Shown here piece after piece: positions 1-38,694 of a stretch of DNA of 38,694 bases; within the stretch, counting starts at the first letter, position 1; every line of letters begins with the position of its first letter. The notes beneath the pieces are model-generated. The model was not told the DNA's origin, did not search any database, and saw only the letters and a list, made by a program, of their open reading frames with translations. This DNA comes from an uncultured Bacteroidales bacterium (lineage in GTDB: Bacteria > Bacteroidota > Bacteroidia > Bacteroidales > UBA4417). Made by a program: the position numbers and the translations under genes. The stretch lies in the NCBI GenBank assembly GCA_903946925.1, contig CAJAXK010000228.1, positions 1 to 38,694 of the forward strand, written 5' to 3'.

Positions 1-1822
1 AAACGCAGGGGTTATTTCGCATGTAAATTGTTACGGCAACAATAATGGTTCGGTTAATGTTTCTGTTTCTGGCGGAACAACAAACTATAATTACGCTTGG
101 TCAACCAACCCTGCACAAACGGCTGCGCTGGCAACCGGGCTTACCACTGGCACTTATTCGGTAACGGTTACGGATGGAAATGGTTGTTCGGCCACTTCGT
201 CAGCGACTATAAACCAGCCAAACGCATTAACTGCCGCAGCTTCGGTTGTAGCAAACGTTAGTATTTACCAAGGCTCCGATGGTTCGGTAACCGTTTCGTC
301 AGGTGGCGGGACAACTGATTATTCATACAAATGGTCCACAAACCCCCAACAAACCACACAGGCAGCTACCGGTTTAAGCGCTGGCACCTATTGGGTTACA
401 GTTACCGATGCAAATTCATGTACGGTCACCTCAAGCATTGCAATTACCCAGCCAACACCTCCAAGTACACAGGTTAATACTGTCCTTGTTACGAATGTTG
501 GCAGTACACAGGCTGAAATCAACTGGACCAGAGGAGACGGTGATGGAAGTGCCGTGTTTATGATTCAAGGCACTACAGACTTGGCTCCACCAACCAACAA
601 TGTTAACTATACTCCAAATCCTGTTTTCGGAAGCACAGGTTCGAAAGTTGGCTCAACCGATTGGTTCTGCGTTTTCGATGGCACAGGGACAAATGTTATC
701 GTTACAGGCCTGGATCCGTCAACTCAATACAGGGTTCACATCTGCGAATATAAAATAGGGTCGAAAACTTACAATACAAGTGCTTCAACGCAAAACCCTG
801 CCAACTTTACCACATATAGTGCTTTGGAAGCTACTGCTTCAATTGTCGAAAATGTGAGTTGCAATGGGTTAAGCAATGGTACTGCCACAGTTTCGGCTTC
901 GGGAGGAAACCCAAGCTATGAATATTTGTGGTCAACGGTTCCGGCACAAACGGCGCAAACTGCAACAGGTTTATTGGCGGGAACTTATACCGTTACCGTT
1001 ACCGATGGGGTTTCGGCAACCATTACCTCCAGCGTTGAAATTACACAACCCGATGTGCTCGAAGCCACTGCAACTGTTACAAAGGCAATTACCTGCCACC
1101 AGGGTTCGAATGGGGAAATTACAGTAAGTGTTAGCGGAGGCACAACATTATATTCCTACGCATGGTCAACCTCGCCAGTACAATCGGCGGTTACCGCAAC
1201 CGGCCTTTCGGTTGGTACCTATTCTGTTACCGTTACCGATGTCAACGGCTGCACGACAACTTCCTCAACATCCATAACACAGCCCATACAATGGTGGCCT
1301 GAACTTACTGGGCCAACTCCGGTTTGCCAAAATTCCACAAGCAATGTTTATACCACCGACTTGGGCATGACAAAATATACGTGGCTTGTTTCGACAGGAG
1401 GTACCATTACTTTCGGCGGGACGGGCGCGGATAATACTGTAACCATTACCTGGACTGATTCCGGTCCTCGAACGGTAAGAGTGAATTACACAACCCCGGA
1501 TCCGGCTGGCTGCGTGGCTGTTGCACCGAAAGTGAAAAATGTGATGGTAAATGTTGCGCCAACTCCCGCAATTACTGGCGAAGCCAACGTAACACAGAGC
1601 CAGGTAGTAACCTACGAAACTGCCCACAACCCTGGCAACACCTACACCTGGAACGCCAGCCATGGTAACCCCGAACTTTGCTTCCCTTACCGGAATTGTC
1701 TGACGCTAACCTGGGATTTCCCATGTGGCATTATAAACCCGGGCTATGTAAGGGTTACGGAAACCAATGTTACAACAGGTTGCTCCACAACGGTTACGAA
1801 GTGGATTACGATTACGCCGTAA
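1..1822 (+). CDS. Secreted SprB-repeat / PKD-like surface protein, 5'-truncated
   Basis: The reading frame is open from the window edge (first full codon at base 2) to TAA at 1820-1822, so the true start lies upstream. It encodes four SprB-type repeats (about 5-216, 217-456, 823-1056 and 1057-1284), recognisable from the recurring pattern of NG(S/T), SGG, YxWS, AxGLxxGTYxVTVTD and a closing ITQP. A fibronectin-III-like segment (about 460-820, with AEINWTRGDG) separates repeats 2 and 3. Two PKD-like domains follow (about 1300-1551, starting GPTPVCQNS, and 1558-1819). SprB repeats belong to very large cell-surface adhesins of gliding and other Bacteroidota, so an extracellular adhesive or structural role is inferred. 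The protein ends in KWITITP, and I see no typical type IX secretion tail (a last beta-domain with a conserved Gly and Lys-rich end). Family assignment is confident, exact role is not. Confidence 0.85.
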   Translation, partial: NAGVISHVNCYGNNNGSVNVSVSGGTTNYNYAWSTNPAQTAALATGLTTGTYSVTVTDGNGCSATSSATINQPNALTAAASVVANVSIYQGSDGSVTVSSGGGTTDYSYKWSTNPQQTTQAATGLSAGTYWVTVTDANSCTVTSSIAITQPTPPSTQVNTVLVTNVGSTQAEINWTRGDGDGSAVFMIQGTTDLAPPTNNVNYTPNPVFGSTGSKVGSTDWFCVFDGTGTNVIVTGLDPSTQYRVHICEYKIGSKTYNTSASTQNPANFTTYSALEATASIVENVSCNGLSNGTATVSASGGNPSYEYLWSTVPAQTAQTATGLLAGTYTVTVTDGVSATITSSVEITQPDVLEATATVTKAITCHQGSNGEITVSVSGGTTLYSYAWSTSPVQSAVTATGLSVGTYSVTVTDVNGCTTTSSTSITQPIQWWPELTGPTPVCQNSTSNVYTTDLGMTKYTWLVSTGGTITFGGTGADNTVTITWTDSGPRTVRVNYTTPDPAGCVAVAPKVKNVMVNVAPTPAITGEANVTQSQVVTYETAHNPGNTYTWNASHGNPELCFPYRNCLTLTWDFPCGIINPGYVRVTETNVTTGCSTTVTKWITITP

Positions 1823-1851
1823 CTTAGCTATTTATCTAATTTTGAGCAATT

Positions 1852-1883
1852 CAATTGCCCTGACCTTTAGGTCAGGGCAATTG
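1852..1883 (+). terminator. Strong hairpin downstream of the SprB-type gene
   Basis: A perfect 15-bp inverted repeat (CAATTGCCCTGACCT and its complement, with a TT loop) begins 29 bases after the stop codon. No long T-run follows, so it may act as a terminator or as a 3'-end stabiliser. It lies between the gene and the decayed copy of its C-terminal end. Confidence 0.7.
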
Positions 1884-1935
1884 ATAAACATTAATTTACA
1901 AAGTTTCTGTTTCTGAAAAAGTCGCTCAGCGACCA

Positions 1936-1977
1936 GCTTTCACAACAGTTACAAAATGGATAACGATTGTGCCCTAA
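1936..1977 (+). pseudogene. Decayed second copy of the C-terminal end of the SprB/PKD-type gene
   Basis: Read in frame, this stretch gives AFTTVTKWITIVP and a TAA stop. The intact gene ends CSTTVTKWITITP and TAA at 1820-1822. Ten of the last twelve residues agree, although the DNA has drifted at several third positions, and weak similarity continues a few bases past both stops (taacttagctattt versus taacctggttattt). Nothing similar to the coding sequence lies upstream of the copy. It therefore looks like the last scrap of a paralogous neighbour lost by deletion, or of an old tandem duplication. It is too short to be expressed as a protein. Confidence 0.55.
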
Positions 1978-2117
1978 CCTGGTTATTTGGAAATATCAGA
2001 AGCAGCCAAAATTATTGTCCAAAACAAACACTGTCGGGGTGACCGAAAAAGTGGAACCGACACACACTCAAAAAAACATCTTCAAGGCTTGAAAAAAACA
2101 CTTGAAGGATTCATTTA

Positions 2118-2347
2118 TGATTCTACTCCGAAAAGTCTTTTTTTGCCACCAAGGCACAAGCCTCTAATTTTGAGAACATTCCGAAAAGTCTTTTTTCGCC
2201 ACAAAGGCACAAAGCCTCTAAGGTTCACAAAGTTTATAGTACTGATTAACAATACTCTGTGCACCTCTTTGTTCTCTGTGCTGCTTCGGCAGGCTCAGCA
2301 CATCGCTCAGTGGTTTTCTTTTTTTTAGGGTTTTCGGAGTGTACATA
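2118..2347 (+). mobile_element. MITE-like element, copy A
   Basis: This is one of seven related elements in the window. The ends are degenerate (TGATTCTACTCCGAAAAG on the left, TTTTCGGAGTGTACATA on the right) but are flanked by a perfect 4-bp direct repeat, TTTA (2114-2117 and 2348-2351). The left arm is present twice (2118-2160 and about 2168-2216), as if one element end had been duplicated or inserted into another. The 20-bp internal module TGCTTCGGCAGGCTCAGCAC lies at 2282-2301. There is no coding capacity. The apparent open frame across it is the GC-poor repeat itself. Confidence 0.8.
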
Positions 2348-2380
2348 TTTATTAATCAACAATTTCACATTAAATAATTG

Positions 2381-2536
2381 CTAATCCCCAATAACCACTA
2401 ACTATTTCCCATTAACCATTAACTATTTCCCATTAACCAATAACTAATCCCCAATAACCATTAACTATTTCCCATTTCCCATTAACTATTTCCCAATAAC
2501 CATTAACCAATAACTATTCCCCATTAACCATTAACC
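2381..2536. repeat. Word-like simple repeat (CCATTAACCATTAACTATTTCC type)
   Basis: The segment consists of irregularly shuffled short words: CCATTAAC, TAACTATTTCCC, CCAATAAC and TAATCCCCA. It fills the space between element A and the stop codon of the minus-strand acetyltransferase gene. It resembles imperfect slippage-type expansion rather than a clean tandem array. I see no gene, hairpin or promoter in it. Confidence 0.75.
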
Positions 2537-2539
2537 ACA

Positions 2540-3658
2540 TCACAATTCTTTCCTGAAAACCCTGAACCTTTTTAATACCGGTATTTTCAAACGTTCCATT
2601 TCGGAACGCATTTTAAGGTTTGTTTCAAGTATCAGATGGGTTTCCACATCCTTATAGCCTGCTGCCCTTGCAGATTCAATCAGGCTGATGCCCATAACCA
2701 CCTCAAGTCCTGTGCCTTGGTAATCGCGACGGATCGCTCCAAGCATCAAATCCAATTGTTTTGTTTTCCTCGATTCGTACAATATTTGAAAAATCCCTAT
2801 TGGGAATAAATGGCCTTTCGATTTTTGAATCCCAATTGTAAGGTTTGGAATTGCTACCACAAAGGCAACAACCTCACCTGCTTTTTTAATTATCTTTACA
2901 AAACTTGGATTTATAATTGGGAGGTAACGCGAGGCAAGTTCCTGAATTTCGGTGTCGGACATGGGCACAAAGCCATACAAATGCCCGTAAGTTTGGTTCA
3001 CCAACTGCAAAACCGGTACTATATATGGTTTTAACTCCTTGCGTGAGGTAAATTCGATCAATTCGGAACTGATGCTGAAATTAGAGCGTTTTTGGATTCG
3101 GTAATACAATTCGGGAAGGGCCAGATTTACAGGGAATTTATACGTCATGCAATCTACTTCTTTCCCAAAACCCTCATTTTCAACTAATTTAACAATATAC
3201 GGAGGGTTACAAGCCGAATCAATCAAGGGCAAATGTTCGAAACCTTCGATCAGCAAACCTTGAATATCTTTATCTGAAAAACCAAAAGGCCCAACAATCA
3301 GGTTTTTCCCTTTCTGTTTCGCCCAATTCTGGATAAATTCAAATAAGTTATGGGCAACTCTCTGATCGTCAATACAATCTAAATATCCAAAACGCGCCGA
3401 ATTTTCTTTCCGCAATAAATTGTACGTTTTATGGATAATGCCCATAATCCTGCCAACAGGTTTTCCACCTTGTACGGCAAGAGCCATTATAGTATCGCAG
3501 GAATCGAACTGATGGTTTTTCTTTGGGTTGAAAAAATTCCAATCGTCGGCATAAATAGTTGGCATCCAATTATTTTCGCCTTTATGGAGTTTAGCAGGCA
3601 AATGGATAAAAGTCCGTAATAATTTTCGGGAATTTACTTCTATAATATCAACTTCCAT
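2540..3658 (-). CDS. GNAT-like N-acetyltransferase (tandem paralog 2)
   Basis: A 372-residue soluble protein of a large family usually annotated as GNAT N-acetyltransferase-like. The sequence shows FIHLP (17-21), an NPKKNH segment near residue 45, the acyl-CoA-fold strand/loop GRIMGII (69-75), IVGPFGF followed by QGLLIEGFEH, and a C-terminal half with LGAIRRDYQGTGLE, which resembles the second GNAT acetyl-CoA-binding region. Substrate is unknown. It lies 35 bp downstream of a paralog of exactly the same length (3694-4812), probably in one transcript. The ATG at 3658 has no clear Shine-Dalgarno site, as is usual in this phylum. Its stop lies directly next to the word-like repeat. Family call is fair, biochemical role unknown. 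Confidence 0.8.
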   Translation of the reverse strand: MEVDIIEVNSRKLLRTFIHLPAKLHKGENNWMPTIYADDWNFFNPKKNHQFDSCDTIMALAVQGGKPVGRIMGIIHKTYNLLRKENSARFGYLDCIDDQRVAHNLFEFIQNWAKQKGKNLIVGPFGFSDKDIQGLLIEGFEHLPLIDSACNPPYIVKLVENEGFGKEVDCMTYKFPVNLALPELYYRIQKRSNFSISSELIEFTSRKELKPYIVPVLQLVNQTYGHLYGFVPMSDTEIQELASRYLPIINPSFVKIIKKAGEVVAFVVAIPNLTIGIQKSKGHLFPIGIFQILYESRKTKQLDLMLGAIRRDYQGTGLEVVMGISLIESARAAGYKDVETHLILETNLKMRSEMERLKIPVLKRFRVFRKEL

Positions 3659-3693
3659 GCTTTGGTTTGTTTTAGGATACAGGCTTTGGTTTC

Positions 3694-4812
3694 CTAAAGT
3701 GCTTTCTGGTACACCCTGAATTTTTTTAACAGAAATCCGCCATATCGCTTAAACTCCGCCATCATTTCAAGGTTTTCTTCCATAACAACGTGTGTATCAA
3801 CGTATATCATACCTCGTTTAATAGCCGAATTGATGGTTGATAATGTGAAATATAAATCCAGTCCACGTTTCTGGTGATCGGGAACCACTGCACCAAGCAT
3901 AAAAGTAAGGGATTTGGCCGATTTCATAGCCCTGAGGATATGGATCAAACCAAATGGGAACAAACGGCCTTTAGCCTTTTGCATGCCTTTATACATATTG
4001 GGCATACTGATCATAAAGGCAATTACACGGTCTTCTTTTGCAACAATTTTAACGAAATCGAGATCAATAACGGGCAAGTATTTTTTTGCCAATTCCAGCA
4101 TTTCAATCTCATCCATGGGGACAAACCCATATATTTCGCCAAACGATTCGTTCATTGCCCTGAGAACCGGGACTATCCACGGCTTTAACTGCCTTTTATT
4201 TTTGAATTCAAGAAATTCGTAATCTTTACGGGCTGTAATCCTATCGTATATTTTATACATTGATTCAGGCAGAGGGTTGGCCAAAGGATAACGGTAGAGG
4301 ACGCAGTCCAATTCCTTTGTAAACCCTTCGTTCTCAACTAATTTAGGCATGTACTCATAATTGCATGCACTATCAATAACCGGTTCGTGTTCAAATCCTT
4401 CGATTAGTAAACCTTGTGGTTCACGGTCGGTAAATCCGAAAGGCCCAACAATTTTAGTCATCCCTTTTTCACGGCCCCAGTTTTCAATCTCTGTAATAAG
4501 CTCATGCGCAACGGCTTGATCGTTATAGGTTTCTATAAAACCAAACCGCACGTTTTTCACATCATTCATTTGGTTGTACTGCCGGTTGATGATACCCATA
4601 ACCCTCCCAACCAAAACGCCATCCTTGTATGCAAGTATAAGCCTGTGGTCGCAAACGCTGAACGAGTGGTTCTTTTTGGGGTCAAAGAAAATTTTCTCGT
4701 CCATATACAAGGGAGGCAACCATTGTTCGTGCCCCTTATGTATTTTTTCAGGGAGGTGGATAAAGTCGTGGTATTCTCTTTTGGTAGAAACATCCTTCAG
4801 TACTATTGCCAT
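3694..4812 (-). CDS. GNAT-like N-acetyltransferase (tandem paralog 1)
   Basis: A 372-residue paralog of the gene directly downstream. Shared landmarks sit at the same residue numbers: FIHLP at 17-21, a PKKNHSF segment at 45-51 and GRVMGII at 69-75. IVGPFGFTD and QGLLIEGFEH follow, then ACNYEYMPKLVENEGF, and the C-terminal LGAVVPDHQKRGLDLYF region, which looks like the acetyl-CoA pyrophosphate loop (QxxGxG/A-like). The start ATG at 4812 is preceded by AAGGACGG at good distance, one of the clearer ribosome sites in the window. It is the first gene of a two-gene minus-strand unit, divergent from ccmF. Substrate and role are unknown. The equal length and collinear motifs indicate tandem duplication. 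Confidence 0.8.
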   Translation of the reverse strand: MAIVLKDVSTKREYHDFIHLPEKIHKGHEQWLPPLYMDEKIFFDPKKNHSFSVCDHRLILAYKDGVLVGRVMGIINRQYNQMNDVKNVRFGFIETYNDQAVAHELITEIENWGREKGMTKIVGPFGFTDREPQGLLIEGFEHEPVIDSACNYEYMPKLVENEGFTKELDCVLYRYPLANPLPESMYKIYDRITARKDYEFLEFKNKRQLKPWIVPVLRAMNESFGEIYGFVPMDEIEMLELAKKYLPVIDLDFVKIVAKEDRVIAFMISMPNMYKGMQKAKGRLFPFGLIHILRAMKSAKSLTFMLGAVVPDHQKRGLDLYFTLSTINSAIKRGMIYVDTHVVMEENLEMMAEFKRYGGFLLKKFRVYQKAL

Positions 4813-5131
4813 AATTCCGTCCTTACAATGTTAAAAAATGTATTTGCTCCATCGCTGCTCCTTGTCAAATCAATATTAACGTAAACCAGTGTATCTATAA
4901 GTAGAACTGATTGTTATACCATAATTTTGGCTTGGCAAACCATAAGAAGCGTTTATTTATTACAGTTTTGTGAACGCAATATTAAGAAAATATTATTAAA
5001 AAGCAGCCTTTGGATGGCAAGTGATTCAAAACCAAATGTTGAAAATTGATGCAAATAGCAGTTAATCAGCAATATAAAATATTTATATTATTGCATTTAA
5101 AACAACTCCTCGATTTTTTGGTTTAAAACCA

Positions 5132-5139
5132 TACTTTTG
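5132..5139 (+). promoter_or_regulatory. Possible -7 box for ccmF in the 4813-5162 divergent spacer
   Basis: TACTTTTG fits the Bacteroidota -7 consensus TAnnTTTG and lies 23 bases before the ccmF start codon. I do not find a well-spaced TTG-type -33 element, so the call is tentative. The rest of the 350-bp divergent spacer is AT-rich and holds no gene or repeat that I can recognise. Confidence 0.35.
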
Positions 5140-5162
5140 CAAATTAAACATTTAGAAACCAC

Positions 5163-7556
5163 ATGAACATACAATACATTGGGGAACACCTGCTGGCCGG
5201 ATATTTGGGCCGGATATTTATTTGGGCCAGTTTTTTATCGCTCACAATTTCAGCCGTCCTATACATTTATGCCATCAACAAGCCTAAAAAGCAGGCGTTT
5301 TTCAGCAAACTGGCAAGCAATTTTTTTTGGTTTCATTTCATAGCCCTGCTTGGGGCCATAGCATCATTGTACTACCTTATCGGCAACCATTATTTCGAGT
5401 ATTCGTATGTATATCAATACTCATCGGTTGATATGCAAAAGAAGTTTATAATCTCCTGTTTTTGGGCTGGCCAGGAAGGCTCCTACTTGGTTTGGGCATT
5501 TTGGCAGGGTATTATTGGCCTAATGTTGCTGCGCTCGCTCAAGGATTGGAAAAACTGGGTGATGCCGGTATTTGCAACCGGACAGTTTTTCCTGATTTCG
5601 ATGGTTTTGGGGCTGGACTTAGGCAGTTTCAGCATTGGAGGAAGCCCTTTTGAATTATTGCGGAATATGCCATCCAGTAGCGGCGAAGAATTTTTTAAAG
5701 ACCCAAATTATTTGAAATTCCTTACCGATGGCAACGGGCTTAACCCTTTGCTCGAAAATATTTGGATGATAATCCATCCACCATCACTTTTCCTTGGTTA
5801 TGCAGTAGCAATTGTGCCGTTTAGTTTTGCTATTGCATCGCTTTGGCGAAAGGAATACCATTCGTGGCTAAAGCCAGCTATTCCCTGGACCATTGCCGCT
5901 GTTTTAACATTAGGAATCGGCATTATACTTGGCGGACGTTGGGCTTACGAATCACTTACCTTCGGAGGTTTCTGGGCCTGGGATCCGGTTGAAAACGCAT
6001 CGCTCGTTCCATGGCTGCTGTTGATTGCAGCCCTTCACAGCATGATAATTACTGCCAAAAGGTTCAACACGTATGCAACCACTTATTTTTTAACAATATT
6101 GGGTTGGTTCTTCGTGATGTATGCCACTTATTTGACCCGCAGCGGGGTACTTGGCGAAACATCCGTACACTCTTTCGGGGCAAATGCATTATCAACACAA
6201 ATGGTAATTTTCACAGCACTTTTTCTAATCCTTCCATCTATATTTATACTTGTAAGGAGAAAAAGCTTCGCTAAAAAAGAAAGCGACGAAGTAATGACCC
6301 GCGAATTTTGGATGCTCATTGGAGCAATTGTGGTCCTTCTTTCGGCATTTCAAGTTATAGCAACCACTTCTATACCAGTTTTTAATAAAATATTCGGTAC
6401 CGAAATTGCGCCTCCAATCGATAATATCAACTTTTACAATACATGGCAAATGCCCTTCGCAATTGTAATTGCTTTAGGTATTGCAATTAGCCAGTATTTG
6501 TGGTACGGTTCAAACGATGTAAAGAAATTCCTGAAAAGTATATCAATTGCCACAGTAATTGCTCTTGTGCTTACAGTATTGATTGCCTGGGGCGACCATA
6601 TTACCGGAACAAGCCGTTTAGTACTGCTTTTCAGTATTTTATTGGGATCGGTTGTTTCAGTTGATTTTGTGATCCGTTATGTAAAGAAAACATCCAATGT
6701 TGCTGGTGCCCTTTCGCATGTTGGTTTTATGCTTTTCTTGTTGGGGGTTGTGCTTGCATTCAGCAATTCGCAGGTTATTTCAATCGAATCATCACCCAAT
6801 GGCGCTGATTCCGAAACGCGCGATAATATTATCCTGGTAAAAGGAATTGGTAAGCCTATGGGCAGATATATGGTAACTTACACCGATGCCAATACAATTG
6901 GTCGCGAAACCTTTTATCAAGTTGATTTTGTGAAAATGAAGGATGCCGGAACCGGTAAAGTTGATTTCACTTTACACCCATCACTGAATGTGAACCAAAG
7001 GATGGGGAATGTTTACAATCCTGATACAAAGCATTTTATTGATAAAGATATTTATACTTTTTTGAGTTTTGCCCAACAAACTGGCGGAAATGCCGATGCC
7101 GAAGGTTACAGCAAAAGTGGCGAACAACCAATGAACGTTAAGGACACGCTGATGCTTGGGCGTAGTTTTGTTATTCTGGATGAAGTGAAAACCTCTATGG
7201 TAAATGATGATGTGAATAATGCCAGCATATCAGCCCATTTCAACATAATAAGCATGAATCAGGGTAAAGTGGAAACATCCGTAAAATATGAAATTGTAAA
7301 TGGAGAGTTGAAACAAACTGATGGGCTTATTGCGCCATTGAACCTAAAACTCCGTTTCGAAGGCGTAGCAACCGATTCCAAAGCTATAAATATTGGGGTG
7401 TATGAAAAGCAGCAGGACTACATAGTGATGAAAGCGATTATTTTTCCGTATATGGCGGTATTGTGGTTGGGTGTTGTGGTTTTGTTCAGTGCGCTAACTT
7501 ATGCCATTATGCGCCGAACCATGCGCAAAACCAATGAATTGGAAGTAAATTCATAA
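5163..7556 (+). CDS. ccmF: Cytochrome c maturation haem lyase CcmF (CcsA/CcmF family)
   Basis: A 797-residue polytopic membrane protein. The tryptophan-rich WWD haem-handling segment is at 266-284 (LTFGGFWAWDPVENASLVP), with flanking conserved histidines in IIHPPSLFLGY (H205), H292 and SGVLGETSVHSF (H336). The early SCFWAGQEGSYLVW segment (98-111) is also typical. About fifteen hydrophobic segments surround a large soluble region near residues 540-750, and a last membrane helix lies just before the C-terminus. In the family, CcmF transfers haem from CcmE to apocytochrome c at the periplasmic face. The other ccm genes (ccmA-E) are not in this window, so they must lie elsewhere. It is followed at 33 bp by the DUF2520 gene and may be co-transcribed with it. 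ATG start at 5163. Confidence 0.93.
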   Translation: MNIQYIGEHLLAGYLGRIFIWASFLSLTISAVLYIYAINKPKKQAFFSKLASNFFWFHFIALLGAIASLYYLIGNHYFEYSYVYQYSSVDMQKKFIISCFWAGQEGSYLVWAFWQGIIGLMLLRSLKDWKNWVMPVFATGQFFLISMVLGLDLGSFSIGGSPFELLRNMPSSSGEEFFKDPNYLKFLTDGNGLNPLLENIWMIIHPPSLFLGYAVAIVPFSFAIASLWRKEYHSWLKPAIPWTIAAVLTLGIGIILGGRWAYESLTFGGFWAWDPVENASLVPWLLLIAALHSMIITAKRFNTYATTYFLTILGWFFVMYATYLTRSGVLGETSVHSFGANALSTQMVIFTALFLILPSIFILVRRKSFAKKESDEVMTREFWMLIGAIVVLLSAFQVIATTSIPVFNKIFGTEIAPPIDNINFYNTWQMPFAIVIALGIAISQYLWYGSNDVKKFLKSISIATVIALVLTVLIAWGDHITGTSRLVLLFSILLGSVVSVDFVIRYVKKTSNVAGALSHVGFMLFLLGVVLAFSNSQVISIESSPNGADSETRDNIILVKGIGKPMGRYMVTYTDANTIGRETFYQVDFVKMKDAGTGKVDFTLHPSLNVNQRMGNVYNPDTKHFIDKDIYTFLSFAQQTGGNADAEGYSKSGEQPMNVKDTLMLGRSFVILDEVKTSMVNDDVNNASISAHFNIISMNQGKVETSVKYEIVNGELKQTDGLIAPLNLKLRFEGVATDSKAINIGVYEKQQDYIVMKAIIFPYMAVLWLGVVVLFSALTYAIMRRTMRKTNELEVNS

Positions 7557-7589
7557 CTTAGCAGTTCCAAAACCGAAATACTTGCTTTA

Positions 7590-8369
7590 ATGCAGAAAAG
7601 CATAAAAAATATTGCTTTTGCCGGTTCCGGGAATGTTGCCTGGCATTTAGCTCAAGCTTTGTACAGGCAGGGTTTTACCATTGGCATGATTTGGAGCCGT
7701 GATTTCTCCAAAGCCACAGCCCTTGCCAAAACCTGCAATTCAGTGGCTTGCAACAATATTTCAGATTTGACCAGGGATAGCGACCTGATAGTGGTAGCAG
7801 TTCCCGACAATTCGATTGAAGAAGTAGCTTCAGCAATTGGTAATTATGATGGATTGGTAGTGCATACTGCAGGTTCGGTTCCTATCGAAGTACTGAAAAT
7901 CAATTTTAAACGTTCGGGCGTTTTCTATCCATTACAAACTTTCTCCAAAGAAATTCCGGTTGCAATAGAGGATGTGCCTTTTTTTATTGAGGCATCGCAC
8001 CTTGAAGATTTTAAATTGCTGATGGCTGTAGCATCCAGGCTTTCGAGCAAGGTTTATCCGGCTTACAGCCATCAACGATTACTGCTTCATGTTGCCGCAG
8101 TGTTTGCCGGAAACTACTCTAATCTGATGTATGTTGTTGGTAACCAACTGTTAACAAATTCAAATCTGCCATCAGAAGTTCTGCATCCGCTAATTTCTGC
8201 AACTGCAAATAAGGCAATCGCCGGCAATCCGCTTCAAACCCAAACCGGCCCAGCCCGTCGCAACGACACACTAACCATCGAAAAGCATATTGCTGCACTT
8301 GCCTCCATGCCGCAATTTGCTGAACTTTACCGGAATTTGGCCAATTTAATAAGCAAGAATTATAAATAG
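7590..8369 (+). CDS. Rossmann-fold/DUF2520 protein (NADP oxidoreductase, F420-dependent-like)
   Basis: A 259-residue protein with an N-terminal dinucleotide-binding motif AGSGNVAWHLA (11-21) and following Rossmann strands (VVAVPDNSI, VVHTAGSVP), then the helical DUF2520 domain, which resembles the C-terminal domains of ketopantoate reductase and 6-phosphogluconate dehydrogenase-type enzymes. The GPARRNDTLTIEKH segment near residues 224-237 is a family hallmark. The reaction is unknown. From memory of other Bacteroidota genomes, this gene commonly precedes kdsC and maf, and the same order is seen here, with only 15 bp between it and kdsC. An oxidoreductase role is inferred from the fold only. 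Confidence 0.85.
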   Translation: MQKSIKNIAFAGSGNVAWHLAQALYRQGFTIGMIWSRDFSKATALAKTCNSVACNNISDLTRDSDLIVVAVPDNSIEEVASAIGNYDGLVVHTAGSVPIEVLKINFKRSGVFYPLQTFSKEIPVAIEDVPFFIEASHLEDFKLLMAVASRLSSKVYPAYSHQRLLLHVAAVFAGNYSNLMYVVGNQLLTNSNLPSEVLHPLISATANKAIAGNPLQTQTGPARRNDTLTIEKHIAALASMPQFAELYRNLANLISKNYK

Positions 8370-8384
8370 AAAAGAATTAGGTTT

Positions 8385-8906
8385 ATGTCGAATTACAAGG
8401 AAAAACTTTTAAAAGTAAACACATTCATTTTTGATTACGATGGTGTGCTTTCGGATGGGTCGTTGCTATTGACCAGTGATGGCGATGCCCTTCGCTCAGC
8501 AAACGTGAAAGATGGGTATGCCCTGCAACTCGCGAAGAAGAAAAACTATAGGATTGCGGTAATTTCAGGCGGCTATTCCGAATCAATGAAACGTCGTTTC
8601 GAGAGCTTGAAAGTTGAAGATGTTTTTCTTGGCGTTGACAAAAAAATAGATGTTTATACCGATTACCTGAAAGCACATAACCTGGAAAATGAAAATGTCC
8701 TGTTTATGGGCGACGATATCCCTGACTATGAAATTATGCTTGCGGTTGGCGTACCTACTTGTCCTGCTGATGCATCCGAAGAAATTAAAAAAATCTCCTG
8801 CTATATTTCCCATTTGCCCGGTGGAAAAGGTTGTGTTCGCGATGTAATTGAGCAAGTGCTTAAAGTACAAGGAAAATGGATGAATGATGATGCTTATCAT
8901 TGGTAA
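8385..8906 (+). CDS. kdsC: KdsC-type HAD phosphatase (KDO-8-phosphate phosphatase)
   Basis: A 173-residue, cap-less HAD protein of usual KdsC length. Motif I is FDYDGVLSDG (16-25, nucleophile D17 and acid/base D19), motif II is the SGG segment at 61-63, and motif III is GDDIPD (109-114). The family dephosphorylates 3-deoxy-D-manno-octulosonate 8-phosphate in the cytoplasm for lipopolysaccharide core synthesis. Some relatives act on other sugar-acid phosphates, so the substrate is inferred. Motif I has Tyr where DVDGVLTDG is more common. The gene is tightly placed behind the DUF2520 gene. Its stop is followed 12 bp later by the heptamer repeat array, which interrupts the gene row. Confidence 0.85.
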   Translation: MSNYKEKLLKVNTFIFDYDGVLSDGSLLLTSDGDALRSANVKDGYALQLAKKKNYRIAVISGGYSESMKRRFESLKVEDVFLGVDKKIDVYTDYLKAHNLENENVLFMGDDIPDYEIMLAVGVPTCPADASEEIKKISCYISHLPGGKGCVRDVIEQVLKVQGKWMNDDAYHW

Positions 8907-8918
8907 TGTGGGAGGTTT

Positions 8919-9058
8919 GGATTGCGGATTGCGGATGTCGGATTGCGGATTGCAGATTGCGGATTGCGGATGTCGGATTGCGGATGTCGGATTGCGGATG
9001 TCGGATTGCGGATGTCGGATTGCAGATTGCGGATTGCAGATTGCAGATTGCGGATTGA
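8919..9058. repeat. Array of twenty 7-bp units (GGATTGC / GGATGTC / AGATTGC)
   Basis: The array is exactly 140 bases, with no length slips. With A = GGATTGC, B = GGATGTC and C = AGATTGC, the order is A A B A A C A B A B A B A B A C A C C, closing with GGATTGA. Because 7 is not a multiple of 3 and no unit makes a stop, all frames stay open, which produces spurious ORFs of SAIRNPQ type on the minus strand. It lies between kdsC and the prenyltransferase gene. The next 95 bases (9060-9154) hold nothing recognisable. Confidence 0.95.
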
Positions 9059-9154
9059 TGGAAGATTAGGATTGATTTTAAAAATGAAATTTGGAAATGG
9101 ATAATGAAACCAAACAAGGATTGATATTAAATTTGAATTGCCTTTATATCCTAG

Positions 9155-9237
9155 CCACCCATCAACCATTCACCCCATCGCCCCATCGCCTATCAACCCA
9201 TCAACCCATCCACCCATCAACCTAACCTAACAACCCA
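9155..9237. repeat. Word-like simple repeat (CACCCATCAACC type) running into a start codon
   Basis: Repeated pieces of CCCATCAACC and CCCCATCG occupy the 80 bases before the prenyltransferase gene and end in CAACCCA, directly before its ATG. The segment therefore replaces whatever ribosome-binding region the gene would normally have. No purine-rich site is present. Confidence 0.75.
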
Positions 9238-10152
9238 ATGCCCGCCATTCTGTACATGCTAAGGATACCGAACCTGCTGATTATCGCATTCACATTCTTG
9301 CTGTTAAGGTATTTGGTTTTTTTATCTTTTTATTCTGCTTTCGATTTGGAAGCAGGAATGGGCAGTCTGGATTTCTTGTTAATGGTTACAGCCACCATAC
9401 TCATTGCCGCTGCAGGTTACTTCAGCAACGATTATTTTGATATTGAAACCGACAGCGTAAACAAGCCCGAAAAACAACATATTGGCACGAAAATTTCGCA
9501 GGGTTCAACGTTGGCCTTATCGCTCCTGTTAAGTTTTGCAGCCATGTTACTTACGGTGTTTTTAGCTTTTAAAATCGGAAGTTGGATTCCCGCTGGATTG
9601 TTGCTTTTCGCTTTGTTTGTAACCTGGTGGTATGCTATGTTGCTGAAAAAGAGTTTTTTGTGGGGAAATATAGCGGTTTCCTGTATGTCGGCCGGAACAA
9701 TCGCAATGGCATGGATTATTGAGAAGCAATGTTCACAAATTCCGCAAGCACTTTCCTCAATAATAACAAACGTTATTGTTGGAATAAGCGTTTTTGCATT
9801 CCTGCTTAGCCTAATGCGCGAAATTGTGAAGGATATAGAAGATATGGAAGGCGATAAAGTAATTGGTTGCCATTCGGTTCCGCTTGTAAAAGGGATTTCG
9901 TTCACAACAAAACTTTTACAAACACTTGCTGCGGTTACTTTCCTGTTTTTGCTTATTGCACAGGTGCAACTGTATCAGTATTCCAGGTATTTTGCTATGT
10001 TATGGTTGTTTGTTTTTGTCGAAATACCAATAGGCTACTTTTTGTTTAAACTCAACAAGGCACAATCAAAAATAGAATTCCATAAGCTTAGTTCACTTCT
10101 GAAATGGATAATGTTAGGCGGAATGGGCTCCATTATTGCCGGGCAAATTTGA
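9238..10152 (+). CDS. UbiA-family prenyltransferase (geranylgeranylglycerol-phosphate geranylgeranyltransferase-like)
   Basis: A 304-residue membrane protein with eight to nine hydrophobic helices. Both aspartate-rich Mg-diphosphate sites are present: NDYFDIETD at 64-72 and KDIEDMEGD at 198-206, followed by the usual conserved small/Pro loop (SVP). The family joins a polyprenyl diphosphate to an aromatic or glycerol-phosphate acceptor in the inner membrane. Homologues in this position, next to maf, are often annotated as geranylgeranylglycerol-phosphate geranylgeranyltransferase, but the acceptor cannot be read from sequence. The ATG at 9238 abuts a simple repeat and lacks a Shine-Dalgarno site. 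ATG starts further in would delete the first helix. Confidence 0.88.
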   Translation: MPAILYMLRIPNLLIIAFTFLLLRYLVFLSFYSAFDLEAGMGSLDFLLMVTATILIAAAGYFSNDYFDIETDSVNKPEKQHIGTKISQGSTLALSLLLSFAAMLLTVFLAFKIGSWIPAGLLLFALFVTWWYAMLLKKSFLWGNIAVSCMSAGTIAMAWIIEKQCSQIPQALSSIITNVIVGISVFAFLLSLMREIVKDIEDMEGDKVIGCHSVPLVKGISFTTKLLQTLAAVTFLFLLIAQVQLYQYSRYFAMLWLFVFVEIPIGYFLFKLNKAQSKIEFHKLSSLLKWIMLGGMGSIIAGQI

Positions 10153-10194
10153 AAATGGAAATGTCAAATTCCCTAAAATTCTAGTTTCAAAACT

Positions 10195-10287
10195 TCCCCA
10201 TCAACCCATTACAGCATTCTCACATTCCCACATTCCCACATTCCCACATTACCGCATTATCAAATTACCACATTAGCACATTACCCA
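10195..10287. repeat. Word-like simple repeat (CACATTCCCA / CACATTA type) running into the maf start
   Basis: Short words CACATTCCCA, CATTACC and CACATTA are repeated imperfectly, and the segment ends in ATTACCCA immediately before the maf ATG. Like the repeat before the neighbouring prenyltransferase gene, it leaves no purine-rich ribosome site. No gene or hairpin is visible within it. Confidence 0.75.
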
Positions 10288-10896
10288 ATGAATCAGGAAA
10301 TCCTCCAACATTACAACTTATTGTTAGGCTCAAAATCCCCTCGCAGGCAGGAATTGCTAAAAGCTTTGGGACTTCATTACAGCCTTATCGAATTGGATGT
10401 TGACGAAATATACCCACCACATTTGCATGCAGCCGAAATTGCAAGGTTCCTGTGCGAACTTAAAGCCGATGCTTACAAAGCCAATTTACTGCCTACAGAT
10501 TCGATATTGGTTACAGCAGATACCATTGTTTGGTTAGATGGAAAATACATTGGAAAACCATCCGGAAAGGATGAAGCCATTGAGATGCTTAAGCAACTTT
10601 CGGGCAAACAGCATTCTGTATTTTCGGGAATCTGTTTAAAATCTTCGACAAAGAAAACTGTTTTCCATGCCCATACTTTGGTTAATTTCAGGGAACTCAA
10701 AACAGATGAAATAGAATACTACGTTGACCATTACAAGCCTTTCGACAAAGCCGGCTCCTACGGAATACAGGATTGGATTGGCTACATTGGTATAACCGGG
10801 ATTGAAGGCTGCTACTACAATGTAATGGGTTTTCCGGTGCAGATGTTTTACGAAGAATTGGAGAAATTTATTCTATCTATTCAATCCAAAGTCTGA
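10288..10896 (+). CDS. maf: Maf-like nucleoside triphosphate pyrophosphatase
   Basis: A 202-residue protein of the usual Maf length. The N-terminal signature is LLGSKSPRRQELL (12-24), followed by the acidic TADTIVWLDG (76-85), a GKP loop (89-91) and the C-terminal KAGSYGIQDW segment (near 155). Maf proteins hydrolyse canonical or modified nucleoside triphosphates (dTTP/UTP-type for the YhdE subgroup) to monophosphate and diphosphate, and are linked to cell-division arrest. The subgroup is inferred. It is part of the conserved row with DUF2520, kdsC and ubiA. The gene begins directly after a simple-sequence tract, so translation initiation is probably independent of a Shine-Dalgarno site. Confidence 0.93.
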   Translation: MNQEILQHYNLLLGSKSPRRQELLKALGLHYSLIELDVDEIYPPHLHAAEIARFLCELKADAYKANLLPTDSILVTADTIVWLDGKYIGKPSGKDEAIEMLKQLSGKQHSVFSGICLKSSTKKTVFHAHTLVNFRELKTDEIEYYVDHYKPFDKAGSYGIQDWIGYIGITGIEGCYYNVMGFPVQMFYEELEKFILSIQSKV

Positions 10897-10946
10897 GTGT
10901 TTAAATAAATATAGTCAAATGTAAGTTGAAACCTAAAATTGAAACC

Positions 10947-11438
10947 ATGAACAATATAAGCCGCAACGTAAAACACACAAGCTTTTTCTTTTTGATTTCC
11001 GTTTTATTGATGGTTTCGTGCTCTTCGACCAAGGAATGGAATGTCCCTGCTGAATTGGCAAAAGAGTGGAAATCCGAAAAGTCGAAAATTACAGTCCGAA
11101 CAGAACCTAAATGGATGAAATTCGATTTTATTTCTGATTCGGCGGCAGTTTCCCTAAAAATAAATGCCGACAAAACTGTAAGCGGTTCAATTGGTATGGC
11201 ATCCTTTGATGATGGGATCTTAGAGAAAAATAGCGGGAATCCGGAAAAAACAGGCGTTGCTTACATAGTGAAATGTGGCAAAATCGGGAAGATATTCGAA
11301 AAAGACCCATTAGTTTCGAAGGAAATTGAAATATGGCTAAGTCTGATAAAAACTAATATGGAAGCGGAAATCCGTTACACCGAGAAAGGAAGTAAATTCC
11401 CAATGGCAGGCATTGTTTTTGAGGAAGTAAAAGATTGA
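10947..11438 (+). CDS. Predicted lipoprotein of unknown function
   Basis: A 163-residue protein with a type II signal sequence: basic N-terminus, hydrophobic stretch and lipobox ending VSC at residue 25, so it should be lipid-anchored after processing. The ATG at 10947 was chosen over a TTG seven codons upstream because it places the signal peptide normally. The mature part is about 140 residues, rich in Lys and Glu, with repeated short beta-like segments (KWMKFDFISDSAAVSLKI, TVSGSIGMASFDDG). I do not recognise the family. It follows maf by 50 bp in the same direction and may be the end of that transcription unit. Confidence 0.75.
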   Translation: MNNISRNVKHTSFFFLISVLLMVSCSSTKEWNVPAELAKEWKSEKSKITVRTEPKWMKFDFISDSAAVSLKINADKTVSGSIGMASFDDGILEKNSGNPEKTGVAYIVKCGKIGKIFEKDPLVSKEIEIWLSLIKTNMEAEIRYTEKGSKFPMAGIVFEEVKD

Positions 11439-11587
11439 ACCGTAAGGCTATATTCGGAAAAAACATTTTTTTGTGTAAGAAAATTCAAGCACCTAAAAAG
11501 TTTTATGAAAGGAAATTATATTCCATCAAGCACGTGTAAGCCATACCATTTTTCAGAGACAGCATCCAAAATAAACAGCAGCATCTA

Positions 11588-12457
11588 TTGAGGTCGCTTA
11601 GTTTTATAATCAACTCGAATCTTTTCATTGCTTTTGCAGCGGTTACGCTCACAATGGCAACACAAGTTCAGTTAGATGAGAAACCCCAATTCCAATTTTA
11701 TATTGCTGCAATATTTTTTGCCACTTTATTAGAATACAATTTTCACAGGTTAATTTCAGTAAACAATAACAAAGAAGCCTTTCCGGTTGAAAAAAACAAT
11801 TGGGCTTCGGGACATCTGCCAATAATCAAAGTATTGATTTTGAGCTCTATTGCTGGTTTGGTGTTTTCAATGTTATTCGTTTCAATCAGCATAATTATAG
11901 CGTTTGGCCTGTTATCTGTTTTTACTTTTTTTTATTCGGCCGAAAACTTTGGCAAGAACAAAATACTGTTCGGATACAAAGGGATTACGGGAATGAAAAC
12001 TATAGCGATAGCCTTTGTTTGGGCAACGATAACCGTATATTTACCTGTTTTACATTTAGATACTGGTTTTGATACTGTAAAAATTTTTCTGCTTTTTGCC
12101 CAGCGCTTTGCTTTTATTTTTGCCATTGCTATCCCATTTGATATCCGCGATATGGACACCGATTCGCGTGCAGGTACAAAATCACTCCCAATTGTTTTTG
12201 GCAGTAGGTTATCTGTTCAAATTGCTAATTTTGCCTTGTTGCTTTCGCTAATTATTTCAATTGTTGAATACTTTAGATCCGAACAGCCTTGGGTGTTTTT
12301 GGCTTGCCTCCTTTCAGTTTCGTTTACATCCATAGTTATCAATAGCCGGAAAATAAAAAACATGCCATTTTACTATCATGGCATTTTGGATGGATGCCTG
12401 GTTTTATATGGCTTGCTTATTTGGTTAAGTTACTATTTAGGTGGATTTCCCAACTAA
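11588..12457 (+). CDS. Divergent UbiA-like membrane prenyltransferase homologue
   Basis: A 289-residue protein with about eight hydrophobic helices. The second UbiA aspartate motif is clear (FDIRDMDTD at 184-192, followed by the typical GTKSLPIVFG), but the first motif (NDxxDxxxD) is replaced by YNFHRL around 50-55 with no aspartates. Either substrate binding differs or the protein has another function in the UbiA superfamily. The first membrane helix requires the TTG at 11588 as start, since the frame has no ATG between the upstream stop (11537-11539) and codon 23. It is 149 bp from the lipoprotein gene. Its stop lies directly at the 4-bp target duplication of MITE copy B. Superfamily membership is likely, activity uncertain. 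Confidence 0.75.
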   Translation: MRSLSFIINSNLFIAFAAVTLTMATQVQLDEKPQFQFYIAAIFFATLLEYNFHRLISVNNNKEAFPVEKNNWASGHLPIIKVLILSSIAGLVFSMLFVSISIIIAFGLLSVFTFFYSAENFGKNKILFGYKGITGMKTIAIAFVWATITVYLPVLHLDTGFDTVKIFLLFAQRFAFIFAIAIPFDIRDMDTDSRAGTKSLPIVFGSRLSVQIANFALLLSLIISIVEYFRSEQPWVFLACLLSVSFTSIVINSRKIKNMPFYYHGILDGCLVLYGLLIWLSYYLGGFPN

Positions 12458-12461
12458 ACTT

Positions 12462-12687
12462 TGAGTCCACTCCGACAAGTTTTTTTTGCCACAAAGCGGT
12501 GTGCTGAGCCTGCCGAAGCAACACAAAGCCTCTAAGGTTACTCGCTATTGCTTATTTTAACGGAGTTCGTGATATCGCTTCGCTAAGTTCACAAAGTATA
12601 TAACACAGAATAACAATTCTTTGTGCCCCTTTGTGTCATAGTGTCTTAGTGGCGTTTCTTCATTTTCAGGTTACCGGAGTGGACTCA
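12462..12687 (+). mobile_element. MITE-like element, copy B
   Basis: The element is 226 bp, starting TGAGTCCACTCCG and ending in its exact complement CGGAGTGGACTCA. It is flanked by the 4-bp direct repeat ACTT (12458-12461 and 12688-12691), and the left repeat abuts the stop codon of the upstream gene. The internal 20-bp module GTGCTGAGCCTGCCGAAGCA (12501-12520) is the exact reverse complement of the module in copy A. A second module, GATATCGCTTCGCTAAGTTC, is at 12571-12590. The 165 bases to the next gene hold only AT-rich leader. Confidence 0.88.
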
Positions 12688-12852
12688 ACTTTGTTGTATT
12701 TTAGCATTAGCCGTAATTTCTTGCTTTTTTTTGTTGGTTGAAGCGAAATGTGGTTAATTTTGACATCATACATCTTTCGGGTTGGTGAACTTTAATATGC
12801 AATTGCACTGATTTTATGATGTGATTTCATCAAAACCAAAAAATTCATTTGT

Positions 12853-15483
12853 ATGAAAACTACTTTTTCCTGTTTGGCTCTTGTACTCCTACTTTCGTTC
12901 CTGTGTGGTTCAGCCTTAAAAGCCCAAACAGGGCAGTCGCCAGAGGCATTTTTTGGGTTTACACCAGGTTCCGATGGCAACCTTTTTGATTACAATCAAC
13001 TAATTGCCTACTTCAAGCAGTTGGACGAATCTTCGCCAAGGATTCTATTAAAAGAAATTGGCCTGTCGCCAATGGGCAATAAAATGTATTTGGCATTTGT
13101 GTCGTCGCCACAAAACCTCCAAAAGCTCGACAGCTATAAGGAGATAAACCGAAAACTTGCCTTGGATTGGAAAATGACTGATAGTGAAAGGGATTCACTT
13201 GTTGACGAAGGGAAAGTGTTTTTGTTGGCAACCTTATCCATGCACTCCAACGAAGTTGGCCCAACACAAGCTTCGCCCCAAATTGCATATTCGTTGGCTA
13301 ATACCCAAGATCCTGAACTGCTTAAATGCCTTGATAATGTGGTTTTTATGATTGTTCCAAACCACAATCCGGATGGGATGCAGATGGTGGTGGAAAATTA
13401 CCGTAAATACAAAGGCACACCTTACGAAGGCTGTTCGTTGCCAGGGCTTTACCATAAATATGTTGGCCACGACAATAACCGCGATTTTGTAACACTTACG
13501 CAACAGGACAACAAAGTAATTGCTGCCATTTACAATAAGGATTGGTTCCCACAGGTCATGGTTGAAAAGCATCAGATGGGATCAGGCGGCGTGCGGTATT
13601 TTGTCCCACCCATGAGTGATCCGATTGCCCAAAACGTGGACGAAGGGATTTGGAACTGGTCGTGGATTTTTGGTTCTGCTATGGCTAAAGATTTGACTGC
13701 CAATCAATGCCCCGGAGTTGCACAGCATTATCTTTTCGACGATTATTGGCCGGGTTCAACTGCCACTGCCGAATGGAAAAATATTATAGGGCTGTTAACC
13801 GAAGCTGCCAGCGTTAATGGGGCCACACCTCTGTTTATCGAGAAAAACGAAATTAAAGTAATAGGAAAAGGTTTGGGCGAAAATAAAAAGGGGATTAACA
13901 TGCCTTTGCCATGGGAAGGCGGATGGTGGCGGCTTTCTGATATAGTGCGTTACGAAATGCATTCCACATTTTCGCTTTTAAAAACGGCATCGGCCAACAG
14001 TAAAGAAATCCTTCAATTCAGGAACAAATTATGCCGCACACAGGTGGCCAAAGGCAAAACCGAGGCTCCTGCGTATTTCGTGCTTCCTGCGCAGCAACAC
14101 GACAAAAGCGAATTGGTGGCTTTGGTAAACTTGCTGAACGAACACGGTGTACTTGTTTATAAACTAAACTCCGACGTATTGTTGGCCGATAAAATGCTGC
14201 GAAGTGGCGATATTGTTGTGCCGCTTGCCCAACCTTTCAGGGCTTTTGCCAAAGAAGTGATGGAAGCACAAACCTTTCCTGCCCGGCATTATACGCCAGG
14301 TGGCGAATTGATTGATCCTTACGATATTACCAGTTGGTCGCTGCCATTGCACAAAGGCTTGCACAGTTTTGAAATACCTGCTGTTGTTCAGGAATTGGAA
14401 AACAAAATTGAGCCTGTTACAATTCCTTATTCCCTTAACACAACATTGGCTGGGCACGAAAATGGTTTTCTTGTTTTCGATGCCTCGGAAAACGAAAGCT
14501 ACAAGGCGGCATTTGAATCCCTGTCTTTAGGTTTAACCGTTAAAAGGACAGATAAAAATACCCTTGTAAACGGCCAATCAATTAACGCCGGAAGTTTTAT
14601 TGTTTCAGGATTTACTTCAAAATCATTTTCGGTATTGACCGATTCCCTTTCAATTTCACCTTTGTGGTACGAAAAAGAACCAGATACTTCTGCGCATGAA
14701 ATAAGTATGCCACGTATAGCTTTGGTTGAAAGCTGGTTCCATGATATGGATGCCGGATGGACAAGGTTTATTTTCGATCAATACAAAATCCCTTTCACTT
14801 TGTTGAGGCCAGCAGACTTTGCGAAAAAGGCTTTTGAACTGGATTTCGATGTTGTAATCTTTCCCGACGAGGATAAAAATGTATTGATGGAAGGGAAAAC
14901 CAAAGCTGGCAACGACTATTACATGGCCAATTATCCACCTGAGTTTACAAAAGGAATGGGTAAGGATGGCTTTCAGAAAGTGTTGAAATTTATCAAATCA
15001 GGTGGTACTGTGTTGTCGTGGGGCAATTCAACAGATCTTTTTGAAGGGCTTATGACAATAAAATTAAGCGATACCGAAAATGAGGAATTCAAGTTCCCAT
15101 TTACCAATGTTGCCGACAAACTTAAAAAATCAGGTTTAAATTGCCCCGGCTCGTTACTTAAAGTCAATCTTTTGCCCAACCACCAATTAACATTGGGCAT
15201 GAAAAGTGAAGCCGGAGTATTAACAACTGCCGAACATGTTTTTCAAACTTCGCTTCCTTCATTCGATATGGATAGAAGGGTGGTTGCAAGCTTCCCTGAA
15301 ACGCATTGTTTGCTAAGCGGATTATGCCAAAAAGAAGAACTTTTAGGTAATTATGCCACCATGGTTTGGCTTAGAAAAGGAAAAGGAAACCTCGTAATCT
15401 ATGGCTTCAACCCTCAATTCAGGGCTTCAACCGCTGGTGTTTATAAATTGCTGTTTAACGGATTATTGCTGCAAAATCGGTAA
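12853..15483 (+). CDS. Secreted M14-family zinc carboxypeptidase-like protein
   Basis: An 876-residue protein with a signal peptide (cleavage probably after ALKA, about residue 24). The M14 fold is shown by the zinc-binding pair in MHSNEVGP (H131, E134), VPNHNPDGM (169-176), NNRDF (208-212, substrate-binding Arg) and EKHQMG (third zinc ligand H240). A TEAAS segment holds a likely catalytic Glu (E317). The C-terminal half (about 450-870) is not peptidase. It includes VVIFPDE and SGGTVLSWGNS strands that resemble a class-I amidotransferase-like Rossmann fold found at the end of this family. A periplasmic or extracellular metallopeptidase acting on peptides is inferred. It stands alone between MITE copies B and C. 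Confidence 0.88.
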   Translation: MKTTFSCLALVLLLSFLCGSALKAQTGQSPEAFFGFTPGSDGNLFDYNQLIAYFKQLDESSPRILLKEIGLSPMGNKMYLAFVSSPQNLQKLDSYKEINRKLALDWKMTDSERDSLVDEGKVFLLATLSMHSNEVGPTQASPQIAYSLANTQDPELLKCLDNVVFMIVPNHNPDGMQMVVENYRKYKGTPYEGCSLPGLYHKYVGHDNNRDFVTLTQQDNKVIAAIYNKDWFPQVMVEKHQMGSGGVRYFVPPMSDPIAQNVDEGIWNWSWIFGSAMAKDLTANQCPGVAQHYLFDDYWPGSTATAEWKNIIGLLTEAASVNGATPLFIEKNEIKVIGKGLGENKKGINMPLPWEGGWWRLSDIVRYEMHSTFSLLKTASANSKEILQFRNKLCRTQVAKGKTEAPAYFVLPAQQHDKSELVALVNLLNEHGVLVYKLNSDVLLADKMLRSGDIVVPLAQPFRAFAKEVMEAQTFPARHYTPGGELIDPYDITSWSLPLHKGLHSFEIPAVVQELENKIEPVTIPYSLNTTLAGHENGFLVFDASENESYKAAFESLSLGLTVKRTDKNTLVNGQSINAGSFIVSGFTSKSFSVLTDSLSISPLWYEKEPDTSAHEISMPRIALVESWFHDMDAGWTRFIFDQYKIPFTLLRPADFAKKAFELDFDVVIFPDEDKNVLMEGKTKAGNDYYMANYPPEFTKGMGKDGFQKVLKFIKSGGTVLSWGNSTDLFEGLMTIKLSDTENEEFKFPFTNVADKLKKSGLNCPGSLLKVNLLPNHQLTLGMKSEAGVLTTAEHVFQTSLPSFDMDRRVVASFPETHCLLSGLCQKEELLGNYATMVWLRKGKGNLVIYGFNPQFRASTAGVYKLLFNGLLLQNR

Positions 15484-15551
15484 AACGTAAATTTCGATAA
15501 TCAAGGTTTTTTTGAACGAAAGAGTTGAGTAACGATTCCATACTCTATACT

Positions 15552-15748
15552 TGAGTCCACTCCGAAAACCCTAAAAAAAGAAAACCACGGAGGCACAGAG
15601 GACACAGAGTCACACAGAGTGTTGTCAGTCAGCACTATAAGCTTTTTGAAACTTAGCGAAGCGATATCACGAACTCTTTTAAAAATAAGAAATTGTGAGT
15701 AAACTTAGAGCCTTTGTGGCAAAAAAAAGACTTATCGGAATATACTCA
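15552..15748 (-). mobile_element. MITE-like element, copy C (inverted)
   Basis: The element is 197 bp, inverted relative to copies A, B, D, E and F. The left end is TGAGTCCACTCCGAAAAC and the right end is degenerate (CGGAATATACTCA). Flanking tetramers are TACT and AACT, three of four bases equal, as expected for an old duplication. It carries the GATATCGCTTCGCTAAGTT module in reverse (15650-15674), matching 25 bases of copy B exactly. The rest of the 15484-15843 spacer has nothing recognisable. Confidence 0.82.
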
Positions 15749-15843
15749 AACTTAAGATTTCCTTAAAACAATAGGCAAATTGAACAAATAAGGCTCAAAA
15801 TCCTTGTTTAACTGGTACATAATTTAACATTAACAAAAGACCT

Positions 15844-16884
15844 ATGAGAATTACGATTTCACTTTTTCTTGCCCTTTTATATTTTACAGTTTCTGCCCAG
15901 GAGAAACATTTGAAGAACATCCAACAGTTAACTTATGGAGGCGATAATGCCGAAGCATATTTTAGTTTCGATGGCAAAAACCTTTCATTTCAATGCAATA
16001 ATCCGGCCTGGGATTTAAAATGCGATCAGATTTTCAATCTTGATATAGCCAAAGCTGCCGCTGATACAACCTATCGCCCAACTCTTATCAGCACAGGTTT
16101 GGGACGTACTACCTGCTCATATTTTATGCCCGGTGACAAACAGATTCTTTACGCATCCACACATTTAGGTTCAAACGAATGCCCGCCTAATCCCGAACCT
16201 CGTGCCGACCACAAATACCTGTGGGCAATTTATCCTGATTTCGATATTTTTATTGCCGACCTCAAAGGCAATGTAGTAAAACAACTCACAAACCTTCCGG
16301 GATACGATGCCGAAGCCACGGTTTCGCCTGATGGGAAAAAGATTGTTTTTACCTCAACCCGCAATGGCGATCTAGATTTATACACCTGCAACATTGACGG
16401 AACCAATGTAAAACAAGTTACCGACCAATTAGGTTACGATGGTGGTGCATTTTTTTCGCCCGATAGCAAGAAATTGGTTTTCAGGGCATCTAGGCCAAAA
16501 TCTGCTGACGAAATCAAAGAATACAAGGAGTTGTTGGCACAAGGACTTGTGATGCCTACAAACATGGAAATTTGTGTTTGCAATGTTGATGGCAGCGATT
16601 TTAAACAAATAACCCATTTAGGCAAAGCCAATTGGGCACCTTTTTTCACGCCTTCGGGAAAGAAAATTATTTTTTCGAGCAACCACAAATCAGTCAAAGG
16701 GTATGATTTTCACCTATTTATGGTCAACCTCGATGGCTCGGGAATAGAACAGGTAACCTCCGAAAGTTATTTCAATGCTTTTCCAATGTTTTCGCCTGAT
16801 GGCAAAAAACTGGTTTGGTCATCGAACAGGAACAATCACGGATCCAAGGACACAAATCTTTTTATTGCCGATTGGGTAGAGTAG
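15844..16884 (+). CDS. Secreted TolB-like beta-propeller (PD40 repeats)
   Basis: A 346-residue protein with a short signal peptide (hydrophobic 3-17, SAQ near residue 19). It contains at least five WD40-like PD40 blades, with cores such as SPDGKKIVF (161-169), SPDSKKLVF (205-213), TPSGKKIIFSS and SPDGKKLVWSS. Such propellers usually bind other proteins or are attached to peptidases. A TolB-like periplasmic scaffold or sensor role is possible, but no tol/pal genes are near. The LFIADW C-terminus closes the propeller. The gene follows the M14 peptidase gene in the same direction, separated by MITE copy C, so a functional link is only suggested. Confidence 0.85.
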   Translation: MRITISLFLALLYFTVSAQEKHLKNIQQLTYGGDNAEAYFSFDGKNLSFQCNNPAWDLKCDQIFNLDIAKAAADTTYRPTLISTGLGRTTCSYFMPGDKQILYASTHLGSNECPPNPEPRADHKYLWAIYPDFDIFIADLKGNVVKQLTNLPGYDAEATVSPDGKKIVFTSTRNGDLDLYTCNIDGTNVKQVTDQLGYDGGAFFSPDSKKLVFRASRPKSADEIKEYKELLAQGLVMPTNMEICVCNVDGSDFKQITHLGKANWAPFFTPSGKKIIFSSNHKSVKGYDFHLFMVNLDGSGIEQVTSESYFNAFPMFSPDGKKLVWSSNRNNHGSKDTNLFIADWVE

Positions 16885-17054
16885 ATTATTGGGTAGTGGG
16901 TGGTGAGGAGGCTAATGGTTATTAGTTGTTGGTTATTGGTCTATTGTGGACGCTGAGTCTAAGTGTTATTGGCTGATGGTTATTGGTTAGTTAAAGTGTT
17001 TTAGGCACTTAAGAGCACTTTAGGCACTTTAAATACTTTAGGCACTTTAAAACT
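16885..17054. repeat. Word-like simple repeats (GGTTATTGG and ACTTTAGGC types) in a convergent spacer
   Basis: The left half repeats TTATTGGT, GGTTATT and GGTAGTGGGTGG. The right half repeats ACTTTAGGCACTTTAAA, continuing to the stop codon of the minus-strand kinase. These are two unrelated words side by side between convergent genes. I see no classic terminator, although the A/T-rich direct repeats could pause transcription from both sides. Confidence 0.7.
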
Positions 17055-18311
17055 TTAGGTGTTTATAGTAAAATAAAAAATTGCACCTTTCCCTTTTTCC
17101 GACTCGGCCCAAATACTGCCATTGTGTTTTTCTATAATACGCTTTACGGTACTCAAACCGACCCCTGTTCCTTGGAATTCGTTGTTAGAATGTAAGCGGA
17201 TAAAAGGACTGAAAAGCTTTTCTGCTTTTTCCATATCAAACCCGGCACCATTATCGGCAATAAACAATGTAGTAATTCCTTCCAATTCAACTTTTCCGAA
17301 CGAAATCTCTGCATTTTCGACCTTGCCGCTGTATTTCCATGCATTGCCCAAAAGGTTGTTTAACACAACTTGTATCAATTTTTGGTCGGCATTCACAACA
17401 ATATCCTCCTGAACATTCACATTAACAATCCTTTCGGGGTTGCGCATTTTTAAATCAGCAACAATTTCGGAAGCCATTTTGCTTAAATCAACGCTTTCCA
17501 GAGTAATATCTGCAAGGCCTGAACGTGAATATTGCAAAAGATCATCAATCAACTGAGCCATCTTATACCCCGATTCGAGAATCCATTGAATATAGTTTTT
17601 TGCAACATCGTCCATATTTTTACTGTCCGACAACAACAAAGTGGCAAAGCCGACAACCCCGCTAAGAGGAGACCTCAAATCGTGCGAAACGGTCCGGGCA
17701 AAAGCTTCCAGTTCCTGGTTTGCCGAAATAAGGTTTTCGTTCGATCGCTGCAGTTGCAACTGGGCTTCTATCAAATCTTCGTTGCGGTGAATAGCAGCTT
17801 CGTAAACGGAAAGCAAAAGGTCGAGAATTTGTTTTTTATCAGAATTTATTTGATACTTAGTACCCTGGAACATAATTTCGATAACCATATCGCCACTTCC
17901 GATCCGGCGCATTTGGTTGTTAGCCAACAAGTAATAAATTCGCGATAACAAATACTGCTCATCGTAGGGCTTAGTGATAAAATTATCGGCACCTGCTTGC
18001 AAACCCTTAATAATATCGAGTGGATCGCTTAGGGAAGTAAGTAAAATTACAGGGATGTCGTTTAGGTCTGGGTCGGATTTAATCTTAGTGCAAAATTCAT
18101 AGCCATCCATCCCGGGCATAATAATATCACTGATTATCAGAACGGGTTTTCGTGCCTTTGCTGCTTGTAATGCATCGGCCCCATTACTGCATATTTCGCA
18201 GTTGATATCGTTGGTATCAAGGAAATGTTTTAACCTTTTAGCCTGAACCGGGGAATCCTCGGCAGCTAAAATATAGTGGTCGCCAAGATTTAGATGAATG
18301 GATGATTGCAT
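17055..18311 (-). CDS. REC-HisKA-HATPase hybrid kinase, output protein of the chemosensory cluster
   Basis: A 418-residue soluble protein with no membrane segment. An N-terminal receiver (about 12-128) has the acidic pocket AAEDS, phospho-acceptor D62 (SDIIMPGMDG) and K114. A short linker/coiled coil (155-205) leads to the HisKA dimer with H210 (SHDLRSPLSG), and then a HATPase with N323 (NNLLGNAWKYSG), DNGAG (353-357) and GTGVGLS (381-387). All catalytic residues are present. It starts 6 bp after the cheB stop, so it is very probably co-translated with the cluster. In Wsp systems this position is held by the REC-GGDEF cyclase WspR. Here, phosphorylation by CheA would instead be expected to control a kinase whose own target is unknown. 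Confidence 0.92.
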   Translation of the reverse strand: MQSSIHLNLGDHYILAAEDSPVQAKRLKHFLDTNDINCEICSNGADALQAAKARKPVLIISDIIMPGMDGYEFCTKIKSDPDLNDIPVILLTSLSDPLDIIKGLQAGADNFITKPYDEQYLLSRIYYLLANNQMRRIGSGDMVIEIMFQGTKYQINSDKKQILDLLLSVYEAAIHRNEDLIEAQLQLQRSNENLISANQELEAFARTVSHDLRSPLSGVVGFATLLLSDSKNMDDVAKNYIQWILESGYKMAQLIDDLLQYSRSGLADITLESVDLSKMASEIVADLKMRNPERIVNVNVQEDIVVNADQKLIQVVLNNLLGNAWKYSGKVENAEISFGKVELEGITTLFIADNGAGFDMEKAEKLFSPFIRLHSNNEFQGTGVGLSTVKRIIEKHNGSIWAESEKGKGAIFYFTINT

Positions 18312-18317
18312 GTTTTT

Positions 18318-19379
18318 TTATTTTATTAAGTCAGTAATTTCTTTTATCATGTCGGTTGGGCTCATTATTTTGCTTGCTGCACCTAATTTAACAGCCTCGC
18401 CGGGCATGCCAAAAACAAGGCAGCTTTGCTCGCTTTGCACTATTGTATGTGCCCCAATTTCGTATAAGGTCTTTAATTCAGCTGCTCCATCCTTTCCCAT
18501 TCCCGATAAAAGTACTGCAATTAGGTTTTTCCCATAAACCTTGGCTGCGCTCTGAAAAAGAATGGCAACTGCTGGCCGGAGTCCTTTAATTGGCCCCTCG
18601 TTAATAACTGCAATAACGCCTTCGGACCTCACAGAAAGATGCCTGTCGCCAGGCGGCAAATATACATTTCCCGGAAGAAAAGGTTCTCCATTTACTGCGA
18701 TATGTACAGGTAATTTGGAAAACGTGTTTAGCCATGAGCAAAATCCTTCGGCAAAATTTGCATCTATATGCTGCACAATTAAAACCGGCAAACTAAAATC
18801 GGGTGGCAGGCCTGTTAATATTGTCCTTATTCCTTCGGGGCCACCAGCAGAAGCACCAATTACCAAGACTTTAAATTCCCTTGACCCTTGCATAGCTTTT
18901 GGCGCTGGATATCCTGAAAGTGAAGGTGGGGGAATTTTAAAACCATCAGTATTTTTACGCCTCACCACCTTTACCTCCGACATTGCTTTGAGCATATTCA
19001 AATATTGGCGAGAGGATTGGGCAAACTTAGGATGCCCAGGTCCAAAGGGTTTAGGCAAAATTGTTACTGCACCAGCATCCAAAACTTTTATCGCCAATTC
19101 CACTTCCGAAGTCTGGTAAAAACTGCTTACAATAACTATTGGTACAGGTGTTTTTTGCATGATGTTCATGGTGGCTTCAACGCCATCCATTACAGGCATG
19201 TGTATATCCATACTCACTACATCTGGGCTATAAAGCGAAACAAATTCAATTGCCTGCCTGCCATTGTTGGCAATACCGACCAATTTAAAACGGCTGTCGC
19301 TTAATATCAAACCTTTTAGCAAATTCTGGTTCACCAGGCTATCTTCAACAATCAGAACTTTAATTACACCTTCAGTCAT
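18318..19379 (-). CDS. cheB: CheB: receiver plus protein-glutamate methylesterase
   Basis: A 353-residue protein from the ATG at 19379. The frame extends 23 codons further upstream, but those codons do not belong to the receiver fold. The receiver has acidic VEDS (11-14), phospho-acceptor D58 (SMDIHMPVMDG) and K110. A linker (about 130-165) precedes the methylesterase domain with the catalytic triad S177 (GASAGGPEG), H204 (VQHIDANFAEG) and D297 (SGMGKDGA). It removes methyl groups from chemoreceptor glutamates when phosphorylated by CheA. It corresponds to WspF in a Wsp-type layout. It is separated from cheA by 368 bp that include MITE copy D, so its expression may differ from the upstream genes. 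Confidence 0.95.
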   Translation of the reverse strand: MTEGVIKVLIVEDSLVNQNLLKGLILSDSRFKLVGIANNGRQAIEFVSLYSPDVVSMDIHMPVMDGVEATMNIMQKTPVPIVIVSSFYQTSEVELAIKVLDAGAVTILPKPFGPGHPKFAQSSRQYLNMLKAMSEVKVVRRKNTDGFKIPPPSLSGYPAPKAMQGSREFKVLVIGASAGGPEGIRTILTGLPPDFSLPVLIVQHIDANFAEGFCSWLNTFSKLPVHIAVNGEPFLPGNVYLPPGDRHLSVRSEGVIAVINEGPIKGLRPAVAILFQSAAKVYGKNLIAVLLSGMGKDGAAELKTLYEIGAHTIVQSEQSCLVFGMPGEAVKLGAASKIMSPTDMIKEITDLIK

Positions 19380-19535
19380 GCTCGTAAGTATAAAACCGTT
19401 ACCCCTGCCTGTATTTAAGTTAAAATGCAAAATCCAAATACAAATCAAGACCTACATTTAATAAACCTCGAAATCCCAACAGGGGAATATCCTATTTTTA
19501 TTAAGCCGTAAAGATACCTAAAAAGAAATATAATT

Positions 19536-19735
19536 TGAATCCACTCCTAAAAGTCTTTTTTCGACACAAAGTGTTGCACTGAGTGGCCAATGAGCTTGCC
19601 GATGTGCCTGCCGAAGTGGTGCTAAATTGTTAAGTCCAATAAGTTTATAGTGTTGATTAACAATGCTCTGTGTACCTTTGTGTTCTCAGTGGCGCCGTGG
19701 TTTTCTTTGTTTTTAGGGTTATCGGAATGGACTAA
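19536..19735 (+). mobile_element. MITE-like element, copy D (inside the chemosensory cluster)
   Basis: The element is 200 bp. Ends are TGAATCCACTCCTAAAAG and TTATCGGAATGGACTAA, both slightly decayed. Flanks AATT and ATGT no longer match clearly. The internal module is altered and partly doubled (GAGCTTGCCGATGTGCC, then TGCCGAAGTGGTGC). It lies between cheA and cheB, whose genes run on the minus strand. A transcript crossing it could fold the two arms into a long hairpin. Confidence 0.8.
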
Positions 19736-19747
19736 ATGTTCTAATTC

Positions 19748-22195
19748 TTAAATTAATCTACGTATAGTTTCAACCAGGTTACTTTGCTCGAAACTACTTT
19801 TGACAATATAGGCATTTGCCCCTAAATCCATTCCACGTTGCCTGTCGTCGGCCGATTCCAAAGCAGTTACCAGAACTATTGGCAAATCAGAAAGATTCTT
19901 GTCTTCACGTATTTTGGCCGTTAGCTCAAAACCTGTCATGTGTGGCATTTCGATATCTGATACTACCAAATCAAATTTCTCTTCCTGTAGAAAGCCATGG
20001 GCTTCCTGACCGTCAACTGCGGTTTTTACTGCATAGCCTGCCGATTCCAGGAAATTGCGCAGCATTGAACGTATTGTAATAGAATCTTCGGCAACCAGTA
20101 TGTTTTTTTGCTGTACTTCTGTTTTTGTGCCATCGGGTGAGTCGTCGGCAACAAATTCAATGGTTTTGGTAGTATGTGAGGCCGATTCAATAAGTTCGGG
20201 TATGTGCAAAATGGTTACAATGCGGCCATCGCCCAACAAAGTGGCTCCTACAATATTGGTAACATGCAGTAATTGAGGGCCTAAATCCTTTATCATTCCT
20301 TCGTGTTCGCCTAACACATCATCAACTACAAGAGCAAGTTTTTTTTGCGCCGCCGATATTAAAAGCACCCGTAAAAGTGTTTCCTTATTCTTTTTCATCC
20401 GCCTTACGGGCAAATTCAAAACATCGGAAAGGCTTACCAAAGCTATAGTCTCGTGGTTGTAAATGATTGTTTTCTTTGATTCAACAGTCTTGATGTCAGC
20501 AATATTTACCCGAAATGCTTTTATAACAACCGTGGTTGGGATTATAAAATATTGTTCCGAAGATTTTATCAGGATGCCTTTAAAAATGGCTAATGTTTGC
20601 GGAAGCAAAATGGTAAATGTGCTTCCTTCGCCAGCAACACTTTCGAGATGTATGTTACCGCCAAGTTTTACCACTTTTTCGGCTACAATTGCCATTCCAA
20701 GCCCACGACCCGAAATATCGGTTATAAACGGACTGGTGGAAACCCCGGAACCAAAAATAAGCATAGCCATTTCCTTATCCGACATGAATTGAGCATCTTC
20801 AGGTTTTATCAGCCCTGTTTTTATGGCTGAGCTGATAACTTTTTCCCTTTGTATCCCTCTGCCATTATCACTTATCTGCAACGAAATATTTCTATCGGCA
20901 TCTTGTTTTATCTGGATTTTAAGAACCCCTTTTGCTTCTTTCCCCGCTTTTACCCGGGCTTGAGGTAATTCAATTCCATGATCAATACAATTCCTGATTA
21001 GATGGATAACTGGATCTTTAATTTCTTCGAGGATTCGGCGGTCAATTTCAATTTCGCCCCCATCTATTTGAAGATCAATTTCTTTGCCGTATTCCTTGCT
21101 TAAATCCCGGACAATTTTCGGGACAATTACCAACAATGACGAAAAAGGATAGAGCAAGGTTGTCTTGATATCTATCAACAAATCATCAATCATACGGGAA
21201 GTAACCCTTTGAAAACGGGCAAGTTTTTTTTCAAAACCAAAAAGATCTTCTTCGTGCTTTTTCCTAAAATCTTTATCCCTACCTAAAAACTCAATTACAT
21301 CATCGCCCAATTCGCTTTTATTGATACCAGTAAAAAAAGGATTGCTGTTTGAAATTTTACGGCTCCATGCTGAATAAGCATTTGCATTATCTTGTAATTC
21401 AACAACATAATGGGCTAAAGCTGATTTTATTGCAATCATTTCCTCAGCCTGGCGCAACAAATTATACAATTTTGAAGTGGCAACCCTAACAGTTTCTTTA
21501 TCCGAAATACGTTCAACTGGCTTCTCGATGGGTTTTTCTATAGGTTTTCCGGTTGGTTTATCCACCAAAATTTCAGGTTTTACATCCGGAACTTTCGCCT
21601 CAATTGGATTTGCTTCAATTTCTGCTGGTTTAATCTCTATTACCGCAATACCGGCCTTTGGTTCTAAATTGGCAAGTAAAGCACCTGGCAATGCTTGGTC
21701 GATTGGTGGATCAACCACAGGATTAGCTTTTTCGACTAATTTTAGAGAGTTCAAGGAAATTTTTGGTTGTGGTTTAACATTACGCGAAATACCTCCCAAA
21801 CTTTTAACCAAATTCGTCACATCGGAGGGTTGTACTTTCTTTTGCTTCGAATCTATTTCACTGAGCATCAAATCCAAAGTATCCGAGGCTTTGTACAGCT
21901 CATCAAACGAGCTCGGGGTTAGTACAAGGTTTTCTTTTTTCAATTCATGAAAAACGCTTTCCATGCCCATGCAAAGCCGTTCAATATCAAGTTGGTTAAC
22001 AGCCCTAGCAGCTCCTTTCAGGCTGTGTATTTCACGAAAAATAACCTCAACTTGTTTTTTGATGATAGTTGGGTCTGTATTTTTTTCTATATCCAACAAC
22101 CCACTAACAATAGCTTGCTGGTGTTCAACTGCCTCTATTTTGAAATCGCCCAGCAGTTCAAGTAAAAACGCTTCCTGATCCTTGTTCATCGCCAT
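19748..22195 (-). CDS. cheA: CheA-type histidine kinase with C-terminal receiver (WspE/FrzE-like)
   Basis: An 815-residue protein in CheA order. P1 Hpt has phospho-acceptor H57 in FREIHSLKGAARA. A flexible Pro/Lys-rich linker (about 130-235, with KPIEKPIEKPVE) follows, with no obvious CheY-binding P2. Next come a dimerisation helix pair, the P4 ATPase (HLIRNCIDHGIE, DNGRG, SGRGLGM), a P5 CheW-like domain, and a C-terminal receiver with VAEDS and phospho-acceptor D747 (SDIEMPHMTG). The fused receiver is typical of alternative-function systems such as Wsp and Frz, where it modulates kinase output. The start codon directly follows the mcp stop (TAA then ATG), indicating coupled translation. It receives input from the MCP/CheW complex at the membrane. 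Confidence 0.95.
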   Translation of the reverse strand: MAMNKDQEAFLLELLGDFKIEAVEHQQAIVSGLLDIEKNTDPTIIKKQVEVIFREIHSLKGAARAVNQLDIERLCMGMESVFHELKKENLVLTPSSFDELYKASDTLDLMLSEIDSKQKKVQPSDVTNLVKSLGGISRNVKPQPKISLNSLKLVEKANPVVDPPIDQALPGALLANLEPKAGIAVIEIKPAEIEANPIEAKVPDVKPEILVDKPTGKPIEKPIEKPVERISDKETVRVATSKLYNLLRQAEEMIAIKSALAHYVVELQDNANAYSAWSRKISNSNPFFTGINKSELGDDVIEFLGRDKDFRKKHEEDLFGFEKKLARFQRVTSRMIDDLLIDIKTTLLYPFSSLLVIVPKIVRDLSKEYGKEIDLQIDGGEIEIDRRILEEIKDPVIHLIRNCIDHGIELPQARVKAGKEAKGVLKIQIKQDADRNISLQISDNGRGIQREKVISSAIKTGLIKPEDAQFMSDKEMAMLIFGSGVSTSPFITDISGRGLGMAIVAEKVVKLGGNIHLESVAGEGSTFTILLPQTLAIFKGILIKSSEQYFIIPTTVVIKAFRVNIADIKTVESKKTIIYNHETIALVSLSDVLNLPVRRMKKNKETLLRVLLISAAQKKLALVVDDVLGEHEGMIKDLGPQLLHVTNIVGATLLGDGRIVTILHIPELIESASHTTKTIEFVADDSPDGTKTEVQQKNILVAEDSITIRSMLRNFLESAGYAVKTAVDGQEAHGFLQEEKFDLVVSDIEMPHMTGFELTAKIREDKNLSDLPIVLVTALESADDRQRGMDLGANAYIVKSSFEQSNLVETIRRLI

Positions 22196-23689
22196 TTAAA
22201 GGTTGTATTTCTCAATTATCCCTTGAATTTTTTGTCCCAAATGGTTAAGGTCGGTAGCTGCGCCTTGTGCCTGCCTGATACCTGCTACATTTTGTTCGCT
22301 GGCTTGCTTAATATTTTCCATAGCTGGTACAACCTGCTCCATGCCAGCCATTTGTTGCTGGCTTGATGAGGATATTTGCACCGATATCTGCACTGCCGCC
22401 TCCACATGCTCAGCAAGTACACCAATTACGTTACCACTTTTGGTTACAAGTTGTATGCCTTCGGCTACGGTGCTTGAACCTTTTTCGGTAACATCTACCG
22501 AAAGGTTTACCGATTTCTGGATTTCGTTCAGGATTTCCTTAATTTGGACGGTGGCTTTTTTAGATTGATCGGCCAAACTCCTAATTTCCTGGGCAACTAC
22601 CGCAAAACCTCGGCCTTGTTCGCCAGCTTTTGCGGCTTCGATGGCAGCATTTACAGCAAGCAGATTGGATTGGTCGGCAATATCGGTTACTGTGGAGGTA
22701 ATTTCGCCGATAGAACGGTTTTGTTCCGAAAGTTTTACAACAGTTTCGGCTATGATATTCATTTGCCTGTCGATCTTTTTCATCGACTCAATAACCTGCT
22801 GAACCGACTCCATGCCTTTATCTGCCGAATCGGTGGCTTTTTGCGAACTCTCCATAAGTGCGCGCGCTTTTTGATTGGCAACCATGGCTGTTTGCCTTAC
22901 TTCCTCAACTGTGGTGGTAGTTTCGGAAATTGCGGTGGCAGTTTCTGTTGCACCCGTAGATATTTCGGAAACCGTACTTAGTATTTCGGCTGCTGAAGTC
23001 CCCAAAACGGTAACCCCATTTTTAATCTCGAAAGTGATCTTATGCAACATCTTAACCATCCAAACTGCCATCACAACTGAAATAAGGACTACAATTGAAC
23101 AGAGAAATATCAGGATTAACAAGTCTTTATCGAGGACATTGTTGTTGCTATCCATAATTTCTGAAGCATGTTGATCATGTTTTTCTTCGAGGGATATGAT
23201 ATGATGCTCAATGGCATCCTCAATCGGGGATTGTATTTTTCTGGTAAATGCAAAGGCCTCAGCATCTTTCCCTTTTTCGAGAAGACCTATCAAGACATCG
23301 AAGTTTTTGGTATAATCAAGCTGTAGCTTTTGGATTTCTTTAACTATTTCCAATTCCTCAGGATATTCGTTGAGCCTTAAACTGATTGAATCCATTAATA
23401 GTTTTATTTCAGCATTTAAAGAGCTGATTTTATTCTTTATTGAATCAGCAATACCTACCTGATCGGAAATAATTTCCTGCAACATTATTCCATTAAGCTC
23501 GCTGTTGTGAGCACGGAGCACCGAAAAATCACTATTAACCAAGTACGATTCGTAAATTTTGTCGCCCGATTCATGTATATGATTCATGGATTGATAGGAA
23601 ACAACCGAAACAACGAGAATTGAAATAATGATGGAGCCGACCCCCAATATCATTTTTGCTGTTGGACTGAATTTGGATAAAATATTCAT
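22196..23689 (-). CDS. Methyl-accepting chemotaxis protein (four-helix-bundle sensor)
   Basis: A 497-residue receptor. TM1 spans 12-32 and TM2 spans about 189-212, enclosing a roughly 155-residue all-helical periplasmic domain that looks like a 4HB_MCP sensor. No clear HAMP domain is visible after TM2. The cytoplasmic coiled-coil hairpin tip is at 341-372 (core [15 protein letters not shown] followed by [14 protein letters not shown]), the CheA/CheW contact region. Thr/Ser/Glu/Gln-rich flanks offer methylation sites. The C-terminus (IIEKYNL) lacks a CheR-tethering WxxF-type peptide. The ATG at 23689 has an upstream AAGGGAAAAG site. It corresponds to WspA. The ligand or surface stimulus is unknown. 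Confidence 0.94.
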
Positions 23690-23710
23690 ACTTTTCCCTT
23701 GAGTGATTAG

Positions 23711-24235
23711 TTATTGTTTTGATTTCTGGTTTACAATTAAATGACTGCTATTTAGCATCTTATCGGCATCGAGTAAAATTACTCCATCGGTTGATATTCC
23801 TATTACCAATTCAGCAGCAATTTTATCGAGTGTGAGTGGTGGCGGGCTAATAGAATCCAATGGGATAAAGCGCGTTCCGGCAATTGAGTCGGCTACAATC
23901 CCAAATTCCATGGTTTCGTTACGCAATATGATTACTTTGTTAAAATCGGTCAAACCCCTTTCTTTCAGGTTAAACTTGATTTTAAGGTTTAAAAGCGACA
24001 CTATTTTCCCGCGCATATTGATTACACCCATGATAAATGGGGGAACACCCGGTATGGGCGTAATTTCGGTTAGTGGCATTACTTCGCGCACAAAATTTCC
24101 GGCCACGGCGTAGCGTTCAGGAATAAGCATAAACTCGACCACCGAAAGCATTTCGCGCACTTCATCCTTTTTATCGGTGTTCTGCCCGGCAATAGCTGCT
24201 GCCCTTTTGTTCAATATTGCTTGTTCATTGTCCAT
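23711..24235 (-). CDS. cheW: CheW coupling protein (second in cluster)
   Basis: A 174-residue protein. After an Ala/Lys-rich 30-residue leader it carries the CheW beta-barrel core: EFMLIPERYAV, then VREVMPLTEITPIPGVPPFIMGVINMRGKIVSLLNL, the standard CheW signature around residues 48-83. It bridges the receptor and CheA. It lies 21 bp upstream of the mcp gene, and 92 bp separate it from the cheR-TPR gene before it. Two CheW proteins in one cluster is a Wsp-like trait (WspB and WspD). This one, with an N-terminal extension, may be the WspD-like partner. That assignment is inference. Confidence 0.92.
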   Translation of the reverse strand: MDNEQAILNKRAAAIAGQNTDKKDEVREMLSVVEFMLIPERYAVAGNFVREVMPLTEITPIPGVPPFIMGVINMRGKIVSLLNLKIKFNLKERGLTDFNKVIILRNETMEFGIVADSIAGTRFIPLDSISPPPLTLDKIAAELVIGISTDGVILLDADKMLNSSHLIVNQKSKQ

Positions 24236-24327
24236 TTTACAGGCTCTATCACTGTTTTACTAAAACTAAAGTTTAAGAAATTGCTTGTTGCTCAATCTTT
24301 TTGTTTCCTATTTATACTTTGCTTTCA

Positions 24328-25794
24328 TTAATTCGCAATCGACATACAAACCATTTCTTTTATCCTTCCGGCGGTAAGCCCCTCGAAACCAGGAACTACA
24401 TCATCAAAATCCATGGAATCTAAAATTTCCTGTGCATTTTCGAAACATCGCATCCCACCTTGTTTCTTGCCTTGCCGTTTTAATACATTCCCTAAGGTAA
24501 TGAGGGCTGAAACATTGTTTTGATCGAGGTATAAGGCTTTGCGGAGTGTAGCTTCGGCCAAAATGAAATCGTTCGACTCTAAAAATACCGTTGCGATAAA
24601 ATGATACGATTCGGAGGTAAGATTGTTTGAGTTGATTAATTTCTTGCACCAAAGCCCCGCATTTTCGAGTTGGCCCATGTTGGCATAACACTTAACCAAA
24701 AGTAGTATAATTTTACTTTCGTCAGGATTTTTTTGAATTGTTTTCAGGCATTGTTCGGCACATTGCACATACATCCCTTTTTTAAAAAGTGCTACCGGGT
24801 CAATTATACCTATTGGTTCTTGGTGTTTTTCAATAGGCAGTGAGCTTAAATGCTTAGGTTTAGCGGGGATTATAGGTTGTGCTTTTTTTATTGGCTTCGG
24901 TTCTTCCCCATCCATTTTAATGTCGAAGAAATAGGATGGGCCTGGAGAAAGTAGTTTAGGCGATTTTTGATAAAAAATGCCGTTGCTGAAATTTATACGT
25001 CGGAAATCCGAAAAATAATCTTCGCTTAACTCGACCTGGCTTGTGATAAGCCAACCATTTTCGACAAGTGAATTATAAAACCTATGGCCTGCGGCACGGG
25101 CTTTCTCAGGTGTAAAGTACATTAGCACATTGCGGCAAAAAATAGCATCCATACAATGAGTTCCTGATGTAGCCGGATCATACAATTCCTCGGCCAGATT
25201 GAGCCTTTCGAAGGTTACCATCTTTTTCAACTGAGGGATTACTTCCCACTCTTTCCCATTTGTGGTAAAATATTTATCCTTTATTGCCTGATCGGTTTGG
25301 CGGAAAGACCAAGAAGTGTACTTCCCATGTATGGCTTTATTTAATGCAAGCAAGCTGATATCCGTTGCCAGGATTGATATTTTCCAATCGTTTATATCGG
25401 GCAGCGTTTCGAGCAAAAGCATTGCAAGTGTATAAGGCTCCTCCCCCGAACTGCAACCTGCGCTCCAAATACGGATTTGCTTTTCTTTGCCTTTGCGTTG
25501 TTCGACAATTTGTGGCAGCACTACTTCACGAAAAAGCTTAAGCGCTGTTTCTTCCCGAAAAAAATAGGTTTCGCCAACCCTGAGTTGTTCCGAAAGGACC
25601 AACAATTGGGAGGCCGGTATTTGAGTGGCTTTTAACCAATCGTTTATTGCACAAATATCTTCGCCCAGATTTAGTTCCTTGGCAGCCAACAGCACCAAAC
25701 GCTCCAAATCCTTCAAGCGGTTTTCAGGATAATGCAATCCAAGAAGCCGGGCTACATTTTCGCTAATTTCGATTAAACAGTGGTGGGTACTCAT
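24328..25794 (-). CDS. cheR: CheR-type methyltransferase with C-terminal TPRs (WspC-like)
   Basis: A 488-residue protein. The N-terminal CheR helical domain contains GETYFFRE (74-81). The SAM-binding motif is IWSAGCSSGEEPYTLAMLL (109-127), followed by DAIFCRNVLMYF near 220. A proline-rich hinge (about 285-320) leads to two or three tetratricopeptide repeats (about 345-470), with cores such as GQLENAGLWCKK and NDFILAEATLRKALYLDQN. It methylates receptor glutamates using S-adenosylmethionine. The TPR tail is characteristic of WspC/FrzF-type CheRs. The ATG at 25794 follows the first cheW stop by only 9 bp, indicating an operon. Confidence 0.93.
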   Translation of the reverse strand: MSTHHCLIEISENVARLLGLHYPENRLKDLERLVLLAAKELNLGEDICAINDWLKATQIPASQLLVLSEQLRVGETYFFREETALKLFREVVLPQIVEQRKGKEKQIRIWSAGCSSGEEPYTLAMLLLETLPDINDWKISILATDISLLALNKAIHGKYTSWSFRQTDQAIKDKYFTTNGKEWEVIPQLKKMVTFERLNLAEELYDPATSGTHCMDAIFCRNVLMYFTPEKARAAGHRFYNSLVENGWLITSQVELSEDYFSDFRRINFSNGIFYQKSPKLLSPGPSYFFDIKMDGEEPKPIKKAQPIIPAKPKHLSSLPIEKHQEPIGIIDPVALFKKGMYVQCAEQCLKTIQKNPDESKIILLLVKCYANMGQLENAGLWCKKLINSNNLTSESYHFIATVFLESNDFILAEATLRKALYLDQNNVSALITLGNVLKRQGKKQGGMRCFENAQEILDSMDFDDVVPGFEGLTAGRIKEMVCMSIAN

Positions 25795-25803
25795 GGTAAA
25801 ATC

Positions 25804-26271
25804 CTAAAGCTGCGGTTCAACTTTTAAAAATTCCTCTAACTGGATTTCATCCATGCAGTTCAGTAGTTTTTCCAGGTCGTAGATAAAAATAATGCCATTG
25901 TTGTCGCGGATTATTTTTGCAATTTTTAGTCCTGGATTAATTTCTTCGGCTTGGTTGATATCCCTTTCCAAGGGTTTCATAACACTTTCCACTTCGTCAA
26001 CTACCAAAGCCAACTTTCTGCCCGAAGTTTTTACTACAATAAACCTATCGTTTACTTGTATGCTTTTAGGAGTAAGTTTAAGGTGGCTCCGCAAATTTAT
26101 GACTGCAACAATATCGCCATAATAATCAATTACCCCGTACACAATTGGCGGGGCATCAGGAATATGGGTTACAGCCAATGCCCTTAGCACACGCTCAACC
26201 GATGACAATGGCAATGCGAAACGTTGCCCATCAAGTGTAAAAGATAATATTTCGACAGTGTTGGTTTCCAT
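25804..26271 (-). CDS. cheW: CheW coupling protein (first gene of the cluster)
   Basis: A 155-residue single-domain CheW: LSFTLDGQRFALPLSSVERVLRA at the N-terminus, then the hallmark IPDAPPIVYGVIDYYGDIVAVINLR and a C-terminal DLEKLLN helix. It links the MCP tip to CheA. It is the first gene of the minus-strand chemosensory cluster. The promoter should lie in the roughly 105 bp between its ATG and MITE copy E, where I find no convincing TAnnTTTG box. The ATG at 26271 has no strong Shine-Dalgarno site. Confidence 0.93.
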   Translation of the reverse strand: METNTVEILSFTLDGQRFALPLSSVERVLRALAVTHIPDAPPIVYGVIDYYGDIVAVINLRSHLKLTPKSIQVNDRFIVVKTSGRKLALVVDEVESVMKPLERDINQAEEINPGLKIAKIIRDNNGIIFIYDLEKLLNCMDEIQLEEFLKVEPQL

Positions 26272-26379
26272 TTCAAATATTTTTAGGTTTTAAACTTGAT
26301 TCAATTTTTCTTTTTTCGTTTGCCCCGCAATACTTTTCCTTACGGAGAATTAAAAAAGCAAGGTTTGAAATTGAAATGA

Positions 26380-26532
26380 TGAGTCCACTCCAAAAAGTCT
26401 TTTTTCGCCACAAAGGCACCAAGCCTCTAAGTTTCACAAAGTTTATAGTGCTGATTAACAACACTCTGTGTACCTCTGTGTCCTCTGTGCCTCCGTGGTT
26501 TTCTTTTTTTTAGGGTTTTCGGAGTGGACTCA
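26380..26532 (+). mobile_element. MITE-like element, copy E (shortest, best preserved)
   Basis: The element is 153 bp: TGAGTCCACTCCAAAAAG at the left and TTTTCGGAGTGGACTCA at the right, with perfect flanking duplication ATGA (26376-26379 and 26533-26536). Inner arms GCCACAAAGGCAC and GTGCCTCCGTGG are a second, imperfect inverted pair. It lacks the internal modules seen in longer copies and so defines the minimal unit. An apparent RRHRGHRGTQ-type reading frame on the minus strand is an artefact of its CTCTGTG periodicity. Confidence 0.9.
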
Positions 26533-26730
26533 ATGATACAAATTATCTTTCCGCCGGACTTTTGAGAACGAGTTGTTTTGAATTTGTGCAACTGTATGCT
26601 TAACCGTAGATTGTTCAAATAAAATTTCGTCAGGCAACTGAACAAGGGAATTTTGCAGAACTACTAAGTATCTTGAGTTTGGAGTAAAAGGAAGGTAGTT
26701 GAGGAGACGGAGATGGGGAGAAAACAACAA
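26530..26730 (-). other. Short open frame ended by MITE copy E; doubtful gene
   Basis: A 66-codon frame with a TTG start. Its stop TGA is the first triplet of the inserted element (GGACTCA read in reverse). If the element and one copy of the ATGA duplication are removed, the frame continues for eleven codons to a TAA. Composition in the middle (SRYLVVLQNSLVQLPDEILF) looks protein-like, but the first codons are a CTCCCCATCTCC-type simple repeat and I recognise no family. The rest of the 26537-26811 spacer holds nothing else. Confidence 0.2.
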
Positions 26731-26811
26731 AATTGTTATTGGTCTCTTGATTTAATAAACAAAGGCACTAAAAGTAATCAAAATTAAAGTGATTTTTAAT
26801 TAATCAATAGA

Positions 26812-27045
26812 TGAGTCCGATCCTTAAAGTCTTATTGCGCCACAAAGGCACAAAGGCACAAAGCTACCAAGTTTACTCATAATTGCTTATTTTAAAGGAA
26901 TTTGTTTCGGCAGGCTCAACACCTCGCGTGATATCGCTTCGCTAAGTTCACGAAGTTTATAGCGCTGATTAACTGCACTCTATGTTCCTCTGACTTCTCA
27001 TTGCCTCCGTGGTTTTCTTTTTTTGGGGTTATCGGAGAAGACTCA
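26812..27045 (+). mobile_element. MITE-like element, copy F
   Basis: The element is 234 bp, the longest and most diverged copy: left end TGAGTCCGATCCTTAAAG, right end TTATCGGAGAAGACTCA. Flanks TAGA and AAGG no longer match. It contains both internal modules in forward orientation: TTCGGCAGGCTCAACAC (26906-26922) and GATATCGCTTCGCTAAGTTC (26930-26949). It lies 280 bp from copy E. The next 195 bases, to the small repeat protein gene, contain no other feature I can support. Confidence 0.78.
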
Positions 27046-27240
27046 AAGGTTCATGTTTTAATTGTACCACCAATAAATGCAAATTGTTTTTGGAAGTCGT
27101 AATTCAAATATCCATTCCATTAGCTGCCGATGCTACAAAAATAGTTTCTCAAAATAAGATTTGGCCAGAATTAGCCTTTTCAGCCCGAAAGCAACCGTTT
27201 GTGGCATATTTATATTTACCTTTATCTAAAATTTCTGGCA

Positions 27241-27585
27241 ATGAAAAAGCTGTACTTTTTATTTCTATGTGGTTTACTGTTTTACAGCTCCTTTTCAGCG
27301 AAAGCCCAAAAAGTTTTTAGCTGTAATAATCGCTATGATGCTGATATAAAAGTGTTTGTGGTCGAGAACAAATATGATGCCGACTTATTGGTTTACAAAG
27401 TAAAAAATGCCTACGATGCAGAAGGGAATAAAGGCCTGTGGTATTTCTGTGAAAATAAATATGATGCAAAAAAATCAATTTGGTTTGCCGAAAATAAATA
27501 TGATGCCGACTTGTTGATTTGTTTTGTCGAAAACAAGTACGATGCCGGATGGAGGGAAAAGGAAAAGATGCACTTGATTTATTGA
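27241..27585 (+). CDS. Small secreted YDA-repeat protein (DUF6150 / septoil-knot family candidate)
   Basis: A 114-residue protein from the ATG at 27241 (an upstream GTG/TTG extension would spoil the signal peptide). The signal peptide ends near AKAQ (residue 23). The mature 90 residues are six YDA motifs at residues 32, 45, 58, 74, 87 and 100. The spacing is exactly 13, except for one 16-residue step where EGNKGLWYF is inserted. The repeat core is ENKYDADLLVYKV. From memory, this pattern is that of DUF6150, renamed for a predicted 7(1)-knotted fold. I am fairly confident of the family and cannot verify the fold. Function is unknown. It stands alone between MITE copies F and G. Confidence 0.78.
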   Translation: MKKLYFLFLCGLLFYSSFSAKAQKVFSCNNRYDADIKVFVVENKYDADLLVYKVKNAYDAEGNKGLWYFCENKYDAKKSIWFAENKYDADLLICFVENKYDAGWREKEKMHLIY

Positions 27586-27664
27586 GCAAAAGAAAGAAAT
27601 CTTGCTTTTGGTCTTACGGCTCAGTTTTTCATTGGACAAATTGATAGTGGAAAAGATTCAACCT

Positions 27665-27865
27665 TGAGTCCATTCCGATAATCTAAAAATGAAGAAACGC
27701 CACTAAGCGGTGTGCTGAGCCCGACGAAGCAGCACTATGACACAAAGGTTCACAAAGCATTATTATTCAATGTTATAAACTTAGTTACACTTAGAGTCTA
27801 TTTGCCACTTCGGCAAGCTCAGTGTAACACTTTGTGGCTAAAAAAGACATTTCGGATCGGACTCA
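27665..27865 (-). mobile_element. MITE-like element, copy G (inverted)
   Basis: The element is 201 bp, in the same inverted orientation as copy C. Ends are TGAGTCCATTCCGATAA and TTTCGGATCGGACTCA, flanked by the perfect 4-bp duplication ACCT (27661-27664 and 27866-27869). It holds two module variants: GTGCTGAGCCCGACGAAGCA (27712-27731) and GCCACTTCGGCAAGCTCAGT near 27803. The remainder of the 27586-27980 spacer is AT-rich and featureless. Confidence 0.86.
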
Positions 27866-27980
27866 ACCTTAAAGTTTTTATTTCATAAATAACGAGTTAA
27901 CCTGCTGTAAAACATTTTTTTTATAAATGTTGGAAAGTAGCAATAATGATTTCAATCACATATAAATAAACCAATTTACA

Positions 27981-28781
27981 ATGACTGCAATATCCTTAAA
28001 AACTGTTTCAATCCTATTGTTATCCGCCTGTCTTACATTACTCTTAGCATGTAAAACAGCAAAAGTTGAAAAACCTTTACGAATTGCTTTATCCTCGGGC
28101 AGCGATAACTATGTGAATTGGATTCACAGAGGCGATTCATTGGTTGAGGTTGTTGATTTACATGCAATGCAGATTGATTCGGCAATAAAATTATTGGCAA
28201 GCTGCGATGCAATCCTATTCACGGGTGGCGAAGATGTTGTTCCTGCCTATTATGGAAAAGTATCGGATTCGGCACGTTGCGAAACCAACCCTGCCCGCGA
28301 TTCGCTTGAATTTGCGTTGATTAAAGAGTCTTTTAGATTAAAAATACCGATTTTTGGGGTTTGCCGTGGGCAACAAATTTTGAACGTTGCTTTGGGCGGT
28401 ACGTTAATAATTGATATACCAACCGATCATCCGGGCAATGTTGCACACAGGTGCGAAGATTATTTGAAGTGTTTTCATTCAATTTCTGCTGTTGCCTCAA
28501 GCCAACTTAAAAATGTTGCAAAAGCCGATACTGGAATGGTTACAACCAACCATCATCAGGCAGTGGAAAAACCTGCAGCAGGTTTACGCGTTGCCGCTTG
28601 GAGCAGCGACAGCATTGCCGAAGCCATTGAATGGGAAACGCCATCGGAAAAACCTTTCCTAATGGCAGTGCAATGGCATCCCGAACGGATGGATACCCTT
28701 AGCCCGTTCAGCATGCCATTAATGAAAGCTTTCTTAAAAGCTGCTTCAGCTTACCAAGAACAAAAGGAATTGGCCAAATGA
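27981..28781 (+). CDS. Lipoprotein gamma-glutamyl-gamma-aminobutyrate hydrolase-like (peptidase C26)
   Basis: A 266-residue class-I glutamine-amidotransferase fold. Oxyanion/substrate strand ILFTGGEDVVPAYYG (79-92), nucleophile C128 in FGVCRGQQILN, and H233 and E235 in VQWHPE complete the catalytic triad. The TNHHQAVEKPA segment (189-200) is also typical of the C26 group. The N-terminus has a lipobox-like LLLAC with C24, so it is probably exported and lipid-anchored, unlike cytoplasmic PuuD. It could hydrolyse gamma-glutamyl amides or peptides in the periplasm. That substrate is inferred. It is convergent with the LytTR regulator gene, 29 bp away, with no obvious terminator between them. Confidence 0.9.
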   Translation: MTAISLKTVSILLLSACLTLLLACKTAKVEKPLRIALSSGSDNYVNWIHRGDSLVEVVDLHAMQIDSAIKLLASCDAILFTGGEDVVPAYYGKVSDSARCETNPARDSLEFALIKESFRLKIPIFGVCRGQQILNVALGGTLIIDIPTDHPGNVAHRCEDYLKCFHSISAVASSQLKNVAKADTGMVTTNHHQAVEKPAAGLRVAAWSSDSIAEAIEWETPSEKPFLMAVQWHPERMDTLSPFSMPLMKAFLKAASAYQEQKELAK

Positions 28782-28810
28782 TAGGGTGGAAGCCTCGACA
28801 TTCCCAAATT

Positions 28811-29551
28811 TTAGAATGACAAGCCTTCAATATCCTTCATCCTATCCTGCGATACCTGTAACTCAAAAGTTTGGGTATCGTAAATTAGGCGGCAAGTATG
28901 GTTTTTATGGTTGAGCCGCACCAAGTAATTTTTATTGATAAGGAATGAACGGCTTATGCGGATAAAACCATTGTCCTGCAACATTTCTTCGAGGTTCCCT
29001 ATACCAATTGTAACAAGTTCGCGGCGGTTTTTGAGCACTAGCTCGCTGTAATTTCCATCTGCTTCGATAAAGATAATATCATCAGGCAAATAATAATTAT
29101 ACCCATTGCGATCGGGTATTTTAATCCGATGTTTTTTCACCATTTGTATAAGGTGGTCGAAACCGGCCAAAGGGGAATTTGCCGCAATCTTCCTTTCGAG
29201 CCTAACCAACGATTGTTCAAGGTCTGCACGCCCAACAGGTTTGCGCAAATAGTCGAATGCCGAAGCCCGTATTGCTTCAACAGCATATTCGTCGTGGGCA
29301 GTGATAAAAATCACGTGGAAATCGAGCCCAAACTCACGCGCCTCGGCAATAACATCAAACCCGGTTTTGTTTGGCATTTGTATATCCATCAGCACCAGGT
29401 CGAAATGGTTGACGCGCATGTATGCCAACGCTTCGTCAGGGTCGTCGAAGGCTTGTATCACATTTATTTGTGGAAATTCTTTCAACATCCGCTCAAGCAA
29501 ACGGAGGGCTTGTGGTTCATCGTCGATAATAATGGTTTTAAATGCTCTCAT
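28811..29551 (-). CDS. LytTR-family response regulator
   Basis: A 246-residue protein. The receiver domain (5-120) has acidic IIIDDE, phospho-acceptor D56 (LVLMDIQMPNKTGF), T84 and K104. A LytTR DNA-binding domain (about 142-246) has FIEADGNYSEL and FIRISRSFLINKNYL. Its ATG overlaps the TGA of the upstream kinase gene (ATGA), so the two form a translationally coupled two-component pair. LytTR proteins bind direct-repeat promoter sites. The targets are unknown. The nearest gene outside the pair is the C26 lipoprotein. Confidence 0.94.
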   Translation of the reverse strand: MRAFKTIIIDDEPQALRLLERMLKEFPQINVIQAFDDPDEALAYMRVNHFDLVLMDIQMPNKTGFDVIAEAREFGLDFHVIFITAHDEYAVEAIRASAFDYLRKPVGRADLEQSLVRLERKIAANSPLAGFDHLIQMVKKHRIKIPDRNGYNYYLPDDIIFIEADGNYSELVLKNRRELVTIGIGNLEEMLQDNGFIRISRSFLINKNYLVRLNHKNHTCRLIYDTQTFELQVSQDRMKDIEGLSF

Positions 29552-32500
29552 TGTGTTTTAGGTATTGAGTTAAATGAAATATTGTTGGGGAGTTTTATCG
29601 TTACTAATGTTCCTGCTACTTTTTTGTTTTCATCGAGTTTATCACTAATCTGCAAATATATTTTATTTTCGTTAAAACGGTTAAGAAGTGAGATGAACTC
29701 TTTAATAATAACCTGGCCCATACCAGTTGAATTTGTTTCAATCCTTTGGGCTTCGCTACGCCCAATCCCATTATCGTTGACTGAAATATTTATATAGCTC
29801 TCATCGCTGTTTATCTCAATCAACAGAATGCCTTCCTCCTTTCTTTTTACCAAACCATGTTTGATTGCATTTTCAGCAAAGGTTTGAATAATCATCTTTG
29901 GCACTAAGGTTTCCAAATTGGTATCGTCATTGATTTTTATTTCATATCGAAATTTATCCTCGAACCTAAACTGTTCCAAATCCAGATAATTTTTCACGAA
30001 ATCAATTTCCTCTTTTAAGGTGCGATAGATTTTATCGGCATGGAGCAAAGTTGACCTGATAAGAACTGCAAACCGCTGTAAATAATCATACGACTTTTCT
30101 TTCTCATTTTGAAAAATTGAAGAACCGATTGCATTGAGGGCATTAAAAATAAAATGTGGTTCGAGCTGGTTGCGCAAAGTTTTGAGTTGCAATTCCGCAA
30201 AACGCCGTTCAGCTTCATTGCGGTCGTTTATAATACGGTTCCGCCTGGCTAAAAAATGAGATACGCCTACAGTTATAAGCCCGGCTATCAAAACCACAAC
30301 AAACAGGTAAAAATACCACCTTTGCCAAAGCGAGGCAACAACCGTAACGCTATACTCAGCAGAATTTTCGGACCAAATTCCCGCATCTTTGCTCGCCCTC
30401 ACTTTAAACAAGTACTTGCCTGGGGGCAGGTTGGTATAGGCAACATCACGGTCGGAATTAGGCTCAGACCAATGATTGTCGAATCCTTCGAGTTTATAAC
30501 TGAATTTTATTGCCTCCGAAGCTGAGAAACTAATACCTGTAAATTCAAACCGTATATTATTGTTGTTGTGCGATAATTTAATTTCGCCTCTACCAAAAGT
30601 ACTGTTTGAAACCGGGAACCAATCCATCCTCTGGTTATATATATCAACTTCTGTTAGATAAACTCTTGGCTCTTGGTTGTTATCGGGAATAGCTTTAACA
30701 TCGAGCCTTACAATCCCGTTTGATGCCCCAATCCAACAAAAGCCTTCCTTGTCGAGGGTCGTACAATTTTGCTGACATTCGCCACCTGTAAAACCATTGT
30801 TTTTATCAAAGTACTTGATTTTTATATCCCCATTTTTATAAAATACATTCAAATCGAGAACGCCAATCCCTTTAATGCCACCGATCAACAATTTTGTTGA
30901 GTCGATGCATTGTAGGCTAAGAACCAGGTCGTTGAAATACTCGTTCTTTATTTTTTTGAAGGTTTTATTGTTGTAAAAGAAAACCCCATCGCCATTTCCT
31001 ATCCATATATTTTTTTTGTAATCCATTTCCGTGGCATTTGCGCCTGGTATTGCGGTAAGTTGGTGGTTGGCCAATTCAACAAAAGTTTCTGGGGTGTAAA
31101 CAAGCAAAGCTTTGAAACCGCCCAGCAACAATTCACCATTTGCTGTGCGTACAATGGAAACCACTTTGCTCCTTGTGCTGGGGCCTGGAAAAGCGGGGAA
31201 TATTTTATACTTGGCGAGATTATAATCTTGCACCACCAAACCGGAATCGCTACCGTAATAAAAACAACGCGATATGGTATCGTCGTAAAAATAGAATGTT
31301 GCAACCAATGGGTCTTTTGTATTCTTGATAATTTTATTACCATCCCAAATTAAAGCAAATTGCGGGTTGTTGCAAAAATGTGGCCTTCCCAAATGATCGG
31401 CCCTGCTTCCCGGGAAAAAATAGGAGGGTAAGTTAGTACCCGAAGAGCTAAAAAGGTTTTTTTTAACAAAGCGGCCATTTTCATAAAACTGTAGCCCATT
31501 TTCGTAGCTTGCAGCCCATATTTTGCCATCCATATCGGTTACAACTGATTGTATATCAGGAAACAAACCTTCATTTGCGTTAAAATTCACAAAATATTCA
31601 GGGAAAACATGTATCAGCCCATTGGCTGTGCCTAACCATGGAGTGCCTTCATCGTCGAGACAAAATGCAGAAACCGAATAAAAATCGAGGTTTGCCAAAG
31701 TCCTTTTGCCATTGTAGGAATATAGTATTTTACCGTTTCCTGACAAAGGGATAACAATTTTGCCCGATTTCGACACGTTGAAGTAATGGATGCCGCACGG
31801 TTTATCGGTAGCAAAATCGAACAAAGTAATTATTTTTTTTCCATCAAGCCTGCAAATCCTATGGTTGGTTCCTTGTTGCTGGTTCAGTACATAATTTGGG
31901 ATCAACCGTTGGCGGGTTTCACTGTTTTGATTTTTGTTATGGATAGTAGAAATTGAGTACATGTTCCCATCAAGGCCGTTCTGAAAAACTTGGTAAGCAG
32001 GCAAGTCCATCCTCTCAACTTTTCCGTTGCTGTAGCAATACGAATTTTGGGCTTTGTCAGTAAAATAATACGAATTGCTTTTTTCATTGTAACAAAATGA
32101 CAAAATATCGAAGCCTTTGAGTGCATCGATGAGTGGTTTAAAAGTAGCGGTAACATTTACAAGCCCGTTGTGGGTACATTCAAAAATTTCTATTTTATTT
32201 ATAATGGCCGTTGCAACAAAGGATTTACCATTAAGAACCCACGATAAATGATTTGCCTCAGGATTGAACCCCGGAAATTTAAAAGCTTGCATGGAGCCAT
32301 CGGGCAGGAACAAAACATAGCCTATAGTGGAAGAGGCAATTACCGAGCCATCGGCTAATTGGTTGATATAGCGCACCGCTGATTTAAGGATACCGAGGCT
32401 ATCGTAACGGGTTACAAACAAATTACCATCAAATTTGGATATGCCAAACTTGGTTCCGGACCAAATAAAACCTTTTGAGTCCTGAAATAGGGCTACAATT

Positions 32501-32643
32501 TCTGATTGTGCAAGACCATCTTCTACAGTAAACCTTTTATAACCAAGATGTTGTGTAAACCCCATGTTGCTCAAAAACAAACAAACAAGAAAAACCACTG
32601 AGGAAATGGTATAAGCTAAGTTGGTTTGTTTTTGGGGTTTCAT
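29548..32643 (-). CDS. Propeller-Y_Y_Y sensor histidine kinase (LytS/His_kinase type)
   Basis: A 1031-residue membrane kinase. A signal/anchor segment (about 10-30) is followed by a large extracytoplasmic sensor made of two-component-regulator propeller blades (for example GLAQSEIVALFQDSKGFIWSGT near 40-62 and GFCWIGASNGIVRL near 650), then a Y_Y_Y beta domain (about 700-770, FSYKLEGFDNHWS). One TM helix (about 776-797) leads to a His_kinase domain with H830 (LEPHFIFNALNAI) and a HATPase with N925 (FAENAIKHG) and D957 (DNGIG). In Bacteroidota this layout resembles hybrid two-component systems for glycans, but with a separate LytTR partner. The ligand is unknown. The gene overlaps its regulator by 4 bp. 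Confidence 0.93.
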   Translation of the reverse strand: MKPQKQTNLAYTISSVVFLVCLFLSNMGFTQHLGYKRFTVEDGLAQSEIVALFQDSKGFIWSGTKFGISKFDGNLFVTRYDSLGILKSAVRYINQLADGSVIASSTIGYVLFLPDGSMQAFKFPGFNPEANHLSWVLNGKSFVATAIINKIEIFECTHNGLVNVTATFKPLIDALKGFDILSFCYNEKSNSYYFTDKAQNSYCYSNGKVERMDLPAYQVFQNGLDGNMYSISTIHNKNQNSETRQRLIPNYVLNQQQGTNHRICRLDGKKIITLFDFATDKPCGIHYFNVSKSGKIVIPLSGNGKILYSYNGKRTLANLDFYSVSAFCLDDEGTPWLGTANGLIHVFPEYFVNFNANEGLFPDIQSVVTDMDGKIWAASYENGLQFYENGRFVKKNLFSSSGTNLPSYFFPGSRADHLGRPHFCNNPQFALIWDGNKIIKNTKDPLVATFYFYDDTISRCFYYGSDSGLVVQDYNLAKYKIFPAFPGPSTRSKVVSIVRTANGELLLGGFKALLVYTPETFVELANHQLTAIPGANATEMDYKKNIWIGNGDGVFFYNNKTFKKIKNEYFNDLVLSLQCIDSTKLLIGGIKGIGVLDLNVFYKNGDIKIKYFDKNNGFTGGECQQNCTTLDKEGFCWIGASNGIVRLDVKAIPDNNQEPRVYLTEVDIYNQRMDWFPVSNSTFGRGEIKLSHNNNNIRFEFTGISFSASEAIKFSYKLEGFDNHWSEPNSDRDVAYTNLPPGKYLFKVRASKDAGIWSENSAEYSVTVVASLWQRWYFYLFVVVLIAGLITVGVSHFLARRNRIINDRNEAERRFAELQLKTLRNQLEPHFIFNALNAIGSSIFQNEKEKSYDYLQRFAVLIRSTLLHADKIYRTLKEEIDFVKNYLDLEQFRFEDKFRYEIKINDDTNLETLVPKMIIQTFAENAIKHGLVKRKEEGILLIEINSDESYINISVNDNGIGRSEAQRIETNSTGMGQVIIKEFISLLNRFNENKIYLQISDKLDENKKVAGTLVTIKLPNNISFNSIPKTQ

Positions 32644-32711
32644 TTATTGCAAAAACTGTATGGGGATGTGTCGGTGTCAAAAAAATGCGTGCTTTTGGTT
32701 GTGTAAAACTA

Positions 32712-32740
32712 CAAAACTATTATTTATCAATTTTCCGCAA
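32712..32740 (-). promoter_or_regulatory. Candidate Bacteroidota-type promoter for the kinase/LytTR pair
   Basis: Read on the minus strand, TTG (32740-32738), an 18-base spacer and TAGTTTTG (32719-32712) match the -33/-7 pattern TTG and TAnnTTTG. The box ends 68 bases before the kinase ATG at 32643. This is the best-spaced promoter candidate I found in the window. It rests on pattern only. Confidence 0.45.
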
Positions 32741-32818
32741 TTGTACGAACCAGCCACTTTTTGTGATGAATGGCCGTAAATATTGGATGAATGACTAAGA
32801 TTTCTGTTTAGTTGCGAA

Positions 32819-33346
32819 TTACAGCCTTGTTAAACCGTTTATTAAAGCCGCATGATTAGGATATGTTTCGGTAAGGTTCTGCCTGTTGGCAAGCTCAAAA
32901 TCAGAAAACTCGAAACCAGGGGAAACGGTGCAGCCTACAAGCGAAAACGAATTGGAATCCTGATTTCGGGCAGCAAACCAGCAATTGCGGGGAATGGTAA
33001 ATTGCAATAAATGTCCCTCAAAAAGCTTGTTGCCTAAAAGTATTTCAGATGTTGACCCATCGGGAAAAATGCAAGAAATTATAATTGGGCTGCCTAAATA
33101 AAAATGCCAGGTTTCATCGGATGCGATTCGGTGAAAAGCCGAAAAATCATCGTTTTGGAGCAGGAAGTATATAGAGGTCGAAAAGCAATGCGCTGATTTA
33201 TAGCGTACAGGAAGATGTTCGGCAAGTATTTTCTCTTCTGAGCGATATACTTCGCTGAACCAGCCTCCTTCAGGATGCCGCACCAATCCAAGATGTTCGA
33301 TTATTGAATCCGCATCATTCGTCTTTTGGCTTTTTTTTGCGCTCAT
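32819..33346 (-). CDS. DUF985 cupin-fold protein
   Basis: A 175-residue protein with the family start LGLVRHPEGGWFSEVYRS, then STSIYFLL, the histidine-bearing FHRIASDETWHFYLG and the end segment LVGCTVSPGFEFSDFEL. These place it in the DUF985/cupin_5 family of single-domain beta-barrels, some of which bind sugar-like ligands. No reaction is established. Its ATG lies 32 bp inside the 3' end of the preceding barrel-protein gene, so the two are probably co-transcribed. It is followed by 175 bp with the promoter of the kinase gene. Confidence 0.87.
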   Translation of the reverse strand: MSAKKSQKTNDADSIIEHLGLVRHPEGGWFSEVYRSEEKILAEHLPVRYKSAHCFSTSIYFLLQNDDFSAFHRIASDETWHFYLGSPIIISCIFPDGSTSEILLGNKLFEGHLLQFTIPRNCWFAARNQDSNSFSLVGCTVSPGFEFSDFELANRQNLTETYPNHAALINGLTRL

Positions 33347-33998
33347 TTTTATCGGGGCGTTTTTCGTTTATCATGTAAATTAAGCGGAAAGTCCACAAAT
33401 TATTATAAAAATCCCGCTCTTGAGGTTTTCCGTTTTCGGGATCAATCATCATTCGTGTGGCAATTTTATCAATTGAATAGGAATAGCGCGCATTAAGTAT
33501 CAGGTTGTTGTAAAGCCTTACCCGTACATCGCCAAATGCCTGCCAATCATCGCGATCGAATACGTTTGTTAAAACCGAAACGGAATCAACTTTATACCCA
33601 TCCTTATATTCTTCGGCAAAAACAAGGCGGTTGTACGAAATGCCAACCCCAGCCGAAACAACATCCCTGTCGGTATATTGAACCATAAAAGGCACGCTAA
33701 CATAATTTAGTTTTAGTAGGTACGACCCATCCAGCGAATCCTCGTATAACTTTTTTTGCTTGCTGCCTTTTTGTGAGTACAATGTTTCGAGTGAAAGCGA
33801 CCAGTTTTTGTATATTGGGGCCACAACCCCAACCCCGCCTTCAAAGCCGGTTTTTTTAAACTTGAATTGATAATCCCCATCAACCTGGCTCTTGTTCATG
33901 CCTACAATTACTTCGCCTTTAAACAATTGCGAATAGCCTACACTATTGATCAAAACCAAAAACAAACCCAAAATTATATGATGCACTGCATTTTTCAT
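33315..33998 (-). CDS. Outer-membrane beta-barrel protein (porin-family-like), unknown role
   Basis: A 227-residue protein from the ATG at 33998. This start gives a normal signal peptide (hydrophobic 8-20, cleavage near SVGYSQ), whereas an in-frame ATG at 34046 would add 16 residues in front of it. The mature part shows alternating hydrophobic/polar strands typical of eight-stranded barrels: FEGGVGVVAPIYKNWSLSLETLYSQKG, VSVPFMVQY, VSAGVGISYNRLVF and NLILNARYSYSIDKI. The C-terminal tail after FRLIYMI is strongly basic (KRPDKNERKKKPKDE), unusual for a barrel that normally ends in an aromatic residue. It lies 75 bp downstream of tex. Function is unknown. Confidence 0.8.
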   Translation of the reverse strand: MKNAVHHIILGLFLVLINSVGYSQLFKGEVIVGMNKSQVDGDYQFKFKKTGFEGGVGVVAPIYKNWSLSLETLYSQKGSKQKKLYEDSLDGSYLLKLNYVSVPFMVQYTDRDVVSAGVGISYNRLVFAEEYKDGYKVDSVSVLTNVFDRDDWQAFGDVRVRLYNNLILNARYSYSIDKIATRMMIDPENGKPQERDFYNNLWTFRLIYMINEKRPDKNERKKKPKDE

Positions 33999-34073
33999 TC
34001 CAAACCTAGTAAAAATTGTTTTGTAAATTAACGTTAAAAACCGCATCTGATTATAAGCTGAAGAGGAAATTGC

Positions 34074-36209
34074 CTACTGCACGTTTTTTAAAGTAAGTTG
34101 TATCCGTTTTCGTTCTTTATCAATTTCCAATACTTTTACCCTAACTTTTTGGTTCAATTTTACAATTGTGTTAGGGTCTTTCACATATTTATCGGCAAGT
34201 TGGCTTACGTGTATCAAGCCATCCTGATGCACCCCAATATCAACAAAAGCACCAAAATTGGTGATGTTGGTAACGAGTCCGTCCAAAATCATTCCTGGCC
34301 TAAGGTCATCCATGGAGTTTACATTTTTATCAAACTCGAAAAGTTCAAATTTTTGTCGAGGGTCGCGTCCCGGTTTTGAAAGTTCTGCCATAATATCGGT
34401 AAGTGTTGGCATCCCTACTTTATCGCTGATAAATTCTTCGAGTTTTATTTGTTTTCGTAAATCTTCGTTTTGGATAAGTTCCGCCACCGAACAACCCGCT
34501 TTTTTTGCCATACGTGTAACAATTGTATAGCTCTCGGGATGAACAGCGCTGGAATCGAGTGGGTTTTCTGCATCGCGGATGCGGAGGAACCCGGCAGCTT
34601 GCTCATAAACTTTGTCGCCAAAACGGGGAACATTTTTAAGTTGCTCCCGCGATTTGAACATCCCATTCTTTTCACGGTATTCCACAATCCGTGTGGCAAG
34701 CACAGGCCCAACCCCTGAAACATAAGTCAACAACTGTTTGCTTGCCGTATTAAGCTCAACGCCTACTTTATTCACACAACTTTCAACCACGCTTTCGAGG
34801 CTTTTTTGCAACAAAGCCTGGTTTACATCATGCTGGTATTGACCAACCCCAATGGATTTCGGATCAATTTTAACCAATTCCGAAAGTGGGTCCATCAGCC
34901 TCCGGCCAATAGAAACCGAACCGCGGACTGTTACATCGTACTCAGGGAATTCCTCGCGTGCAACCGCTGAGGCTGAATACACCGAAGCACCGTTTTCGTT
35001 TACCATCAAAGCAATCAACTCTGTATCGAAAGGAATTCTGCGGACAAGGTTCTCGGTTTCGCGCCCGGCTGTGCCGTTTCCTATGGCAATAGCTTCAACC
35101 TTATAGGCTTTTACAAGGTTCTGTATTTTTGCAACCGATTGTTTTACTTCGCTTTGCGGTGGATGCGGATAAATAGTTTCGTTATGCAAAAGGCGTCCTT
35201 GCCTGTCGAGGATTACAAGTTTGCAACCACTTCTAAAACCTGGGTCAATAGCTAAAACGGTTTTCTGGCCTAAAGGCGGAAGCATAAGCAATTGCCTGAG
35301 GTTTTCGGCAAAAACCCTAATTGCTTCCAGATCGGCTTTTTCTTTCACCATTTGCCGGTATTCGGTTTCAATCGAAGGTTGCAAAAGACGCTTGTAGGAA
35401 TCCTTAACAGCCTCCTCCACAAGGTGCGAACATTCATTATTTGATTTAACAAATAACTTGTTGAGTGCTTCGCGTGCACCTTCTTCTTCAGGTTCGATGC
35501 TCAGTTTCAAAAAACCTTCGTTCTCGCCACGGAACATAGCCATTAAGCGGTGCGAAGGAGCTTTCATCAAAGGTTCTGACCAGTCGTAATAAGTTTCGTA
35601 TTTTATACCTTCCAACTCTTTGCCACGCACAGGCTTTGAATTTATTGCCCCCGACCGCTCAAAATGGTTACGGATACGCTGTCGGCTTTGCTGGTTTTCG
35701 TTAACCCATTCGGCAATAATATCGCGGGCACCGGCAATAGCCTCTTCTTCATTTTTCACATCCTTGGCAGTGTTTACAAACTCCTTGGCTTTTCGGAAAG
35801 GATTAGCTTCGTGTTGATTAAGGATAATACGGGCAAGAGGTTCGAGACCTTTTTCGCGGGCTATGGAAGCGCGTGTGCGACGCTTTGGCTTGTAGGGCAG
35901 GTACAAATCTTCGAGTTCGCTTTTGGTGGTAGCACCCAGAAAAAGTTTTTCCAATTCGGGCGTAAGTTTTTCCTGTTCCCTTACCGAGGCAATAATTGCT
36001 TCCCTGCGCTTTTCGAGTTCAACAATTTTTTCGTGCATTTCGCGGATGGCGGCAATCTGCACTTCATCCAAACTGCCGGTCATTTCCTTGCGGTACCGCG
36101 CTATAAAAGGGACTGTAGCCCCTTCGAGAAGCAAATTGATGGTGTTTTGTACCTGAAAATCACGAATACCAAGCTCGTTGGCAATTTGTTGGATGTATTT
36201 GTTTTCCAT
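34074..36209 (-). CDS. tex: Tex-family RNA-binding transcription accessory protein
   Basis: A 711-residue protein using the ATG at 36209. A 17-codon upstream extension (from 36260) is unlike the family. It starts in the standard way (KYIQQIANELGI), continues with FIARYRKEMTGSLDE, and has the YqgF/RNase H-like core IDPGFRSGCK at 321-330, helix-hairpin-helix segments (YVSGVGPVLATRIVEYR, NVPRFGDKVYEQAAGFLRI), and a C-terminal S1 domain (about 636-711, TNFGAFVDIGVHQDGLIHVSQL). Tex binds RNA or single-stranded nucleic acid and affects transcription. It is generally cytoplasmic. A CAAAAATA (36263-36270) upstream reads TATTTTTG on the minus strand and could be its -7 box. Confidence 0.95.
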   Translation of the reverse strand: MENKYIQQIANELGIRDFQVQNTINLLLEGATVPFIARYRKEMTGSLDEVQIAAIREMHEKIVELEKRREAIIASVREQEKLTPELEKLFLGATTKSELEDLYLPYKPKRRTRASIAREKGLEPLARIILNQHEANPFRKAKEFVNTAKDVKNEEEAIAGARDIIAEWVNENQQSRQRIRNHFERSGAINSKPVRGKELEGIKYETYYDWSEPLMKAPSHRLMAMFRGENEGFLKLSIEPEEEGAREALNKLFVKSNNECSHLVEEAVKDSYKRLLQPSIETEYRQMVKEKADLEAIRVFAENLRQLLMLPPLGQKTVLAIDPGFRSGCKLVILDRQGRLLHNETIYPHPPQSEVKQSVAKIQNLVKAYKVEAIAIGNGTAGRETENLVRRIPFDTELIALMVNENGASVYSASAVAREEFPEYDVTVRGSVSIGRRLMDPLSELVKIDPKSIGVGQYQHDVNQALLQKSLESVVESCVNKVGVELNTASKQLLTYVSGVGPVLATRIVEYREKNGMFKSREQLKNVPRFGDKVYEQAAGFLRIRDAENPLDSSAVHPESYTIVTRMAKKAGCSVAELIQNEDLRKQIKLEEFISDKVGMPTLTDIMAELSKPGRDPRQKFELFEFDKNVNSMDDLRPGMILDGLVTNITNFGAFVDIGVHQDGLIHVSQLADKYVKDPNTIVKLNQKVRVKVLEIDKERKRIQLTLKNVQ

Positions 36210-36481
36210 AGTAAAGTAAGGAAGTGGTATCAAAAAAAACAGGATTAAATTCCCTATCACGGCAAAAATAAGAAAAGATGGCCGAATGGGAAGGGAAAAG
36301 GCTTACACTGCACCATAATTCTGCTCATCATGCATTCTTTCTGGAATTCTGAACAATGAATTCTATTCGTTCGATTATCTTTGAAATGGAAGTAACTTTT
36401 ACCGTAAACCAGTCATACTATGATTTAGCCAAATTAATTAGAGCCTGTCCATAAAGTTGACATTTATTTTTATTTACGATG

Positions 36482-36533
36482 TACGAGTTACGATTGACAA
36501 TTATAACTCGCTGAAAAACAATCGTAAATCGTA
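36482..36533. repeat. Inverted repeat within CGTAAATCGTA-type words
   Basis: TACGAGTTACGATTG (36482-36496) and CAATCGTAAATCGTA (36519-36533) pair with one mismatch, leaving a 22-base loop. Further words of the same kind (GTAATTTGTAATTCGTAAAT) follow. It lies in the divergent spacer between tex and the GH125 gene. The first part of that spacer (36271-36480) holds only a 22-codon open frame with no recognisable content. Confidence 0.65.
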
Positions 36534-36564
36534 ATTTGTAATTCGTAAATTTTAGGACGAACCA

Positions 36565-36593
36565 AGTTTAAAAACAAACTCTAATTATGTTTG
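36565..36593 (+). promoter_or_regulatory. Candidate promoter for the GH125 gene
   Basis: TATGTTTG (36586-36593) fits the TAnnTTTG -7 box, with a GTTTA (36565-36569) at about -33 position as a poor match to TTTG. It is 52 bases before the ATG at 36646. This rests on pattern evidence only. Confidence 0.35.
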
Positions 36594-36645
36594 ATTTTCG
36601 TAACAAAAAAGTCCTAATTTTACTTTGTTAAACAATCAATGCCTT

Positions 36646-38091
36646 ATGACTTCGCGCCGTAATTTTATCAAATCTACAGGAATTGGTGTTGCCGGTTTGG
36701 CAGCAAGCAGTTATGGCAATTTATTTGCTGCCCCGTTCCTTTACGAACCACCTGATTATAAAAGCCTTCGCCCCGTTATTGATAAAAGGAATTTTGTCAG
36801 TGCAGCAGTTGAAGAAACCATTTCGAGGGTGAAAAAAGAAATTTCGGATCCTGAACTTGCATGGCTTTTCGAAAACTGCTTTCCCAATACACTTGATACA
36901 ACCGTTACGTTTACCGAATTGGATGGCAAACCTGATACCTTTGTTATTACTGGCGATATTCACGCTATGTGGCTCCGCGATTCTTCGGCACAGGTTTGGC
37001 CTTATCTGCCGTTGACCAAACAGGATTTGCCACTTCGCAATTTAATTGCTGGTGTTATAAACCGCCAGGTAAAATGTATTTTGCTTGATCCTTATGCCAA
37101 CGCATTCGTGGATGGCAACGAAATCAGCGAATGGAAGTCGGACATAACCGATATGAAACCCGGCATTCATGAGCGAAAATGGGAAATTGATTCCTTGTGT
37201 TATCCAATCAGGCTTGCGCATGGGTACTGGAAAGCAACAGGAGACACGTCCGTTTTTGATGCAGACTGGCTTAAAGCCATGGAATTGGTTGTTGATACAT
37301 TTATTGTTCAGCAACGCAAGCAGAACGCAGGACCATACTCATTTAAAAGAGTAACTGCCTGGCAGACCGACACGGTTCCCGGAAACGGTATGGGCAATCC
37401 TTTGCGTCCGGTTGGATTAATTTGTTCGGTATTCCGCCCTTCGGATGATGCAACCATTTTTCCGTTCCTAATTCCCTCTAATTATTTTGCTGTAAAATCG
37501 CTTCGACAGCTTATCGAACTGTGCGAAAATGTTACTGGCAACAAGGCACTGGCTTCAAAAAGCCGTCGATTGGCGGATGAAGTGGAACAAGCCCTTAAAC
37601 AATTTGCAGTTCATCAGCATTTGAACTACGGCAATATTTTAGCTTACGAGGTGGATGGTTTTGGTAACCGGCTGATAATGGACGACAGCAATGTTCCGAG
37701 CATTCTTTCCTTGCCTTATTTGGATTGTATCGACAAAAATGATGTTATTTACCAAAACACCCGGAAATTCTTGTTGAGCAAAGATCATTGCTGGTTTTTT
37801 GAAGGAAAAGCTGCATCAGGAATTGGAAGCCCACATACTTTGCCCGATAAAATTTGGCCAATGACCATTATTATGCAAGCTTTAACCAGTTCAAATGCTG
37901 ACGAAATTAAAAATTGCCTGTTCATGTTGAAAACCACCCATGCCGGCAAAGGCTTTATGCATGAATCCTTCAACAAAGATAAACCCGAGGATTATACCCG
38001 AAGCTGGTTTGCATGGGCAAATACCTTGTTCGGTGAATTGATCATTAAAGTACATGCCGAGCATCCTGAGTTTCTCAAAACTGTAGATTAG
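36646..38091 (+). CDS. Glycoside hydrolase family 125 exo-alpha-1,6-mannosidase, Tat-exported
   Basis: A 481-residue protein from the ATG at 36646, seven codons after an alternative TTG. This start puts the twin-arginine motif SRRNFIKS at residues 3-10, ahead of a mildly hydrophobic helix and an FAAPF cleavage region, so export in folded form is expected. GH125 hallmarks include TGDIHAMWLRDSSAQVWPY (102-120, with likely catalytic acid D112), SLCYPIRLAHGYWKATGD, the FRPSDDATIFPFLIPSN block and a C-terminal GFMHESFNKDKPEDYTRSWFAWANTLFGEL. The family is metal-independent and inverting, and removes alpha-1,6-linked mannose from mannans or N-glycans. No other glycan gene is in the window, so this is not a visible PUL. 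Confidence 0.93.
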   Translation: MTSRRNFIKSTGIGVAGLAASSYGNLFAAPFLYEPPDYKSLRPVIDKRNFVSAAVEETISRVKKEISDPELAWLFENCFPNTLDTTVTFTELDGKPDTFVITGDIHAMWLRDSSAQVWPYLPLTKQDLPLRNLIAGVINRQVKCILLDPYANAFVDGNEISEWKSDITDMKPGIHERKWEIDSLCYPIRLAHGYWKATGDTSVFDADWLKAMELVVDTFIVQQRKQNAGPYSFKRVTAWQTDTVPGNGMGNPLRPVGLICSVFRPSDDATIFPFLIPSNYFAVKSLRQLIELCENVTGNKALASKSRRLADEVEQALKQFAVHQHLNYGNILAYEVDGFGNRLIMDDSNVPSILSLPYLDCIDKNDVIYQNTRKFLLSKDHCWFFEGKAASGIGSPHTLPDKIWPMTIIMQALTSSNADEIKNCLFMLKTTHAGKGFMHESFNKDKPEDYTRSWFAWANTLFGELIIKVHAEHPEFLKTVD

Positions 38092-38156
38092 CACTAAAAT
38101 TTATATATTCAAATATTACGTTTAAATACTGATAATTAGATAATTGACAAGATAGG

Positions 38157-38189
38157 GGAAAGTACTTCAACAAATACTTTCCTTTTTTT
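38157..38189 (+). terminator. Rho-independent terminator after the GH125 gene
   Basis: GGAAAGTA (38157-38164) and TACTTTCC (38175-38182) form an 8-bp stem with a 10-base loop and are followed by seven T residues. It lies 66 bases after the stop codon. Confidence 0.8.
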
Positions 38190-38357
38190 ATTTGTGCTTG
38201 TAGGGGTAAAAGCTGTTTTTCGTGTCTATATAGTGTGAAAATACATTTGTTATGAGTACACATAAGCTTTTTGAATGTTTTTAGTTTTTCAAAATTAATT
38301 TTTCCCGGTTCAAAAGCATTAACAAAAAAAAGCATAAACTTTTATACACTAAACGCC

Positions 38358-38694
38358 ATGAAACCAATCTACCACCCCTTCATTTTTCTTGCCATTACAC
38401 TGGCTTGCATCCTGACTTCAGTTCCTGCTTCTGCAAAAGCTTTCTATGTAGATGATTCGCTTGCTTACTCTGATTCGATGATGGTAATGCCGACCATTCA
38501 TTTGGAGACACCCAATGGCGGCGAGGTGTGGCAGGGCGGTACCCAGCATAACATTGTCTGGACTGGGACTAATCTGAGCGTGGGAGTTTTGATTGATTTA
38601 TCCATTGATGGGGGAAATACGTGGGCAAATATAAATGGCAGCTATACTTCAGATATTGGTGGTTCCATGATTACCTGGATTCCTCAAACGGCCA
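38358..38694 (+). CDS. Secreted surface protein with Kre9/KNH-like N-terminal domain, 3'-truncated
   Basis: An open frame from the ATG at 38358 to the window end (112 codons, no stop). A signal peptide (hydrophobic 8-21, SAKA near residue 27) is followed by ETPNGGEVWQGGTQHNIVW, DLSIDGGNTW and ITWIPQT. These are typical of the Ser/Thr-rich Kre9/KNH-like beta-sandwich domain found at the N-terminus of large secreted Bacteroidota proteins. Domains beyond the window would decide its role. No repeat or insertion is seen between the terminator of the preceding gene and its start. Confidence 0.8.
   Translation, partial: MKPIYHPFIFLAITLACILTSVPASAKAFYVDDSLAYSDSMMVMPTIHLETPNGGEVWQGGTQHNIVWTGTNLSVGVLIDLSIDGGNTWANINGSYTSDIGGSMITWIPQTA

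Follow-up and report, generated by a model that had tools for sequence, protein, structure and literature searches.

The window that we analyzed, a 38,694-nucleotide contig from the 6.17-Mb draft genome (498 contigs) of an uncultured Bacteroidales bacterium, contains seven copies of a MITE that is very probably mobilized in trans by an IS1182-like (DUF772) DDE transposase with the same ends. We directly observed the shared ends, the target duplications, a target preference, empty sites in a relative and, in other genomes, full-length elements with a transposase and 4-bp duplications. The MITE is a 150- to 235-bp nonautonomous DNA transposon bounded by TGAGTCCACTCCGAAAAGTC. In the mechanism that we propose, an IS1182-like transposase would bind these ends, excise or copy the element and insert it, with a stagger of 4 bp, at a palindromic A/ANNT/T site, leaving a 4-bp duplication. 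The interior would be passenger DNA, in this genome mainly a gene-less CACAAAG/CTCTGTG arm pair.

A recheck of the sequence agreed with the coordinates, ends, and flanking tetramers that an earlier note on this DNA had given for the seven copies (Table 1), which lie in both orientations, five on the plus and two on the minus strand. Exact tetramers (TTTA, ACTT, ATGA, and ACCT) flank four of the seven copies, one copy matches at 3 of 4 bases, and the other two are mismatched. The terminal inverted repeats are 13 to 20 bp long (TGAGTCCACTCCGAAAAGTC), and the right end of copy 1 has mismatches at 3 of 13 positions. The elements have the marks of a MITE, being short (139 to 300 bp in the same genome, 55 to 290 bp elsewhere), lacking a transposase gene, and carrying terminal inverted repeats. 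All copies are intergenic, as the earlier note had held: two mechanically called open reading frames run into copies, 1987-2328 (113 aa) into copy 1 and 27009-27320 (103 aa) into copy 6, but neither has a Pfam match. The left ACTT of copy 2 lies immediately 3′ of the stop codon of a UbiA-family gene, and copy 4 has CheB-like and CheA-like genes on either side, both on one strand. One protein encoded in the window carries SprB repeats, which, like the mainly Bacteroidota distribution of the ends (below), fits an origin in Bacteroidota, and no RNA family was found in the window at gathering score.

Table 1. Copies of the MITE in the window, two of their target tetramers, and full-length elements sharing their ends at transposase loci of other genomes
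Feature	Position	Strand	Length and ends	Target duplication or flanks
MITE copy 1	2118..2347	+	230 bp; degenerate ends; nested second left end at 2171	TTTA/TTTA
Copy 1 target tetramer	2114..2117, again 2348-2351	.	sequence	TTTA
MITE copy 2	12462..12687	+	226 bp; both 13-bp ends perfect	ACTT/ACTT
MITE copy 3	15552..15748	-	197 bp	TACT/AACT (3/4)
MITE copy 4	19536..19735	+	200 bp	AATT/ATGT (2/4)
MITE copy 5	26380..26532	+	153 bp	ATGA/ATGA
Copy 5 target tetramer	26376..26379, again 26533-26536	.	sequence	ATGA
MITE copy 6	26812..27045	+	234 bp	none (TAGA/AAGG)
MITE copy 7	27665..27865	-	201 bp	ACCT/ACCT
Parent element L192	1381-3221			TAGA
Parent element L277			1925 bp	AGAT
Parent element L281			1794 bp	AAGA
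Parent element L282			1831 bp	ATGA
Parent element L274			paired ends	no exact duplication
Parent element L275			paired ends	no exact duplication
Parent element L279			paired ends	no exact duplication

If one mismatch is allowed, the 13-mer end is present 337 times (174 + 163) in the window's own genome versus 0 + 0 for a backwards-pattern control. Fifteen further genomes of the genus were counted likewise: G002 had 91 such ends (control 1), G011 had 10 (control 1), and G013 had 8 (control 3), with 0 to 4 ends in each of the remaining 12 against controls of 0 to 4. Our tally of target duplications covered 405,885 bases, made up of the window and 20 stretches from elsewhere in its genome that were picked for holding ends, so that the tally is a sample of copies and not of the genome. 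Pairing ends that lay 60 to 700 bp apart and together had no more than 4 mismatches yielded 34 copies, and this left out the copies at 2118 (exact duplication) and 26812 (no duplication), each with 5 end mismatches. Exact 4-mers flanked 13 of the 34 copies (shuffled mean, 1.47; maximum, 5 in 1,000 shuffles) and were absent from the other 21, and at least 3 of 4 flank bases were equal in 22 of 34, versus a mean of 7.3 and a maximum of 15 in 5,000 shuffles. Flanks matched at 3 bp in 0 of 34 and at 5 bp in 3 of 34 (mean, 0.41; maximum, 3). An A preceded the duplication in 28 of 34 copies and a T followed it in 27 of 34; the resulting A/ANNT/T target is palindromic.

The same pattern was found in other genomes. 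Named genomes scanned for a perfect copy of the 20-base end gave at least 110 stretches, and the record titles of those listed were mostly from Bacteroidota (Bacteroidales, Saprospiraceae, Balneolales, Lutibacter, and Chitinophagaceae), a few being titled Cloacimonadota, Firmicutes, Chlorobiota, Melioribacteraceae, or Gemmatimonadota. The 111 ends among the listed stretches gave 46 distinct elements in which both flanks were present and the partner end was no more than 500 bp away; for 64 ends this did not hold. Exact 4-bp duplications flanked 33 of these 46 elements (shuffled mean, 2.48; maximum, 9 in 2,000), a set that was selected for a perfect end and is therefore probably biased toward young copies, and 3-mers and 5-mers (1 of 46 each) were at chance level. 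Among the 33 elements with exact duplications, 31 had an A before and 32 a T after. The comparison of flanking 4-mers with shuffled positions proposed in the earlier note thus came out above chance in both sets.

Window positions 11500 to 20100 were searched in 16 genomes of the genus, and G002 proved syntenic at 70 to 85% identity. Three of the seven copies (12462, 15552, and 19536) could be aligned, and all three sites are empty in G002, as the earlier note had anticipated for relatives if the copies had transposed. At copy 12462, the aligned flanks are 278 bp apart here and 50 bp apart in G002, where 48 bp would be expected of an empty site. Copy 15552 is absent from G002, the lengths being equal once the element and one tetramer are removed; copy 19536 is absent as well, with a by-eye count that fits removal of the element and one tetramer and a flank spacing of 141 versus 139 bp expected. 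The copies at 26380, 26812, and 27665 lie outside this comparison, synteny stopping at window position 26285, and the copy at 2118 meets the end of the G002 contig. Two further relatives fit roughly, with 179 bp versus 173 expected of an empty site in G010 at 15552 and 182 bp versus 164 in G011 at 19536. Also at 15552, G009, G008, and G015 have 370, 332, and 1,099 bp versus 211, 216, and 221 expected; this surplus is DNA of another kind, and we count it against our explanation. No end with at most 3 mismatches was found in the site gaps of G008, G009, G010, G011, and G015, each of which aligned at one site.

The interior of the MITE is a string of short words in degenerate form, and there are tandem arrays near the copies, features that would suit an expansion of repeats by replication slippage or recombination with no transposition at all. 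However, the empty sites, which are clean, contradict such an expansion, and the concentration of the duplications at 4 bp and the presence of both orientations also speak against it, so that we regard it as vanishingly improbable. Transposition with a 4-bp duplication, which the earlier note had read from the window, is borne out by the tallies and the empty sites.

Among the stretches listed for the exact 20-base end, a full element of 1,864 bp with paired ends and a 559-aa frame (protein P0001) was found at locus L173:4477-6340, and shortened or broken insertion sequence copies with both ends were found at L138:1023-2320 and L130:23-830. P0001 scored above the cut-off of PF05598 (DUF772). 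Its best NCBIfam model was IS1182 (NF033551; E value, 2.5e-30) at 105.8 bits, below the cut-off of 270, and we therefore call it IS1182-like. Residues D161, D357, and E462 are invariant among P0001, P0002, and an annotated IS1182 transposase and probably form the catalytic triad. At an E value of 1e-3, P0001 had matches in 10 of 395 genomes of the phylum, the one in G211 alone being strong; within the order, 24 of 393 genomes gave matches, a good many of which were weak. We checked 14 transposase loci (L274 to L286 and L192) for ends, and 7 of them (L274, L275, L277, L279, L281, L282, and L192) had a fitting pair 1.79 to 1.93 kb apart. Four of these seven paired elements have an exact 4-bp duplication (L192, L277, L281, and L282; L173 lies at a contig end and was not counted). 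A fitting pair was absent from the other seven loci, three of which are just 29 to 30% identical, and one, L276, lies at a contig start. The matching ends, the transposase, and the 4-bp duplications connect the MITE ends with the IS1182-like group rather than with IS3.

TG...CA ends with a 4-bp duplication fit the IS407 group of the IS3 family, and this had led the earlier note to guess that an IS3-family (IS407-type) transposase mobilizes them. Both features are also common to the IS1182-like group and are thus not diagnostic of IS3/IS407. The guess found no support, since the full-length elements with the MITE ends encode a DUF772/IS1182-like transposase, and 17 rve (IS3 orfB) loci in 12 of 16 genomes of the genus were not bracketed by the ends, several of these loci being cut by contig ends. 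A single rve gene was found in the own genome; its 1.8-kb locus, which starts at the contig start, contains no end even when 4 mismatches are allowed, and the other 16 loci, contig-end cuts included, have no bracketing pair. An IS3-family origin is therefore highly improbable.

Full-length insertion sequences with the same ends, for which the earlier note had suggested a search, were thus found in other genomes and not in the window's own. No relative of P0001 was found at an E value of 1e-3 in the own genome (G000) or in G002, so the active parent is unseen in this lineage. The own genome has just one DUF772 match at 1e-3; this match contains an in-frame stop, and its locus shows no end even with 4 mismatches allowed. 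The DUF772 and P0001 searches thus found no intact parent in this draft assembly, which may hide an active one. This counts against our explanation, as do the 21 copies without an exact 4-mer, the model score below its cut-off, the seven transposase loci lacking a fitting pair, and the interiors, which are unlike deletions of a parent (below). We infer that an IS1182-like transposase mobilizes the MITE in trans and that the parent, once present in the lineage, has since disappeared or is missing from the assembly.

We also considered a viral vehicle and rejected it: the exact 20-mer occurred in 0 stretches of viral contigs, and no relative of P0001 was confirmed there (2 stretches). Relatives of P0001 were found in 1 partial phage record of 50,697 and in 24 plasmid records of 72,556, all below 60% identity.

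MITEs as a kind are already known, among others from Cardinium, a member of the Bacteroidota. MITECca01 of Cardinium is about 240 bp long, has ends like those of its parental insertion sequence, lacks a transposase gene, and is present in many copies; its parent is ISCca4 of the IS982 family (PMC9769881). The window MITE resembles it in size, in parent-like ends, in the lack of a transposase gene, and in its many copies, but its parent is IS1182-like, and its one end pair encloses many unrelated interiors in many genomes. REP and BIME repeats, which go with RAYT transposases, are likewise short, intergenic, inverted, and present in many copies; to our knowledge, no target duplications are expected of REPs, whereas the window MITE has them together with DDE-type parents, and we rejected this identity on the presence of the duplications.

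With the IS1182 family, the parent elements share one DUF772-type DDE transposase, a similar size, short inverted repeats, and a 4-bp duplication, but the parent transposase reaches 105.8 of 270 bits and the elements have ends of their own, TGAGTCCACTCCG. A table row for ISPse1 reads IS1182, 1653, 16/16, and 4, the last of which we take as the duplication length (PMC3281130). IS1272, of the IS1182 family, replaces stem-loops, and some IS1182 members target palindromes, as cited in the same paper (PMC5678879). Through its IS1182-like parents, the window MITE falls in the same broad family as IS1272, and it has a palindromic A/ANNT/T target, but it makes a simple 4-bp duplication where IS1272 replaces a stem-loop. 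The main text of a MITE review makes no mention of IS1182 (PMC10969869). We found no earlier description of this family in the PMC literature, and the PMC literature gave no record of the 13-base end or of IS1182, Bacteroidetes, and MITE together. On this search the family is new, and the earlier note had likewise known of no description as a MITE with target duplications. An abundant class of intergenic repeats of Bacteroidota, with 337 ends in one genome, is thereby tied to one transposase group, and knowing its ends, target rule, and parents makes it possible to annotate repeats of this sort in further genomes.

The interiors of 79 of 80 elements (46 + 34; L084 is too short), compared by blastn at 1e-4 after the ends were trimmed, fell into 20 groups, 7 with at least two members and 13 single; links between short interiors may be missed, so that the number of groups is at most 20. 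The largest group holds all 34 own-genome copies and 11 elements from 8 other assemblies. Against 8 parent interiors, the 79 gave just 3 weak matches (E values, 0.002 to 0.004), so the interiors do not look like parent leftovers, and we rejected their origin by internal deletion from the parent. Other repeat types serve as interiors too, for example CCCCTTTAGGGG in L100 and L151 and CCTGAAAGGG in L140, and in the own genome L049:7270 and L044:13570 join the same end to an interior of other repeat types like CCCCTTTAGGGG/CCTGAAAGGG. The word classes used for interiors are crude, with 30 of 46 falling under "other." Interior hairpins with z below -3 were found in 25 of 44 elements elsewhere (2 of 46 being too short), but just 2 of the 34 copies in the own genome had one (copies: median, -1.8; controls: median, -0.1, with 0 of 34), so strong hairpins do not characterize the MITE as a whole. 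The CTCTGTG/CACAGAG repeats, related forms of which the earlier note held to be spread over many environmental genomes, are one of many interiors; the mobile signature is the ends, a point on which the earlier note was incomplete.

The CTCTGTG/CACAGAG arms also flank GxxExxY genes without MITE ends, and four GxxExxY genes of the own genome lie among CACAAAG/CTCTGTG-type words. We compared the 250 bp upstream of each gene with the reverse complement of the 250 bp downstream, using shifted controls from the same loci, at 33 loci (4 from G000, with the fragment L035 omitted, and 29 drawn from a much longer list of matches). Arm scores of at least 30 were found at 20 of 33 loci versus 1 of 130 controls, and scores of at least 36 at 14 of 33 versus 0 of 130; L033, with just 74 bp present upstream, scored 12. 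The arms of L034 match the left arm of the MITE core and those of L033 the right arm (best E value, 1e-8).

These matches at two own-genome loci, together with the bracketing of GxxExxY genes by arms, would fit a core that is itself the mobile unit, moved by the GxxExxY nuclease-fold protein, with the TGAGTCC ends hitchhiking. However, the duplications, insertion junctions, and empty sites all lie at the outer ends, and the same ends enclose unrelated interiors in other genomes. Moreover, each of the 39 core-word clusters in the sampled 406 kb has a TGAGTCC end (at most 2 mismatches) no more than 260 bp away, compared with 8% of random positions. We consider a mobile core decidedly unlikely. 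A GxxExxY element as the parent of the MITE was rejected as well, the own-genome loci L031 to L034 being without TGAGTCC ends, apart from one 3-mismatch match in L032.

Keeping to mobilization by the outer ends, we read the data as a MITE that may have acquired a pair of arms with no gene between them. A wider possibility, which we put forward tentatively and with some doubt, is that the IS1182-like group serves as a phylum-wide shuttle whose ends repeatedly capture and spread palindromic repeats (CACAAAG, CCCCTTTAGGGG, and CCTGAAAGGG), and that the CACAAAG/CACAGAG arms are the terminal repeats of a separate, undescribed mobile GxxExxY cassette. With the arms as ends of such a cassette, the window MITE would be a mosaic of two mobile systems, the part of this analysis most worth following. 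With the link between CACAGAG-type arms and GxxExxY genes, what had been a vague impression, of repeats in many environmental genomes, becomes an association with one protein family that can be tested. At the omitted locus, L035, a MITE end lies 1.4 kb from the GxxExxY gene fragment.

Inverted arms tightly flank the GxxExxY (PF13366) genes of Bacteroidota in 20 of 33 loci (L031-L034 from the genome of the window and L242-L270 from elsewhere in the phylum), as against 1 of 130 shifted controls. The arms are degenerate words of 8 to 11 bases (CACAGAG, CACAAAG, CACGGAT and others), and a GxxExxY match was found in 60 of 118 genomes from the phylum. The names GxxExxY, PDDEXK_3, and PF13366 were rare in the literature searched.

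At the orthologues of window site 15552, where the third MITE copy lies, the intergenic DNA of three other genomes of the genus (L209, L210, and L212) exceeds the empty-site length by 120 to 880 bp. This extra DNA carries no TGAGTCC ends, the terminal inverted repeats of the family, and may represent either other insertions or plain divergence. Elements with the TGAGTCC end of the MITE lie at L049:7270 and L044:13570, with an interior of CCTGAAAGGG / CCCACGG palindromes, which is a different dispersed repeat. As for DUF772, the domain of the inferred parent transposase, the only match in the window's own genome at E 1e-3 (L185, G000:C259:15788-16012) has an in-frame stop, and TGAGTCC ends are absent from its locus.

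The MITE copy at window 19536-19735 is flanked by CheB-like and CheA-like genes on one strand, and therefore it may be located inside a chemotaxis-type transcript. The window also holds other repeats, among them tandem arrays of the words CCATTAACTATTTCC, GGATTGCGGATTGC, and CCCATCAACC. Along with the TGGTTATTGG-type repeat, we noted many short matches in other genomes of the genus for query 5492-5561 in the search of window 11500-20100.

Other repeats in the window and orthologues of site 15552
Feature	Position or genome	Setting
Tandem array of short words	window 2347-2567	between genes or at gene ends
Tandem array of short words	window 8884-9076	between genes or at gene ends
Tandem array of short words	window 9150-9234	between genes or at gene ends
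Short repeat, TGGTTATTGG type	window about 16900-17060	
Two direct 39-base repeats, 74% alike	window 27451-27528	near DUF6150 gene end
L209	G009	orthologue of window 15552
L210	G008	orthologue of window 15552
L212	G015	orthologue of window 15552
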